Source: Leucobacter sp. G161 (GTDB lineage Bacteria > Actinomycetota > Actinomycetes > Actinomycetales > Microbacteriaceae). From it: a stretch of 64,000 nt of DNA. How positions within the stretch are numbered: position 1 is the stretch's first letter; the number at the start of each line of letters is the position of its first letter. The position numbers and the translations under genes are program-made. Below the pieces are notes generated by a model. It saw nothing but the letters and a program-made list of their open reading frames with translations. It was not told where the DNA came from and ran no database searches. The stretch covers positions 124,001-188,000 of the forward strand of contig NZ_LOHP01000060.1 of the NCBI RefSeq assembly GCF_001482305.1. Reading direction: 5' to 3'. Of this stretch, positions 1 through 64,000 are shown piece by piece.

Positions 1-551
1 AGCCGGGCGGCCGCCTCAACTACCGCGGGATGCTCCGCGCCCAACGCCTGGATACCGACGAGCTCGAGCCCGGCCGGCGGCTGGCCACCGTGCGACCAGA
101 GCAGTGCCGAGGTTTCAGACGGCATCTGCGACGACCACCAGCTGAGCCCGCCTCGCACGTCGCCGTCAGCTTCAAAGAGGCGCCTTGCGATGCCCTGTGT
201 CACCCCAAGGTCTTGCACGACGACCTCACTGGGCCGAACCCCGAGCCGCACGAGCGCAGCTGCGTCGTCGAGGTCGATGAGACCCGGCCCGGAATAGCGA
301 AACTCCGCGAGCGCCCGCGGCTCACCCGCTGGCGTGAGAAACACCTCGGGAATCCACCGTCGCTTGTTGTAAAAACTCTCGGCGATCGCGCCGACGGCAG
401 TGCGCGAAAAGTACCAGGAGTCGAAGAGATCTGAATTGTCCCACCGCCCATGAAACTGTGGCCGCGGAACGAAGGACCAGTGCCCGGGCCGCCCCGGCCG
501 CGCGCCAGCTGTTCTGGGATAGCAGCGGTACAGCCGCAACGCCTCGGGCAT
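1..551 (-). CDS. RES-domain toxin of a RES-Xre toxin-antitoxin pair (3' end off the window)
   Basis: Reading the minus strand from an ATG at 551 gives 183 codons with no stop before the left edge, so the C-terminus is missing. The protein opens with LRLYRCYP, then a WDNSDLFDSWYFSRT stretch and GAIAESF. This matches the RES fold, named for conserved Arg, Glu and Ser; here Arg9 and Glu58 fit, and Ser140 or Ser141 in GGLSWWSSQ is a Ser candidate. Characterised RES toxins (MbcT, ParT) act on NAD+ or transfer ADP-ribose; which of these this one does is not visible. The ATG lies 2 bases after the antitoxin stop, in the antitoxin-first order usual for the family. Coupled translation with the antitoxin is likely. 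Confidence 0.8.
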   Translation of the reverse strand, partial: MPEALRLYRCYPRTAGARPGRPGHWSFVPRPQFHGRWDNSDLFDSWYFSRTAVGAIAESFYNKRRWIPEVFLTPAGEPRALAEFRYSGPGLIDLDDAAALVRLGVRPSEVVVQDLGVTQGIARRLFEADGDVRGGLSWWSSQMPSETSALLWSHGGQPPAGLELVGIQALGAEHPAVVEAAAR

Positions 552-553
552 GG

Positions 554-907
554 TTACGCGTACGCGCCCTCATCCTCGGCGTCGATCGCACCAATGACCT
601 CAGCCACCCGTCCGAGCTTGATGCACTCGCGCGGCGTCGAGCCCCGCAGAAACTGGTTCGGCGAGTCGAGCCAGATCGGCACAACCTTCGTGTGCATCGT
701 GGATTCGGCTCGCGCAATAATGTACGCGAAATCCATAATGGATCGCGCCGACTCGGCGGAGGGGAGCTGCGCCCCCTGCTTCCACCGGGTGACCTGCGAG
801 GGTTTCACGCCGATGAGCTCGGCGAGGAGCGTTCCGTTCCCCGCCGCGCCAAGCAGCATGCGGAAACCGTCGGCGAAGCCGGGCTGCTGCGGGACTGAGA
901 TGCTCAT
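554..907 (-). CDS. Xre/MbcA/ParS-type antitoxin partner of the RES toxin
   Basis: The 117-residue protein has an N-terminal helix-turn-helix (AELIGVKPSQVTRWKQG, about residues 28-44). Its C-terminal module (WLDSPNQFLRGSTPRECI, then GRVAEVIGAID) has the form of the MbcA/ParS/Xre toxin-binding domain. Such antitoxins bind the RES toxin, block its active site and repress their own promoter. The start is the ATG at 907. No clear Shine-Dalgarno precedes it, but a TAGACT -10-like hexamer lies 6 bases upstream, so a leaderless transcript is possible. It follows aroB on the same strand with its own operator. The pair looks like an accessory insertion beside core genes. Confidence 0.8.
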   Translation of the reverse strand: MSISVPQQPGFADGFRMLLGAAGNGTLLAELIGVKPSQVTRWKQGAQLPSAESARSIMDFAYIIARAESTMHTKVVPIWLDSPNQFLRGSTPRECIKLGRVAEVIGAIDAEDEGAYA

Positions 908-919
908 GCACCCAGTCTA

Positions 920-941
920 CGCGCAATCCTCAAATTGCGCG
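920..941 (-). promoter_or_regulatory. Palindromic operator/promoter of the RES-Xre pair
   Basis: A perfect inverted repeat with 8-base arms CGCGCAAT and ATTGCGCG and a 6-base spacer sits 12 bases upstream of the antitoxin ATG. A TAGACT -10-like hexamer lies between the repeat and the start codon on the minus strand (914-919). This is where an autorepressing Xre antitoxin would bind. Binding is inferred; the symmetry is visible. Confidence 0.6.
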
Positions 942-945
942 ATGG

Positions 946-2028
946 TTAGCTTGCGATCTCCTGATACGCAAACTGCAGCATGGACTCGTCGACGCCCGCG
1001 AGCACGCGGGGCTTTGCCAGGTCATCGAGCACGATGAACCGCAGCATGCCAGCACGCGCCTTCTTGTCCCGCTGCATCGCAGCGAGCAGCCCCGGCCAGC
1101 GCCCCGCGGGGTATTCGAGCGGGAGCCCGAGCAGCGTCAGCACACGGCGATGCCGCGCCACGGCTTCGTCAGAGAGCGCGCCCGCCATCCGGCCGAGTTC
1201 GGCAGCGTAGACCATGCCGATGGCGATCGCGACGCCGTGGCGCCACTGGTAGCGCTCCGCGTGCTCGATCGCGTGCCCCAGCGTGTGGCCATAGTTGAGG
1301 ATCTCACGCAGGCCACCCTCCTTGAAATCCTCCGACACCACGCGAGCCTTGACCCCAATCGACAGCTCGACAACGCGCTGGAATTCTGCGGTCGTCGGGT
1401 CCGTCGCACGGTCGACATCGGCCTCGATGATGTCGAGGATCTCGGGTTCGGCAATGAAGCCGCACTTCGCAACCTCGGCGAACCCGGCGAGCACCTCGTT
1501 CTTCGGCAGGGTCTCGAGCACAGTAAGGTCGCAGATCACAGCGGCGGGTGGGTAGAAGGCGCCAACGAGGTTCTTGCCCTCCGCGGTGTTCAGGCCGGTC
1601 TTGCCGCCCACAGCCGCGTCGACCATGCCGAGCACAGTGGTCGGGATCTGCACGAGCTTCACGCCCCGCAGCCAGGTCGCAGCAACGAACCCGGCAAGGT
1701 CGGTCACTGCTCCCCCGCCGAGGCCGATGATCGCGTCGCTCCGGGTGAAATCGGCCTGACCCAGGATGCCCCAGCAGAACGCCGCAACCTCAACACGCTT
1801 CGCGGACTCGGCGTCCGGCACCTCAGCGAGCATGACCTCGCCGTAGTGTTCCTTAAGTGCGGTCCGCAGTTCGTCAGCAAGCCTCCCGACCGTCGACGTG
1901 TGCACGATGAGCACCTTCGATACGCGGGAACCCAGCGCCTCCGGAACGCGGTCGAAGAGGTCCCGGCCCACCGTAATCATATAGTTGGTTTCCCCGGTGA
2001 CGGTGATCTCGCTGATGTTCGCAGGCAT
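946..2028 (-). CDS. aroB: 3-dehydroquinate synthase
   Basis: This cytoplasmic NAD+- and metal-dependent enzyme converts DAHP to 3-dehydroquinate, the second step of the shikimate pathway. The 360-residue protein has the nucleotide-binding GLGGGAVTDLAGF, the substrate loop PTTVLGMVDAAVGGKTGLN, and metal-ligand regions EVAKCGFI and LNYGHTLGHAIE. Its length is typical of AroB. The ATG at 2028 is chosen because AGGAG precedes it with a normal spacer; the frame stays open upstream only by overlapping aroK. It starts 2 bases after the aroK stop and is the last gene of the alaS-ruvX-mltG-aroECKB run on this strand. Confidence 0.95.
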   Translation of the reverse strand: MPANISEITVTGETNYMITVGRDLFDRVPEALGSRVSKVLIVHTSTVGRLADELRTALKEHYGEVMLAEVPDAESAKRVEVAAFCWGILGQADFTRSDAIIGLGGGAVTDLAGFVAATWLRGVKLVQIPTTVLGMVDAAVGGKTGLNTAEGKNLVGAFYPPAAVICDLTVLETLPKNEVLAGFAEVAKCGFIAEPEILDIIEADVDRATDPTTAEFQRVVELSIGVKARVVSEDFKEGGLREILNYGHTLGHAIEHAERYQWRHGVAIAIGMVYAAELGRMAGALSDEAVARHRRVLTLLGLPLEYPAGRWPGLLAAMQRDKKARAGMLRFIVLDDLAKPRVLAGVDESMLQFAYQEIAS

Positions 2029-2030
2029 GC

Positions 2031-2939
2031 TCACTCCTGGTCCTCTCGTTCGGTGTACTGTTCCGCGCTGTGATCCGCGTCTTGGGTGGCAGGAGCATCG
2101 TCCTGCAGAGCGCTCCGCGCCGTCGCCTGGGCGGCTGCTCGCTCGCGGCGCGCATACGCGCGTGCCCACTCCACAACGCGGCGGGTGAGTTGTTCCTTCC
2201 CGGCACGATCGGTGCGGAAGGTGACGTCGGCTACCTCAAGGTAGAGGGGCTTACGCTCCGCGAGAATGCGTCCCCACGCTGAAGGATCGTCGCGTAGCAG
2301 CGGACGGCGTGCAATGTTCGCGGTGCGCAACACCGCTTCCTGCGTCGTCATGAGCAGGATCGTCGGGTGCTCGCGCAGCAGTGCGCGAGTCGACTCAGCG
2401 AGCACCGCGCCCCCGCCGAGGGCGAGAATGCGCGTGCCGGGCTGTGCCAACTCCGCGGCGATGATCTCCGCCTCAATCCGGCGGAACTCGGGTTCGCCGT
2501 GCGCGGCGAAGAAATCCGTAATCGCGCCGTGCTCGCGCACAAACACCACGTCGCTATCGACAAACGGGATCCCGAGCTCTTTCGCGACGCGGCGTCCGAG
2601 GCTCGTCTTCCCAGCCGCCATCGGGCCAACAAACACGATCGTGCGTTCCGGGAGGCGATTCCCGCCACCGCGACGGCGCCTGCGACGCTTCGAGGCGCGA
2701 CGCGGCTGTGACTTCGCAGGCTCACTGGGCAAGGGTCGTCGCCCGCCGCCACGGCCAGGGGCCGGGGAAGCCTCCTGCGACGGTCGGGCCGCCGTCCCGG
2801 CACGTTTCACTGCAGCTGGAGAGTCGGAGACTTCCGCGCCGGCGTCACCGACTGCACGGCGCGCCTGTGCGGGCGGCGCGGGCTTCGGTGCGCCGACCGG
2901 GGCCCCCGCTCGCCGACCGGCTCGGCGCCCGCCGCTCAC
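2031..2939 (-). CDS. aroK: Shikimate kinase with a long basic N-terminal extension
   Basis: Shikimate kinase phosphorylates shikimate with ATP. The kinase domain begins near residue 98 ([15 protein letters not shown], Walker A) and continues with FVDSD, a GEPEFRRIE shikimate-binding region and LALGGGAV. About 97 residues precede it, rich in Arg, Ala, Pro and Gly and ending in an arginine cluster ([11 protein letters not shown]). Ordinary AroK proteins are about 170-180 residues and lack this; here the total is 302. The GTG start at 2939 overlaps the aroC stop as GTGA, which supports translation of the extension, although a later start just before the kinase domain cannot be excluded. The tail after the kinase domain is also long and acidic. 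Confidence 0.9.
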
Positions 2940-4132
2940 GACTCTCGTGCGGTCGCGAGCTGCTCGGGAATCGCTGCGAGGTAGCTGTCGAGGTTACGAC
3001 GGGTCTCAGCGAGGCTGTCCCCGCCGAACTTCTCGACGACCGCTTCAGCGAGCACGAGCGCGACCATCGCCTCAGCGACGACGCCCGCGGCAGGAACCGC
3101 GGAGACATCGGAACGCTGGTGGTGCGCCTTCGCCTCTTCCCCCGTCGCGACGTCAATCGTCGGCAGCGCGTGTGGCACGGTTGCGATCGGCTTCATCCCG
3201 GCACGCACTCGGAGCACCTGGCCGGTCGTCATGCCGCCCTCGATGCCGCCAGCGCGACCGGTGTCGCGAACGATCTCGCCGTCACGCAGGTGCAGTTCAT
3301 CGTGCGCAACCGAGCCGCGGCGGCGTGTCGTCTCGAACCCGTCTCCGACCTCGACGCCCTTGATCGCTTGGATACCCATGAGCGCACCAGCGAGGCGCGA
3401 GTCGAGTCGGCGGTCCCAGTGCACGTACGATCCCAGCCCGGGCGGCAGCCCGTAAGCGAGGACCTCGACAATGCCACCAATGGTGTCACCGGACTTCTTG
3501 GTGTCATCCACTTCAGCAACCATGCGGGCGCTCGTGTCCGCGTCAAAGCAGCGAAGCGGATCGGCATCGAGGGCCGCGACGTCTTCGGGACGCGGCAGCA
3601 TCGTGCCAGAGGGGGCCACCACATCACCGATCGACACGGTGTGGCTCACGAGCTGCACGCCGAGTTCGGCGAGGAATGACCGAGCTACCGCGCCCAGCGC
3701 GACGCGGGCTGCAGTCTCGCGGGCACTCGCACGCTCGAGCACCGGACGCGCCTCATCAAAGCCGTACTTCTGCATGCCGACAAGATCGGCGTGTCCGGGT
3801 CGCGGACGGGTGAGCGCGGCGCCGCGGCCGCGTGACTTTTCGGAGAGCTCGGTCTTTTCGGAGCTCATCACCTCTGCCCACTTCGGCCACTCGGTGTTGC
3901 CAATACGGATCGCGACCGGGCCACCAATTGTGACGCCCTGTACGACGCCGCCCGAGACGTTGAGCTCGTCCTGTTCAAACTTCATGCGGGAGCCACGGCC
4001 GTAGCCAAGCTTCCGGCGCGCGAGGTCCTCTCGGATCGCCTCGAGGGAGACTGGCACGCCCGCAGGCATGCCCTCGATGACAGCAATAAGTTCAGGGCCG
4101 TGGGATTCCCCGGCGGTAAGCCAACGAAGCAT
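2936..4132 (-). CDS. aroC: Chorismate synthase
   Basis: AroC converts EPSP to chorismate using reduced FMN, the last shikimate-pathway step. The 398-residue protein starts [12 protein letters not shown], with the signature GESHG near the N-terminus. It continues through [19 protein letters not shown] and the C-terminal [15 protein letters not shown]. Length is normal for the actinobacterial enzyme. The ATG at 4132 starts the conserved sequence; the frame is open further upstream but lacks family similarity and overlaps aroE. Its stop overlaps the aroK GTG by 4 bases, and aroE ends 5 bases upstream, so aroE-aroC-aroK-aroB is one translational unit. Confidence 0.96.
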
Positions 4133-4137
4133 AAGTT

Positions 4138-5010
4138 CTATCTTTCCACACTCGCGGCGCGCATGGCCGCCAGCACTGACTGTTCGTCGGCAACCGGGGT
4201 GTTCGGGTCGCCGTTCATGAAAATACGGATTTGCACGAGCGCCTGCTCGACGAGCATGTCGAGGCCCGCGTGCGCGATGCTGCCGGCCGCGGCCCATCTG
4301 AGAGCCAGCGGCGAGGGCCACGGGTCGTAGGCCACATCAAACAGCGGCACGGTAAGCAGCGACGCTGGCAGGGTAGCCGCTCCCCCTGCGGGGCCCGGGA
4401 GCGTCGAGATAACGAGTGTTGGCGCAAATGCAGGTTCGTCACCGAGCGTGAGCGCGGTGACGTTCCCTCCCATGCGGTCCGCGAGCTCCGAAGCGGCTTC
4501 CGGCCGGCGCGCGGCAACGGCGATCTGCATTGCCCCGAGCGTCCGAGCGGCAAGCACCGCGGAGACCGCGGTTGCTCCAGCACCCAGCACGACGGTGGCG
4601 GAGGCGTCGAGCCCGGCGCCTGCGAGCGCGCGGGCGAGCCCGGCAACGTCAGTGTTGAACCCAGCCCACTGCGGCGAACCGTCGGGAGCACTCGTGATTC
4701 TGAATAGCGTGTTCACCACGCCGCTCTCCGAAGCGACCGGGTCGACGACCGTCGCGAGGCGCGCCGCCTCTTCCTTCAGCGGCATCGTGAGGGAGAGGCC
4801 ACGCCAGTCCGGCCCGCACTGCGCAAGAAACGATGCAAGTTCCACGGCCTCAACCTCGTGCCTGCCGTAGTTCCAGGGCAGCCCGAGTACCTCGTAGGCA
4901 GCCGCGTGAATCGCGGGTGACTTCGAGTGCGCGATCGGCGAGCCGAGCACCGCGAGTTCAGCCCTGCCCGGCTCACGCCGCTCCGCGTCAGTCGGATGCT
5001 GTTCATTCAT
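4138..5010 (-). CDS. aroE: Shikimate dehydrogenase
   Basis: AroE reduces 3-dehydroshikimate to shikimate with NADPH. The 290-residue sequence has the substrate-binding N-terminal motif [13 protein letters not shown], the catalytic-lysine region [18 protein letters not shown], and a Rossmann loop VVLGAGATA. The C-terminus keeps the GLDMLVEQA helix. The start at 5010 is an ATG 3 bases after the mltG stop. It is followed at once by aroC, giving consecutive chorismate-pathway steps in one operon. Confidence 0.95.
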
Positions 5011-5013
5011 GAC

Positions 5014-6159
5014 CTAGTCACAGTACTTTCCGCCCTCGGCTGCGTGCGTCGTGCACCACTCGTCGAGGCGCTGCACATTGCGTTCGTGCTCCTCGAGGGT
5101 CGCCGCGAACTCGGTCTCGCCGCTTGAGAGATCGACGGGCATGAAGTAGATCCACGGCCCATCGGCCGGGTTCGTTGCAGCCTCGATGGCGGTGTCACCC
5201 GGCAGGCCGATCGGCCCAGCCGGCAGCCCCGGGTTCGCATACGTGTTGTACGGGTTCGACTTGTCGGCGCGTTCCTCGTCGGTCGTCCACACAGTGTGCG
5301 TGTTACCGGTGCCGTACGACACAGTCGCATCCGACTGCAGCAGCATGTCAATGTCAATGCGATTCAGGAAGACTCGCGCGACCTTCGGGAAGTCTTCAAG
5401 CCGCGACCCAGCCTCGCGCTGCACCATCGCCGCGAGCGTGAGCACCTGCCACGCATCCTCATCGGCGACGCCGTGTTCAGCGAGCGCCTGCCACATGCGA
5501 TCGACCATCGTCTGAATGATCGACTCAGCCGTGGCACCGGGCTCAAAAGTATACGTCGCCGGGAACAGGAAGCCCTCGAGCGAGGGGAACTCGGCAGGTA
5601 CGCCGAATGCCTGCGGATCCGCAGCAGCGGCCTCGAACTCCTCGAACGGAATATCGACGACGCCAGCCGTGAGCTCGAGTGCGTCCATCGCGGCGGTGCC
5701 CTCGGGGATCGTCACCGTGAGCTCCATCCGGTTCGCCTCGTCGGTGAGCGCGGCAAGCGCGGCCTTCGCGCTCATCTGCTGCTTCAAGCGATAGGTTCCC
5801 ACCTGGAAACTGACTTCGCTCGGCTGCTGCAGCAGTAGCTCGTAGAACGCCTCGGACGTCTTGACAACGTCGGCCTGTTCGAGCGCCTCCGCGACGTCCG
5901 CACCGTACTGGCCGTCCGTGATGGTGAGCAACACTTCGCCGCTCCCCTCACCCTCGTAATCGTTGCTCGTCCAGCCCATCGCGAGCGAGATTCGATCGCC
6001 GTACGCATTCCAGACGAACGCTGCGCCACCGGCAAGCAGCAGCAGCATCACGATGAGTACGGACGAGATGACAATCCGTCCGCGCTTGCGCGAACGCCGA
6101 TCCTCGTCACTCAGTGCGTTCGCGGCTCTTCGCCCACGGCGTGTCTCTGTGTCACTCAC
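5014..6159 (-). CDS. mltG: Endolytic murein transglycosylase MltG (YceG-like)
   Basis: MltG is a membrane-anchored lytic transglycosylase that cuts nascent peptidoglycan strands and is thought to end glycan polymerisation. The 381-residue protein has a basic cytoplasmic head, one membrane segment at about residues 28-50 and an extracytoplasmic YceG domain with SLEGFLFPATY, LTLAAMVQREAG and FLNRIDIDMLLQSDATV. In many homologues the VQREA-like segment carries the catalytic glutamate; here it reads QRE, and I cannot say from sequence alone which residue acts. The C-terminus ends with a Cys-containing tail (EWCTTHAAEGGKYC). The GTG start at 6159 overlaps the ruvX stop as GTGA. Confidence 0.93.
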   Translation of the reverse strand: MSDTETRRGRRAANALSDEDRRSRKRGRIVISSVLIVMLLLLAGGAAFVWNAYGDRISLAMGWTSNDYEGEGSGEVLLTITDGQYGADVAEALEQADVVKTSEAFYELLLQQPSEVSFQVGTYRLKQQMSAKAALAALTDEANRMELTVTIPEGTAAMDALELTAGVVDIPFEEFEAAAADPQAFGVPAEFPSLEGFLFPATYTFEPGATAESIIQTMVDRMWQALAEHGVADEDAWQVLTLAAMVQREAGSRLEDFPKVARVFLNRIDIDMLLQSDATVSYGTGNTHTVWTTDEERADKSNPYNTYANPGLPAGPIGLPGDTAIEAATNPADGPWIYFMPVDLSSGETEFAATLEEHERNVQRLDEWCTTHAAEGGKYCD

Positions 6160-6653
6160 GTCGCGTCCTCGTTTCTCCGTTGATCGGGGGTGGGCGCCAC
6201 GACTTCACCCGGCGCCGAACCTCTGTTGCGCTCCACGTCGAGCGCGTGTTGCAGAATAACCACAGCTGCCGCCTGGTCAATGACCCCGCGGCTCTCTTTC
6301 GTTTTGCGCCCGGCCTGCCGAAGCTGGCCCTGCGCAGACACGGTAGACAGGCGCTCGTCGACCAACCGCACTTCCGCGATGCCGGCGAGGCTCGTCGCCA
6401 GCTGCTCGGCGAACCCGACTGCGTCCTCGGTCGAGAGCGTCCGCTCGCCGCGCAGGTTGAGCGGTAGCCCTACGATAACCTCAAACACCCCAAGCTCGTC
6501 AACAATTGTCGCGATGCGTGCAATGTCGGCGCCGCCCTCGGCTTCTCGCTTCACCGTTTCGACCGGCGTTGCGAGCATGCCGTGCATGTCGCTGCGGGCA
6601 ACGCCAATGCGCGCCTTGCCTACGTCGATACCGACGCGTACCCCTGTGCGCAC
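6156..6653 (-). CDS. ruvX: Putative pre-16S rRNA nuclease / Holliday-junction-resolvase-like RuvX (YqgF)
   Basis: The 165-residue protein has the RNase H-like YqgF fold: GIDVGKARIGVARSD at the N-terminus (first acidic residue), VGLPLNLRGERT in the middle, VRLVDERLSTV, and a C-terminal GVIDQAAAVVIL with the last acidic residue. In E. coli YqgF matures 16S rRNA 5' ends, and the family is also linked to Holliday junction cleavage. The start is GTG at 6653, 3 bases after the alaS stop. The gene keeps its usual place between alaS and mltG. Confidence 0.9.
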   Translation of the reverse strand: MRTGVRVGIDVGKARIGVARSDMHGMLATPVETVKREAEGGADIARIATIVDELGVFEVIVGLPLNLRGERTLSTEDAVGFAEQLATSLAGIAEVRLVDERLSTVSAQGQLRQAGRKTKESRGVIDQAAAVVILQHALDVERNRGSAPGEVVAPTPDQRRNEDAT

Positions 6654-6656
6654 GGG

Positions 6657-9341
6657 CTACGCCTCGATCGTGCGCCGCATCTCGGCAAGCGCGGCATCGA
6701 TCTGAGCTGGATCGGTGCCACCACCCTGCGCGAGATCTGGCTTGCCGCCGCCGCCGCCGCCGAGCACCTGTGCGCCCCGCTTTGCGAGGTCGCCGGCCTT
6801 GATGCCGAGTTCACGCGCGCCAGCGGTCGTCGCCGCGATGACGACTGGTTTCCCAGCTCCGTCACCGGCAACAGTTCCCGCGAGGATCACGACGCCCGGC
6901 TCAGATGCGAGCTTCTCGCGGAGCTGCACGACCAAACCGCGCACGTCGTCCGGTGAGCCGACCGTACCAAGATCCGCTGAGACCAACTGCACTGCGCCGA
7001 TGCGCTCAGCCGCTTCAAGTAGGGCAGGCACGCGCTCAGCAAGCTTTGCTGCTTCGAGGGCCGCGATCTTCTTCTCGGCGGCACGGAGCTGCGCGCTGAG
7101 ATCTTCCACGCGCGCCACCACCTCTGCGCGTGGAACGCGGAGACCACCGGCGAGCTGCTGTACGATTGCGCGCTCTGCGGCGAAGCTCTGGAAGGCCTCG
7201 AGACCCACGAGCGACTCGACGCGGCGGTTGGTTGACCCGACTGAGCTCTCAGACACGAGGTTGATCATGCCGACCTCGGCAGCGGTCGCCACGTGGGTGC
7301 CGGCGCACAGCTCGCGCGACCACTCGCCGCCGATGTCGACGACGCGCACGCGCTCGCCGTACTTCTCACCGAAGAGCGCCATCGCGCCCATCGCCTTCGC
7401 CTCGTCGAGGCCCATCTCGCGGGTGACCACACCGTAGTTTGAGCGGATCGCGAGGTTCGAGATCTCCTCAATCTCGCTCTTGGTCGCCTGGCTGAGGGCT
7501 TCCGAGTGCGTGAAGTCGAGGCGCATGTAGCCGGCCTTGTTGTAGGAGCCTGCCTGGTGCGCGTTCGGGCCGAGCACGTCGCGGAGCGCCGCGTGGACGA
7601 TGTGCGTTGCCGAGTGCGCCTGCGTGGCGCCCCTGCGGTATTCGGCGTCGACGCGGGTTTCCGCGCGCGCGTCAACACCAATGACGCCAACCGTGACCTT
7701 CACCGTGTGCACGATGAGACCGGGCACCGGCTTCTGCACGTCGAGCACCTCGGCCTCAAAGCCGTCGCCGACGATGACGCCGTTATCCGAATCCTGACCG
7801 CCCGACTCCGCGAACAGCGAGGTCTCTGCAAGCACGAGCTCGGCGATCTGCCCCTCGCGCGCCTCGGCTGCGGGAGCCCCGTCAACGACGATGCCAAGCA
7901 CGCGGCTCTCGTGGATGAGCTCGTCGTAGCCGACGAACGCTGTCTCACCGAGCCCGCGAAGCTCCTTGTAGACGGCGAGATCAGCCTGCTGGCCGCGCTT
8001 TGCCTTCGCGTCAGCCTTCGCGCGGTCGCGCTGCTCCTGCATGAGCGTCGCGAAGACCTCGCGGTCCACCGTCACGCCGGCTTCTTCGGCGATCTCGAGC
8101 GTGAGCTCGACCGGGAAGCCGTGGGTGTCGTGCAGGAGGAAGGCGGTGTCGCCGTCGACGCTCGCGGGTGCGCCCGCAGCCTTTGAGCCTGCAACAGCGC
8201 TCTCTATCGCTGTGTCGAGGATCTGGATCCCGCTCGCGAGCGTCCGCAAGAACGTCTTCTCCTCGGCGTACGCAACGCGCGAGATGAAATCGAAGCTCTC
8301 GTCGACAGCCGGGTATGCGGACTTCATCGCGTCGCGCGACACGGGGAAGAGCTCAGCAAAGGTCGGGCCTTCGACCCCGAGGAGCCGCATCGAAAGCGTC
8401 ACGCGACGCAGCAGCCGCCGGAGAATATAGCCCCGGCCCTCGTTCGACGGCGTCACGCCATCGGCGATGAGCATGAGACCACTGCGCACGTGGTCGGCGA
8501 TGACACGCAGTCGCACGTCGTCGTCGAGCTCGGCACCGTAGGTCTTGCCCGCAAGCTCTGCAGCGCGATCGAGGACCGGGCGTACCTGGTCGATCTCGTA
8601 CATGTTCTGCACGCCCTGCTTGATAAACGCAACGCGCTCGAGTCCCATACCCGTGTCGATGTTCTGCTTCGGCAGATCGCCAACGATCGTGAAATCGAGC
8701 TTCGACTTCACGTCCGCGATCTGGTACTGCATGAACACGAGGTTCCAGATCTCGACGTACCTGTCGTGATCGGTTGCCGGGCCGCCGTCGGGGCCAAAGG
8801 CGGGTCCTTGGTCGAAGAAGATCTCCGAGCATGGGCCCGCAGGTCCCGGCTGGCCAGTGGACCAGTAGTTCGTGTCCTTGCCGAGCTTCTGGATGCGCTC
8901 AAGCGGCAGCGTCGAGTACTCGAGCCAGAGGTTGAGCGCCTCTTCGTCTTCCTCGTACACCGTTACCCACAGATCCTCAGCCGCGAACCCGAGGCCACCA
9001 TCGGCCTCGCTCGTGGTGAGCAGCTCCCACGCGAACTGAATCGCGCCCTTCTTGAAGTAGTCACCGAAGGAGAAGTTGCCGCACATCTGGAAGAAGGTGC
9101 CGTGGCGCGGGGTCTTCCCGACCTCTTCGATGTCGTTCGTGCGGATGCACTTCTGCACGCTTGTGGCGCGGTCGTAGGGTGCGGGCACCAGACCCGAGAG
9201 GTACGGCACGAATGGCACCATGCCCGCCACGGTAAACATCAGGCTCGGATCGTCGCTCACGAGCGACGCTGAGGGCACAACCGTGTGGCCTCGCTGCTCA
9301 AAGAAGTTCAGCCAGCGGCGTTGAATCTCGGCGGTCTGCAT
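6657..9341 (-). CDS. alaS: Alanyl-tRNA synthetase
   Basis: AlaRS charges tRNA-Ala. The 894-residue protein has the class II catalytic core at the N-terminus (MFTVAGMVPFVPYLSG and KCIRTNDIEEVG, with TPSNEGRGYILRRLLRR further on). The central editing domain carries THSATH-like QAHSATHIVHAAL and CAGTHVATAAE zinc-site motifs, and a DHHA1-type C-terminal domain ends in a glycine-rich LGGGGGGKPDLAQGGG. Length and domain order are normal. The ATG at 9341 follows a short gap after the small membrane-protein gene. It heads the co-directional alaS-ruvX-mltG-aro group. Confidence 0.97.
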   Translation of the reverse strand: MQTAEIQRRWLNFFEQRGHTVVPSASLVSDDPSLMFTVAGMVPFVPYLSGLVPAPYDRATSVQKCIRTNDIEEVGKTPRHGTFFQMCGNFSFGDYFKKGAIQFAWELLTTSEADGGLGFAAEDLWVTVYEEDEEALNLWLEYSTLPLERIQKLGKDTNYWSTGQPGPAGPCSEIFFDQGPAFGPDGGPATDHDRYVEIWNLVFMQYQIADVKSKLDFTIVGDLPKQNIDTGMGLERVAFIKQGVQNMYEIDQVRPVLDRAAELAGKTYGAELDDDVRLRVIADHVRSGLMLIADGVTPSNEGRGYILRRLLRRVTLSMRLLGVEGPTFAELFPVSRDAMKSAYPAVDESFDFISRVAYAEEKTFLRTLASGIQILDTAIESAVAGSKAAGAPASVDGDTAFLLHDTHGFPVELTLEIAEEAGVTVDREVFATLMQEQRDRAKADAKAKRGQQADLAVYKELRGLGETAFVGYDELIHESRVLGIVVDGAPAAEAREGQIAELVLAETSLFAESGGQDSDNGVIVGDGFEAEVLDVQKPVPGLIVHTVKVTVGVIGVDARAETRVDAEYRRGATQAHSATHIVHAALRDVLGPNAHQAGSYNKAGYMRLDFTHSEALSQATKSEIEEISNLAIRSNYGVVTREMGLDEAKAMGAMALFGEKYGERVRVVDIGGEWSRELCAGTHVATAAEVGMINLVSESSVGSTNRRVESLVGLEAFQSFAAERAIVQQLAGGLRVPRAEVVARVEDLSAQLRAAEKKIAALEAAKLAERVPALLEAAERIGAVQLVSADLGTVGSPDDVRGLVVQLREKLASEPGVVILAGTVAGDGAGKPVVIAATTAGARELGIKAGDLAKRGAQVLGGGGGGKPDLAQGGGTDPAQIDAALAEMRRTIEA

Positions 9342-9428
9342 GTGCGGTGCTTCGTTCCTTCGTGGTGCGTCAGCGCAGGCGAGAAGAGGCCGTGCGCCAA
9401 AAATCGGTGGATCTCGATCGAGTCGAGG

Positions 9429-9650
9429 TTAGGAGCTCTTGCGGTCGAGGCTCTTGAGCGTTCGCTCGAGGTCCTCATCGAACTGCTCGCGCTCGGCGGC
9501 TTCGTAGCCGTTCGAGAACGCATTGGCGAGTTCGGCGATGCCGCGGTTGACGCGCTCAAAGAAGCGGTGCCCACCCGGGCTCTGATTCACAAAGTGGGCC
9601 GCAACAAAGCCGGTGGCCACTCCAAAAATGAACAATGTTAGCTTCCGCAC
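9429..9650 (-). CDS. Small single-pass membrane protein of unknown function
   Basis: A 73-residue protein with an N-terminal hydrophobic segment (LTLFIFGVATGFVAAHFV) and a charged helical tail (EREQFDEDLERTLKSLDRKSS). I do not recognise a named family, but a small membrane protein between rpsD and alaS is common in this group. Start choice: a GTG at 9659 directly abuts the AGGAGG, whereas the in-frame GTG at 9650 sits 9 bases after it, so 9650 is preferred. Co-transcription with alaS downstream is likely. Confidence 0.65.
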   Translation of the reverse strand: MRKLTLFIFGVATGFVAAHFVNQSPGGHRFFERVNRGIAELANAFSNGYEAAEREQFDEDLERTLKSLDRKSS

Positions 9651-9741
9651 GTGTTTCACCCTCCTGCGGTCTCACGACGACACCTTGCGCGCCGCGGATC
9701 CATACGCGACCAGCTTAACCGGTAACGCATGCCGGAAATGC

Positions 9742-9781
9742 TTGAGGGCGCTGGATTCCTAGTGGATCCCAGCGCCCTCAA
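9742..9781 (-). terminator. Hairpin terminator after rpsD
   Basis: A perfect 13-bp inverted repeat, TTGAGGGCGCTGG at 9742-9754 and its complement at 9769-9781, lies 10 bases downstream of the rpsD stop on the minus strand. The T-tract is weak (GCATTT), so it may only be partly intrinsic. Confidence 0.75.
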
Positions 9782-9791
9782 ACGTTCAGAC

Positions 9792-10421
9792 TTAGCGGCC
9801 CGAGTAGAACTCGACGACGAGCTGCACTTCACAGGTCACGGGGACCTCAGCGCGCTTCGGGCGACGCAGCAGGCGTGCCTCGAGCTTGTCGAGTGCGACC
9901 TCGAGGTAACCGGGAACCGCGGGAAGCACCTCGGCGTGACCGCCTGCAGCTGCAACCTGGAACGGCTCGAGAACCTCTGAGCGCTCCTTGACGTGGATGA
10001 GCTGTCCCGGCTTCACGCGGAAGGAGGGACGGTCAACGAGCTTGCCGTCGACGAGGATGTGACGGTGCACGATGAGCTGACGAGCCTGTGCGGTGGTCCG
10101 GGCGAAGCCTGCACGCAGCACGAGTGCGTCAAGACGCATCTCGAGGAGCTCGACGAGGTTCTCACCGGTCAGGCCGTCCTGGCGACGTGCCTCGTTGAAG
10201 GTGATAACGAGCTGCTTCTCGCGGATGCCGTACTGGGCGCGAAGACGCTGCTTCTCGCGGAGGCGTACGGCGTAGTCGCTGTCGCTCTTACGCTTGGTGC
10301 GGCCGTGCTGGCCGGGGCCGTAGGGGCGCTTCTCGAGGTAGCGAGCCGCCTTCGGGGTAAGGGCGAGGCCCAGCTGACGCGACAAGCGCGTCTGCGAGCG
10401 GGTACGTGACGTAGTCGACAC
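9792..10421 (-). CDS. rpsD: 30S ribosomal protein S4
   Basis: S4 nucleates assembly of the 30S body by binding 16S rRNA. The 209-residue protein has the N-terminal S4 domain (RLSRQLGLALTPKAARYLEKR, RPYGPGQHGR) and the S4 RNA-binding domain (MRLDALVLRAGFARTTAQARQLIVHRHILVDGK). The start is GTG at 10421 after GAAAGGATACCC; the frame continues open upstream but only with non-conserved sequence. A gap of about 260 bases to rarA upstream probably holds its promoter and a long 5' leader, in which I could not recognise a defined regulatory RNA. A strong hairpin follows the gene. Confidence 0.95.
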   Translation of the reverse strand: MSTTSRTRSQTRLSRQLGLALTPKAARYLEKRPYGPGQHGRTKRKSDSDYAVRLREKQRLRAQYGIREKQLVITFNEARRQDGLTGENLVELLEMRLDALVLRAGFARTTAQARQLIVHRHILVDGKLVDRPSFRVKPGQLIHVKERSEVLEPFQVAAAGGHAEVLPAVPGYLEVALDKLEARLLRRPKRAEVPVTCEVQLVVEFYSGR

Positions 10422-10684
10422 GGGTATCCTTTCGGGTTTCTGACAGAGCGGCACGAATGTGCTGTCCGTATGTTCTCTCGGCCACGCTGCGCCCGCATTC
10501 ACAAGCTTTCGCTCGCAATGCACGCGACACAGCAAACCGTTTTCGGTGAGGGAACGACCGTTGCAGAAACCCGGCTACAGGGCGCCTGCCATATGCCTCC
10601 CGCATGCAGCCTGCCGCGGGGAGCAATGTTGGCCATCGAATAGCTTAGCAGAGGATCGCAGCGGGTGGCGGCGATGCCACGCCG

Positions 10685-12067
10685 CTACTCCCCCCGGCTT
10701 ATGCGGCGGATCTTTTCGAGCCGTTCAGATATCTCGCGCTCGTTGCCATGCGTCGTGGGCTGATAGTAGTGCGCGTCAACGATCTCGTCGGGAAGGTATT
10801 GCTGCGTGACCACTCCGCGCGGGTCGGCGTGCGGGTAACGGTATCCCTTCCCGTGGCCAAGCTTCTTTGCTCCCGGATAGTGCGCGTCGCGCAGCGGCTT
10901 GGGCACTGGGCCGAAACGCCCGGCTTTGACGTCAGCGATCGCTGCGTCGATTGCCGAAATGACGGCGTTCGATTTCGGCGCCGTCGCGATATAGATCGTT
11001 GCCTCTGCCAGTGGGATTCGCGCTTCTGGGAGCCCGATGAGTTGTGTCGCCTGTGCGGCAGCCACGGCGATCGTCAGCGCCTGCGGATCGGCCAGCCCGA
11101 CGTCTTCTGCCGCGTGCACCATGAGTCTCCTGGCAATAAACCGAGGGTCTTCGCCGGCCTCGATCATTCGGGCGAGGTAATGCACTGCGGCGTCGGGATC
11201 CGATCCTCGCATGGACTTAATGAACGCACTGATCACGTCGTAATGCTGATCGCCGTCTTTGTCGTAGCGCAGCAGCGCGCGATCCACTGAGATCGAGACC
11301 AACTCAGCCGTGATCTCAGGCACCGTTGGCGCGCCGGAGTCAGCGTCCACACTGCCACTCGCCGCGTCGTCCACGCCTGCTGTTTCGTCGCCGCCCATGG
11401 CGAGCGCGGACCCAGCGGCAGCCTCGAGCCCGGTCAACGCACGCCGCGCATCACCAGACGAGAGCTGCACGAGCGCGTCTCGCGCCTCCGTAGTCAGGCT
11501 CACTGCACCGCCAAGCCCTCGCGGGTCAGCCACCGCCCGTTCGAGGAGCTCGGCGATGTCGGCGTCACTCAGCGCTTCGAGCGTAAGTAACAGCGACCTG
11601 GAAAGCAGCGGGCTAATGACGGAGAATGACGGATTCTCCGTGGTGGCCGCAATGAGTGTGACCCAACCATTCTCGACACCCGGCAGCAGCGCGTCCTGCT
11701 GGGCCTTCGTAAACCGGTGGATTTCGTCGAGGAACAGCACGGTCGCGATATCGTACAGATCCCGGTCGTTGAGCGCGCGTTCCATCACCGTACGCACATC
11801 TTTGATGCCCGCGGTCACCGCGGAAAGCTCAACGAAACGCCGTCCGCTCGTGTGCGCAATCGCCTGCGCCATCGTCGTCTTTCCCGTACCAGGAGGGCCC
11901 CACAGAATGACCGACACGGCGGACCCTGCCTCATCGCTCGCAATCACCCTGAGGGGCGACCCTTGGCGGAGCAAATGCTTCTGCCCCACCACCTCATCGA
12001 GCGACCGTGGGCGCATGCGAACGGCGAGCGGAGCCGTCGCGGCGGACGAAGCTTGGAACTGGGACAC
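10685..12067 (-). CDS. rarA: Replication-associated recombination protein RarA (MgsA), AAA+ ATPase
   Basis: RarA is a clamp-loader-like ATPase that acts at stalled replication forks. The 460-residue protein contains [17 protein letters not shown], Walker [10 protein letters not shown], Walker [10 protein letters not shown], sensor [11 protein letters not shown], and a C-terminal tetramerisation region with [20 protein letters not shown] linker rich in Ala, Asp and Gly near residues 225-245 is a local expansion. The start is a GTG at 12067; its SD-like GGAG is only 1 base away, so a slightly later start is possible. It is divergent from the DUF349 gene. Confidence 0.92.
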
Positions 12068-12189
12068 ACTCCAATGCTACCGAGCACCCCCGACAATCAT
12101 GCTCAGAGAGGTTCACTGTGGCATAGTGGAGGGGTCTATCTAGTAACGCGGTCGGTCTAGCCGATCCCACACGACAGGTGAGCAACACG

Positions 12190-13416
12190 GTGAGTGAAGC
12201 GACAAACGAGATGCCCTGGGGCAGGGTCGACGAGGATCGTACGGTCTACGTACGAGAGAGCGAGGGCGAACGTGCCGTTGGCTCCTTCCCTGACGGCACA
12301 CCAGAGGAAGCACTCGCCTACTTTGAGCGCAAGTTTGCGGATCTCGCGGGTGCGGTGACGCTCCTCGAAGCACGCATCGCGCGCGGCACCGCAGACGCAT
12401 CCGTCGCAGCGACGGTTGCGAAGCTGCAGGAGCAGCTCGTCGAGCCTGCTGCCGTCGGCAATATCGACGCCCTTCGCGGACGAGTCTCGAAGCTGGCTGA
12501 GAAGGCTGCCGCTTTCGGCGAGCAGCAGCAGCAGGAGCGCGAGGCAGCACGCGAGGAAGCCGTCGCCAAGCGCGAGGCGATCGTCGCGGAAGCCGAGCAG
12601 CTCGCTGCTCAGCCCGAGGCATCTATTCGCTGGAAGGACACGAGCACCGCGTTCGAGCGCCTCTTCACCGAGTGGCAGAACGCACAGCGTTCGGGCCCGC
12701 ACGTGCCGAAGCCGCAGGCCGATGCCATGTGGAAGCGCTTCCGCGCGGCACGCCAGACCTTCGACACGGCACGACGTGCACACTTCTCGCAGATGGATGC
12801 GAACAACAAGGACGTCAAGGCCCGCAAGGAGCGCCTGATTGCCGCCGCCGAGGCGCTCGCAGACCGCGGCCTCGACGGGATCCCCTCGTACCGCAACCTT
12901 CTCGAGGACTGGAAGCAGGCTGGCCGCGCCAGCCGTAAGCTCGACGACCAGCTCTGGGCGAAGTTCAAGGCTGCTGGCGACGTGCTCTACCAGGCGAAGG
13001 CCGAAGAAGTCGCACAGACCAACGAGGAGTACCAGGAGAACCTGGTCGCGAAGCAGGCAATCCTCGAGGACGCGAAGCCGATCCTCGATATCACCGAGCC
13101 CACCGCCGCTCGGAAGCAGCTCACCGCAATCCAGCTCCGCTGGGACGAGGTCGGCCGCGTTCCCCGCGAAGCGCTGCGCGACACCGAGGGCCAGCTGCGC
13201 CGCATTGAGGACCACGTCAAGGGCCTCGAAGACGAGCACTGGCGCAAGACCAACCCGGAGACGAAGGCTCGCAGCGAGGGCCTCCGTGGCCAGCTCGAGA
13301 CATCCATCTCGGACCTCGAGGCAGAGATTGCCTCCGCGAAGGATGCGAAGACGAAGGCCGCTGCCGAAGAGAAGCTCGCGACCCAGAAGTCCTGGCTCGC
13401 AGCACTCGGCGACTAG
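12190..13416 (+). CDS. DUF349 domain protein
   Basis: A 408-residue, highly charged, mostly helical protein with repeated DUF349 units (for example WKDTSTAFERLFTEWQNAQR, then YRNLLEDWKQAGRASRKLDDQLWAKFKAAGD, then LTAIQLRWDEVGRVPREALRD). It also has long coiled-coil stretches. No enzymatic motif is present and no function is established for the family in actinobacteria; a cytoplasmic scaffolding or nucleic-acid role would be speculation. A GTG at 12178 is in frame, but the GTG at 12190 has AGGTGA 8 bases upstream and begins the sequence nearest to the motif PWGRVDEDRTVYV, so I prefer it. This gene between rarA and relA is typical of the family Microbacteriaceae. Confidence 0.88.
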   Translation: MSEATNEMPWGRVDEDRTVYVRESEGERAVGSFPDGTPEEALAYFERKFADLAGAVTLLEARIARGTADASVAATVAKLQEQLVEPAAVGNIDALRGRVSKLAEKAAAFGEQQQQEREAAREEAVAKREAIVAEAEQLAAQPEASIRWKDTSTAFERLFTEWQNAQRSGPHVPKPQADAMWKRFRAARQTFDTARRAHFSQMDANNKDVKARKERLIAAAEALADRGLDGIPSYRNLLEDWKQAGRASRKLDDQLWAKFKAAGDVLYQAKAEEVAQTNEEYQENLVAKQAILEDAKPILDITEPTAARKQLTAIQLRWDEVGRVPREALRDTEGQLRRIEDHVKGLEDEHWRKTNPETKARSEGLRGQLETSISDLEAEIASAKDAKTKAAAEEKLATQKSWLAALGD

Positions 13417-13425
13417 TTATCCACA

Positions 13426-13468
13426 GATCGTCGTTCCACGCTGGCTTTCGCCGCGCGGAACGACGATC
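13426..13468 (+). terminator. Long hairpin after the DUF349 gene
   Basis: Perfect 12-base arms GATCGTCGTTCC (13426-13437) and its complement (13457-13468) enclose a 19-base loop. It lies 9 bases after the DUF349 stop and 8 bases before the next ATG. It could terminate the upstream gene or act as an operator or leader hairpin of the downstream gene; no T-tract follows, so termination is not certain. Confidence 0.5.
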
Positions 13469-13476
13469 CTGGTGGC

Positions 13477-14049
13477 ATGCCCCCGAAACGCGCGCCCCGG
13501 GTTGATCACTGGCCACCCGCGCTGCAATCGGCCGCGACCCTCACGGGAACCCTCGTGCGCTCCGGGCCCGGGTATCGCCCGGTGTCCTGGCCCGACACCT
13601 CGTTCACGCGGTGCAACGCCATAGGCGGGCTGCTGACGCAGCGCTACGCGGCCGTCGAAGAGACCGCATCTTGGATTTGGGGTGCCAGCCGTTCGCCCGG
13701 CTCTCCGCTCCGACTCATTACGCGTCACGGACGCGCGCCAGCGCGGTTTGAGACCGCAACGTCGGAAGTACCGATCCACATCAGCAACTATCGGCTCCAA
13801 CCGGGCGATCTTGTTGAGATCGGCGAGTATTACCTCACGAGCCGGTCCCGCACCGCCTACGATCTGCTGCGGTCGACCGCGCCACTCACGCGCCCGCGCG
13901 CTGTAGCCTGCCGCCTGCTGTTGCTCGCAGAACCGGGAGCGAGCGGCCGCGTCGCGCGTCGCGCAATGCACTCGAGCAGAGCGGACCGCGCCCGTGTTCG
14001 CGCACGACTGTTGGCGCTCCGGTATCCCGTAGCAGCCTCGACCGACTAG
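13477..14049 (+). CDS. Hypothetical protein resembling AbiEi-type antitoxin C-terminal domains
   Basis: The 190-residue protein ends in an arginine-rich tail. The middle part (RLITRHGRAP, VPIHISNYRLQPGDLVEIGEYYLTS, then SRTAYDLLRS) resembles the C-terminal part of proteins annotated as AbiEi-family antitoxins, which carry a G..vTsp.RTa.Dl.R pattern. The N-terminal winged-helix usual in that family is not obvious here. No AbiEii-like nucleotidyltransferase toxin is adjacent, so a toxin-antitoxin role is not supported by context. The gene runs convergently into relA and shares its stop region (CTAG). An alternative is a Microbacteriaceae-specific protein of unknown role. Confidence 0.6.
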   Translation: MPPKRAPRVDHWPPALQSAATLTGTLVRSGPGYRPVSWPDTSFTRCNAIGGLLTQRYAAVEETASWIWGASRSPGSPLRLITRHGRAPARFETATSEVPIHISNYRLQPGDLVEIGEYYLTSRSRTAYDLLRSTAPLTRPRAVACRLLLLAEPGASGRVARRAMHSSRADRARVRARLLALRYPVAASTD

Positions 14050-16301
14050 TTCGTGAGCCTGTAGACGTCGTACACGCCGTCGATGCGCCTGACGGCGTTC
14101 AGCACGTGGTCGAGGTGCGTCGCGTTTGCCATCTCGAACAGGAACCGGCTAATAGCGAGCCGCGACGTCGAGGTGTTCACCGACGCCGAGAGGGTGTTCA
14201 CGTGGTGCTCTGAGAGCGTCCGCGTGACATCTGAGAGCAGACCGGACCGGTCGAGGGCTTCCACCTGAATCTGTACGAGGAACACGCTCTTGGGAGTCGG
14301 AGCCCACTCAACCTCGACGACGCGTTCCTGCTGAGACTGGAGGTTCTTGAAGTTGTGGCAGTCCGTGCGGTGCACGGAGACGCCCTGGCCCTTGGTCACG
14401 AAGCCGCGAATATCGTCCCCGGGTACGGGGGTGCAACACTTTGCGAGCTTGGCAAGCACATCGGTCGCACCCTTGACGACCACGCCGCTGGATGTCGCCC
14501 GTGACGGCTGGGCGCGCGGAGTGTCGGCGAGCGGCACGCTCAGCGTCGCCGGCTCCGTCGACGCCTGATCGTCGAACATGAGCGCCGCAACCTTCTCGAC
14601 AACAGACTGCGCGGACACGTTGCCCTCGCCAATCGCTGCGTAGAGGGTCGTGACATCGGCGTGGTTGAGCTGCAACGCTACCTGCTGCAACGCCTCGGAG
14701 TTCATCACCTGGTGGAGCGGCAGGCTCTGCCTGCGGAGCGCCTTAGTAAGCTCCTGCTTGCCGGTCTCGGCGGCTTCCTCGCGACGCTCCTTCGTGAACC
14801 ACTGGCGGATCTTGTTCTGCGCCCGCTTGCTCTTCACGAAGTTGAGCCACGACTTGTTCGGACCGGAGTTCGGATCCTTCGAGGTGAACACTTCGACGAC
14901 GTCGCCGTTTTGCAGCGCAGTCTCGAGCGGCACCAGCCGACCGTTCACCCGAGCGCCCATGGTGCGATGCCCGACCTCAGTGTGCACCGCATACGCAAAG
15001 TCGACGGTGGTGCCGCCGGCGGGAAGCCCGATGACACGTCCCTTTGGGGTGAAGACGTAGACTTCCTTGGCCCCAATTTCGAAGCGGAGCGCGTCCAAGA
15101 ACTCGCTCGGGTCTTCCGTCTCGGCCTGCCAATCGGAAATGTGCGCGAGCCAGGCCATGTCGTTCGACGCGGTCTGCTTGTCTGCGCCCGGCTGCCGCTG
15201 CTTGTACTTCCAGTGTGCAGCCACACCATACTCGGCGCGCTGGTGCATTTCGACGGTGCGGATCTGAATCTCGACTGCGCGTCCGTCAGGCCCGATGACC
15301 GTCGTGTGCAGCGACTGGTACAGATTAAACTTCGGAGTCGCGATGTAGTCCTTGAATCGTCCGGGAATGGGCGTCCACCGCGCGTGCACTGCACCGAGAA
15401 CGGCGTAGCAGTCGCGGATCGAGTTCACGAGTACCCGAATCCCGACGAGGTCGTAGATGTCGTCGAAGTCGCGACCACGAACGATCATCTTTTGATAAAT
15501 CGAATACAGTTCCTTGGGGCGGCCGGTGACCTCACCCTTGATCCGGGACTCCCGAAGATCCGCGTCGATCGACCCGATCACTTTCCCGACGAGTTCGTCG
15601 CGCTGCGGGTTGCGTCGCTTGACGAGATTCTCGATCTCGGCGTACAGCTTCGGCTTCAGGACGGCGAAAGAGAGATCCTCAAGCTCCGTCTTCATCGACT
15701 GAATACCCAGGCGGTGCGCAAGCGGTGCGTAGATCTCGAGCGTCTCTTGGGCCTTGCGCTTTGCTGAGTCACCGGAGACAAATCCCCAGGTCCGCGCGTT
15801 GTGCAGGCGGTCAGCGAGTTTGATGACGAGCACGCGAATATCTTTCGACATCGCGACAACCATCTTGCGGACAGCCTCTGCCTGCGCCGAGTCGCCGTAC
15901 TTGACCTTGTCGAGCTTCGTGACGCCGTCAACGAGCATCGCGATCTCCTCGCCGAAGTCGCGTGTGAGCTCGTCGAGTGAATAGTCGGTGTCTTCGACGG
16001 TGTCGTGCAGCAACGAGGCCGCTATCGCCACCGGGGCGACGCCGAGGTCGGCAAGAATCTTGGAGACAGCAATCGGATGCGTGATGTAGGGCTCGCCGCT
16101 CTTGCGCTTCTGGCCGCGATGAGCGCGCTCGGCGACGTCGTATGCCCGTGAGATAACGGAGAGATCGGCCCGCGGATAGTTGGCTCGAACCGTGCGCATC
16201 ACCTCTTCGATGGCACCGTGCGTGGCGCCCCGAGAGAAGATTCGCGGCACCAACCGGCGCAGCGAAGTTGCACTCGCTTGTGTCGCATCCGAACTCACCA
16301 C
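14046..16301 (-). CDS. relA: Bifunctional (p)ppGpp synthetase/hydrolase (Rel/RSH)
   Basis: This enzyme makes and degrades (p)ppGpp in the stringent response. Domains over 751 residues: an HD hydrolase (RAHRGQKRKSGEPYITHP, LLHDTVEDTDY, LVIKLADRLHN), the synthetase (PKELYSIYQKM, RGRDFDDIYDLVGIRV, FKDYIATPKFNLYQSLHTTV), TGS (EVYVFTPKGRVIGLPAG), a conserved CCTPVPGDDI zinc-finger-like region, and a C-terminal ACT domain. The RDFDD motif and intact HD residues fit a bifunctional long RSH. The start is GTG at 16301, 5 bases after GAGGAGG. Its terminal TAG overlaps the stop of the convergent gene. Confidence 0.96.
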   Translation of the reverse strand: MVSSDATQASATSLRRLVPRIFSRGATHGAIEEVMRTVRANYPRADLSVISRAYDVAERAHRGQKRKSGEPYITHPIAVSKILADLGVAPVAIAASLLHDTVEDTDYSLDELTRDFGEEIAMLVDGVTKLDKVKYGDSAQAEAVRKMVVAMSKDIRVLVIKLADRLHNARTWGFVSGDSAKRKAQETLEIYAPLAHRLGIQSMKTELEDLSFAVLKPKLYAEIENLVKRRNPQRDELVGKVIGSIDADLRESRIKGEVTGRPKELYSIYQKMIVRGRDFDDIYDLVGIRVLVNSIRDCYAVLGAVHARWTPIPGRFKDYIATPKFNLYQSLHTTVIGPDGRAVEIQIRTVEMHQRAEYGVAAHWKYKQRQPGADKQTASNDMAWLAHISDWQAETEDPSEFLDALRFEIGAKEVYVFTPKGRVIGLPAGGTTVDFAYAVHTEVGHRTMGARVNGRLVPLETALQNGDVVEVFTSKDPNSGPNKSWLNFVKSKRAQNKIRQWFTKERREEAAETGKQELTKALRRQSLPLHQVMNSEALQQVALQLNHADVTTLYAAIGEGNVSAQSVVEKVAALMFDDQASTEPATLSVPLADTPRAQPSRATSSGVVVKGATDVLAKLAKCCTPVPGDDIRGFVTKGQGVSVHRTDCHNFKNLQSQQERVVEVEWAPTPKSVFLVQIQVEALDRSGLLSDVTRTLSEHHVNTLSASVNTSTSRLAISRFLFEMANATHLDHVLNAVRRIDGVYDVYRLTN

Positions 16302-16424
16302 TGCAGCCTCCTCAACTTCTCAAACGCTACACCAGGGTGCATGCATTCCTTGAATCGACCGCGTGACGCCCCGGCGTTTCTCTCCGGAAACACGGCCGCC
16401 GCTGTCGCCCCGCCACAACGGCGA

Positions 16425-16456
16425 AGGGAGACCGCCCCCGAAACGGCGATCTCCCT
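16425..16456 (-). terminator. Hairpin terminator downstream of secF
   Basis: Twelve-base arms AGGGAGACCGCC (16425-16436) and GGCGATCTCCCT (16445-16456) pair with one G-U wobble in the minus-strand RNA around an 8-base loop. It lies about 40 bases after the secF stop and before relA. No long T-tract follows. Confidence 0.55.
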
Positions 16457-16497
16457 GTGCTGCGCGGCAAGCGTCACGCTCGCCCGAAACGGTGCTG

Positions 16498-17517
16498 CTA
16501 CGTGGTCGCAGCAACCACCTCGGTTTCGTCCTGCTTCGCACGCTGGCGCAGGATGCGCTCATCGCGTTCCTGGATCTCCTTCTCCCCCGCACGCAGGTGC
16601 GCATATGCGGGAGCGGAGACGAAGATCGTCGAGTAGGCGCCGGCGATAATGCCGATGAACAGCGCGAGCGAGATGTCGCGCAGCGTGCCTGCCCCGAGGA
16701 ATCCTGCTCCGACGAACAGAATCGATGCGACAGGAAGCAGTGCAACGACCGACGTGTTGATCGATCGGACGAGCGTCTGGTTCACCGCAAGGTTGACCGC
16801 CTCGCCGTAGGTGCGAAGGTCACTGAGTTCACCCGGGCTCGTGTTTTCACGAATCTTATCGAACACCACCACGGTGTCGTAGAGCGAGTAGCCCAGGATC
16901 GTGAGGAAGCCAATCATGGCTGCCGGCGTCACTTCAAACCCGGCGAGACCGTAGATTCCGGCCGTGATGATGAGGTCGTGGAAGAGCGCGAGCATCGCGG
17001 CGAGCGACATCTTCCACGTCCGGAAGTAGATTGCCATCACGAGCGCGGCCAACAGAATGAAGACGACGAGCGCGATGAGCGCCTGCTTCGTAATATCCTG
17101 CCCCCAAACGGGGCCGATGAACGAGTAGGTCACCTCGTCCGCGTCGATCCCGTAGCCAGCAGCGAGCGCCTCGGTGACGGCCTTGTTCTGGGCGTCGTCG
17201 AGTGCCTCTGTCTGCACGCGGACCTCGTTTTGGCCGAGTACTGAAATACGGGGAGCGCTCCCAGGCAACGCCTCTGCTACTGCCTGCTCCGCGACCGCGG
17301 GGTCCCGGTCGGCACTGTTTGAGACGTGAACCTGGAACTGGCTGCCACCGGTGAATTCAATGCCGAGCTGGAACCCACCTCGAAGGAAGGGGCCGGCGAT
17401 GGCGATGATGATGAGCAGCGCGGAGACCGCGTACCAAATCTTGCGCTTGCCGACGAAGTCAATCGACTTCTCCCCGGTGTACAGGGCATTGCCGAGTTCA
17501 GCGAATGAGCGGGCCAT
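16498..17517 (-). CDS. secF: Protein translocase subunit SecF
   Basis: SecF works with SecD in the membrane to pull exported proteins through SecYEG using the proton gradient. The 339-residue protein has an N-terminal membrane helix followed by the signature GIEFTGGSQF, an extracytoplasmic domain, and a five-helix C-terminal block containing LFHDLIITAGIYGL and SLYDTVVVFDKIREN. The ATG at 17517 lies 1 base after the secD stop; the frame extends upstream only as non-conserved sequence overlapping secD. The C-terminus is charged and cytoplasmic. Confidence 0.95.
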   Translation of the reverse strand: MARSFAELGNALYTGEKSIDFVGKRKIWYAVSALLIIIAIAGPFLRGGFQLGIEFTGGSQFQVHVSNSADRDPAVAEQAVAEALPGSAPRISVLGQNEVRVQTEALDDAQNKAVTEALAAGYGIDADEVTYSFIGPVWGQDITKQALIALVVFILLAALVMAIYFRTWKMSLAAMLALFHDLIITAGIYGLAGFEVTPAAMIGFLTILGYSLYDTVVVFDKIRENTSPGELSDLRTYGEAVNLAVNQTLVRSINTSVVALLPVASILFVGAGFLGAGTLRDISLALFIGIIAGAYSTIFVSAPAYAHLRAGEKEIQERDERILRQRAKQDETEVVAATT

Positions 17518-17518
17518 G

Positions 17519-19390
17519 TCAGCCTTCCTTTCCTGCGCCGGCGGTCTCAGCTGCCTTGCGCTCGGCGATTGTCTGACGACGCTCTGCCTCGCCGCGACTC
17601 TTCGCGACCTTCTTGGCACTGCTCTTCGTCGCCGCTACAGGCTCCTGGAACCGTGCCCGGCCCTGGTACACCGCGCCAAGCTGACGCGGGTCAAGCCCGG
17701 AGAACCGGTACCCTCCGCTGTAGACCTTGGTGCGGGCAAGCAGCGTCATCATCGGGTGGGTGAACAGCGCAACCACAATCACGTCGACGATCGTGGTGAG
17801 GCCGAGCGTGAACGCGAAGCCCTTCACGTTGCCAACCGCAAGGACGAAGAGCACGACTGCAGCGAGCAGGTTCACGCCGTCCGATGCGAGGATCGTGCGA
17901 AGCGCTCGCTTCCACCCGCCCTCGACTGCGGCGGTGATGCCGAAGCCGTCACGCAGCTGGTCGCGGATGCGCTCGAAGTACACGATAAACGAGTCGGCCG
18001 TGAAGCCGATCGCCACGATGATACCGGCGACACCAGCGAGCGACAGCCTGTAGCCCTGGCGCCACGAGAAGAACGTGAGCAGCAGGTAGGTGAGGATCGC
18101 GGCGACACCAAGCGAAGCGATGGTGAGTGTGCCGAGCAGTCGGTACTGGAACAGCGAGTACACCACGACGAGCGCAAGCCCGATGAGGCCGGCGATGAGG
18201 CCACCAATGAGCTGGTTCGAGCCGAGCGTCGAAGAAATGTCTTCCTGGCTCTGCACCGTGAAGCTCATCGGCAGCGCGCCGAACTTCAGCTGGTCAGCGA
18301 GCACCTGCGACGACTCCTTGGTGAAGTTGCCGGAGATCGCGGGGCGACCGTCGAGGATCTGTGCGTTCATCGTCGGCGCAGAGAGCACCTTGCCGTCGAG
18401 CACGAAGGCGAACTGGTTCAGCGGTGGCTGCTGCCCGAACAGGCGGGTGCTCACCTTGCCGAACTCCTTGGCTCCCTGCTTGTTCATCGTGATCGCGACT
18501 TCCCACAGGCCGGTGGTGCCACCGCCGCCCTGGATGGACTGCTGCTGAGCCACTGCGTCGGTGATGACATCACCGGTGAGTTCGACGGGACCCACGATGT
18601 ACTTGAGCATGCCGGTTTCATCACACGTGATGAGCGGCTTGTCAGCTGGAGCGTTCGCGACTTCAAGCGCACTGTCCGAGGTGCACGTGAACGCGGCGAA
18701 GTCTTCGAGCAGGGCCGGGGTGAGCCAGGCCTGATCCGCGGGATCTGTCGGGAGCGGATCCGGGTAGCGGTCGCCTGCAGCTGCGGGGTCTGCCTCAGCA
18801 TCCGCATCGCCGGCAGGCGCTGCCTCAGCGTCACCGGTGTCGGCTGCTGGAGCTTCACCGGCCGCGGGAGCTTCCGCGTCGGCCGGGGCTTCCCCGTCCG
18901 CGCCCTCGATGGACTCGCCGTTCTCAGGGACGACCCCTGCGGTGGCCGGCGCTTCAACGAACACGCCGCGGAAGTCGAGCGCTGCCGACGCCTGAATGCG
19001 CTGCAGTGTCTCGTCGTCGACCTTGCCTGGGATCGCAACCGAGATGTGGTTGCTGCCCTGCGTGGTGATCTCGGCCTCGGAGACGCCGGAGGCGTTCACG
19101 CGCTGGCGGAGGATGGATACGGCCTGGTCGAGCTGCTCACCGGTGACGGCCTTGCCGTCGTTCTGGTTTGCAGCCAGCAGGATCTGGGTACCACCCTGCA
19201 GATCAAGCGCGAGTTTGGGGGTCCAGGTCGCATCGCTGCGATAGACGCCGAGTGTGATGAGGCCTGTGAGCCCGACAATGATGGCCAACAGGAAGATGAG
19301 GGAGCGACGTGCACTCCGCACTGCAGGCGCGACGGATCGTTTTGCCAAGACAGATGTCTCGCTTTCAGATATCGGTGCGACAAGCCGCAC
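17519..19390 (-). CDS. secD: Protein translocase subunit SecD with an acidic low-complexity insert
   Basis: SecD partners SecF in late protein export. The sequence has the first membrane helix, then LDLQGGTQILL, the P1-head region and a C-terminal six-helix domain with SLAGVAGIIVAIGFTADSFIVYFERIRD. About residues 148-215 form an insert of Ala, Asp, Glu, Pro and Gly in the extracytoplasmic P1 domain, not part of the conserved fold. The start is uncertain: GTG at 19390 lies 10 bases after the yajC stop, with AAGGAG further upstream. An in-frame TTG at 19348 would give MAKRSVAP, nearer to the usual N-terminus, but lacks a good SD. Confidence 0.93.
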   Translation of the reverse strand: MRLVAPISESETSVLAKRSVAPAVRSARRSLIFLLAIIVGLTGLITLGVYRSDATWTPKLALDLQGGTQILLAANQNDGKAVTGEQLDQAVSILRQRVNASGVSEAEITTQGSNHISVAIPGKVDDETLQRIQASAALDFRGVFVEAPATAGVVPENGESIEGADGEAPADAEAPAAGEAPAADTGDAEAAPAGDADAEADPAAAGDRYPDPLPTDPADQAWLTPALLEDFAAFTCTSDSALEVANAPADKPLITCDETGMLKYIVGPVELTGDVITDAVAQQQSIQGGGGTTGLWEVAITMNKQGAKEFGKVSTRLFGQQPPLNQFAFVLDGKVLSAPTMNAQILDGRPAISGNFTKESSQVLADQLKFGALPMSFTVQSQEDISSTLGSNQLIGGLIAGLIGLALVVVYSLFQYRLLGTLTIASLGVAAILTYLLLTFFSWRQGYRLSLAGVAGIIVAIGFTADSFIVYFERIRDQLRDGFGITAAVEGGWKRALRTILASDGVNLLAAVVLFVLAVGNVKGFAFTLGLTTIVDVIVVALFTHPMMTLLARTKVYSGGYRFSGLDPRQLGAVYQGRARFQEPVAATKSSAKKVAKSRGEAERRQTIAERKAAETAGAGKEG

Positions 19391-19400
19391 CGTCGATTAC

Positions 19401-19832
19401 TTACTCCTTGTCGGAGTTCTTGTCTTCACTCTTCTCAGCTGCGGGAGTGCCGTCGAGGTCTGCGGAGGTGTCACCGGTTGCCGGTGCGTCATCGGCAGCG
19501 GTGAACCGCTCGCCGAACTCGGGGTCGTCGTCGGGAGCGAGCACCGATGCTTCGCTCTCCTCGACGGGAGCATCAACCGGGGTAACAACCTGGCCGACTG
19601 CGTTACGGTGCACGACGAGCGTGCTCGTACCGCTCATGACGGTCACTCGGTTCTCTTCTTCATCGACCGAGAGGATCGTGCCAAAAATGCCCGACTGGAG
19701 CATCACTTCTGCTCCCGGCTGCATGTTGTTCTGCATCTCTGCCATCTGCGCCTGGCGCTTCTTGCTGTTGCGGAACATGAAGAAGATAAGCACGGCGACG
19801 AGGCCGAGCATAATGAGTGTCATCGGATCCAT
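19401..19832 (-). CDS. yajC: Preprotein translocase subunit YajC
   Basis: A 143-residue protein with one N-terminal membrane helix (MTLIMLGLVAVLIFFMFRN), then the YajC core (QPGAEVMLQSGIFGTILSVDEEENRVTV) and a long acidic, probably disordered tail after about residue 85. YajC associates with SecDF. The ATG at 19832 begins the helix. It precedes secD and secF in one transcript and follows ruvB after a gap of 92 bases. Confidence 0.93.
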   Translation of the reverse strand: MDPMTLIMLGLVAVLIFFMFRNSKKRQAQMAEMQNNMQPGAEVMLQSGIFGTILSVDEEENRVTVMSGTSTLVVHRNAVGQVVTPVDAPVEESEASVLAPDDDPEFGERFTAADDAPATGDTSADLDGTPAAEKSEDKNSDKE

Positions 19833-19924
19833 GAGGCGTTGACCCTTTCAAAGATTGTGGAGCGCGCCCTTGAACACGCACGGACCGCACAAGTCTAGCG
19901 GGGTTTCCTGCGAGCGGCAGCACT

Positions 19925-20932
19925 CTATACAGGAGGTGGCACGATCCCGAGATGCGCCCAGCCAAGCGAGGTTGCGATCCGCCCGCGCGGGGACCTGGCT
20001 ATGAGTCCAGCCCGCATGAGAAACGGCTCGACAACCGCCTCGATGGTCTCGGCTTCCTCCCCCACGGATGCGGCGAGCGTCGACAAGCCGACGGGCCCGC
20101 CGGCGAAGCGCTCAACGATAATCCGGAGTACCTCGCGATCGAGCCGGTCGAGGCCGTGATCGTCGACGTCGTAGAGCGAGAGCGCAGCGCGCACGGACCT
20201 CGCGTCTGGCTGGGTGCCGTGGACGAGGGTGTAGTCGCGCACGCGTCTGAGCAGCCGGTTCGCAATACGCGGGGTTCCCCGCGACCTGCCGGCGATCTCC
20301 ACCACCCCAGCGGTATCGATAGGAAAATCGAGCAGCCCGGCGGCGCGGGTAAGAACGCCCTCGAGCTCGCTGTTTGCGTAATACTCCAGGTGCGCGGTAA
20401 ATCCGAAGCGATCACGCAATGGGTTCGGGAGCAACCCGGCGCGAGTGGTCGCGCCGACGAGCGTGAATGGGGAGAGCTCGAGCGGGATCGACGTGGCACC
20501 GGCCCCCTTGCCGACCATGATGTCGACTTTGAAGTCCTCCATCGCGAGGTAGAGCATCTCTTCGGCGCTGCGAGCCATGCGGTGGATCTCGTCAATAAAG
20601 AGCACCTCACCGGGTGTCAGGGCGGACAGCACGGCAGCGAGATCGCCGGCATGTTGGATCGCCGGGCCCGATGTCTGCTGCAGCGGCACCCCCAGCTCGG
20701 TGGCCACAATCATCGACAGGGTCGTTTTGCCCAGGCCGGGTGGACCAGCGAGCAGGATATGGTCGGGCGTCCGCGACTCGATCTGAGCTGCGCCAAGCAA
20801 TAATCCCAGCTGCTCGCGGACCTTCTCCTGCCCGACGAACTCAGCAAGCGAACCGGGTCGGAGGGCGCCTTCGTAACTCACCTCGGTCGGCATCGCCTGT
20901 GGCGATAGCTCTCCCGACAGTGGCGCGCTCAT
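19925..20932 (-). CDS. ruvB: Holliday junction ATP-dependent helicase RuvB
   Basis: RuvB is the AAA+ motor that drives branch migration of Holliday junctions with RuvA. The 335-residue protein has Walker [12 protein letters not shown], Walker [10 protein letters not shown], sensor [11 protein letters not shown] and the C-terminal winged helix ([25 protein letters not shown]). Its length is normal. The ATG at 20932 overlaps the ruvA stop as ATGA, indicating coupled translation. Confidence 0.96.
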
Positions 20933-21537
20933 CGGCGACCCCGCTGCAGGAGCGCAAGGGCAGCTCGCAGCAGCTGTGCGTTCGACAGTTCCGCGCCTGC
21001 GTCGCGCGCATCCAGCACGGCTTGCCGAGCCTCGGGTTCATTCCAGCCGAGTCCCTGCAGCCCCTCGGTCACCTCTTCGGTGAGGGCCTCGTCCGGATCC
21101 ACGGCGACGGGACTCGCGTCTGTGGCATCAAGCTCAAGGCCGGCGAGCTTGCCGGCCAGGGAGACCGTAATCAGCTTCGCGGTCTTCGGCCCAATCCCAG
21201 AGACCTTCCGGAATGGCTTGTCGTCTTCTGCGGCAACGGCGCGCACGGCCTCGCCTGGCGAGAGTTCGGACAACACGCCGAGCCCTGAGCGAGGCCCAAC
21301 GCCTGAGACACCGATGAGGATCCCGAAGAGCGCGAGCTCGGCCTCGGTATCGAACCCGTAGAGTGTCAGCGAATCCTCGCGAACGATGAGGGATGTGTGC
21401 AGGAACAGCTGCTCCCCCGGTGTTCGCTGCGCCGTTCGCCCACTGGGGACCTCGACGCGCATGCCGACACCGCCGACTCCGAGCACAACCCAACCAGCAC
21501 CGGCAGCCAGCACCTCACCGCGTAACGAAGCAATCAC
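20929..21537 (-). CDS. ruvA: Holliday junction DNA helicase subunit RuvA
   Basis: RuvA binds the four-way junction and recruits RuvB. The 202-residue protein begins [19 protein letters not shown] (OB fold), has two helix-hairpin-helix regions ([20 protein letters not shown] and [19 protein letters not shown]), and ends in the domain III helices that contact RuvB. The start is GTG at 21537 with no strong SD. A LexA-type box lies about 55 bases upstream. Unusually, ruvC is not the neighbour: about 150 non-coding bases and then leuA lie upstream. Confidence 0.94.
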
Positions 21538-21590
21538 ACGCTAAGCATATGGCGAGTGAGCCGCAATACCCGACGCGCCACACCGGCCAT

Positions 21591-21606
21591 TCGAACATAT
21601 GTCCGA
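21591..21606 (-). promoter_or_regulatory. LexA-type SOS box upstream of ruvAB
   Basis: The sequence TCGAACATATGTCCGA matches the actinobacterial/Gram-positive SOS pattern CGAAC-N4-GTTCG with one mismatch, and extends as an imperfect 18-bp palindrome (21590-21607). It lies 54 bases upstream of the ruvA GTG, as expected for LexA control of ruv genes. Site and position are visible; regulation is inferred. Confidence 0.7.
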
Positions 21607-21645
21607 ACCGATACGCGAGCACATCTTGCCGTTCGGCCAATGCAA

Positions 21646-21679
21646 CAGCGGGGCCAACGGCACGCCGCTGACCCCGCTG
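21646..21679 (-). terminator. Hairpin terminator downstream of leuA
   Basis: Eight-base arms CAGCGGGG (21646-21653) and CCCCGCTG (21672-21679) lie 12 bases beyond the leuA stop on the minus strand. They separate leuA from the LexA-controlled ruvAB promoter. Confidence 0.5.
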
Positions 21680-21691
21680 CGAGACCGCTTC

Positions 21692-25425
<3,734 letters not shown>

Positions 25426-25443
25426 CCTCCGCCCACGGGCTGC

Positions 25444-25830
25444 TTAGTGGCGGCGCGGAACGTAGCGCGCGTCGCCAAGTCCGATGATGAAGTATCCGAT
25501 GATCGGGAACATCCAGAGCAGGAAGACGGAGAAGGCCGCGCCCTTGCCAAAGTTTGTTCCGAGGCGCAGCGCGACAAAGATCGCGAAAATGAAGCCCACG
25601 ATCGGGATGATGTAGAGCAGCGACATCCACGCTGAGTACCCTGCGATCTTCACGATGAGGATCACGTTCACAATCGGGATGAGTGCGAGAATGCCCGCGT
25701 ACCCGGCCTTGGTGAACATGCGCCATGCCGCAATCACGAAGACGACGTAGAAGGCGATCATGATCACGGAGCCGGTGCCGGAAAGCACCGCTGCCATAGC
25801 GTCATCAATTGGCGTGTTTACTGCGTTCAT
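25444..25830 (-). CDS. DUF5684-type small membrane protein
   Basis: A 128-residue protein with about four membrane helices (VIMIAFYVVFVIAAWRMF, AGILALIPIVNVILIVKI, SLLYIIPIVGFIFAIFVAL, FSVFLLWMFPIIGYFIIGL) and a short basic C-terminus. The pattern F.KAG..G..A.IPI.N is that of DUF5684, whose role is not established. Convergent with the DUF2207 gene and divergent from the lamin-tail gene; the ATG at 25830 is the only sensible start. Confidence 0.8.
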   Translation of the reverse strand: MNAVNTPIDDAMAAVLSGTGSVIMIAFYVVFVIAAWRMFTKAGYAGILALIPIVNVILIVKIAGYSAWMSLLYIIPIVGFIFAIFVALRLGTNFGKGAAFSVFLLWMFPIIGYFIIGLGDARYVPRRH

Positions 25831-25954
25831 AGAAGAATTCTATGGTGCACACGGGCGTCGTTCACCCGCGAGTCACCGAAGCGACGCGAGAACGTTGCCT
25901 TGAACTGCTGAGATGAGGCTGGCCTTGTCCCGATTTAAGTCCAAAGGAACCTCC

Positions 25955-28135
25955 GTGCCTCAGCGTCACATTCTTGCCGGCTGCACCGCCGCACTCATCA
26001 CAGCATCAGTCCTCGCGTTGCCATCGACCGCAACCGCCGCGCCCCTCACGCCGACCGCGGACCAGCTCACCGGCCCCCGCATCTCCGAGGTCGAATCCTC
26101 AGACGGAACTCCAGGAGACTGGGTCGAGTTCTTCAATCCAGCGCCCACCGCGGTGGATCTCTCCGGGTACACGTTCAGGGACAGTGACGACACGCACAGC
26201 TACCTGCTTCCCGAGGGCAGCATCATCGCGCCGGGCGGCTACCTCGTCCTCGATGAGCTCCAGAAGGGCAGCTCAGCTGTCGGCTTTGACTTCGGGCTCG
26301 GCAAGGCTGACTCGGCTCGGCTCTTCGACACCTCGGGTGCGCTCGTCGACAGCTACAGCTGGACAGCGCACGCGCCCGTCACCTTCGGGATCACCGAGGC
26401 AGGCGAGTGGGAGGCAACCAGCGAGCCAACACGCGGCGCCGCAAACATCTTTGCAACGCCCGCCCCTGGCAGCGTATTCCTCAGCGAGGTTGACTCACAG
26501 CCGGCAGACTGGGTTGAGCTCGTCAACACCGGCAGCACAGCGCTCGATCTTGCGGGATACGAGCTGCGTGACAACTCCGACGATCACAGCTGGAAGTTTC
26601 CGGCGGGAATCAGCATCGCCCCCGGTGAGTACCTCGTCGTCGCGGCCGACACTCAGGGCAAAATCGGGCAGTCCCCCGGCGCGTTCGGCGACGCGATCGG
26701 GATCGGCAGCGCCGATCGAATCCGGCTCTTTGCGCCGGACGCATCACTGATCGATGACACGCTCGCGTGGGAGGGCCACGCGGTGATCGACGGCGACGCA
26801 GCGCTCGCAACGCTCGCCCGCTGTGTCGCAGGCGAAGGCAGCTTCGTACTCGCACATCCGACACCGGGCGAGCCGAACCGGTGCGCAACGAACCCCGATC
26901 CTGGGCCGGGCCCCGAGACCCCAGCGGACACGCTTGCCTGGCCGGGATCGGCAACAACCCGCGTCATCGATTCGACGCCCATGTTCCGCGAGGACTCTTC
27001 TGGCCTCGATACCCAGCTCACGCCCTCCGGCGTCGCACTCTGGGCGGTCGACAACGGCGAGGGCCGCTTCTGGAAGCTCAATGCGCAGGCAGACGGCACC
27101 GTCACCTTCGCCCCGGGCTGGGAACAGGGTAAGCGGGTCCGCTTCCAGCGCGACGCGTCGAACCCCAGCGCGAAGGGTCCGGACACAGAGGGCATCACGG
27201 TCGCCGGTGATGGTTTCCTCTACCTCGCTTCCGAACGTGACAACGGCACCAAGGGAGTGAACCAGAACACGGTACTCAAGGTCGATCCGAACGCGCCCGG
27301 ACCCGATGTCGTTGCGACGCAGGAGTGGGATGTCACCGAGATCCTGCCCGCAGTCAGCGCCAACCTCGGCATCGAGGCCGTCGAGTGGGTGGCGGATGCC
27401 GACCTCGAAGGCAAACTCTTCGACGCGAACACCGGAGCCCCGTACTCCCCCGCGAGCTACCCGGGCCACGGGGACGGGCTCTTCTTCGTCGCAGTCGAGG
27501 ACGGTGGCCAGGTCTTCGCGCTCGCGCTCAACACTGACGGCACCGTCCAGCGTGTTGCCGAACTGAAGCCGCAGCTCGCAGGGGTCATGGCTCTCGACTG
27601 GGACACGGTGAAGGGTGGTCTGTGGGCCGTCTGCGACGACGGCTGCAACGGGGCCACGGCGTTCTTCGCACTCAACGGCACCGACAAGCCAGAGCTCACT
27701 CACTTCGACCGCCCGGAGGGGCTCCCGAACACCAACAACGAGGGCTTCGCGACGTCGCCCGCCGCGCTCACCACGAACGCAGCAGCGAAGTCCGCAACCG
27801 CACAGTCTCAGCGCCCCGTCTGGTGGTTCACCGACGGCGCAAAGTCGGGCGCGCTTCAGGCCGGAACGGTGTTCACGCCCCCGGTCACGGACGACGGGAC
27901 TGACGGGCCAGACACCGATGGCCCAGACAACGGCAACAGCAACGGCGGCAACGGCGGCAACGGCGGCGGCAAGACTGACACTGGCAAGGGCAGCACGCCG
28001 CAGCAGGGGTCCGCGAAGCTCGCGGCCACAGGCGCGAGCGATCAGCCGGCGCTTGCTGTTACCCTCGCTGCGCTCGCCACTCTGCTCGGTGCGGGTTCTC
28101 TCGCACTCGTGGCTCGGAAGCGGCGCCGCGCGTAG
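25955..28135 (+). CDS. Secreted lamin-tail-domain protein with LAATG sortase signal
   Basis: A 726-residue exported protein. After a signal peptide (to about STATAA) come two lamin-tail domains with matching motifs (GDWVEFFNP..VDLSGYTFRD..IAPGGYLVLDE and ADWVELVNT..LDLAGYELRD..IAPGEYLVVAA). A large C-terminal domain follows (SGVALWAVDNGEGRFWKL, TEGITVAGDGFLYLASERDN, AVEWVADADLEGKLF), resembling esterase/phytase-like propellers. The end is a Gly/Asn/Asp linker, LAATG, a hydrophobic helix and RKRRRA: a cell-wall sorting signal of the LAxTG kind used by class E sortases. The GTG at 25955 has AAAGGA 6 bases upstream; an ATG at 25913 would add 14 residues. No sortase is in the window. Confidence 0.8.
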   Translation: MPQRHILAGCTAALITASVLALPSTATAAPLTPTADQLTGPRISEVESSDGTPGDWVEFFNPAPTAVDLSGYTFRDSDDTHSYLLPEGSIIAPGGYLVLDELQKGSSAVGFDFGLGKADSARLFDTSGALVDSYSWTAHAPVTFGITEAGEWEATSEPTRGAANIFATPAPGSVFLSEVDSQPADWVELVNTGSTALDLAGYELRDNSDDHSWKFPAGISIAPGEYLVVAADTQGKIGQSPGAFGDAIGIGSADRIRLFAPDASLIDDTLAWEGHAVIDGDAALATLARCVAGEGSFVLAHPTPGEPNRCATNPDPGPGPETPADTLAWPGSATTRVIDSTPMFREDSSGLDTQLTPSGVALWAVDNGEGRFWKLNAQADGTVTFAPGWEQGKRVRFQRDASNPSAKGPDTEGITVAGDGFLYLASERDNGTKGVNQNTVLKVDPNAPGPDVVATQEWDVTEILPAVSANLGIEAVEWVADADLEGKLFDANTGAPYSPASYPGHGDGLFFVAVEDGGQVFALALNTDGTVQRVAELKPQLAGVMALDWDTVKGGLWAVCDDGCNGATAFFALNGTDKPELTHFDRPEGLPNTNNEGFATSPAALTTNAAAKSATAQSQRPVWWFTDGAKSGALQAGTVFTPPVTDDGTDGPDTDGPDNGNSNGGNGGNGGGKTDTGKGSTPQQGSAKLAATGASDQPALAVTLAALATLLGAGSLALVARKRRRA

Positions 28136-28148
28136 GGCACACAGCACA

Positions 28149-28190
28149 GTGGGCGGCCTGCCGGGAGTGGTTCCCCTGCACGCCGCCCAC
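28149..28190 (+). terminator. Terminator hairpin after the lamin-tail gene
   Basis: Nine-base arms GTGGGCGGC (28149-28157) and GCCGCCCAC (28182-28190) lie 13 bases after the stop. The loop can itself fold (GGGA/TCCC). No clear T-tract follows. Confidence 0.6.
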
Positions 28191-28223
28191 ACGTTGGATC
28201 CCCAGCGAAGCCACCCGGCTCCT

Positions 28224-28410
28224 CACAGTTGCAGGCACAAACCTCAGCGAGTACGCACGCTCACCTGCCATGACCTCAGCGAGGTCATGGGCCTTGTACT
28301 GCACATCACTCCTGACTTCGCTGAGGTCATGGCTCATGAGCAGTTCAGGCCGGGGATCCTCGACCTCGAGAGTGCGCTGGCCGGAGCGAGAAGGGGCTCG
28401 CTGCGCTCCA
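28224..28410 (+). repeat. Dispersed intergenic repeat, copy A
   Basis: First of three homologous copies, here in the reference orientation, filling the gap between the convergent lamin-tail gene and era. Order: left flank beginning CACAGTTGCAGG, palindrome 1 at 28269-28289 (CATGACCTC, AGC, GAGGTCATG), a 22-base core at 28290-28311 starting GGCCTTGTACTGC, palindrome 2 at 28312-28331 (CTGACTTC, GCT, GAGGTCATG), then right flank GCTCATGAGCAGTTCAGGCC and on to AGAAGGGGCTCGC. Palindromes 1 and 2 are also inverted repeats of each other, so the whole forms a stem of about 20 bp with a 22-base loop. No open reading frame or target duplication explains it. Confidence 0.85.
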
Positions 28411-28464
28411 CCGAGTCTGTTCTTGCCGAGGTCCGTGCATGGAACTACCGCGGGCGCCTCGCGG

Positions 28465-29436
28465 TTAGAAACCGAGACGCCCGAGTGCCTTCGGATCGCG
28501 CTGCCACTCCTTGAGCACCTTCACGCGCAGCGAGAGGTACACGCGGCGCCCGAGGAGCGCTTCAATCTCGCGGCGGGCGTCTTCGCCGATCTGGCGGAGC
28601 CGCGAGCCGCCCTTTCCGATGACGATGCCCTTCTGGCTGTCGCGCTCAACGTACAGCGATGCGTAGAGCTCGAGGAGTCCCTGTTCGCCCTCGTTCTCAG
28701 GCTCGCGTTCTTCGCGGTCGTCCACCGTGGCCGCGAGCGAGTGCGGAAGCTCCTCGCGTGCTTCGCGCAGCGCGGCCTCGCGGATGAGTTCGGCGATCCG
28801 CTCGTCCTCGGTTTCGTCGGTCGACGCCTCGTCTTCGTACAGTGGCGGCGAGACCGGCATGAGCTTCAACAGCTCGTCGCTCAGAATGTCGAGCTGGTCG
28901 TTCGTCACCGACGATACGGGCACGACGGAGTCCCACTCGCGCAGCTCGCCGAGTCGCACGAGCTGGTCGTAGATCTCATCCTTGGACGCCTCGTCAACCT
29001 TCGTGAGAATGGCCACCTTCTTGGCACGCGGGAAGTCGTTCAGGCGGTCGTTAATGAAGCGATCTCCCGGCCCGAGTTTCTCGTTGGCCGGGACACAGAA
29101 CCCAATCACGTCGACGTCGCCGAGCGTGGCTTCGACGAGCGCGTTGAGGCGCTCCCCGAGCAGCGTGCGCGGCCGGTGGATGCCCGGGGTGTCGACGATG
29201 ATGAGCTGCCCGTTTGGGCGGTGCGCAATACCGCGGATCGCCCGTCGCGTCGTCTGCGGCTTCGGGCTCGTGATGGCGATCTTTTCGCCGACGATCGCGT
29301 TCGTGAGCGTTGACTTGCCGACGTTCGGTCGGCCAACGAAGGACACGAAGCCAGCCCGGAATTCAGTGCCCTCGGGAAGTGCCGTTCCGTATGCGACCTG
29401 GGGCACCTCTGGGGTGTCTGCTGCAGATGTGGTCAT
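28465..29436 (-). CDS. era: GTPase Era
   Basis: Era binds the 3' end of 16S rRNA and times 30S maturation. The 323-residue protein has GTPase motifs G1 GRPNVGKST, G3 DTPGIHRP and G4 LTKVD, then a C-terminal KH domain (ERDSQKGIVIGKGGSRLRQIG). Between the two lies an acidic insert of about 20 residues (DDREEREPENEGEQG). The ATG at 29436 overlaps the corC stop as ATGA. It is the last gene of the hrcA-to-era run; copy A of the dispersed repeat follows. Confidence 0.95.
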   Translation of the reverse strand: MTTSAADTPEVPQVAYGTALPEGTEFRAGFVSFVGRPNVGKSTLTNAIVGEKIAITSPKPQTTRRAIRGIAHRPNGQLIIVDTPGIHRPRTLLGERLNALVEATLGDVDVIGFCVPANEKLGPGDRFINDRLNDFPRAKKVAILTKVDEASKDEIYDQLVRLGELREWDSVVPVSSVTNDQLDILSDELLKLMPVSPPLYEDEASTDETEDERIAELIREAALREAREELPHSLAATVDDREEREPENEGEQGLLELYASLYVERDSQKGIVIGKGGSRLRQIGEDARREIEALLGRRVYLSLRVKVLKEWQRDPKALGRLGF

Positions 29437-30350
29437 GCTGTGTCCTCAATCATTGTTCCGTTCGCGGTGTCCGCGGGTTCCTGCACCGCGCGGGCGCGCG
29501 CCGTGATAAGTCGTTTGCGTCGGCGTTCGGTGTCGATCGCCTCAAGTTCGATGCCCTCGCCCGTCACTCGGTCTCCCACCTCTGGGAGCCTCCCGAGCCA
29601 CTTCGCGAACAGCCCACCAACAGTATCGACCTCTTCGTCATCGAGCTCGAGATCGAAAAGCTCGCCGAGGTCGTCGATCGGGAGCATCGCGCTCACGAGG
29701 TACAGCCCCGGGGCCTCTTCGACGACCTCGGGGGCCTCCCGATCGTGCTCGTCGCTAATGTCGCCGATCACTTCCTCGATGAGGTCCTCGAGCGTCACGA
29801 GGCCGGAGATGCCACCGTACTCGTCGACCACGAGGGCAAGATGGTTTGACTCATGCTGCATCCGCCGTAGGAGCTTGTCGGCGCGCTGCACCTCGGGGAC
29901 GAACATTGCAGGCTTCATGATGCGGGTCGCGGGCGACTCCTCAGACTCTTCCGGCCGGCGCAGCACGAAGCTACTCGCGTCGCGGAGGTAGACCACGCCG
30001 AGCACCTCGTCTACGTCGTCCCCAATGACGGGCACGCGCGAGTGGCGAGCGTTGAGCAGCAGTTCGAGGGTGTCGCGCACGGAGACATCGGAGTCGACCG
30101 TGACCATGTCGGTGCGGGGCACCATGACCTCGCGCACGAGGGTGTCACCGAACTCAACGATCGAGTGGATGTAATCGCGATCCCCCTCTTCAAGAAGGTC
30201 GAGCTCGGTCGCCTGATCCACCATCGAGAGCAGCTGCTGCTCGTCACGAACCCGACCGCGACCGAGGGCCACACGCTCGGCGATACGTCGCACCGCCGTG
30301 CTGGCCCGCTCAAATAGCGGAGGAAGATCTTGGTCGCTCATCGAGCTCAC
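29433..30350 (-). CDS. CorC/HlyC-type CBS-domain protein without the membrane domain
   Basis: The 305-residue protein has an N-terminal region ending RDYIHSIVEFGDTLVREVMVPRTDM, a pair of CBS domains (VRDTLELLLNARHSRVPVIGDD; ESNHLALVVDEYGGISGLVTLEDLIEEVIG), and a C-terminal CorC_HlyC domain (LYLVSAMLPIDDLGELF). This architecture suits magnesium/cobalt efflux accessory proteins. The DUF21 membrane domain found in many actinobacterial homologues is absent, as in proteobacterial CorC; the 4-base overlap with ybeY leaves no room for it. Start: GTG 30350 (GTGA overlap) or ATG 30341. Confidence 0.85.
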   Translation of the reverse strand: MSSMSDQDLPPLFERASTAVRRIAERVALGRGRVRDEQQLLSMVDQATELDLLEEGDRDYIHSIVEFGDTLVREVMVPRTDMVTVDSDVSVRDTLELLLNARHSRVPVIGDDVDEVLGVVYLRDASSFVLRRPEESEESPATRIMKPAMFVPEVQRADKLLRRMQHESNHLALVVDEYGGISGLVTLEDLIEEVIGDISDEHDREAPEVVEEAPGLYLVSAMLPIDDLGELFDLELDDEEVDTVGGLFAKWLGRLPEVGDRVTGEGIELEAIDTERRRKRLITARARAVQEPADTANGTMIEDTA

Positions 30351-30802
30351 CGTTCTCGGGTACTGAACGACAGCACGAGATCCCGCTGAAGGCCGAACAT
30401 CTCAGCCTCCTCGTCGGGAGTTCCATGGTCGAACCCGAGCAGGTGGAGCATGCCGTGCGTCACGAGCACGGTGAGTTCCTGCTCGAGGGAGTGCCCGGCG
30501 GCATCAGCCTGCATCAGCGCGATCTGCGGGCAGACCACGATATCGCCAAGCAGACCGGCCGGCGAAGCCGCATCCGGGCGCCCGGGGCGGAGCTCGTCCA
30601 TCGGGAAGCTCAAGACATCTGTCGGGCCGGGCTCGTCCATCCACTGGACGTGCAGCTGCTCGATCGCTGCCTCGTCGACGAACATCAGGCTGAGCTCGGT
30701 GTCCGGATGCACGTACATCGACTCGAGCACGAAGCCCACGAGTCGCTGCAGCCGGTCTTCGCCGACGGCGACCCCTGATTCGTTGTTGATCTCGACGCTC
30801 AT
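30347..30802 (-). CDS. ybeY: Endoribonuclease YbeY
   Basis: YbeY is a zinc endoribonuclease for rRNA maturation and quality control. The 151-residue protein has the zinc motif HGMLHLLGFDH (three His) and the DVLSFPMD stretch before it. Length is normal. The ATG at 30802 overlaps the phoH stop (ATGA), and its own stop overlaps corC. Confidence 0.95.
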   Translation of the reverse strand: MSVEINNESGVAVGEDRLQRLVGFVLESMYVHPDTELSLMFVDEAAIEQLHVQWMDEPGPTDVLSFPMDELRPGRPDAASPAGLLGDIVVCPQIALMQADAAGHSLEQELTVLVTHGMLHLLGFDHGTPDEEAEMFGLQRDLVLSFSTRER

Positions 30803-31857
30803 CGGTCGCGCTTCCCCTCGGTGGTGTGCTGGTCTGTGGCTGATCGTTCATCGAACGCCGCGTAGGCGTCAACGATGCGACCGACGAGGCTGTGCCTGAC
30901 AATGTCGTCGGCGGTCAGCTCGGAAAAGTGAATATCGTCGACACCGCGCAGGATGCCACTCACGACGCGAAGGCCGCTCTGCTTCACCGGCAGGTCGACC
31001 TGCGTCATGTCCCCGGTGACGACCATCTTCGACCCGTACCCGAGTCGGGTGAGGAACATCTTCATCTGTTCGGGGGTCGTGTTCTGTGCCTCGTCGAGGA
31101 TCACGAATGCCTCGTTGAGGGTGCGCCCGCGCATGTATGCGAGCGGGGCGACCTCGATCGTGCCGTTCGCGAGCAGCTTCGGGACGAGATCCTGATCCAT
31201 CATCGAACCGACCGCGTCGAACAACGGCCGGAGATACGGATCGATCTTGTCTTCGAGGCTGCCAGGCAGGTACCCGAGCCGCTCGCCAGCTTCTACAGCG
31301 GGCCGCGTGAGCACGATCTTTGAGACCTCGCGGCGCTGCAGCGCCTGCACGGCCTTCGCCATCGCGAGATAGGTTTTTCCGGTTCCGGCGGGACCGATGC
31401 CGAACACGATCGTGTTCTGCTCGATTGCATCGACGTAGTCGCGCTGCCCCTGCGTTTGCGGGCGCACCGCGTTGCCCCGAACCGTGAGAATCGGTTCGCT
31501 CAGCGTGATCGCCGCGCGCGGACCGTTGCCGTCGCGCACCATCCGCGCGATCGATCGCACGTCGGTGCTGGAGACGGTGCCGCTGCGCCTGGCGAGCTCG
31601 AGGATCTCGCGCACGAGTTCCTCGGCCGCCCGCACCGCGCTCGTCTCGCCGCGGATCGACAGCACGTCATTGCGGGCGTTAAAGACGACGTTGGGATGCT
31701 GGGTTTCGAGGTCAGCGAGGAGCTGGTCACGGTGACCGAGAAATGACGCGAGTTCGACGCCGGTAAGCGTCACCGTTCGCTCGAGCTGCGGCTCGGGCCG
31801 GGCGACTCCGTCCGTTGAGACGGCAGCTGTGTGTGGTGAGTCTGGTTCAGAACCCAA
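30799..31857 (-). CDS. phoH: PhoH-family ATPase (PhoH-like protein)
   Basis: The PhoH-like ATPase or RNA helicase normally sits before ybeY. The protein has a KH-like N-terminal region, Walker A GIGPAGTGKTYLA, Walker B AFVILDEAQNTTPEQ, and MVVTGDMTQVDLP. The start is not ATG: a TTG at 31857 has GAGGAG 10 bases upstream and overlaps the end of the HIT gene by 11 bases, giving 352 residues. Further TTG codons at 31875 and 31884 would lengthen it slightly. It is co-transcribed with ybeY, corC and era. Confidence 0.92.
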   Translation of the reverse strand: MGSEPDSPHTAAVSTDGVARPEPQLERTVTLTGVELASFLGHRDQLLADLETQHPNVVFNARNDVLSIRGETSAVRAAEELVREILELARRSGTVSSTDVRSIARMVRDGNGPRAAITLSEPILTVRGNAVRPQTQGQRDYVDAIEQNTIVFGIGPAGTGKTYLAMAKAVQALQRREVSKIVLTRPAVEAGERLGYLPGSLEDKIDPYLRPLFDAVGSMMDQDLVPKLLANGTIEVAPLAYMRGRTLNEAFVILDEAQNTTPEQMKMFLTRLGYGSKMVVTGDMTQVDLPVKQSGLRVVSGILRGVDDIHFSELTADDIVRHSLVGRIVDAYAAFDERSATDQHTTEGKRDR

Positions 31858-32194
31858 CGAGGGATCGCTCCTCAAGATTTGCAATGATGTGCGCGTGCAC
31901 GTGGAAGACGGTCTGGCCGACGCTCGCGCCGTTGTTAAAGATCAATCGGTACTCACCGTTTGCGTGCTCGGCCGCGAGCTGCTTTGCAACGGCGACCATT
32001 TCTGCGAGCAGCGTCGGGTCGCCAGCGGCGAGCTCGGTGACGTTCGCGTACTCGGTTGACTTCGGGATCACGAGAATGTGCACCGGAGCCTGCGGATTGA
32101 TATCGGGGAACGCGACAACGCGATCGGTTTCCGCGAGGAACGTCGTCGGGATCTCACCCGAGATGATCTTGCCAAATACAGTCTCTGCAGCCAT
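31847..32194 (-). CDS. HIT-family protein (histidine triad nucleotide-binding)
   Basis: A 115-residue HINT-like protein with FGKIISGEIP, FPDINPQAPVHILVIP and the histidine triad HVHAHII. Such proteins hydrolyse nucleoside phosphoramidates. The ATG at 32194 starts the conserved MAAETVFGKI. Its place between rsmE and phoH is conserved in actinobacteria. The end overlaps the phoH start region. Confidence 0.93.
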   Translation of the reverse strand: MAAETVFGKIISGEIPTTFLAETDRVVAFPDINPQAPVHILVIPKSTEYANVTELAAGDPTLLAEMVAVAKQLAAEHANGEYRLIFNNGASVGQTVFHVHAHIIANLEERSLVGF

Positions 32195-32288
32195 GCGCTT
32201 CAGTCTACCGACCCGCGGCGGGGCGCGGGGACCCAATCTTGACGGGCGAACGGTGTGTTCACCGCAAGGCGCCGGTAATCAAGGATCC

Positions 32289-33029
32289 TCACCAGCGACC
32301 CAGCGCGGTGTTCAGCACCGCCAGCGCCGCGGGCCCCGCAGAGGAGGTGCGCAGCACATCATCTCCGAGCAGCACAATGCGCCGGTCCCCTGTCACCGCT
32401 ACGGAACCGCCAAGCTCGGCGAGTTCCGTCTCGCTCAGTCCGCCCTCGGGTCCGACAACGAGAAAGACATCACGGTCGTCGCTGGGGAGCCACGCACTGA
32501 GCCGCGACTCACCACGCGGGTGCAGTACGAGCAGGTGCCCGTCCGTGGCCAACAGCTCCGCAGTCGTCTTCGGAGCGTGCACCTCAGGGATCCACGCCCG
32601 CATTGACTGTTTCGATGCCTCGCGAGCGATCCTGGCCCACTTGGCGACACCCTTCTCAGCCTTCTCGCCGCTCCAGCGCGAGATCGACCGCTCAGCCTGC
32701 CACGGGATGATCGCATCGACGCCGAACTCGGTCGCCTGCTCGACTGCACGCTCGTCGCGGTCGCCCTTTGCGAGGGCCTGCACGAGCACAATGCGGCGCG
32801 CGGGTCGCGGCGTCACCTCGACGCTCGTCACACGCAACGTAAAACTATCGCGCTCGACTGCTTCGACGTTCCCGGTAGCGCGCAGCCCACGACCGTCACC
32901 GACGATGGTCTGCTCGCCCACCCGAAGCCGACTCACGCGCACTGCGTGTCGCCCTTCGTCGCCCCCAACCGTGACAAGATCTCCCGGTTCTGGGCAAGCA
33001 AGACCCTCGGCAAAGTACAGATTTGCCAC
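32289..33029 (-). CDS. rsmE: 16S rRNA (uracil-1498-N3)-methyltransferase RsmE
   Basis: RsmE methylates U1498 of 16S rRNA using SAM. The 246-residue protein has an N-terminal PUA-like part (GDEGRHAVRVSRLRVGE) and a SPOUT methyltransferase domain with the knot motif LVVGPEGGLSETE and VLLGDDVLRTSSAGPAAL. The GTG at 33029 lies 3 bases after the dnaJ stop, giving MANLYFAEGLACPEPG, a sensible N-terminus. Confidence 0.94.
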   Translation of the reverse strand: MANLYFAEGLACPEPGDLVTVGGDEGRHAVRVSRLRVGEQTIVGDGRGLRATGNVEAVERDSFTLRVTSVEVTPRPARRIVLVQALAKGDRDERAVEQATEFGVDAIIPWQAERSISRWSGEKAEKGVAKWARIAREASKQSMRAWIPEVHAPKTTAELLATDGHLLVLHPRGESRLSAWLPSDDRDVFLVVGPEGGLSETELAELGGSVAVTGDRRIVLLGDDVLRTSSAGPAALAVLNTALGRW

Positions 33030-33032
33030 GGA

Positions 33033-34124
33033 CTAGCCGAAGAAACGATCGCGGAGCTTGCCGAAGAAGCTCTGTTTGAACTCGCCAAAGTGGGGCGGTT
33101 CGTCCTTACGGAGCTTCGCGAGCTGCTCCACGAGCGACTTTTCCTTGTGAGTCAGCTTCGTGGGCGTCGCAACCTGCATCGCGATCTTCAGGTCGCCACG
33201 GGTCGTGGAGCGCAGGCCCTGGATACCGCGGCCACGCACCGTCACGAGATCACCGGACTGTGTGCCGGCGGGGACCTCAACCGACACTGCACCGTCGAGC
33301 GAATCGACATTGACCTCAGTACCGAGGATGGCGTCGGTCATGGACACCTGCATGGTGCTCAACAGGTCGTTGCCGTCGCGACTGAAGACGTCGTCGTGCT
33401 CGACGCGGAACTCGATAAACAGGTCCCCGTTCGGGCCACCAAACGGGCCTACCTCGCCGCCGCCACGCATCTGCATGCGCGTGCCAGTGTCAATACCCGA
33501 TGGAATGTCCACCTGCATGGTGCGACGCTCGCGCAGTCGCCCCTTGCCCGCGCACTCAACGCAGGGGCTCTCGATGATCGTGCCGTAACCCTGGCAGCTG
33601 CCACACGGGTGCATCGTGACGACGTTCCCGAAGAGTGAGCGCACCTCCCGCTGCACCTGCCCCTGGCCACGGCACACGTCGCAGGTGACCGGGTGGGTGC
33701 CTGGCTGACAGCCGTTGCCGCCGCAGACGTTGCAGAGCACAGCGGTGTTCACCGTGACGTCGCGCTGCACACCGAAGATGACCTCTTCAAGCTTGACGTC
33801 AACCCGGATCAGTGCGTCCTCGCCGCGTTCCTCACGCGAGCGCGGGCCACGCGATCCGCCGCCGAAGCCGCCCCCGAAGAACGTCTCGAAGATATCGCCG
33901 AAGCCGCCCGCTCCGCCCTGCGAACCACCCATGTCGTAGCGCTGACGCTGCTCGGTGTCGCTGAGCACGTCGTATGCGTGCGTAACGCTCTTGAAGCGCT
34001 CCGCGGCTTCCTCGCTGGGGTTCACATCGGGGTGCAGCTGGCGGGCCAGCTTGCGATACGCCTTCTTGATCTCTTCGAGGCTCGCTTCGCGAGAAACGCC
34101 GAGCGTCTCGTAGTGATCCGCCAC
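33033..34124 (-). CDS. dnaJ: Molecular chaperone DnaJ (HrcA-linked paralogue)
   Basis: DnaJ delivers substrates to DnaK and stimulates its ATPase. The 363-residue protein has a J domain with HPD ([10 protein letters not shown]), a Gly/Phe-rich linker, four zinc-finger repeats ([32 protein letters not shown]) and the C-terminal substrate domains. The position after hrcA rather than beside dnaK-grpE marks it as the second DnaJ of actinobacteria. The GTG at 34124 is followed by [11 protein letters not shown]. Expression is probably under HrcA through the CIRCE site before hrcA. Confidence 0.95.
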
Positions 34125-34182
34125 AGTGGTACTCCTAGGTGTTCGTGGTTTGTGTGAAACGTCGTTGACTGCCGTTAACCGT

Positions 34183-35214
34183 TTAGCGGTCTTCGCTCAG
34201 CAATCGGTTGAGATATCTGGCAACCGCGCGAACCGCCTGGATATTCCCGGCGTAGTCCATGCGGAGCGGCCCGAGCACGCCGAGTCGCGACGCCCCCGGC
34301 TGTTCGTAATTCGTAGCGATAATCGAGGCGTCTGAGAGGCCATAGGCCTCATTCTCACGCCCGATCGACGACGCGATCTCCCGCTCATCCTGTACGAGCT
34401 CGCCGAAGAGCCGAAGCAGCGTGACCTGCTCCTCAATTGCCTCGAGCACGGTCGGTAGGGATCCCGCGAATTCACCAGGCCGGGTGAGGTTGGCGGCGCC
34501 GGCCACGGCAATACGGTCTGAGCGATTCGCCTGCAGCTGCTCAGACACCGCGCGCAGCACGTGGAGCGCGAGTTCGACGTCAGCGGGCTCCGCCCACTCG
34601 CGCACGCGGGCGGCAAGGTCAGTGACCGCGCGATCGGCGGCATCGATGTCGCGACCGACGACCGATCCCGAGATCTGCTCCCGGACACCGTTGAGCCAGG
34701 CCTCGTTCGCTCGGTCTGCTGGGAGGAGCGTCGTGTGCTGTTCGACAACCCCGTTGCCAAGGATGAGCACGCACAGCACCCGGTTCTCACCGAGCGCGAC
34801 AAGGTCAACGTGTCGAACTGCGACTGACCGCAACGACGGATACTGCACGACGGCTACCTGGTTGGTGAGCTGCGAGAGCAGTCGCACCGTCCGCGCCATG
34901 ACGTCATCGAGATCGCTTGATTCTCCGAGGAAACGCTCGATCGCGGAGCGCTGGGCCGCCGTCATCGGCCGCAGCTTGGCGAGCGTATCGACGTACATCC
35001 GGTAGCCCTTGTCCGTGGGCACGCGGCCAGACGAGGTGTGCGTCTGGGCGATCAGCTCGTCGTCTTCAAGCAGCGCCATGTCGTTGCGGATCGTCGCGGC
35101 AGACACCCCAAACGAGTGCCGCTCAACGATCGACTTCGAACCAACTGGCTCGTTCAGCGCGACGTAGTCACTAACAATTGCGTGCAGCACTGCGAGGCTA
35201 CGCTCCGGAACCAT
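34183..35214 (-). CDS. hrcA: Heat-inducible transcription repressor HrcA
   Basis: HrcA represses heat-shock genes through CIRCE. The 343-residue protein has an N-terminal winged helix ([56 protein letters not shown]) and C-terminal HrcA domain with ASIIATNY. Start: the ATG at 35214 (MVPERSL) lies 8 bases after AAAGGGGG; the adjacent GTG at 35217 is also possible. A CIRCE element lies 15 bases upstream, so hrcA is likely autoregulated with dnaJ. Confidence 0.95.
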
Positions 35215-35228
35215 CACGCGCCCCCTTT

Positions 35229-35255
35229 CTGGCACTCCAACAACCTGAGTGCCAG
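35229..35255 (-). promoter_or_regulatory. CIRCE operator of hrcA-dnaJ
   Basis: The sequence CTGGCACTC, 9 spacer bases, GAGTGCCAG is a perfect inverted repeat matching the CIRCE pattern TTAGCACTC-N9-GAGTGCTAA except for a symmetrical change of the outer bases (CTG/CAG). It sits between hemW and hrcA, directly before the hrcA Shine-Dalgarno. HrcA binding is expected. Confidence 0.85.
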
Positions 35256-35259
35256 TCTA

Positions 35260-36501
35260 CTACTCGAGCAGTTTTCCGACGACCGTGTCCGCCAAGAGCC
35301 GACCACGAAGGGTCGGCACGATCCGCGGCTGCGCCCCCTGCACCCCAAGCGCCGCGCGGCCTTCAATGAGCCCGTCAGCAATGAGCCCCGCCACGGCTTG
35401 CTTACCGTGTTCGCTGAGAGCTTCGATCGGGAAGCCGTCTCTGATGCGGGTTTCGAGCAGCACGCGCTCGCTATGTCGAGCTTCTGCGGTGAGGAGCTCA
35501 CGAGCGTGGGCTGGCGAGAGGCCCTGCCCCATCCGCTCTGCGTATGCTCGCGGATGCTTCACGTTCCACCAGCGGAGTCCACCCATGTGACTGTGCGCAC
35601 CTGGGCCGGCGCCCCACCAGTCCTCACCCGTCCAGTAGGACAGGTTATGGCGTGATCGTGTCTCCGGTGTACGCGACCAGTTGCTGATCTCGTACCAGTC
35701 GTAGCCCGCAGCGCTCATACGCGCGTCGAGCATCTCGTACATCTCCGCGTGCAGGTCATCATCGGGCTCAGCGACCTGGCCGCGGCGAATCTGTCCTGCG
35801 AGCTTCGTGCCGGCTTCAATGATGAGCGCGTACGCCGACAGGTGGTCTGGCGCATTCGCGAGCGCTGCGTCGAGCGAACGTTCCCAGTCGGCGAGCGACT
35901 CCCCCGGGGTGCCGTAGATGAGATCGAGACTCACCTGCAGGCCGACGGCGCGAGCCGCCTCCACCACGACGGGTACCCGCTCGGGCGTGTGCGTCCGATC
36001 AAGCGTCGCCAGCACGTGCGGCACCGCAGACTGCATACCGAAACTCACCCGCGTGAATCCGGCCTCCGCAAGCGTGGCAAGGTACGCCTCGTCTACGGAA
36101 TCCGGGTTCGCCTCAGTCGTCACCTCGGCACCGGGCGCAATTCCCCACTCGTCGCGGATCCGCGCCAACACCATCGCGAGGTCGCTCGCGGGTAGCAGCG
36201 TAGGTGTGCCACCTCCAAAGAAGACCGTCGAGACCTCACGGTCTGGCAGACCAGCGGTGCGCATGACGCCCGCGCCGAAACTCAACTCCCGAGCAGCTTC
36301 CGCCGCATAACCGGCCTGGCTCGCGCCGCCGCCAAGCTCACTCGCGGTATAGGTGTTGAAGTCGCAATAGCCGCAGCGCACGCGGCAGTACGGCACGTGC
36401 ACGTAGACGCCGAACGCGCGGTCCGCAGCGCCAGCCACTACGCTCTCCGGGAGCGCACCATCTGCCGGGGCGGGCTCGCCATCAGGGAGCACGCTCGGCA
36501 T
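35260..36501 (-). CDS. hemW: Radical SAM heme chaperone HemW (coproporphyrinogen oxidase-like)
   Basis: HemW proteins bind heme and a 4Fe-4S cluster and are proposed to insert heme into respiratory enzymes. The 413-residue protein has YVHVPYCRVRCGYCDFNTY with the CX3CX2C cluster motif, FFGGGTPTLL (SAM binding), EANPDSV, and the C-terminal HemN-like domain. The residue after the third Cys is Asp-Phe rather than the extra Cys of true HemN, favouring HemW. The ATG at 36501 is 2 bases after the DUF1990 stop. Confidence 0.92.
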   Translation of the reverse strand: MPSVLPDGEPAPADGALPESVVAGAADRAFGVYVHVPYCRVRCGYCDFNTYTASELGGGASQAGYAAEAARELSFGAGVMRTAGLPDREVSTVFFGGGTPTLLPASDLAMVLARIRDEWGIAPGAEVTTEANPDSVDEAYLATLAEAGFTRVSFGMQSAVPHVLATLDRTHTPERVPVVVEAARAVGLQVSLDLIYGTPGESLADWERSLDAALANAPDHLSAYALIIEAGTKLAGQIRRGQVAEPDDDLHAEMYEMLDARMSAAGYDWYEISNWSRTPETRSRHNLSYWTGEDWWGAGPGAHSHMGGLRWWNVKHPRAYAERMGQGLSPAHARELLTAEARHSERVLLETRIRDGFPIEALSEHGKQAVAGLIADGLIEGRAALGVQGAQPRIVPTLRGRLLADTVVGKLLE

Positions 36502-36503
36502 CG

Positions 36504-37220
36504 TCAGTCTTCCTGCGGCGCGGTGTCGGCCGAGTCAGACGCAGTCGTGCTGGAGTCAGCTCCTGTCACGCCGTTGCGAAGCGCCGCTCCCGGTGCGAGC
36601 GCCGCAATGCAAGCCTGCGCCTGCTCGACCACATCGCGGAGCTCCGCGCGCTGCTTGATCCCAGCCATGAGACCAGACTTCGTGAGGAACGTAAACCCGC
36701 GGGCAACCGCCCACACCGTCCCGTCGGCACGCTGCTCCACGGTGATGAGCTGCTCGCCGAAGCCGGGTACCTCGTCACGGTCACCCCAGGCGAAACCCAG
36801 CCGCTGCGGCTCGTCCACGGTCGAGATGACCATGATCGGGCGCGCGTTCTTCCCTGCTGGCGTGAGCGTGGCAGTGGTTCCCGGCTGAATATAGGCGACA
36901 CCCTCGGGGCTGAAGAGCTCCTCGGGCTCATCGCCCAGTTCAGGCGTCCCGCCCGCATTGAACTGGACTCCCAGGTATTCGCCTGGCTCCCCGCGCTCAA
37001 CATCGGTGACGGCGACACCTGCGGCTCGGTGGGCACCCCACGTCATGAGCAGGTTCGCTGCGGTCAGGAAGCGTTCTGAGCCGCTTCCGAGCTGCAGCGA
37101 TTCCTCGTACGGCGTCGAGCCGTCGGGAGGAAAGCGCAGCAGATCAGCAGCGTCTGACGCGCCGATCGCCGCGTAAGCGACGGGCATGCTTGTATAGCTT
37201 TTTCTGCGGGGACCGGTCAC
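36504..37220 (-). CDS. DUF1990 family protein
   Basis: A 238-residue cytoplasmic protein. The N-terminal [19 protein letters not shown] and core [20 protein letters not shown], then [11 protein letters not shown] and [31 protein letters not shown], match the DUF1990 (UPF0548-like) fold, for which no reaction is established. The start is GTG at 37220 overlapping the lepA stop as GTGA; an ATG at residue 12 is a later alternative. It sits between lepA and hemW in the operon, with a disordered Ser/Thr/Asp tail. Confidence 0.82.
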
Positions 37221-39070
37221 TTCTTGGTTACTTCCTTGCCCTCGACGTCACCCGAGAGGGCGGCAATGAACGCTTCCTGGGGAACCTCAACGCGGCCCAC
37301 CATCTTCATGCGCTTCTTGCCCTCCTTCTGCTTCTCGAGGAGCTTGCGCTTACGGCTAATGTCACCGCCGTAGCACTTCGCGAGGACGTCCTTGCGGATC
37401 GCGCGAATGTTCTCGCGCGCAATCACGCGGGCGCCGATGGCAGCCTGAATCGGCACCTCGAACTGCTGGCGCGGGATGAGCTTGCGCAGCCGCTCGGTCA
37501 TCATCGTGCCGTACGCGTAAGCGTTGTCACGGTGCACGATCGCGCTGAACGCGTCGACAGCTTCGCCCTGGAGCAGGATGTCGACCTTCACGAGGTCGGC
37601 CTCCTGCCAGCCGCTCGGCTCGTAGTCGAGGCTCGCGTAGCCCTGGGTACGGCTCTTGAGGTGATCGAAGAAGTCGAAGACGATCTCACCCATGGGGATG
37701 TTGTAGCGGAGCTCAACGCGCTCACCGAGGTACTCCATACCGAGCAGGCTGCCGCGACGCGACTGGCAGAGTTCCATGATCGCGCCGACGTAGTCCTTCG
37801 GTGCGAGGATCGCAGCGCGAACCATTGGCTCGGAGACACTCGCGAGCTTCCCGTCGGGGTACTCAGAGGGGTTCGTGACGGTCACCTCCGTGCCGTCTTC
37901 CTTGAGGACCTCGTAGATCACGGACGGGGCCGTCGCGATGAGGTCGAGGTCGAACTCACGACGCAGCCGCTCCGAAATAATCTCGAGGTGCAGCAGGCCG
38001 AGGAACCCGCAGCGGAAGCCGAAGCCGAGCGCAACCGAGGTCTCTGGCTCGTACTGCAGCGCAGCGTCGGACAGCTTGAGCTTGTCGAGCGCCTCGCGCA
38101 GCACCGGGTAGTCGGAGCCGTCGAGCGGGTACAGGCCCGAGAAGACCATCGGCTTCGGGTCGGTGTAGCCGGGCAGCGCCTCGGTCGCGCCGCGCAGCTT
38201 CGAGGTGACGGTATCGCCAACCTTCGACTGGCGCACATCCTTCACGCCCGTGATGAGGTAGCCGACCTCGCCGACAGCGAGACCCTTGGTCGGGGTCGGG
38301 CCGGGCGAGGAGACACCGATTTCGAGCGCCTCGTATTCGGCACCCGTCGACATCATCTGCACCTTCTCGCGTGGCGAGAGCTTGCCATCGACCATACGGA
38401 CGTACGTGACCACGCCGCGGTACGGGTCGTAGACCGAGTCGAAGATCATGGCGCGCGCCGGTGCGTCAGTCTGGCCGACGGGAGCGGGGATCCGCTGGAT
38501 CACGACGTCGAGCAGTTCCTCGACGCCGGCACCGGTCTTGCCCGACACCTTGAGAATATCCTCGGGATTGCCACCGATGAGGTCGGTGATCTCGCGCGCG
38601 ACCCGCTCGGGGTCTGCCGCGGGAAGGTCGATCTTGTTCAGCACGGGAATGATCTCGAGATCGTTCTCCATTGCCAGGTAGAGGTTCGCGAGCGTCTGCG
38701 CCTCGATACCCTGGGCGGCGTCAACGAGGAGGATCGCTCCCTCACACGCGGCGAGCGAACGCGAGACCTCGTACGAGAAGTCAACGTGGCCAGGGGTATC
38801 GATCATGTTGAGGGCGTACTCGCCACCCTCAGACTGCCAGTGCATACGCACGGCCTGCGACTTGATGGTGATACCGCGCTCGCGCTCGATATCCATGTTG
38901 TCGAGGTACTGGGCACGCATGTCGCGATCGGACACCGTGCCGGTGACCTGGAGCATGCGGTCGGCAAGCGTCGACTTGCCGTGATCGATGTGCGCGATGA
39001 TGCAGAAGTTGCGGATCATCGAAGGGTCGGTCGACGCCGGCACCGGTGGTTTAAGACTACGAGGAGACAT
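37217..39070 (-). CDS. lepA: Elongation factor 4 (LepA)
   Basis: LepA is a ribosomal GTPase that aids initiation and back-translocation. The 617-residue protein has G1 [10 protein letters not shown]3 [11 protein letters not shown] and G4 LNKIDLP, EF-G-like domains and the LepA-specific C-terminal domain ([39 protein letters not shown] in part). The ATG at 39070 gives a 17-residue lead before the G domain, usual for actinobacteria. It heads lepA-DUF1990-hemW. In relatives lepA usually lies near rpsT and holA; here a 5-kb block lies between. Confidence 0.96.
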
Positions 39071-39190
39071 TGCCAGCCATTATCTCACGCGCGGGCGACT
39101 TGCGGGGCCACCTCCCGTTCAGGGCGCGCCTCCCCCGCGCCGCGTCGGCACCTGGGCTGCCCCGGCCCGCATGGGCCGTAGGATGAGCGC

Positions 39191-40087
39191 ATGGCTGTTC
39201 CTCAGTTTCTTCGTCGCTTCATCACGCCGGGACGCCCCGAGCGCGCAGCGCTCTACACCGTCGCGCTCGGCGCAGCCGCGCTCATCGACCCGGCAAAGCT
39301 CACTCCCGGAGGGCGCGCCGCCTACCGGCTCGCGCTCGCAGGCATCACCGCCGCGGTCGTCGCGGGCGACACTCCGCGGGAGCTGGGTCCGCAGGGCCGC
39401 GCCGCTGCCGCCACTGTTGCTGGTGGCGCGGTGCTCGGTCTCGCTGAGGCGGGCGAAGCACTCGACGGCACGTTGCAGCGATCCCTCGCACGCCGCGGCG
39501 TCAGGAGGCCCAGACTCGTCTTCGCCGCGGTCACGGCCGGGCTCGCGTTCGCGACCGAGCTGCCCGCGCTACTCGCGAACCGTCGCGGGGTGTCCTATCG
39601 ATCGGGCAACTCGCAGCATATGGCTGTCGTCGACCACGTACCGTTTGGGGAAGTTCCCGAGGGTGCACGCACGCTTATCACCGGCATGCTCGATTTCAGC
39701 GCCGACCCGGGCTCCGAGGCGCTGCGTGCCCAGCTCGCCTCCGCCCGCGAGCGACTGGGGGACGGTGGATCAGGATCCTTCGACACCATCGACATCGTCG
39801 TGCTCGACGCCGAGGCGCTCCCGCGGGCTGTCCCCCACAGGCAGCAGTTCCCGGTTGTCGCAGAGTTCGCAGACCCGAACACCGGCTCCCCGCGCGTGGT
39901 GAGGCTGGGCATCGACGGGGGCAGCCTCGCGCAGCTGACGATCGAGGCAGACGATCGTGCAGCAGACTCGCCTTGGCTGTGGCCCGAACGCTGGCCTGCG
40001 CTCGCGGAGGTCACGTTCTCCGTCGAGGGATCAGAGCCGGTCAATTCCCGCGCCGCGAAGCTCGCCCGCGCTGCCGGCAGGGACTGA
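39191..40087 (+). CDS. Hypothetical membrane-associated protein
   Basis: A 298-residue protein I do not recognise. The first half has about four alanine-rich hydrophobic segments (YTVALGAAALI, LALAGITAAVVAG, AAAATVAGGAVLGLAEA, LVFAAVTAGLAFATELPALLA). The second half is soluble with alternating strands (DTIDIVVLDAEALPR, PRVVRLGIDGGSLAQLTI, AEVTFSVEGSEPVN). No catalytic motif stands out. The ATG at 39191 begins directly after a short lepA-divergent gap. Codon usage matches the neighbours. Confidence 0.72.
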   Translation: MAVPQFLRRFITPGRPERAALYTVALGAAALIDPAKLTPGGRAAYRLALAGITAAVVAGDTPRELGPQGRAAAATVAGGAVLGLAEAGEALDGTLQRSLARRGVRRPRLVFAAVTAGLAFATELPALLANRRGVSYRSGNSQHMAVVDHVPFGEVPEGARTLITGMLDFSADPGSEALRAQLASARERLGDGGSGSFDTIDIVVLDAEALPRAVPHRQQFPVVAEFADPNTGSPRVVRLGIDGGSLAQLTIEADDRAADSPWLWPERWPALAEVTFSVEGSEPVNSRAAKLARAAGRD

Positions 40088-40106
40088 GGCGCCGCCCGCA
40101 TGACAC

Positions 40107-40129
40107 CTGTCACGAATTCTTCGTGACAG
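40107..40129 (+). promoter_or_regulatory. Perfect palindrome before the ABC/two-component cassette
   Basis: Ten-base arms CTGTCACGAA and TTCGTGACAG flank TTC, 43 bases upstream of the ABC ATPase start. An overlapping smaller palindrome TGACA-CC-TGTCA begins at 40101. No T-tract follows, so an operator is more likely than a terminator of the preceding gene. The response regulator at 42975 is the natural candidate to bind it. Confidence 0.5.
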
Positions 40130-40172
40130 CCTCACCTCGCGGTGACCCCGCTCGCCGCGAAATGCTTGTGGC

Positions 40173-41090
40173 ATGCACACACTCGCACTGGAGATCACCG
40201 GCGTCACCCGCCACTTTGGATCAGGAGACCGGCTCGTACGCGCCGTCAACGGGGTCGACCTCCGCGTTGAACGCGGCGAGGTCGTCGCCTTGCTCGGCCC
40301 AAACGGCGCGGGCAAAACCACGCTCCTCGACATGGTGCTCGGGCTCAGCGAGCCCGACGGCGGCTCGCTGCGGGTACTCGGCGACTCCCCTAGGAACGCA
40401 GTTGGGAACGGCTCGCTCTCCGCGGTGCTACAAACCGGCGGACTCCTCGCGGATCTCACGGTGACCGAAACCCTCGAGGTCATCGCAAGCTTCCACCGCG
40501 CCCTCGCCCGCGTGCCCGAGGTCATCGAACGGGCCAATCTCACCGACATTGCGCGCCGCAAGGTGAGCAAGTGTTCCGGCGGCGAGCAGCAGCGCGTGAA
40601 ATTCGCGCTCGCGCTCCTGCCCGACCCCGACGTGCTCGTCCTCGACGAGCCGACCGCCGGCATGGACGTCACCGCACGCCGAAAGTTCTGGGACGCCATG
40701 CGAGCCGACGCCAACGCCGGGCGGACGATCGTCTTCGCCACCCACTACCTCGAGGAAGCCGAGCAGTTCGCCCGCCGGACAGTCGTCATGAACCACGGCA
40801 AGGTGGTCGCCGACGGCGACACCGCAACGCTCCGCGCCTCGCTGGGCGGGCGCACGCTCCGGGCGACGCTCCCCGCGGCAGACTCGGCATCGGCGGCACT
40901 GCTCGCAGAGCTCGCGGCGCTCCAGTCCGACGGTTCAATCACCTCGCTCGAGCGGGACGCAGGCAGGATCCTCATCCACACCCCGAACTCAGACGCGATC
41001 GCCGCGCGCCTCCTCCAGGCTGGCGCCACCGAGCTCGAAATCGCCGCGCCCACACTCGAAACCGCGTTCGCAGCGCTCACGGAGGCCTAA
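40173..41090 (+). CDS. ABC-2-type transporter, ATP-binding protein
   Basis: A 305-residue ATPase with Walker A GPNGAGKTT, Q-loop VLQTGGLLADLTVTE, signature KCSGGEQQR, Walker B VLVLDEPTAGMD and H-loop FATHYLEEAE. The C-terminal extension of about 90 residues (TLRASLGGRTLRATLP and LETAFAALTEA) is typical of drug or lantibiotic exporters of the CcmA/NatA type. It is followed 4 bases later by the permease. Substrate unknown; with the sensor kinase operon the system resembles antimicrobial-peptide or cell-envelope stress export cassettes. Confidence 0.9.
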   Translation: MHTLALEITGVTRHFGSGDRLVRAVNGVDLRVERGEVVALLGPNGAGKTTLLDMVLGLSEPDGGSLRVLGDSPRNAVGNGSLSAVLQTGGLLADLTVTETLEVIASFHRALARVPEVIERANLTDIARRKVSKCSGGEQQRVKFALALLPDPDVLVLDEPTAGMDVTARRKFWDAMRADANAGRTIVFATHYLEEAEQFARRTVVMNHGKVVADGDTATLRASLGGRTLRATLPAADSASAALLAELAALQSDGSITSLERDAGRILIHTPNSDAIAARLLQAGATELEIAAPTLETAFAALTEA

Positions 41091-41094
41091 GCCC

Positions 41095-41853
41095 ATGCTG
41101 TTCACCACCACATTCTTCCGCGTCGAGGTGCTCCGGCAGTTCCGCAACCCGTACACGCTCGCGTTCACGCTCGCGATGCCCGTCGCGATGTACCTCCTCT
41201 TTGGGGCCAACGCCGAGTACGCCTCCGCGAGCGCGGGCAACGGCAACGTCGCGTTCTACGTCATGGCGTCGATGGCCGCGTTCGGCACGGCCACCGCAAT
41301 GACCTCGCTGTGTGCGCTCGCGGCTTCCGAGGTCGGCCAGGGCTGGGGCAGACAGATCGCGCTCACGCCCCTGTCGATCACCGGCTACGCCGTCGTCAAG
41401 CTCGCCGTCGCGCTCGCGTTCTCTGCATTCTCGACCGCGATCGTCTTCGCCGTCGGCGTGCTCACCGGGGCGCGCGCCGATTCGCTCTGGTCGTGGCTCG
41501 TCGTCGCGGGCATCATTCTTGCGGGCGGGCTCATGTTTGGGCTGTTCGGGCTCGGGGTGGGGCTCGCATTCAACTCCGATTCCGCGGCGTCGCTCGCGTC
41601 GATCTCGATCACGCTGTTCGGCTTCGTCGGCAACCTGTTCATGCCGCTCTCGGGCGCCATGCTCGACGTGGCCCGTTTCACCCCCATGTACGGCTATGGC
41701 GCGCTCGTGCGGTGGCCCATCACCGAGGGCGCCCTGGTCATGGGCGGCGGCAGCGAACCTCTCTGGGTCGCGCTCGCAAACTTCGCGGTCTGGACACTGC
41801 TCTTTGGGCTCCTCGTGCGCTACGGCGTGTTGCGCTCCCGCCGTCGCCGTTAG
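41095..41853 (+). CDS. ABC-2-type transporter permease
   Basis: A 252-residue membrane protein with six predicted helices, starting FRVEVLRQFRNPYTLAFTLAMPVAMYLLFG, the usual ABC-2 opening. A loop after helix 2 contains GWGRQIALTPLSITGY (the coupling segment), and near the end FMPLSGAMLDVARFTPMYGYGALVRWP. It forms the membrane part of the preceding ATPase. The ATG at 41095 is 4 bases after the ATPase stop. Confidence 0.9.
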   Translation: MLFTTTFFRVEVLRQFRNPYTLAFTLAMPVAMYLLFGANAEYASASAGNGNVAFYVMASMAAFGTATAMTSLCALAASEVGQGWGRQIALTPLSITGYAVVKLAVALAFSAFSTAIVFAVGVLTGARADSLWSWLVVAGIILAGGLMFGLFGLGVGLAFNSDSAASLASISITLFGFVGNLFMPLSGAMLDVARFTPMYGYGALVRWPITEGALVMGGGSEPLWVALANFAVWTLLFGLLVRYGVLRSRRRR

Positions 41854-41883
41854 GCTCCCAGCCGTGCCATTAGGCTCTCAGAC

Positions 41884-42981
41884 ATGAAGCACGACCAGAC
41901 CGAAACCCAGGACGCCTGGGCGCGCTACGGCTGGCTCATGGGCGCGATCTGGCTCGTGTTCCTGTTCTACCCCATCACCGCGCTGGCCAGTTCGAACGCC
42001 CCTCTACCGTTCCTGGTGCTCGGCTGGTGCGGGGTCGTGGGCTTCGCCGCCGCGTACCTCTCCGGGTTCATCATCGGGATGCGCGATTCGGGCACGGGCA
42101 CGCAGCGCGTCACCGTGCTTATCTTCTGGGCGGCCCTCGGGTGCGTACTGCTCACGATTCCCGCGATTTCCTGGCCCGCGCTGAGCTTTCTCCCGTTCCT
42201 CATGTCGTACGCCTCCTACATTCTCAGCCGGCCATGGCACTGGGCCCTGAATGTGCTCGGCCCAGCGATTGTGACGGGATACGTCATCTCCGCTGGTGTT
42301 GCTGCCCGCAGCCAGCCGTGGGGACTCATGTGGATCGTCTGCATGATCGCCATCGTGAACTCCATTAACTCCTGGCTCATTCGGCGCTCCGCCCGCGCAG
42401 ACGAGCTCAGGTTCGAACTCGCCACGAGCGAGGAGCGCGAGTCGGTCGCGCGCGACGTGCACGACCTGCTCGGCCACTCTCTCACCGTGATCAAGCTCAA
42501 GGCTGAGCTCGCGGCTCGGCTCGTCGAGCAAGATCCCGCGCGAGCGCGCGCCGAGCTCGACGAGATCGTGCGACTCTCGAGCGAGGCCATCGCGGGCGTA
42601 CGCGGCACCGTCACTGGGCTCCGCGCCGAGAGCCTTTCTGAACAACTGCATGCGAGCAGCAGCGCGCTCGCGGCCGCTGGCATCGTCTTCGAAATGCGCG
42701 GATCGACCACAGTGCTGTCGCCGGCGCAGTCAATTCCTGCCGCATGGATCCTTCGGGAGGCGACGACAAACATCCTCCGACACGCATCCGCAAGTCGGGT
42801 ACTCGTGTCGCTTTCCCCTGGCACGCTCTTCATCGAGGATGATGGGACGGGCCTCGCCGGACCGAGAGCCCGAACCGGCAGCGGGCTGCGCAACATGGAA
42901 GAGCGCGCCGCTGCAGCCGGCGCGGAACTCCGCGTCGGCGCCGCAACACCAACCGGAACGAGAGTGAGCCTGACATGGTGA
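41884..42981 (+). CDS. Sensor histidine kinase (HisKA_3/DesK-like)
   Basis: A 365-residue sensor with five or six N-terminal membrane helices (to about residue 165), a HisKA_3 dimerisation domain with the phospho-acceptor in RDVHDLLGHSLTVIK (His193), and a C-terminal HATPase with EATTNILRHA, FIEDDGTGL and GSGLRNMEERA. The helices have short loops, typical of intramembrane-sensing DesK/LiaS-like kinases. It overlaps the response regulator by 7 bases. Likely it senses envelope or drug stress and controls the adjacent transporter; the signal is unknown. Confidence 0.9.
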   Translation: MKHDQTETQDAWARYGWLMGAIWLVFLFYPITALASSNAPLPFLVLGWCGVVGFAAAYLSGFIIGMRDSGTGTQRVTVLIFWAALGCVLLTIPAISWPALSFLPFLMSYASYILSRPWHWALNVLGPAIVTGYVISAGVAARSQPWGLMWIVCMIAIVNSINSWLIRRSARADELRFELATSEERESVARDVHDLLGHSLTVIKLKAELAARLVEQDPARARAELDEIVRLSSEAIAGVRGTVTGLRAESLSEQLHASSSALAAAGIVFEMRGSTTVLSPAQSIPAAWILREATTNILRHASASRVLVSLSPGTLFIEDDGTGLAGPRARTGSGLRNMEERAAAAGAELRVGAATPTGTRVSLTW

Positions 42982-43616
42982 CCCCAGGCGCTGCACACGC
43001 CCCGACGGGCAATATTCGGCTGCTCATCGCCGACGACCAGGCGCTCGTACGCGGCGCGCTCGGCGCTCTGCTGTCACTCGAGGGCGACCTCGAGGTCGTC
43101 GGTTACGCCGGAAATGGTGACGAGGCGGTCACCGAGGCGCAACGATTGCGCCCGGACGTGTGCCTCATGGACGTACAAATGCCGGGGCTTGACGGCCTCG
43201 AGGCCACCCGGCTGGTTGTCGCTGCGTGCGAATCGACGCGGGTACTCATCGTCACGACCTTTGCAAAGCCCGGGTATCTGCGCCAAGCACTCGAGGCTGG
43301 AGCAAGCGGATTCGTCGTGAAAGATACCCCGGCAGAACAGCTTGCTGAGGCCGTGCGACGCGTGCACGCCGGGAGCCGCGTCGTTGACCCCGCGCTCGCC
43401 GAAGCATCGCTCTTCGAAGGAGCAAACCCCCTCAGCGAGCGGGAACGGGAAGTGCTCAAGTACGCGGGTGACGGCCTCACAGCGCCCGCAATTGCCGCCG
43501 AGGTGTTCCTCTCTGCCGGTACGGTTCGGAACCTGCTCTCCGCTGCAATCGGTAAGGTCGGTGCGCGCAACCGCACAGCCGCTGCGCGCATTGCTCAGGA
43601 CAAAGGATGGATCTAG
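42975..43616 (+). CDS. NarL/LuxR-family response regulator
   Basis: A 213-residue regulator with a receiver domain (LLIADDQ, phosphorylated Asp66 in LMDVQMPGLDG, VKDTP) and a C-terminal LuxR helix-turn-helix (LSEREREVLKYAGDGLTAPAIAAEVFLSAGTVRNLLSAAIGKVGARNRTAA in part). It is the partner of the kinase with which it overlaps. The palindrome at 40107-40129 is its most likely target. Its stop overlaps the next gene by one base (TAGTG). Confidence 0.92.
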   Translation: MVTPGAAHAPTGNIRLLIADDQALVRGALGALLSLEGDLEVVGYAGNGDEAVTEAQRLRPDVCLMDVQMPGLDGLEATRLVVAACESTRVLIVTTFAKPGYLRQALEAGASGFVVKDTPAEQLAEAVRRVHAGSRVVDPALAEASLFEGANPLSEREREVLKYAGDGLTAPAIAAEVFLSAGTVRNLLSAAIGKVGARNRTAAARIAQDKGWI

Positions 43617-44335
43617 TGCCCCGAAGCCCTGACATGCCTCGCGTGGCGGTGGCTGCGGTCTCGGTCGTGCGTACGACACTCGGCGTATGCGTGCTCGCGG
43701 TGCTCGGCTATACCTACGTAGTCGGAGTCTCGATTGACGGGGCGAATCCGTTCAACTATTTCGGGTACTTTACGAACCTCACCTGCCTCCTCACGGCCCT
43801 GCTCGCTGTCGCGCTCGGGGCAGGAGGCCTCGCCGGCCGCAGGCCGACCCCTGCGATGGACGCGACGAGGGCTGCCCTGGTCGCGAGCATGCTCGTTGTC
43901 GGCGTGATCTACAACACGCTGATTCCCGGCACCGGCACGGCCCCACCCTGGGTCTCGACAGTGCTCCATGTCGTCTTCCCTGCTGCCGTGCTCGTGGACT
44001 GGGCGTTCGTTGGTGACCGCGGCCCGCTCCCCTGGCGCAGACTGTGGCTGGTTCTGCCCTACCCGCTCCTGTGGCTCACCGTTGTACTCATTCGGGGCGT
44101 GACCGACGGCTGGGTGCCCTATGGTTTTCTGCTCCCCAGCCACGGCCTCGGTTGGATACTCGGACATGTCGCCGCTCTCCTGGCAGCGCTGCTCGCGGCT
44201 GCTGCACTCGTGTGGGCGCTCTCTCGATGCGGGGGCATTTCGTGCTTTCTGGCTGATCCCCGCACGCTCGACCCCGAGGGCGACACGGCCGAGCCCGTTT
44301 CGACTGTTCCCGACCACCAAGATCTGCTAAAGTAA
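43616..44335 (+). CDS. Pr6Pr-family membrane protein
   Basis: A 239-residue polytopic protein with about six helices and the pattern FNYFGYFTNLTCL, then TLIPGTGTAPPWVSTVLHVVFPAAVLVDWAFVG and a C-terminal GWILGHVAALLAALLAAAAL. This resembles proteins annotated Pr6Pr (FAR-17a/AIG1-like) in actinobacteria; function unknown. Start: an ATG at 43607 abuts AAAGG, whereas the GTG at 43616 is 9 bases beyond it and overlaps the regulator stop, so 43616 is preferred. It is translationally coupled to the two-component operon. Confidence 0.75.
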   Translation: MPRSPDMPRVAVAAVSVVRTTLGVCVLAVLGYTYVVGVSIDGANPFNYFGYFTNLTCLLTALLAVALGAGGLAGRRPTPAMDATRAALVASMLVVGVIYNTLIPGTGTAPPWVSTVLHVVFPAAVLVDWAFVGDRGPLPWRRLWLVLPYPLLWLTVVLIRGVTDGWVPYGFLLPSHGLGWILGHVAALLAALLAAAALVWALSRCGGISCFLADPRTLDPEGDTAEPVSTVPDHQDLLK

Positions 44336-44348
44336 GTTCTTGACTTGC

Positions 44349-44366
44349 GTGTGGTTCAATCCACAC
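44349..44366 (+). promoter_or_regulatory. Small hairpin in the rpsT leader
   Basis: Six-base arms GTGTGG and CCACAC with a 6-base loop lie 70 bases upstream of rpsT. A TAAAGT -10-like hexamer at the end of the preceding gene would place it in the transcript. It could be a control element for S20, but no known S20 leader was recognised. Confidence 0.3.
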
Positions 44367-44435
44367 CCCCGTTAGGTGCCCTCTCTCACCGCGCGGATCA
44401 ACCCGATTGACCTCAACTGAAGGAACCAACCCAAC

Positions 44436-44696
44436 GTGGCAAATATTAAGTCGCAGATCAAGCGCATCAAGACCAACGCTAAGGCGACTGAGCGCAACCG
44501 CGCGCACAAGAGCGAGCTCCGCACCGTCATCCGCAAGACCCGTGACGCAGTGACCGCTGGCGACAAGGCTGCAGCAGAGTCGGCGCTGAAGGTCGCAACC
44601 CGCAAGCTCGACAAGGCCGTTTCGAAGGGCGTGATTCACAAGAATCAGGCTGCGAACCGCAAGTCGAAGCTTGCAGCTCAGGTCGCAAAGATCTAA
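44436..44696 (+). CDS. rpsT: 30S ribosomal protein S20
   Basis: S20 is a small basic primary binder of 16S rRNA. The 86-residue protein [20 protein letters not shown], with [18 protein letters not shown] and [19 protein letters not shown], is a clear match at normal length. The start is GTG at 44436 with GAAGGA about 12 bases upstream. A strong terminator follows. It is convergent with holA, 610 bases away. Confidence 0.97.
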
Positions 44697-44710
44697 GCAT
44701 CTCAGCTTTC

Positions 44711-44744
44711 TGGCTCAGGCCCCGCTTCGGTGGGGCCTGAGCCA
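44711..44744 (+). terminator. Rho-independent terminator of rpsT
   Basis: A 13-bp stem (TGGCTCAGGCCCC and its complement) with an 8-base loop GCTTCGGT is followed by TTTTT. It begins 14 bases after the rpsT stop. Confidence 0.92.
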
Positions 44745-44846
44745 TTTTTGCGTGAGAAGGCAAGAACTACCAGGCTCGACGAGCACACCTGGGAACTGCG
44801 AAACGCCTCCGCTTGCTCTGAGTGGCGCCCTCCGAGCCAGTGGTTT

Positions 44847-45025
44847 GGAGCGAAGCCCCTTTTCGCATCACCACCAGACTCTCGGCACTCAGGCACGCCC
44901 AGCCTGAATCGCTGACTAGACATGTCCTCAGCGAGGTCAGGAGTGATCGGCAGCACAAAGGTCATGACCTCGCTGAGGTCATGGCTCATGAGCGCTCTGC
45001 ACCGCTGAGGTCTGCACCCACAGTC
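44847..45025 (-). repeat. Dispersed intergenic repeat, copy B
   Basis: Homologous to copy A but on the minus strand, between the convergent rpsT and holA. On the plus strand: a flank with GGAGCGAAGCCCCTTTTCGC, imperfect palindrome 44921-44940 (CATGTCCTC, AGC, GAGGTCAG), core 44941-44962, perfect palindrome 44963-44983 (CATGACCTC, GCT, GAGGTCATG), then flank GCTCATGAGC and on to GACCTC-type sequence ending CACAGTC at 45025. Core orientation relative to flanks is the same as in copy A (about 16 of 22 bases match). Confidence 0.85.
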
Positions 45026-45066
45026 ATCGCACTAGCCGCTGTCCGCTCGCCCGAGTGAAGAGGCGT

Positions 45067-45306
45067 CTACCCCAACGCGGCAAGCCAGTAGCCGACGAAG
45101 ACTGGGCCACCTGAGGTGCTCATCGTCCGGAGGACGCCGACAGACAGCCTCCCTGGCTCGACGAGATCTGATCCCGAGACACCCCTCGGCAGAAAGGTCC
45201 AGGTGTCGATGAGCCCACTCAGCGCCCATGACGGAAACGTCGAACACCAACAGGCCCAGCGAGAACCAGACGTTGGCAATCCCGTAGTTCTCGCCGCGCC
45301 GAGGTG
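45067..45306 (-). pseudogene. Frameshifted remnant of a small membrane protein
   Basis: Directly after the holA stop the minus strand reads, in one frame, GENYGIANVWFSLGLLVFDVSVMG and then, in another frame, ALSGLIDTWTFLPRGVSG to LRTMSTSGGPVFVGYWLAALG and TAG at 45067. Joined at about 45215-45225 these would form a plausible hydrophobic protein, but no start codon is evident and the frame is broken. I do not recognise the family; it may be chance coding potential. Confidence 0.3.
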
Positions 45307-46305
45307 TCAGCCGTATCGGCCGCGGAGCGCAACGAACGACACAAACCGCTCGATAGCATACTCGGGGTCGCGACTGCCACCCTTGAGGTTCCACTCGGTC
45401 TCGGCCGCAAGATCGATCGCACGCGCGAGATCTTCCTCGCGCCAGCCGCGAATGTCCTTCAGCGCACGATCAACCATCCATGGCGCCATACCAAATTGCT
45501 TCGCGAGCTGGCCCGAGGACCCTCGGGCGCCGTAGACCCGAGCCATGCCACGGAGCTTCATGTTCAGCACTGCGAGGATCGGAATGGGCGAGGTGCCTCC
45601 CAGCATCGCCTGCCTCAGCAGTACCAGCGCGTCCGCCCGCTTACCGGCGACGGCGGCATCTGCAACCTTGAAGCCACTCGCTTCCACTCGACCCTCCGTG
45701 GCGCGATTCACCTGGTCCTCGGTGATTTCGGCGCCAACGTCGGAGATGAGCTGGGCGCAAGCACCGGCGAGTTCGGCAACGCTGCCGGACGAATACGCGG
45801 CGGCGAGCATCCGTACGGCGCCGGGCGTGGCCCGCGCCCCTAGCCGCCGGAACTCACCCTGCGCGAACGCGAGCCGCTCCTGGTCTTTCTTGAGCTCAGG
45901 GCAGAGCACCTCAACGGCGCCCTGCGTCTTACGCACAGCGTCAAGGAGCGCCTTACCCCGCTGTCCGCCCGCATGCCGGAGCACGAGCGTCGTATCCTCT
46001 GCCGGCCCGGTAATGTACCGCTTCGCATCTTCAATGAATGCGTCGGAGCACTTCTCGACCCCGCTCACTCGAATCAGCCGGGGCTCCGCGAACAATGACG
46101 GGCTCGCAAGCGTAAAGAGTTCACCCGCGCCATAGCTGGCGGCGTCGATGTCGTGCACCTCAAGTTCGCTGTGCGCTTCGCGGAGGATGTCGCGAAGGCG
46201 CTGCGAAGCGCGATCCGCAAAAAACTCCTCAGGACCGCTGACCAGCACCACAGGCGCCGGCGTTACGTCCATCCACTCGAGCTGAGAAATCTTAGATGCT
46301 GCCAC
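45307..46305 (-). CDS. holA: DNA polymerase III subunit delta
   Basis: HolA opens the sliding clamp as part of the clamp loader. The 332-residue protein has the pattern APVVLVSGPEEFFADRA, VEKCSDAFIED, CPELKKDQERLAFAQGEFRRLG and the C-terminal GMAPWMVDRALKDIRGWREEDLARAI, which fits actinobacterial delta subunits. The start is GTG at 46305. In relatives comEC lies directly upstream; here 6.2 kb of regulator and siderophore-transport genes intervene. Confidence 0.93.
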   Translation of the reverse strand: MAASKISQLEWMDVTPAPVVLVSGPEEFFADRASQRLRDILREAHSELEVHDIDAASYGAGELFTLASPSLFAEPRLIRVSGVEKCSDAFIEDAKRYITGPAEDTTLVLRHAGGQRGKALLDAVRKTQGAVEVLCPELKKDQERLAFAQGEFRRLGARATPGAVRMLAAAYSSGSVAELAGACAQLISDVGAEITEDQVNRATEGRVEASGFKVADAAVAGKRADALVLLRQAMLGGTSPIPILAVLNMKLRGMARVYGARGSSGQLAKQFGMAPWMVDRALKDIRGWREEDLARAIDLAAETEWNLKGGSRDPEYAIERFVSFVALRGRYG

Positions 46306-46367
46306 GCGTCAACTTTACCGCCAGCACCTGACATCCGCGCTGCCGCCATATTGGCGGGCGTGGGAGA

Positions 46368-46952
46368 CTATGCCCCGGCCTTGACCGGCGGATTCGAAAT
46401 GAGGGATCCGACGAGCTGGTCGTACTCTGCAGGGGTAACCGGCTTCCCGAGCAACAGGTTGCGAAACACGAGCACGCCGAGCAGACTGTCGAGCACGAGA
46501 TCGGCATCGAGGTTCTTCGGGAGCGCCCCTTGCCCCACCCAGTGCATGAGAATTTGCGCGCCGAGCTCACGCCGCGCTTGACCGAAGCGCGCGATGAACC
46601 CTGGCAGCACCTCCGGGCTCAGCACGGTGTAGGCAAAATTCTGGAGCGTCGCACCGTCAGCTCCACCAACGATGGGCTGGTAGTTCACATACGCCGCAAG
46701 GTCGCCGTGCAGATTGCCGGTGTCCGGCAGGTCCCCAACCGCATAGATCCGCTCGATGGCGTCAAGAATGAGGTCCGAACGTTTCGGCCAGCGCCGATAA
46801 ATCGCCGGCTTCGTGGTCTTGGCACGCTGGGCAATCGCTTCGATCCTGAGGGCTGGAAGCCCATCACTCAGGATATGCGTCGCCACCTCCGAGAGCACCC
46901 GTTCCGTCAGGGCCTCGTCGCGAGGTCTGCCCGCCTGGGCTGGCAAGGACAT
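46368..46952 (-). CDS. TetR-family transcriptional regulator
   Basis: A 194-residue repressor with an N-terminal helix-turn-helix (ERVLSEVATHILSDGLPALRIEAIAQRAKTTKPAIYRRWPKRSDLI) and a C-terminal ligand domain with ADLVLDSLLGVLVFRNLLLG. The ligand is unknown. The ATG at 46952 begins MSLPAQAGRPRDEAL; a GGAGG lies about 14 bases upstream. Codons further upstream remain open but lack similarity. It is divergent from the AraC gene across an AT-rich gap, so control of the transporter region or of itself is possible. Confidence 0.88.
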   Translation of the reverse strand: MSLPAQAGRPRDEALTERVLSEVATHILSDGLPALRIEAIAQRAKTTKPAIYRRWPKRSDLILDAIERIYAVGDLPDTGNLHGDLAAYVNYQPIVGGADGATLQNFAYTVLSPEVLPGFIARFGQARRELGAQILMHWVGQGALPKNLDADLVLDSLLGVLVFRNLLLGKPVTPAEYDQLVGSLISNPPVKAGA

Positions 46953-47394
46953 CTTTACTACCACTTCCTCCGCGCGCTTCGTCTGCGCGCACTCTCTCGT
47001 ACTCGGCAACGCAAGACTTCAACGCCCCGTGGATACACACGGTGAGTGGATTGAATGCTTAAGGTTGCCCGATCGATACTGCCAATCATGCAGATACGTA
47101 GCGCACAATTTATCGACGAGTTCGACACTAATCGAATCTCGCCGGGAATACCATCCGCGACGCGCCGAAATTAATTCACCCCTCCCCCAATAACCTGTCC
47201 GCATCTGGGGTTTTCCCGACCAATTCTTAATTGATGAACATTTAATATCACCCACAATTCATCCCGCCAGTGGACCACCGGCCGCGATCATCACCGAACC
47301 ACTTTCCATCACGCATTTCGGCGGCACTCCAGCAAAATCATTCATCTGATTAATGTAAGGTGAACCTAAGTAATCAGCGATTCCCGAGGTGTTC
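46953..47394 (+). other. AT-rich divergent regulatory region
   Basis: About 440 bases between the TetR and AraC starts hold no convincing gene. The stretch from about 47040 to 47395 is clearly richer in A and T than the rest of the window (for example TTCTTAATTGATGAACATTT). It carries an iron-box-like site at its right end. The composition suggests promoters and possibly the edge of a transferred block. Confidence 0.55.
47356..47374 (+). promoter_or_regulatory. DtxR/IdeR-like iron box
   Basis: TAAGGTGAACCTAAGTAAT agrees with the 19-base consensus TTAGGTTAGCCTAACCTAA at 12 positions, best in the left two-thirds. It lies 20 bases upstream of the AraC start and before the siderophore-transport genes, which is where iron-dependent repression is expected. 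The match is partial. Confidence 0.5.
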
Positions 47395-48186
47395 ATGACG
47401 TTGCTTGAGGTGCGGCCGCCAGTGGCCGCCATTCCCAGTTCGGAGCACCACGTGAGTTCCCCCTTCCTCTTGCGCACGAAGATCGTGGTCCCCGGGCACG
47501 CGACGACCTGGCCCACGCACACCCACCCCGAGCACGAGCTCCTCTGGACGGATCGCGGTGTCGTGACGATGGTCGCCGACGGTAAGCAGTGGACCGTGGC
47601 GCCCGGGGTTGGACTCTGGATCCCCGCGGGCGTTGACCACCAGGGGTCATCACGCGAGAGTACCGAGGTCCGTGCGACGTACTTCTCCCCCGAGAGCTGG
47701 CACAAGCCCTGGGACCGACCCGTGGCTGTCCGCGTCCCACCGGCAGTCCGAGAACTCCTAATACACCTCTGGCGCTCGCCCATGTCGGTCGAAGAGCGCG
47801 TCAGGGCCCAACAGGTCTGCGTGGACATGCTCCACATCTCAGATGACATCGATCTCGACCTCCCGCTTCCCGAGGACCGCCGCCTCGCCCTACTCGTGGA
47901 GATGATCCTGAGCGATCCCGCTGACGACCGGTCGCTTGAGCAGTGGGCATCGATCCTCAACATGACATCCCGCACGCTCACCCGCGCATTCAGCAACGAA
48001 ATCGCGATGAGCTTCGCGCAGTGGCGTCGTCTCGTGCGGATGCGCTGCGCCCTCGGTCATCTGAGCGAGGGAATGAGCGTGAAGTCCGTCGCGCGTCGAG
48101 TCGGCTACAGCACGACGAGCGCATTCGTCTCAGCCTTCCGGAAGACCGTCGGCTACACGCCGGGCGAACTCGCCGAGCGCATCTAA
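47395..48186 (+). CDS. AraC-family transcriptional regulator
   Basis: A 263-residue regulator with an N-terminal cupin-like sensor (PGHATTWPTHTHPEHELLWTDRGVVTM, GLWIPAGVDHQG) and a C-terminal double helix-turn-helix (SLEQWASILNMTSRTLTRAFSNEIAMSFAQWRRLVRM, SVARRVGYSTTSAFVSAFRKTVGYTPGE). The ATG at 47395 has GAGG 5 bases upstream. AraC regulators beside siderophore uptake genes often sense the ferric siderophore; this is inference. An iron-box-like site lies just upstream. Confidence 0.9.
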   Translation: MTLLEVRPPVAAIPSSEHHVSSPFLLRTKIVVPGHATTWPTHTHPEHELLWTDRGVVTMVADGKQWTVAPGVGLWIPAGVDHQGSSRESTEVRATYFSPESWHKPWDRPVAVRVPPAVRELLIHLWRSPMSVEERVRAQQVCVDMLHISDDIDLDLPLPEDRRLALLVEMILSDPADDRSLEQWASILNMTSRTLTRAFSNEIAMSFAQWRRLVRMRCALGHLSEGMSVKSVARRVGYSTTSAFVSAFRKTVGYTPGELAERI

Positions 48187-48330
48187 CCCTGGGCAGGGCT
48201 GCACGTGGCCGCTGTCCGAATTGAAACACAGTGTGTCTCCCGACACGGTGACCGGCCGCGTAGCGTCAAAAGCAGTGCCCCACGTGGCCCGCGTTCCCTG
48301 TCCGGCCAACCATGGAGTTCCCACCCGACA

Positions 48331-49377
48331 ATGCCTCCCCACCCTTCGCCCACCGTCGCCCCTCCGCACGGCCTGGCCCGCAGTAACCTCGTGCGCGGAA
48401 TGACCCTTGCGGGCATCCTTGTCGCGCTCGCAGGCGTGGCACTTGCGAGCGTCGTGATCGGTTCACGGGAGATCCCACTCTCCGTCGTCTGGGACGCTGT
48501 CACCGCCCCCAGCAGCGTCGAGGATCACTTCGTCATTCGCGACCTGCGCATCCCGCGGACCGTCGTCGGCGTCGTCGTCGCCGTCGCGCTCGGCGTCGCG
48601 GGTGCGTTGATCCAGGCACTCACCCGCAATCCCCTCGCCGACCCGGGGATCCTTGGGGTGAACGCCGGCGCCTCGTTCGCGGTCGCGTTGGGTGTCGGAT
48701 TCTTCGGCGTTTCGACAATCTCTGGGTACGTCTGGTTTGCGTTTGCCGGCGCGCTCATCGTGACGATCGCGGTCTACGCGATCGGTTCTGCTGGGCGCGG
48801 CGGTGCAGACCCGCTGCGTCTCGTCCTCGCGGGTGTCGCGCTCGGCGCCGCTCTCAGCGGCCTGACGAGCGCGCTGACACTGCTCGACCCCGAGGCGTTC
48901 GACAAGATGCGCAACTGGGGTGCCGGCACGATCGTGGGCCGCGGTCTCGACCTCGTGTGGCCTGTGCTCCCGCTCCTCGGGGTCGGTCTTGTGATCGCAC
49001 TCATTGTCGCTCGTCCGTTGAATGCGATCGCGCTCGGCGAGGATCTCGCGGCCGCACTCGGCGCGAACGTGCTCCGCACCCGGATCCTTGTGATCGTCGC
49101 CGTCACGCTCCTCGCCGGCGGGGCCACCGCGATCGCTGGACCCATCGGGTTCATCGGGCTCATGGTGCCGCACGTTGCCCGGTGGATCGTCGGGCCAGAT
49201 CAGCGGTGGATCCTCGCGTACACTGTTGCGCTCTCCCCAATCTTGCTGCTCGTCGCCGACATTGCCGGGCGGCTCATCATGCGCCCGGCGGAGGTGCCTG
49301 TCGGCATCGTCACGGCGTTCGTCGGCGCCCCCGTACTGATCGTGTTGATCCGCAGAAGAAAGACGAGCAGCCTGTGA
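48331..49377 (+). CDS. FecCD-family iron-siderophore ABC permease (first)
   Basis: A 348-residue permease with about nine or ten helices. Family signatures: RIPRTVVGVVVAVALGVAGALIQALTRNPLADPGILGVNAGAS (start of the FecCD domain), LALGEDLAAALG-like IALGEDLAAALGANV and GPIGFIGLMVPHVARWIVG. The ATG at 48331 precedes MPPHPSPTV; GGAG lies 13 bases upstream, so the exact start is uncertain. It ends in a GTGA overlap with the second permease. Together with the ATPase and lipoprotein it forms a complete uptake system. Confidence 0.9.
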   Translation: MPPHPSPTVAPPHGLARSNLVRGMTLAGILVALAGVALASVVIGSREIPLSVVWDAVTAPSSVEDHFVIRDLRIPRTVVGVVVAVALGVAGALIQALTRNPLADPGILGVNAGASFAVALGVGFFGVSTISGYVWFAFAGALIVTIAVYAIGSAGRGGADPLRLVLAGVALGAALSGLTSALTLLDPEAFDKMRNWGAGTIVGRGLDLVWPVLPLLGVGLVIALIVARPLNAIALGEDLAAALGANVLRTRILVIVAVTLLAGGATAIAGPIGFIGLMVPHVARWIVGPDQRWILAYTVALSPILLLVADIAGRLIMRPAEVPVGIVTAFVGAPVLIVLIRRRKTSSL

Positions 49378-50447
49378 GCACCACGCATGCTGAGGGAACA
49401 CCCACCCACATCAACTTCGGGCGCAAGGTCCGCCGCATTCGCTTCCGGGGAGCGTGGATCCGATTCGATGTGCGCGGACTCGTCGCGTGCATCGTGTTCG
49501 CAGCGACCGCTATCGCAATCGGCGTCGCCGCCCTCGTCAGTGGCGAGTACCCGCTGACGCTTGCCGAGGTCTGGCACGCCCTCACTTCCGGGGTGGAGGA
49601 CTTCACCCGCACCGTCGTCGTCGAGTGGCGTATGCCACGTGCCCTTGCCGCCATCACGTTTGGTGCGGCGCTCGGGGCGAGCGGAGCAGTGTTTCAGTCT
49701 CTCACCAGAAACCCGCTTGCGAGCCCCGACATTCTCGGCTTCTCCGCAGGGGCATACACCGGAGCGATCATCGTGATGATCGTTTTCCACGGAACCTACA
49801 TCGACGTTGCTGTCGGTGCGCTCGTCGGTGGGCTTGCGAGCGCCGCGGTGGTCTACCTGCTCGCGTTCAAGGGCGGCGTGCAGGGGTTCCGGCTCATCAT
49901 TGCGGGCATCGCGGTGTCTGCGATGCTCAGCTCGCTCAACACCTGGCTCACCCTCACCGCTGATCTCGATACTGCGCTCGTCGCTGCGGTCTGGGGCGCG
50001 GGTTCGCTCAACGGCATGACCTGGGAACAGACGGGCGCGGGCAGCATCGTCGTCGCAATCTTGCTCGCCGCGACCCTCGCGATGTCGCGCCCGCTCAGGC
50101 AGCTCGAGCTCGGTGACGATGCGGCGCAGGCACTCGGCGTCCGCGTCGAGCCCACCCGGCTCGTTCTCATGTTACTGTCGGTCGCCCTCATCGCAGCGGT
50201 CACCGCTGCCGCGGGCCCGATCTCGTTCGTCGCACTGGCCGCGCCGCAGATCGCACGTCGGGTCACCCGCACGGCCGGCATCTCTGTCCCCGCCGCGGCA
50301 CTGATGGGCGCCGTGCTGCTCTCAGCGTCCGACTACGTGGCGCTCCACGCGCTCCCCGCAATGCTCCCGGTCGGTACTGTCACGGTGGTCATCGGCGGCG
50401 GCTACCTCATCTGGCTCCTCATCCACGAAGCGCGAAGGCGGCTCTGA
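49374..50447 (+). CDS. FecCD-family iron-siderophore ABC permease (second)
   Basis: A 357-residue permease with the FecCD pattern: VEWRMPRALAAITFGAALGASGAVFQSLTRNPLASPDILGFSAGAYTG, LELGDDAAQALGVRVEPTRL, GPISFVALAAPQIARRV. The start is the GTG at 49374 overlapping the previous stop; a longer upstream frame exists but lies inside the first permease. Its stop overlaps an ATG of the ATPase frame (TGATG at 50445-50449). It pairs with the first permease as a heterodimer. Confidence 0.9.
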   Translation: MSTTHAEGTPTHINFGRKVRRIRFRGAWIRFDVRGLVACIVFAATAIAIGVAALVSGEYPLTLAEVWHALTSGVEDFTRTVVVEWRMPRALAAITFGAALGASGAVFQSLTRNPLASPDILGFSAGAYTGAIIVMIVFHGTYIDVAVGALVGGLASAAVVYLLAFKGGVQGFRLIIAGIAVSAMLSSLNTWLTLTADLDTALVAAVWGAGSLNGMTWEQTGAGSIVVAILLAATLAMSRPLRQLELGDDAAQALGVRVEPTRLVLMLLSVALIAAVTAAAGPISFVALAAPQIARRVTRTAGISVPAAALMGAVLLSASDYVALHALPAMLPVGTVTVVIGGGYLIWLLIHEARRRL

Positions 50448-50479
50448 TGCGCGCCCTCCGATACCCCGAAGGCACACCT

Positions 50480-51364
50480 ATGACGACACTTCACCCAGCT
50501 ACGCTTCGCGTGGAGCGCGCGACGATCGGCTACGACCATGTCACCATTTCAGAGGATCTTTCGGTTGACATCCCCGACGGTTCGTTCACGGTCATCGTCG
50601 GACCCAACGCTTGCGGTAAGTCCACACTGCTGCGCGCGTTGTCCCGGCTACTCAAGCCCTCAGCCGGGCAGGTACTCCTCGACGGCAAGAGCATCTCTAC
50701 CTACAAGGCAAAGGACGTCGCTCGCAGGCTGGGATTGCTCCCCCAAAGCTCACTCGCGCCCGACGGCATCTCGGTGGCCGACCTGATCGCGCGCGGGCGT
50801 TACCCGCACCAGGGCATCATTAGGCAGTGGACCGACCGCGACGAACAGGCTGTCCTTGACGCGATGGCAGCGACGGGCGTCACCGAGTTGTCCGCGCGGC
50901 TGGTCGACGAGTTGTCCGGCGGACAACGCCAGCGCGTCTGGGTCGCGATGGTGCTCGCGCAGGAGACTCCGCTGTTACTGCTCGACGAGCCGACCACCTT
51001 CCTCGACATCGCGCACCAGATTGAGTTGCTTGAGCTCTTCACTGACCTACACCTGGCGGGAAACACGCTTGTTGCGGTGCTGCACGACCTCAACCAGGCC
51101 GCCCGCTACGGCACCCACCTCATTGCGATGAAGGACGGCCGGATCGTGGCCGAGGGGCCACCGGAAACAGTCGTGACCGAAGACATCGTGTCGGAGGTCT
51201 TCGGCCTCGCATGCCGTGTCGTACCGGATCCGGTCGCGGGGACCCCCACTGTTGTGCCGCTCGGTCGGGATCGAGGTCGCGGCCCTGCTGGATCCGCCGC
51301 TGCGGCAGGCTCGCGTCTCGAACGCGACGCGCCTCGTCCCCCTCACGCCACCACCTCTGCGTAG
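50480..51364 (+). CDS. FecE-type iron-siderophore ABC ATP-binding protein
   Basis: A 294-residue ATPase with Walker A GPNACGKST, Q-loop LLPQSSLAPDGISV, signature LSGGQRQRVW, Walker B LLLLDEPTTFLD and H-loop VLHDLNQAARYGTHL, all as in FepC/FecE. The C-terminus is an Ala/Arg/Pro-rich tail of about 30 residues. Start: ATG 50480 has GAAGG 7 bases upstream; an ATG at 50447 overlapping the permease stop would add 11 residues. Confidence 0.92.
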   Translation: MTTLHPATLRVERATIGYDHVTISEDLSVDIPDGSFTVIVGPNACGKSTLLRALSRLLKPSAGQVLLDGKSISTYKAKDVARRLGLLPQSSLAPDGISVADLIARGRYPHQGIIRQWTDRDEQAVLDAMAATGVTELSARLVDELSGGQRQRVWVAMVLAQETPLLLLDEPTTFLDIAHQIELLELFTDLHLAGNTLVAVLHDLNQAARYGTHLIAMKDGRIVAEGPPETVVTEDIVSEVFGLACRVVPDPVAGTPTVVPLGRDRGRGPAGSAAAAGSRLERDAPRPPHATTSA

Positions 51365-51423
51365 CTTGGAACGTGCGGCGCCACCACCGCGCCCGTACCC
51401 CTCGTCCCTGGCCTAGGAGTTTC

Positions 51424-52452
51424 ATGCCTCTTCCATCTCTGTCACCTACTCGATCACCGCTCAGGAAGCCGGGCCGACGCCGCTGGTACGCGGTGACCTC
51501 GGCCGTGGTCGCCGCCGGGCTGCTCGCAGGCTGCGCTTCCGGTGGGGCCGCACCCGACGCACCCGATGCCGCAGCTTCGAGCGAGACCATCAGCTTCAGT
51601 TACGAGGGCTACTCGGCCGACATTCCTGCCGATCCGCAGCGGGTCGTCGTACTCGACAGCAGGAGCGGCCTCGAAATGGCGTTGCTTGCCGATTACCCGC
51701 TCGTTGCCACCGCCTACGGCACCGACAGCCCACTCTCACCGCTCATTGACGATGACGTTGCGCACCTGAAAAACACCGCGTTTGACCTCAACCGAGAGGA
51801 GATCGCGTCGTACAACCCCGATCTCATCGTCGTCGGCGTCGGGTGGTGGAACTTCTACGAGGGCGAGGATTTCAAGCTCGACGAGATTGCTCCGGTACTC
51901 GCCGTCAATGACGGACTCGAGGTCGCAGGTGCCTCTGCAGCCACTCCATTCGTCGCGATGACCGATCAGCTGTCGCTTCTTGGCCGCGATCATCAGGCTG
52001 ACGAGGCCATCGCGGGCTACGAGCAGGCCGTCGCTGACGCGAAGCAGCGCATCGGTGCGGCCACCGAGGGGAAGGTCGTGTCGGTCATCCACGCCCCGAG
52101 TGACAATTTCACGGTCATTTCTGACGAGTCGATCTACGAGACAGTTCTCCCGGAGCTCGGATTCACCATCCTAGAGAACGATGAGATCACCAACGCGCCG
52201 CCGAACCAGAACGGCATCGGCCACATGCTCAGCTACGAGAACGCGGTGAGTTCGCTGGGCGCCGCTGACATGCTGCTCGTCTACAAGGATGACGTCGCGG
52301 CGGATCTCGACCCGCTCCTCAAGCGAGTGCCGTCCGTCGCCTCCGGGCACTGGATCGACGGGAACCTTGCAGAGCGGTTCGGGTTTGCGCTCACCTACAC
52401 AAGTTTTGTCAACGGCATCGCTGACGCCGTCGAGGGGTTCACGGACTTCTAG
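51424..52452 (+). CDS. Iron-siderophore-binding lipoprotein (FecB-like)
   Basis: A 342-residue substrate-binding lipoprotein. The signal peptide ends in the lipobox LLAGC with Cys37 as the lipidated residue. The mature part has the periplasmic-binding-protein class III pattern (PADPQRVVVLDSRSGLEMALLADYPLVATAYGT, EIASYNPDLIVVGVGWWNFYE, MLLVYKDDVAADLDPLLKRVPSVASG). It delivers the ferric complex to the permeases upstream. The ATG at 51424 follows AGGAG by 5 bases. Gene order is unusual, with the binding protein last. Confidence 0.9.
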   Translation: MPLPSLSPTRSPLRKPGRRRWYAVTSAVVAAGLLAGCASGGAAPDAPDAAASSETISFSYEGYSADIPADPQRVVVLDSRSGLEMALLADYPLVATAYGTDSPLSPLIDDDVAHLKNTAFDLNREEIASYNPDLIVVGVGWWNFYEGEDFKLDEIAPVLAVNDGLEVAGASAATPFVAMTDQLSLLGRDHQADEAIAGYEQAVADAKQRIGAATEGKVVSVIHAPSDNFTVISDESIYETVLPELGFTILENDEITNAPPNQNGIGHMLSYENAVSSLGAADMLLVYKDDVAADLDPLLKRVPSVASGHWIDGNLAERFGFALTYTSFVNGIADAVEGFTDF

Positions 52453-52469
52453 CCGCACGCCTCTGCCAT

Positions 52470-52516
52470 GGAACCCGCTGCTTCACCCCGCTACCGGCGG
52501 AGGGGCAGCGGGTTCC
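52470..52516. terminator. Bidirectional terminator between the binding protein and comEC
   Basis: Perfect 12-base arms GGAACCCGCTGC (52470-52481) and its complement (52505-52516) fill the 67-base gap between two convergent stop codons. It can serve both strands; no long T-tract is present on either side. Confidence 0.7.
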
Positions 52517-52519
52517 GCG

Positions 52520-54985
52520 TCATTGCATCACGGCGCTTCGAGCGCCGGCGCCCCACGGCTCAGGCCCGCTCGGCGACAGGCGGATCGCGATGGAACCGAG
52601 CTCGTCGGTGCGGAGTGGGACGGTACCCGCGGCTGCGAGGTCAGCCAGCAGCGCCGTGTTCGGGTGGCCGTACCGGTTTCCCTCTCCCGAAGAAACAAGG
52701 CCGTACTGCGCGCCGACCGTCGCGTAGAACCCGACTGCTTGGTCGCGAGAGCCGTGGTGCGCCACCTTGACGATGTCCGTGGTCAGTGCCGGATACCGCG
52801 TAACGAGTTCGCGCTGCTCTGTCTCCCCGGTGTCGCCAAGCAGCAAGACCCGCACTCCGCTTACCTCGACCGCGAGCACCAGGCTCGTTGCGTTCGCGGT
52901 CGCAAGCTGCCGTCCCGATTCGGGAGCCAACACTTCCCACACCAGCGAATCCGCCACGCCACCGGCAACGCCCGCGCGTCCGACAGCCACCGGCACGCCG
53001 CTGCGGGAGACCCGCTTCGCCAACGCTAGCCGCCCTTCGCCTTCGGCGCTCGGTGGGGCGACGAGCGCCCCGTCACTCCGCGCAAGGGCGAACTGCATTG
53101 CCCCAACATGATCCATGTGATCGTGCGTCAGCACGAGCAGTGCGATCCTGCGCACCCCGAAGAGATCCAGACACGCGCCGAGCAGTTCTGGATCATCGCC
53201 GGTGTCGACGAGCATCACTTCCGAGGGCCGCGCCGGATCACGCAGCAGGATCGCGTCGCCCTGCCCGACATCACACGCGACGACCGCCCAGTCATCCGGA
53301 ACACCGAGCCGCACCGCGCCAGGCACCACCACCACGACCGCGAGGAACACCCCGGCGCCAATCGCCGCGGTAGCCCACACGAGCCGGCGCAGCGTGGCAG
53401 TGCTTCGTAGCCGACCGCGCCACGGCGCCCATCCACCGGAACCGTCACGTAGCGCCGGTGGGGACCCGCGCAGCCACCCGCTGGAGGCCGCCCAGGCGAC
53501 CCCAAACACCAGGTAGACGCCGGCGAGCAGCGCAGCTCCCGGCCAGCCCTCGGGCCAGTACCACCTGGCTCCCGGCAGTGACGAGCTGACGGCCCCGGCA
53601 GCCTCGATCCAACGCGCCGGCAGCACCGCAATGCCAAGCACACACGTGCCAACGCTGGCGCTCACGGGGAGGGTGAGCAGGGCAACCATTCCGAGGCCCG
53701 TACCGAGCGGGGCCGCTGGCGCGGCCAAGAGGTTCGCGAGCACACCCCCGACAGGGAGGCCCGGTTGCAGCAGCAACAGCAGTGGGGCGCAGGCGAATTG
53801 CGCCACGGCCGCAACTGCAAGGGGAAGCGCCAGGAGTCGTGGCAGGCGCACCCTGCTGCGCAGCCACGCTTCGAGTGGCGCCGCCCACAGGAGAATGCCC
53901 ACAGTCGCAGTCACGGAAAGCGCAAACCCGGGTTGGATCGCCTGCCAAGGGTCGGCGATGAGCAGCGTGATTGTCGCGAGTCCGAGCGCTGGCAGCGCAT
54001 GCCGTCGCTTGCCGCCGTAGCTTGAGACGAGCAAGACCACGGCCATGATCGCCGCGCGCTGTACGCTCGCGTCCGGTCCAACGATGATAACGAACCCGCC
54101 GAGCGCCGCCGCGCCGCAGAGAATCCGCACGCGTCGTCCGAGGCCCAGTCGCTTCGCGACGGCGGTCATCGCGGTGATCACGAGCGCGCAGTTGGAGCCT
54201 GACACCGCGGTGAGATGTGTGAGGCTCGATTCGCGCATCACCCGGTCTAGGTCGTCGCTGACCAGCGTCGTGTCACCGACTGCGAGGCCTGGCACCAGCG
54301 CCGCACCCGTGGTGTCAGCCGCCACCGCGTGGAGCGACGCACGCAGTGCAGCCGCAGCCGGGCCAGTCCACCGCCCGATCCCACTGGCAGGCCCGACGTA
54401 TCTGAGCGAGCTGACACGCACCTCGTAGGCGGCGAGCTCCGCCGGCGGTCCGCGCACCAGGGATCCGGTCACGAGCACGCGCGCACCAGGATGCCAGCGA
54501 TCATCTGGCGGGCCAGGGAGCCAGAGCATCGCGGGGCTCGGTCGCTCAAGCGGTGTGCCGTCGACGGAAAACAGGGCGGCGCGCACCCAGCTCCGGTCCT
54601 CGCCGCCGATGCTCGACGATGGTTTCGGGTAACCGCCGACGCGGGTGAGCATGGTCACGTTGCCGTGTGCCTCGGCGGCGCCCGTGAGCAGGGGATCGCT
54701 TCTGGCGCCTTCAATCCCGTCGATCCGAGTGCCGAGCCCCAGAAGCACTGCGCAACCCACAAGCGCGATCCCAACTGTCCGGGTGGGAGGGGCACCAGCG
54801 CGGCCCAGCACAAGGACCCAGACCAGGCAGAGCACACTCCCGATGCCAGCGCTCCCCATCGCGAGGAGTCGCCCGCTCCCGGGGAAATGAATGAGCAGCG
54901 CCGCCGCGGCCCACGCCACCACCGCGGGCCCAAGCAACCGCCACTGCCCGTGCAGTTGAGCGCGCTGCGGCCGATTTCCGTTCAC
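52520..54985 (-). CDS. comEC: ComEC/Rec2 DNA-uptake channel with metallo-beta-lactamase domain
   Basis: ComEC transports single-stranded DNA through the membrane. The 821-residue protein has N-terminal helices, an OB-like region with RVLVTGSLVRGP, the competence domain (HLTAVSGSNCALVITAM, GPDASVQRAAIMAVVLL, LGLATITLLIADPWQAIQPGFALSVTATVGIL) and a C-terminal beta-lactamase-like nuclease domain (VACDVGQGDAILLRD, LLVLTHDHMDHVGAM, LLGDTGETEQRELV, KVAHHGSRDQ). The HxHxxDH-type motif reads THDHMDH. The GTG at 54985 overlaps the comEA stop as GTGA. Confidence 0.93.
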   Translation of the reverse strand: MNGNRPQRAQLHGQWRLLGPAVVAWAAAALLIHFPGSGRLLAMGSAGIGSVLCLVWVLVLGRAGAPPTRTVGIALVGCAVLLGLGTRIDGIEGARSDPLLTGAAEAHGNVTMLTRVGGYPKPSSSIGGEDRSWVRAALFSVDGTPLERPSPAMLWLPGPPDDRWHPGARVLVTGSLVRGPPAELAAYEVRVSSLRYVGPASGIGRWTGPAAAALRASLHAVAADTTGAALVPGLAVGDTTLVSDDLDRVMRESSLTHLTAVSGSNCALVITAMTAVAKRLGLGRRVRILCGAAALGGFVIIVGPDASVQRAAIMAVVLLVSSYGGKRRHALPALGLATITLLIADPWQAIQPGFALSVTATVGILLWAAPLEAWLRSRVRLPRLLALPLAVAAVAQFACAPLLLLLQPGLPVGGVLANLLAAPAAPLGTGLGMVALLTLPVSASVGTCVLGIAVLPARWIEAAGAVSSSLPGARWYWPEGWPGAALLAGVYLVFGVAWAASSGWLRGSPPALRDGSGGWAPWRGRLRSTATLRRLVWATAAIGAGVFLAVVVVVPGAVRLGVPDDWAVVACDVGQGDAILLRDPARPSEVMLVDTGDDPELLGACLDLFGVRRIALLVLTHDHMDHVGAMQFALARSDGALVAPPSAEGEGRLALAKRVSRSGVPVAVGRAGVAGGVADSLVWEVLAPESGRQLATANATSLVLAVEVSGVRVLLLGDTGETEQRELVTRYPALTTDIVKVAHHGSRDQAVGFYATVGAQYGLVSSGEGNRYGHPNTALLADLAAAGTVPLRTDELGSIAIRLSPSGPEPWGAGARSAVMQ

Positions 54986-55902
54986 GTGCTCGCTCTGTCT
55001 CGAAACTTCTCCAGGGTTTTCGCGCCGATTCCGCTGACCTCGGTGAGCTGGTCAACGTTCTCGAAGCGACCGTTCGCTTCCCGCCACTCGACGATGCGCT
55101 GGGCGAGCGCAGGGCCGATCCCAGAGAGCTGCGTGAGTTGCTCGGCCGACGCCGTGTTGATGTTCACCGTCCCGCCGCTGTCGCCTCCGGCCGCGCTCTG
55201 ACTGTCCGCTCCCCCTGCCCCGGGCAACGACTGCCCTGTCTCCCGCATGAGCGCAGCAGTTTCCCTGTCGAAGACCTCGATCTGTTCGCCGTCGCTGATC
55301 TGACGGGCGAGATTCAACACAGTGAGGTCAGCCCGATCCGTCGGTCCCCCGGCCGCTTCGACGGCGTCGAACACACGCGCACCGGCCGCGAGCTCCACCA
55401 CGCCGGGCTCGCGCACCTCACCAACGAGGTGAACGAGAACAGGCGCTGCGGTCGTGGCCGCCCAGTCCTCCTCGGTCTCCTCGAGCGGCGAGCCGCCGAC
55501 CTCAGCGGTGACAGCGGCGTCTGGGTTCAGCCCGATGGTATCGGTCTCGCTGCCGCCGGCGAGGTTTCGAATCATCACACCCGCGGTCAGGGCAACCGCG
55601 ACAATAAACACGACAATCCCGACGGCAGCCGGCACGCTGACTCCGCGGAGCAGCCGCTGGAGGAGCGAGGGTGACGGCTGCCAGCTCAGTGACGCGCCTC
55701 CGGCTGCCTCGCAGGCAGGAGCGCTCACCCACCGGCCCACAGCCGCCGGATCCGACCTCCGTGTAGTGCCGTCAGGCTGCAAAGTCTCAGCCACGGCGGC
55801 ATCGAGATCCTCCTCGCTCTCCGTCGCGGAACCCCAGCGCGCACGCGCCGGGCGATCGAGGGCATCGGGCCCGGTCCTGGGGTCGCCTGTTGAGGAATAC
55901 AT
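54982..55902 (-). CDS. comEA: ComEA-type helix-hairpin-helix DNA-binding protein
   Basis: ComEA binds incoming double-stranded DNA at the cell surface. The protein has a cytoplasmic N-terminus, one membrane helix (VGIVVFIVAVALTAGVMI), an SLBB domain (VLVHLVGEVREPGVVELAAGARVFDAVEAAGG), a Gly/Ser linker and two HhH motifs (VNINTASAEQLTQLSGIGPALAQRIVEW; FENVDQLTEVSGIGAKTLEKF). The start is uncertain: the ATG at 55902 (MYSSTGDP) gives 306 residues without a clear SD, and the frame is open to 55950. A compound tandem repeat lies about 170 bases upstream. Confidence 0.9.
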   Translation of the reverse strand: MYSSTGDPRTGPDALDRPARARWGSATESEEDLDAAVAETLQPDGTTRRSDPAAVGRWVSAPACEAAGGASLSWQPSPSLLQRLLRGVSVPAAVGIVVFIVAVALTAGVMIRNLAGGSETDTIGLNPDAAVTAEVGGSPLEETEEDWAATTAAPVLVHLVGEVREPGVVELAAGARVFDAVEAAGGPTDRADLTVLNLARQISDGEQIEVFDRETAALMRETGQSLPGAGGADSQSAAGGDSGGTVNINTASAEQLTQLSGIGPALAQRIVEWREANGRFENVDQLTEVSGIGAKTLEKFRDRAST

Positions 55903-56074
55903 GCACCCAGCATGGTCAGCGCAACGCGCGCTGTGCCGGCCGGGGCACAATCAGTGGAGAGTCTGCGGCGGCACACGCTCACCTCACGAGTGTGGAGGAA
56001 GCACCACCCCGGAGCGCCCGAGCGTATCGATGCGGACTCGAACGGCGTGGAGAGGCGCGACCGGCGGGCGAGCA

Positions 56075-56158
<84 letters not shown>

Positions 56159-56166
56159 CTCAGCGG

Positions 56167-56838
56167 TTAGGGGGCAGTTGGCTGCCAGTCGGGGTGCGCC
56201 CCGCGAAGGTTTCCGAACACGGCCTCGATGGGCGCCGCGCCTCGTTGTCCGAACGATCCCACCCAGACGTCACCCGAGAAGCCATACCAGTTGTACGCTT
56301 CGGGATCGCCAAACGTGTAGCTGAACAGGGTGACGTCTCCGGATTGGGACTCGACATAGCTCGAGGACCTCAGTTCGGCAACAATATCCTGTGTCACCGC
56401 GCTCGGAAGCTCGGCGACAAATAGGTGCTCAACGAGCCCGGAGAGTGGGACTCCCCATACGCACGAGCGAAACTCGACGGCTTCGTCGAGGGCTGCGACT
56501 GCGGCGGGCCCCATGCGTGATTGGCGGTACTCCTCTTGGAATGCCGCGCTTGGTCCTACACCTTCCTCAAAGCTGGGCAGGAAGATCTGCTGCGCTTCCT
56601 CGTCCGTGATGAGTGACGAGCACTCGGGAACGGTCACATCGAGGTCTCTGTCAGGGACCTCACCCTCGTCTGAGGGGACGGGGGTGGGCGTCGCCGGGGC
56701 CCCGGATGCGGTGGGAGCAGGTCGAGTCGGTGTCGCCTCGGGCTCGACGGTCGGCGAGCACCCGAGCAGCCCCACGGCCACGAGACTCAGCACGACAAGG
56801 GATCCAGCGCCTCGGCGCGCAACCAACTGAGCGGACAT
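56167..56838 (-). CDS. Hypothetical lipoprotein
   Basis: A 223-residue protein with a signal peptide ending in lipobox LLGC (Cys27), followed by a Pro/Thr/Ala-rich linker to about residue 65. The extracytoplasmic domain contains two Cys that may pair (PECSSLITDEEAQQIF and FRSCVWGVPLSG) and ends VWVGSFGQRGAAPIEAVFGNL. The pattern resembles DUF3558-like actinobacterial lipoproteins, but I would not assign it. The ATG at 56838 is the only good start. The stop abuts the tandem repeat. Confidence 0.8.
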   Translation of the reverse strand: MSAQLVARRGAGSLVVLSLVAVGLLGCSPTVEPEATPTRPAPTASGAPATPTPVPSDEGEVPDRDLDVTVPECSSLITDEEAQQIFLPSFEEGVGPSAAFQEEYRQSRMGPAAVAALDEAVEFRSCVWGVPLSGLVEHLFVAELPSAVTQDIVAELRSSSYVESQSGDVTLFSYTFGDPEAYNWYGFSGDVWVGSFGQRGAAPIEAVFGNLRGAHPDWQPTAP

Positions 56839-56853
56839 GGCTAGATCGTAGCA

Positions 56854-56890
56854 GCGGGTGAGGCATCAGCGCTGCCGACCCCTCACCCGC
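56854..56890 (-). terminator. Terminator hairpin downstream of leuS
   Basis: Ten-base arms GCGGGTGAGG (56854-56863) and CCTCACCCGC (56881-56890) lie 12 bases after the leuS stop and before the lipoprotein gene on the same strand. No clear T-tract. Confidence 0.65.
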
Positions 56891-56902
56891 GCCCTTCGGC
56901 TG

Positions 56903-59440
56903 CTAGCTCGCTGGCTTCGTCGCGATCGATACGATCTTCGGAGCGCGCGCGATGACCTTCACGATCTCGCGGTCACCAATGGCGCGCTGGGCGTTCGCTG
57001 AAGCGCGCGCTGCCGCCTCGGCATCGACTTCGCTAATCGATGGCGACACCGTGATCTTGTCGCGCACCTTGCCGTCGACCTGCACGATCATCAGCACTTC
57101 GTCGACGACCGTGAGCGATGCGTCGCCCTTCGGCCACTCGACGAGCGCAACGGTCGGCTCGTGGCCGAGCATCGCCCACATGTCTTCCGCGGCATACGGC
57201 GCGTACATCGACAGCATGACGGCGATCGCCTCAGCTGACTCGCGGACTGCGGGATCGGCGACGCCGCAGCCGGAGTCGATCGCCTTGCGGGTCACATTGA
57301 CCTGTTCCATGAGCCGCGCGATGAGCACGTTGAACTTGTAGGACTCAGCGAGCTGCGGCCCGTCAATGAGCAGCTGGTGCGTTGCCCGACGCAGCGCCTT
57401 GTCGCCGTCGGCAAAGGAGACGCCCACGGGTGCCCCGCCGACCTCAACGTCGTGTGCGATGCGCCAGGCGCGGGCGAGGAACTTCGCCGAGCCCTGCACC
57501 GACACGTCGGCCCAGTCGATGTCGTCCTCAGGCGGGCCGGCGAACACGAGCGAGACACGCAGCGCGTCGGTGCCGTGCTCTTCGAGCTCTGAGGCGAACT
57601 CGACGATGTTGCCCTTCGACTTTGACATCTTTGCGCCGTCGAGCAGCACCATGCCCTGGTTGAGCATTTCGCTGAAGGGCTCTTCAAAGTCGATGTAGCC
57701 GAGGTCAAACAGCACCTTGGTGATGAAACGTGAGTAGAGCAGGTGCAGAATCGCGTGCTCGACGCCGCCAACGTACTGATCGACGGGCGCCCACTTCTTC
57801 GCCTCTGCGGGATCGAACGCCTGCGTAGGATCGTTCGCCGAGAGGAAGCGGAAGAAGTACCACGAGCTGTCCACGAAGGTGTCCATCGTGTCGGGGTCGC
57901 GCGTGAGCGTCTCCCCCGTCTCGGGATCGACGACGGTCGCCCACTCGGTTGCCGCGCCGAGCGGCGAGGATCCCTTCGGCTTGAGGTCGAGGCCTGCCGC
58001 ATCGGGCAGCTTCACGGGGAGTGACTCCTCGGCGACGGGCTGCATCGAGCCGTCTTCAGAGTAGAGGATCGGGATCGGGGTGCCCCAGTAGCGCTGGCGC
58101 GAGATGAGCCAGTCGCGCAGGCGGTACGTGGTCGTCGCGCGGCCGGTGCCACGCGCTTCAAGAACCTCGATGGCGCGGGCGATTGCCGCGTCCTTGCCGA
58201 GTCCGTCGAGCTCGGCGGAGTTCACCATCGTGCCCTCGCCGGAGGTTGCGACACCCGAGACTGCGGGATCCGCGAGCGGTTCACCGTCTTCGTCGCGCAC
58301 GTCGACGACAACGCGCACCGGGAGGTCGAATTTCAGCGCGAAGTCGAGGTCGCGCTGATCGTGCGCGGGCACGGCCATGATCGCGCCGTGGCCGTAGTCG
58401 GCGAGCACGTAATCAGATGCCCAGACGGGAATGCGCTCGCCACTCACGGGGTTCACGGCGAAGTGGTCGAGGAAGACGCCGGTCTTTTCGCGGTCGGTGC
58501 TCTGCCGCTCGATCTCGGTCTGCTTCTGCGTCTGCTCCATGTATGCCTGGAATTGCATCCGCACTGCCGGTGATGCTCCGGCAGCGAGTTCGGCGGCCAA
58601 GTCGGAGTCCGGGGCGACCACCATGAACGTCGCGCCGTGGAGCGTGTCGGGGCGGGTCGTGAACACGGGAACGCGCGCTGAGCGGCCCTCGATCTCGAAT
58701 TCGACCTCTGCTCCGTGCGAGCGGCCGATCCAGTTGCGCTGCATGCTAATGACCTTGGAGGGCCAGCGTCCCTCGAGCTGGTCGAGGTCGTCCACGAGAC
58801 GATCAGCGTAGTCGGTGATGCGGAAGTACCACTGCGTGAGCTTCTTCTTCACGACAACGGCGCCGGAACGCTCGGAGGTGCCGTCCGCGAGCACCTGCTC
58901 GTTCGCGAGCACCGTCTGGTCTACCGGGTCCCAGTTCACCCAGCTGGCCTTGCGGTAGGCGAGGCCCTTCTCGTACATCTTCAGGAAGATCCACTGGTTC
59001 CACTTGTAGTACTCGGGGTCGCTCGTGTGGAGCACGCGGCTCCAGTCAAAGGACGGCGCGTAGGTGCGGAACGAAGCCTTCTGCTGCTCGATGTTCGCGT
59101 AGGTCCACTCGCGCGGATCGATGCCGCGCTGGATTGCAGCGTTCTCGGCGGGCAGGCCGAAGGAGTCCCAGCCGATCGGGTGCAGCACGTCGTGGCCCTG
59201 GCCGCGCCAGTAGCGGGCCATGATGTCGCCGAATGCGAAGGCTTCCGCGTGTCCCATGTGGAGGTCGCCCGACGGGTACGGGAACATGTCGAGCACGTAC
59301 TTCCGTGGCCTGTCTGATTCGAGGCCGACGGGCACCTCAAACGGCTTGAGCTCATCCCAGACGGGTAGCCAGCGATCCTGGATCGCCTTGAAGTCATAGC
59401 CCTGCTCAGCATCCTGCTGGCCGGTTCCCTGCTCGCTCAC
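56903..59440 (-). CDS. leuS: Leucyl-tRNA synthetase
   Basis: LeuRS charges tRNA-Leu. The 845-residue protein has the class I HIGH motif as HMGH ([15 protein letters not shown]), a zinc/leucine-specific region, the CP1 editing domain ([24 protein letters not shown]), KMSKS as [11 protein letters not shown] and the anticodon-binding C-terminus. The start is the GTG at 59440: GAGG sits 5 bases upstream. A GTG at 59446 is in frame but overlaps that GAGG. Confidence 0.96.
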
Positions 59441-59514
59441 ACGCACCTCAACACTCGTCGATCATTTCCGGCCTCTGGGACCGCACACATCCACCCAGTT
59501 TATCCCGCCGAGCG

Positions 59515-60837
59515 TCAAAGGTTTGCCAGCATCGCGGCAGCCTTGAGATCTCGCTCCCGCCGCTCGGCCTCCGGGACAGAATCGATCGTGATTCCCCCGC
59601 CTGCGCCCACGAGGGCACGGCTGCGCGTCGCGGTGTCAGCAGACCACACCGTCCCGGCTGCTGCGCGCAGTTCGACGCCACGAATCGTCATGGCCAGCTC
59701 GGCGTCGCCGCCGTCGTCAATCCATCCGAAACAGCCCGCGTACAGCCCGCGTGGCCCGGCTTCGAGGACCGAGAGAACCTCAATCGCGCTTCGTTTCGGG
59801 GCACCCGTCATCGATCCGCCGGGGAAACACGCTTCGAGTGCGTCGTACACGTCGGCTCCCGCACGCAGCTCCCCCGCAACCGTGCTCACCAGTTGGTGCA
59901 CCCGCGGATGCGTTTCGACGGTGAGGAACCGTTCCACCCGCACCGAACCGACGGCGCACACTCGGGCAAGGTCGTTCCGCATGAGGTCGACGATCATGAG
60001 ATTCTCAGCCCGCTCCTTCGGGTCGGCGGCAAGCTCGGCCGCGAGTTCCCGATCCCGATCCGCCGATTCGCCGCGCGGTCTCGTGCCCTTGATCGGATGC
60101 GTCGAGACCGTGTGGCCTCGCACACTCAGAAAGCGCTCAGGGCTAGCGCTCACGAGCGCGCGGCCGGGCATCGAGATCACCCCGCCCCGCATCGCGCCCT
60201 GCCGCAGGCGCCCGTATAGTTCGAGCGGCGACGCCACTGTGTGCGCTTCCGCGGTGTCTGTGAGGCACAGCACGTACGCGTCGCCCGCGCGGATCGCAGC
60301 GCGGCAGTCAGCTACGCGTGCCTCGTAGTCGTCGCCACGCCACACGTGTTGGGCCAACTCGTGAGCGGGGTGCAGTCTGGCCGCGCGCGCGGGCGTCGTG
60401 GCCACTGGTGCGGATCGGGTCGTAAGCAGCGCTGATAGTCGTGCGGCCGCGGCAGCGTCGCCGCAAATCTCGGCCGATCCTGTGTCGTGGTTCACCACGA
60501 GCACGGCGTCCGCACGCAGCGCAAACGCGGGCGCTGCGTCGTCCACAGGGGCGTCAGCGCCCACCAGCGCAACCCCGAATTCGTAGCCGAGGGCTGCGAT
60601 CCACCCCGCGGCCAAGCCGGAGAAGACCCGCGGTGGTCGTGCGGCTGCTGCACCCTGCTGCTGCGCGCGAAGCGACGCCAGAAAGTCCCGTTCGCGACCA
60701 CGCTCAGCCTCGCGCACTTCGCTGGCAATGCCCAGGTAGCTCACGCGGCGCTCGCCGGGCGCAGCTGCCTCACCGTCGAGCCAAAACCAGGCGTTGCCGC
60801 TTTCCTCGAGTACCCGAGCAGCATCGATCGCCGTCAC
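59515..60837 (-). CDS. pabB: Aminodeoxychorismate synthase component I
   Basis: PabB aminates chorismate to 4-amino-4-deoxychorismate for folate synthesis, using ammonia from PabA. The 440-residue protein has the chorismate-binding domain with HPIKGTRPRG; the Lys in PIKGT is typical of PabB, where TrpE has Ala. Further motifs are LMIVDLMRNDLARV, VHQLVSTVAG, FPGGSMTGAPK and GCFGWIDDGGDAELAMTIR. Start: of three in-frame GTG codons (60864, 60858, 60837) only the last has GGGGGAG at a normal distance (5 bases). No pabA is in the window. It is divergent from pabC. Confidence 0.9.
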   Translation of the reverse strand: MTAIDAARVLEESGNAWFWLDGEAAAPGERRVSYLGIASEVREAERGRERDFLASLRAQQQGAAAARPPRVFSGLAAGWIAALGYEFGVALVGADAPVDDAAPAFALRADAVLVVNHDTGSAEICGDAAAAARLSALLTTRSAPVATTPARAARLHPAHELAQHVWRGDDYEARVADCRAAIRAGDAYVLCLTDTAEAHTVASPLELYGRLRQGAMRGGVISMPGRALVSASPERFLSVRGHTVSTHPIKGTRPRGESADRDRELAAELAADPKERAENLMIVDLMRNDLARVCAVGSVRVERFLTVETHPRVHQLVSTVAGELRAGADVYDALEACFPGGSMTGAPKRSAIEVLSVLEAGPRGLYAGCFGWIDDGGDAELAMTIRGVELRAAAGTVWSADTATRSRALVGAGGGITIDSVPEAERRERDLKAAAMLANL

Positions 60838-60886
60838 TGCGACTCCCCCACGTTCCACCCTCACAGCGTAGTGCTACGCTCGCGCC

Positions 60887-61834
60887 ATGAGTACTTCCGC
60901 TGGCGCGCCCGAGCTGGTTGCAGCTGACTCGTTTCGCGTGCGAGTGCGCGACGGCCGGGCAGAGGTGCGCGGATTCGAGCAGCACATCGAGCGCTTTCGG
61001 TGGGCGGTCAGCGACGCGATGCTGGCTGACGGCAGCGGCAGCCGTCCCGAGGTCTCAACGGTCGAGGAGTCAACTCGGCGGGCCGCAGCAACGAGCGCGC
61101 TCTTCGACCCAAACCCTGTCGCAGCCCCCGCCAGCTTCTCGTGGCTGGTGCACGACTCCCCTCTCACCGCTGCGGAACGGGCAACGCTCGACGCGTTCCT
61201 GATCGAGTCCGGCGCCGAGATCGAGCGTTTCGGCGAGGGGTTTCCTCGGCTGGAGATGTGGCGTGATCCAGACGGGTCCACACGCTTCGCGCGCTCCCTG
61301 CGACCGCTCCCACCGCTCGGGGAGACGCTCCAGCTCACGTCAGTCGTTGCCGCACCCTGCGCACACGCGCGCCGCAAGGGGCCCAACATCGCCAGCTACT
61401 CTGCGCTCAACCGCAGGCTCAGCGCAGAGGCAGTGCTCGTCGACGCCACTGGATTTGTCCGGGAAGGGGCGACGACGAGTTTCGTCTGCTGGCCAGACGA
61501 CAGCGAGCAGACGGGCTATGTCAGTGACTCCGACGCACGCGTCGCCTCAGTCACGGAGGCAATCTTGGTTGCGGCGGCGGCACAGCGGCTCGTCGGCGAA
61601 AAGCCGAACCGCACCCGTGCTGGCCTGCTCGCCCGCGCTAGCGCAACCGTGAGCGAACTGCAGCGCGCTGAAGTGTGGGCGGTTAACGCGCTCCACGGGA
61701 TCCGCACTGTGTCCCACATCGACGGCGTCACACTCCCCTCGCACAACGCGAGCCGGCTTCAGTGGTTCCGCGAGGCGCTCGACCGCTCGTGGCAGCCGGT
61801 CGAGCCCGTCACGCGCGGGGACGCTCGCCCGTAA
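60887..61834 (+). CDS. pabC: Aminotransferase class IV, probable 4-amino-4-deoxychorismate lyase
   Basis: PabC eliminates pyruvate from aminodeoxychorismate to give p-aminobenzoate. The 315-residue protein has class IV features: RGFEQHIERFRWA, the PLP-lysine segment RRKGPNIASYSALNRRL, then VLVDATGFVREGATTSFVCW and WAVNALHGIRTVSHIDG. Divergent placement next to pabB supports a folate role over branched-chain aminotransferase. The ATG at 60887 lies in the short divergent gap. Copy C of the dispersed repeat follows the gene. Confidence 0.85.
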   Translation: MSTSAGAPELVAADSFRVRVRDGRAEVRGFEQHIERFRWAVSDAMLADGSGSRPEVSTVEESTRRAAATSALFDPNPVAAPASFSWLVHDSPLTAAERATLDAFLIESGAEIERFGEGFPRLEMWRDPDGSTRFARSLRPLPPLGETLQLTSVVAAPCAHARRKGPNIASYSALNRRLSAEAVLVDATGFVREGATTSFVCWPDDSEQTGYVSDSDARVASVTEAILVAAAAQRLVGEKPNRTRAGLLARASATVSELQRAEVWAVNALHGIRTVSHIDGVTLPSHNASRLQWFREALDRSWQPVEPVTRGDARP

Positions 61835-61890
61835 CGAGGCTCCTCACAGTTGAAGGTGTAGCGATGGCAAGGAATCGTGGTGAGCGCGGG

Positions 61891-62056
61891 AGGCCACGAC
61901 CACCACACTCTCAATCCCAAGGCATCCCCGGCCTGAATTGCTCATCAGCCATGACCTCAGCGAGGTCATGAGCCTTTTGCTGCAAATCAATCCTGACCTC
62001 GCTGAGGTCATGGCAGGTGAGCGTCCGTACTCGTGAGGTCTACACCTGCAACTGTG
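61891..62056 (-). repeat. Dispersed intergenic repeat, copy C (core flipped)
   Basis: Flanks match copy A on the opposite strand: GGCCTGAATTGCTCAT on the left and GCAGGTGAGCG to TGCAACTGTG on the right. Between them palindrome 61950-61970 (CATGACCTC, AGC, GAGGTCATG), core 61971-61992 starting AGCCTTTTGCTGCAAATC, and palindrome 61993-62012 (CTGACCTC, GCT, GAGGTCATG) read in the same direction as copy A: 17 of 22 core bases match forward, 3 of 22 in the direction of the flanks. The truncated palindrome arm has moved with the core. It lies between convergent pabC and cydC. Confidence 0.85.
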
Positions 62057-62064
62057 ACGGGGCG

Positions 62065-63726
62065 CTACAGCTCCAATCGCGCAGAAACTGGGATGCCGTC
62101 TGGCAGCCCGGTGTGCGTGATAAGGATCACCGCGCGGTCATCGGGGATCGCACCCAGCAGGTCACGCAGCAGGCGGTCGGCGACGAGCTGGTCGACTCCG
62201 GCAGTCGGCTCATCAAGGATCACCACGGGGAAGTCCGCAAGGATCACGCGCGCCAGCGAGATACGCTGCATCTGGCCGCCGGACACGAGGGTGCCCCGCT
62301 CGCCCACCTTCGCGTCGAGCCCGCCGCGCTCACGCACCCACTCGCCGAGTCCAACCCGTTCGAGCACCGCAAGCAACTCCTCGTCGGTGGCGTCCTCGCG
62401 GGCAAACTTCAGGTTCTGCCGGATGTCGGTGTTGAAGAGGTGCGGCTGCTGCTCGCAGAGGCCAACGAAGCTACGCACGGCAGCCCCGGTGAACTCGCGC
62501 GCCTCGACGCCGCCGAGGCGGTAGCTCCCGCCGTAGTCGAGGAAGCGGGCGAGTCCGAGGGCGAGTGTGGATTTGCCACTCCCGCTGTCGCCGGTGAGAA
62601 CGAGCAGTTCAGCTGGGCCGAGTTCGAATGAGAGCCCGTCGATGACGGTTCTCCCGCCCGGATGTGCCACCGACAGGTCGGTGACCGCGAGCAGCGGTAC
62701 ACCGGGCACTGCTATGGGAACGCCCGCTGCCCCGGTATCCGCGGCACTTACTTCGGGGTCGATCGGGATCTCGCTGGGCAGCGCACCGTCAGTAAGCCGT
62801 GCGACGCGCTGAGCGCTGGCTTCGACCGTCCGCCGTGCAGTGAGCGCGGCGAACACCTGGGCGAACACGTCGAACACCGCAGCAGGCACCACGACGATCG
62901 CAGCGAACACCGGCGCCGAGAACGCTGTCCCGGCCCCTGGCGCGACCGCGAGCAGAATCGCAACGGAGGCAATACCCGCGCCAAGCGCGACGATCGCGCC
63001 GGTGAGCCCCGCAGCCCTGGTCCGGGTGAGCTGTACACGGGTGAGCCGATCCTCTGCCGCCTCGATCCGGGCGCGCTGCGCCCCCAGCGCGCCAAACGCG
63101 GAGAGGACACTCGCCGAGGCGAACCGGTCCAGGAGCGCGTCGGTGAGTCCGGAGCGAGCGTCGGCAAGCTCGCGGTCGCTGCGCCCAGCGATGCGCTTCG
63201 ACAGCCCAGCGCCGACTGCTGCCGCAATCACGAGGATCACCGCGAGGATTGCGGCGGCAGTGGGCGAGGCGATCGCGATGACCAGCACAGTGAGGCCCGT
63301 GACCGTCAGGCTGACGATGAGCGGTTGCCGCACCCGCAGCGGGTGATCCTGCAGCTGGTCAACGTCATCGACGAACGTCGCGAGGATCTCCCCGCGCCGA
63401 GAGCATTCGATCGCCCCAGGCACTCGCGGCACGAGCGCAGTAAACGTCTCCGCACGGAGCTTCGACAGCTGGAACAGGGCCGCGTCGTGGCTCGAGAGCC
63501 GCTCCGCGTACCGGAACGCTGCGCGGCCGATCGCGAGTGCGCGCACGCCCACGATGGCGAAGGTGAGGTGGAGGATCGGCGGCTGCGCACCAGAGCGAGT
63601 AATGAGCCACATGCTCAGCGCGAGCAGCCCGACTGCGGCGCCGTCGGAGAGGATCCCCAGGAGCTGGCCAGGGAGCGCGCGCCGCCACGTGGGCGTGGCG
63701 CGCTGGAGCACAGTTTCGACGCTCAC
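62065..63726 (-). CDS. cydC: CydC subunit of the CydDC thiol ABC exporter
   Basis: CydDC is a heterodimeric exporter linked to cysteine/glutathione export and needed for cytochrome bd assembly. The 553-residue protein has a six-helix domain starting RRALPGQLLGILSDGAAVGLLALSMWLI, with ERLSSHDAALF and GEILATFVDDVDQLQD (typical of CydC). The ATPase domain has Walker A GDSGSGKST, signature LVSGGQMQRISLAR and Walker B VVILDEPTAGVD. The GTG at 63726 overlaps the cydD stop (GTGA). cydAB would be expected upstream of cydD, outside the window. Confidence 0.9.
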   Translation of the reverse strand: MSVETVLQRATPTWRRALPGQLLGILSDGAAVGLLALSMWLITRSGAQPPILHLTFAIVGVRALAIGRAAFRYAERLSSHDAALFQLSKLRAETFTALVPRVPGAIECSRRGEILATFVDDVDQLQDHPLRVRQPLIVSLTVTGLTVLVIAIASPTAAAILAVILVIAAAVGAGLSKRIAGRSDRELADARSGLTDALLDRFASASVLSAFGALGAQRARIEAAEDRLTRVQLTRTRAAGLTGAIVALGAGIASVAILLAVAPGAGTAFSAPVFAAIVVVPAAVFDVFAQVFAALTARRTVEASAQRVARLTDGALPSEIPIDPEVSAADTGAAGVPIAVPGVPLLAVTDLSVAHPGGRTVIDGLSFELGPAELLVLTGDSGSGKSTLALGLARFLDYGGSYRLGGVEAREFTGAAVRSFVGLCEQQPHLFNTDIRQNLKFAREDATDEELLAVLERVGLGEWVRERGGLDAKVGERGTLVSGGQMQRISLARVILADFPVVILDEPTAGVDQLVADRLLRDLLGAIPDDRAVILITHTGLPDGIPVSARLEL

Positions 63727-64000
63727 GGACGAACCTCCTGATCGCTAGCTGGCGCTGCGGCCGTTGCCGGAGCAGCGGCGCTGTCCTGGACTGCAGGCGT
63801 GATCTCGACAATTCGATCTGCCGCGTCGAGAAGCGCCGGACGATGGCTGACCACGAGAACGGCACGGCCCGCCTGCGCCTCTGCGCGGGCAACGTCAATG
63901 ACGAGGGCTTCGCTGCCGGCGTCGAGCGCGGAACTCGGCTCGTCGAGCAACAGCACTTCGGCTGACACATCCGCTGCCCGGTAAAGCGCACGCGCAATGG
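63723..64000 (-). CDS. cydD: CydD subunit of the CydDC exporter (3' end only)
   Basis: The last 91 codons of an ABC protein; the 5' part lies beyond the right edge. It reads IARALYRAADVSAEVLLLDE, then PSSALDAGSEALVIDV and VLVVSHRPALLDAADRIVEI, i.e. Walker B, D-loop and H-loop of the ATPase. An Ala/Pro-rich tail follows. The stop overlaps the cydC GTG, and the pairing with a CydC-type partner identifies it as CydD. Confidence 0.82.
   Translation of the reverse strand, partial: IARALYRAADVSAEVLLLDEPSSALDAGSEALVIDVARAEAQAGRAVLVVSHRPALLDAADRIVEITPAVQDSAAAPATAAAPASDQEVRP

Follow-up and report, generated by a model that had tools for sequence, protein, structure and literature searches.

REP sequences and their doublets, the REPINs, are described in the excerpts of PMC3116915 and PMC3733652 considered here as dispersed, intergenic and symmetric repeats of genome-specific types, found mostly between convergent or same-direction genes, with compensatory changes being common in REPINs. 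Each type has one RAYT gene, encoding a Y1 HUH transposase, which lies near the repeats or is flanked by them (REPtron). In the same portion of PMC3733652, TIRtrons appear as a single gene, TIRYT, flanked by inverted repeats able to form families, the gene product being a Y1 tyrosine transposase. For AbiEi antitoxins, the part of PMC7319586 that deals with AbiEi of S. agalactiae and Rv2827c of M. tuberculosis reports that both proteins bind 23-bp inverted repeats (two and four, respectively) and that AbiEi proteins are autoregulated through inverted repeats.

The Leucobacter repeat described here shares with REP/REPIN families the dispersed, extragenic, inverted pair, the genome-specific types, the positions between genes and the gene partner, and with TIRtrons the single gene flanked by inverted repeats. 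However, it is an array of 82-93 bp present in tens of copies, its arms pair barely better than swapped arms, whereas REPINs show common compensatory changes, and the associated gene encodes an AbiEi-type protein with a nuclease-like domain instead of a Y1 transposase. As far as the excerpt of PMC7319586 goes, the AbiEi-type N-terminal region and the two or four repeats beside the gene are common to the AbiEi antitoxins, from which the Leucobacter system differs in the extra C-terminal domain of its proteins, in having arrays on both gene sides and scattered through the genome, and in an inter-array space that fits a single gene in 27 of 50 loci. Among the papers that searches of open-licence PubMed Central listed, none reports this system.

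Results

The window, that is, the whole stretch of 64,000 nucleotides analysed here, belongs to the 3.55-Mb genome of Leucobacter sp. G161 (G000). It contains three array copies, A (28254-28346, plus strand), B (44906-44998, minus strand) and C (61935-62027, minus strand), delimited by alignment A1 and a covariance model and all found where an earlier note on this DNA had put them. Copy A consists of an outer half-site (CGCTCA..CATG), the palindrome CATGACCTCAGCGAGGTCATG (28269-28289), a spacer, a second palindrome (28311-28331) and another outer half-site. The palindrome CATGACCTCAGCGAGGTCATG and the one centred on GCT, both recognised before, were confirmed, some copies carrying one or two mismatches; the first palindrome corresponds to 21 consecutive invariant columns of alignment A1, and the palindrome centres are spaced 42 bp in the three copies. 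When up to 3 mismatches are allowed, a search for the 17-bp palindrome yields 14 strand matches in the window, 12 of which fall inside the three elements; shuffled windows average 0.67 matches (0 of 100 reach 14). Copy A is placed between genes ending at 28135 (plus) and 28465 (minus), copy C between genes ending at 61834 (plus) and 62065 (minus), and the neighbours of copy B are called as convergent.

Of the 170-190 bp of homology reported earlier, the conserved core accounts for 93 bp, and what had been taken for long conserved flanks is partly an ISL3-like IS end. In copy A this end (GGCTCCTCACAGTTGCAGG...; 28217-28241, plus strand) has 3/18 mismatches to the family end, lies 52 bp outside the first palindrome and resembles the ends of ISL3-type IS of other Leucobacter; in copy B it is strongly decayed. 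An end search assigned to copy C a left end (62039-62063, minus strand, 5/18 mismatches) and a right end (GGCTCCTCACAGTTGAAGGTGTAGC; 61838-61862, plus strand), the copy with both ends measuring 226 bp (61838-62063), with no clear target duplication around it. GTAG sits inside the ISL3-like end (GGTGTAGA), a feature common to ISL3 elements. Genome-wide, 39 distinct G000 copies were scored (row L027 of 40 scored the neighbouring L011 instead): a left end like GGCTCTTCACAATTG, with at most 5/18 mismatches, occurs in 20 of them at a fixed distance of 51-53 bp outside the core, five copies also have the right end (at most 4/18 mismatches; 212-520 bp in total), and 11 have no recognisable end (9 or more mismatches).

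With at most 1 mismatch, 55 palindromes per strand are present in G000, and none with the reversed control pattern. Among the 50 places listed there are 14 neighbouring palindrome pairs, all spaced 42 bp; two scans had this spacing built into the script, and their spacing is not counted as evidence. BLAST of G000 with copy A returned 63 matches, both strands together, and the covariance model placed the array at 42 or more distinct sites, a minimum since 79 candidates were scored per genome.

The search of relatives suggested in the earlier note found array versions beyond G000, covariance models detecting them in 13 of 54 Leucobacter genomes. The repeat unit is a symmetric 93-bp array in G000, and both sequence and length are typical of each genome, the latter being mostly 82 or 92-93 bp, a difference of about one helical turn. 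In a scan of 398 genomes of the bacterial family, an exact pattern had no match outside G000 itself, and the array sequence is thus highly genome-specific. In several genomes each arm comprises two like half-sites 19 bp apart, the arms being inverted: outer and inner half-sites match at 8.0-8.6 of 10 positions in G034, G009, G065 and G033, at 4.32 in G076 and at 3.75 in G027. The G000 array does not show this 19-bp repeat (2.67 of 10 positions, about chance). A seeming carrier from Oscillospiraceae, L110, shares 96.8% identity with G000 across 1708 bp around L020 and was treated as a misplaced Leucobacter contig.

The copies prefer convergent gene ends. Of 41 G000 copies examined, 6 had no callable neighbour and 25 of the other 35 lie between convergent genes. 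The corresponding figures for other genomes are 31 of 59 copies, compared with 7 of 64 other gene pairs; 2 of 61 copies had no callable neighbour, and none of the copies examined (59 with context) lies inside a called gene. These gene-context counts were made without L195, L207, L219, L248 and L250. At the orthologous sites L061/L176 and L062/L175 the core is kept and its surroundings are not, and the same holds, with a decayed core, for L063/L181. The G027 counterpart of copy A conserves both core and flanks, indicating that core-only retention is not universal.

An AbiEi-like gene family, present in 44 of 54 Leucobacter genomes, is associated with the array. In G034 and G000 the gene has an array on each side, and in G024, G033 and G065 it adjoins one array. 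In G000 the candidate cognate gene (contig C43, 35887-36942, outside the window; 351-aa product) has a copy of the genome's own array on either side, at about 90 bp upstream and about 50 bp downstream. The earlier statement that no transposase accounts for the repeat is borne out by the window copies to the extent that they were inspected, but does not extend to these two copies, which flank the probable cognate-protein gene. Fifty homologue loci were analysed (30 returned by the search and 20 chosen from its list), 5 of which had first been found through arrays. Scored against 284 control segments, 47 of the loci have an array above the 99% level on at least one flank, and 27 on both; with the array-found loci excluded, 43 of 45 still show one. 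By segment, arrays are found in 74 of 100 homologue flanks against 1 of 60 intergenic controls, and among direct-repeat distances 19 bp is the best in 72 of the 100 flanks against 4 of 97 controls. The array is upstream of the gene in 36 and downstream in 38 of the 50 loci, and the distance between two arrays is 1095-1418 bp in 27, which fits this one gene only. The G000 gene locus (L256) falls below the array-score threshold of 44.2 (flanks 39 and 37), as does L285, and L259 is borderline. No homologues were found in viral contigs, plasmids or phages.

Scattered copies match one gene of the same genome. When their profiles, from which gene-adjacent copies were left out, were used to rank the 50 homologues, the top place went to a homologue from the own genome in 8 of 9 genomes, among them every one of the 6 that have 6 or more copies; in G000 it scores 54.0 against 5.5 for the next. 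For two of the 8 the profile comes from just one copy, and G021 is tied with G018; G063 is the exception, its own homologue ranking third. The only homologue in G027, a MAG 74% complete with 13 copies, carries a different motif. With the nearest protein relative, motif similarity reaches 0.567 versus 0.453 when permuted (0/5000), and the overall protein-motif correlation is weak and not significant (Mantel r 0.074; 220/2000 permutations as high).

The protein comprises an AbiEi-type region, a winged helix going by the family name, and a C-terminal E..D..ExDG..K domain. The PADLOC AbiEi model matches 50 of 50 homologues, Pfam AbiEi_4 27 of 50 at E up to 0.1, and the NCBIfam AbiEi model 1 of 50 (E 0.035). 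Residues E224, D255, D268, G269 and K272 are invariant in the 50 homologues, a pattern that we take to be PD-(D/E)XK-like, and by this motif the C-terminal domain appears nuclease-like. Profile searches with this domain gave no convincing relative, PD-(D/E)XK nucleases included; a TAL-effector match at 0.0035 failed to recur in a later search, and hhalign found no similarity to E. coli Vsr.

Concerning structure, two separate hairpins were considered and rejected, the two-hairpin model showing no covariation. All 10 copies folded as RNA give z of -5 to -13, and near-perfect long hairpins result for two copies of G027. One of 500 shuffles attains the covariation score that the long hairpin has on alignment A2. 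Arm-to-arm pairing pooled over 7 genomes is 69.7% versus 68.6% for swapped arms (z 2.1, 68/3000), and the genomes taken singly give z of -0.2 to 1.8 (118 copies, with L154, L181, L182, L195, L248 and L250 left out). The pooled pairing, the A2 covariation and the G027 hairpins favour some strand structure; as a possible selected feature, the long hairpin is favoured by the A2 covariation and little supported by the swap test. The earlier remark that the repeat belongs to no named family agrees with Rfam, as far as searched: the whole window has no match at gathering score, and L001, L011, L252 and L256 match only miRNA-precursor models, far below gathering, at E up to 0.1.

Discussion

As a whole, our findings are best explained by a cognate DNA-binding protein for which the repeat serves as recognition array, a reading that the sequence comparisons make probable. 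In G000, this protein is most likely the 351-aa C43 product.

The comparison with a REP doublet made in the earlier note captures the organisation of the array (dispersed, symmetric, genome-specific, intergenic, with a gene partner) and not its family. Mobilisation by a RAYT would be in line with the inverted palindrome pair and the weak long-hairpin covariation, but Y1_Tnp/RAYT (PF01797), a gene that the note had proposed to look for, is unmatched in 54 of 54 Leucobacter genomes (5 of 14 control genomes are positive), the pairing is close to that of swapped arms and the repeat is linked to a different gene family. REP/REPIN membership was rejected because of the missing gene, and this origin is extremely improbable. 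It is also very unlikely that the array is merely internal filler of an ISL3-family MITE moved by an ISL3 transposase since lost. About half of the G000 copies resemble that family in their end sequence; five have both ends, 29 of 84 G000 flanks share homology, and L011 alone has a possible target duplication, at 7 of the 8 bp that ISL3 elements duplicate. Moreover, PF01610 (ISL3 transposase) is matched in 11 of 54 genomes, with similar ends (at most 3/16 mismatches) in 8 of those 11. However, neither G000 nor G027 has a PF01610 match, 11 of the 39 copies scored have no recognisable end, at some orthologous sites the core has survived longer than what surrounds it, the scattered copies of G034, G009, G076, G065, G033 and G027 share nearly no flank (0-2 pairs each), and the arrays beside the AbiEi-type gene are left unexplained.

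The position between convergent genes, the RNA folds and the covariation of the long hairpin, together with the slight pooled excess in arm pairing, could also point to a bidirectional transcription terminator or RNA hairpin whose fold is selected. We judge this unlikely, as the excess is about 1 percentage point with no single genome above z 1.8, the arrays as read have no long U tract, L061 and L111 adjoin a separate terminator-like hairpin, and neither the genome-specific sequences nor the link to one gene family is accounted for. A regulon or nucleoid-organising site, in which an AbiEi-type autoregulator additionally occupies scattered sites serving a host function and the sites arise from selection, not copying, is rather doubtful. 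It agrees with the upstream arrays of 36 of 50 loci, with the retention of arrays at orthologous places and with AbiEi autoregulation through inverted repeats, as given in the excerpt of PMC7319586. Against it, arrays are also downstream in 38 of 50 loci, array sequences differ among genomes, and the spacers between half-sites are alike within most genomes (0.63 versus 0.30 shuffled in G000; weakly so in G034, 0.43 versus 0.35), which points to copying.

Under the preferred reading of a recognition array with its cognate protein, the protein would bind double-stranded array DNA in oligomeric form and its C-terminal domain may cut DNA. The array could be scattered by cutting and repair, or by recombination with the gene-flanking copies, and in G000 an ISL3-type miniature element also seems to have acted as array carrier. 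Copies near gene ends may persist because they do little harm or because they help in insulating convergent transcription. We tentatively propose, as a possibility short of an even chance, a new class of repeat spreading: a cassette of array, AbiEi-type nuclease-like gene and array, whose product would recognise its own array and cause it to be copied to further intergenic positions, the specificities of protein and array changing together and giving rise to a private repeat family in many Leucobacter genomes.

We read the repeat and its cognate protein as a system that resembles REP-RAYT and is built from unrelated parts, and the Leucobacter arrangement appears to be a novel type of partnership between repeat and gene. 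REP-RAYT is a well-known case in which a bacterial repeat has a gene dedicated to it; another pairing unrelated to it, if true, would mean that this type of organisation has had more than one evolutionary origin. It would also hint at the function of an AbiEi-like gene family that NCBIfam hardly covers, and would provide a source of many natural protein-DNA specificity pairs, in which each gene predicts its own binding site and a direct test is therefore possible.

Results

Copies A, B and C in the window were each found to contain a symmetric 93-bp core (hereafter the array). The element is not confined to these three copies, since a covariance model of the core (79 candidates scored) placed it at at least 42 sites in the strain's own genome, G000. 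The core consists of an outer half-site, CGCTSA-nnn-GMCATG, a palindrome near CATGNCCTCAGCGARGTCAKG and a spacer, followed by the same parts reversed; positions invariant across 41 copies of this genome include T at 2, GC at 10-11, TCA at 16-18, C at 30 and G at 32. In an exact-pattern search, the only other carriers of this array sequence were the MAG Leucobacter sp. Go_Leine_bin_17 (G027) and contig CANROC010000054.1 (L110), filed under an Oscillospiraceae MAG and 96.8% identical to G000 over 1.7 kb; its sequence suggests a likely contamination of that MAG. Extra tandem half-site units lie outside the core in some arrays (loci L190, L241, L250 and L063), and look as though they were expanding and contracting.

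Arrays are present in related genomes as well. At a cut-off of E up to 0.01 per genome, 5 of the 54 Leucobacter genomes had matches to the model of the G000 core and 12 to a second one, built from four copies of genome G034, together giving 13 carriers, of which G025 has a single match (E 0.006). Across the 118 copies collected from 12 genomes (L110 being grouped with G000), the sequence is genome-specific and the usual length per genome is about 82 or about 92-93 bp, with exceptions that include a 50-bp form in G024. Each arm, or half of the array, holds in G034, G009, G065 and G033 two like half-sites 19 bp apart (for example CGAGAnGCCA, present twice), with 8.0-8.6 of 10 positions alike, while they differ in G076 (4.32), G027 (3.75) and G000 (2.67, about chance). 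What ties the G000 array to those of other genomes is therefore symmetry, length, covariance-model matches, position and the adjoining gene; the 19-bp repeat plays no part in this link. Within most genomes the spacers resemble one another (0.63 in G000 and 0.43 in G034, compared with 0.30 and 0.35, respectively, after shuffling), which suggests copying.

A single ORF is flanked by two arrays in G034, and a related ORF, encoding a 351-aa protein, is flanked by two arrays in G000, outside the window (G000:C43:35887-36942, locus L256). Relatives adjoin an array in G024, G033 and G065, and the family is found in 44 of the 54 genomes (E up to 1e-15). The PADLOC AbiEi model matches all 50 homologues sampled, 30 returned by the family search and 20 chosen from its matches, with E up to 0.01; in one example the match spans roughly residues 10-180. 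In the C-terminal part E224, D255, D268, G269 and K272 are invariant, a pattern that we take to resemble that of Vsr/DUF559-type PD-(D/E)XK nucleases; profile searches gave no support for such an identity.

Flanks were scored for four 12-bp half-sites with a direct spacing of 19 bp, the threshold being set at the 99% level among 284 control segments. At least one flank exceeded it in 47 of the 50 homologues (43 of 45 when the five first found via arrays are excluded) and both flanks in 27, where the arrays lie 1095-1418 bp apart with the AbiEi-type gene in between. Array-positive segments made up 74 of 100 homologue flanks, compared with 1 of the 60 intergenic controls, and, with spacing left free, 19 bp was best in 72 of 100 flanks against 4 of 97 controls. 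The three homologues missing the threshold are L259 (44.0 against 44.2), L285 and the own-genome gene, L256, which is flanked by genuine arrays without the 19-bp repeat. Motifs differ between gene versions; in L277 and L295, for example, the arrays of the two sides are almost alike. Two further homologues occur in G000: the one on C69 (L284) is accompanied on one side by a distinct array of its own, and the one on C17 (L285) has none above threshold. A different palindrome, TTTACTC..GAGTAAA, was observed near homologue loci at L255:1118-1167 (G065) and L298:3489-3542 (G021). L219 (G076) and C75:21983-23168 (G000) contain paired arrays separated by a few hundred to a thousand bases, and tblastn found no homologue of the cognate gene there.

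When profiles built from scattered copies only were ranked against the 50 homologue loci, a same-genome homologue came first in 8 of the 9 genomes, among them all 6 that have six or more copies. For two of these eight the profile comes from a single copy, and one of the two ties with another genome; in the ninth, G063, an own homologue ranked third. Nearest protein relatives had a motif similarity of 0.567 against 0.453 permuted (0 of 5000 permutations as high), while the overall protein-motif rank correlation was weak (r = 0.074; 220 of 2000 as high), pointing to a specificity common to close relatives only.

With a simple codon-usage caller, which missed the cognate gene adjoining L024, gene context could be assigned to 35 of the 41 G000 copies: the neighbouring genes are convergent at 25, tandem at 9 and divergent at 1. 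Of the 52 gene pairs in the window 6 are convergent, and A, B and C occupy three of these. For other genomes, context was assigned to 59 of 61 copies; 31 of the 59 sit between convergent genes, compared with 7 of the 64 remaining pairs of those loci, and no copy falls within a called gene.

Discussion

Our findings suggest that the array is probably bound by its cognate AbiEi-type protein, array and gene forming a cassette that would be analogous in function to a REP-RAYT pair but distinct from it. AbiEi proteins described so far recognise two or four 23-bp inverted repeats in the promoters of their own genes (PMC7319586), which by analogy makes such binding plausible. An array kept for its hairpin fold is a less likely alternative. 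Arms are hardly more complementary within a copy than between copies (z -0.2 to 1.8 in seven genomes), a result that accords better with repeated protein-binding motifs than with a hairpin conserved pair for pair. A small pooled excess nevertheless persists (69.7% pairing within copies against 68.6% swapped; 68 of 3000 shuffles as high), the number of long-hairpin covariations in one alignment is suggestive, and two copies from G027 form almost perfect hairpins. The pooled excess, together with the lack of the 19-bp repeat in the own-genome array, slightly lowers our confidence in the protein-binding cassette and slightly raises that in the hairpin.

About half of the G000 copies also carry a sequence like the end of an ISL3-family element. 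An end resembling GGCTCTTCACAATTGnAGGTGTAGA (at most 5 of 18 mismatches) lies 51-53 bp outside the core in 20 of the 39 distinct G000 copies scored, a matching right end was also found by pattern search in five G000 copies, and 11 of the 39 have no recognisable ISL3-like end. One copy (L011) shows a possible target duplication at 7 of 8 positions. Of the 54 genomes, 11 have ISL3 transposase matches, with similar ends at loci from 8 of these, and G000 has none. Short G- or C-rich tandem repeats of the minisatellite type often adjoin copies without a clear ISL3-like end (L009, L022, L024, L066, L071, L073, L111, L114). Between orthologous G000 and G027 sites, core and spacing are kept in L061/L176 and L062/L175 with surroundings that align poorly, the core outlives its surroundings in L063/L181, but in decayed form, and at copy A core and flanks are alike conserved. 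Different copies share flank homology in 29 of 84 G000 flanks and almost none in other genomes.

The likeness to a REP doublet proposed in the earlier note holds for the layout, in which a scattered symmetric repeat is paired with a gene, whereas the transposase of REP-RAYT systems was found in none of the 54 Leucobacter genomes. Arrays might spread by the action of the nuclease-like domain or by recombining with the copies that flank the gene; in G000, ISL3-type ends might also have moved them. At convergent gene ends, a host role for the arrays is possible.
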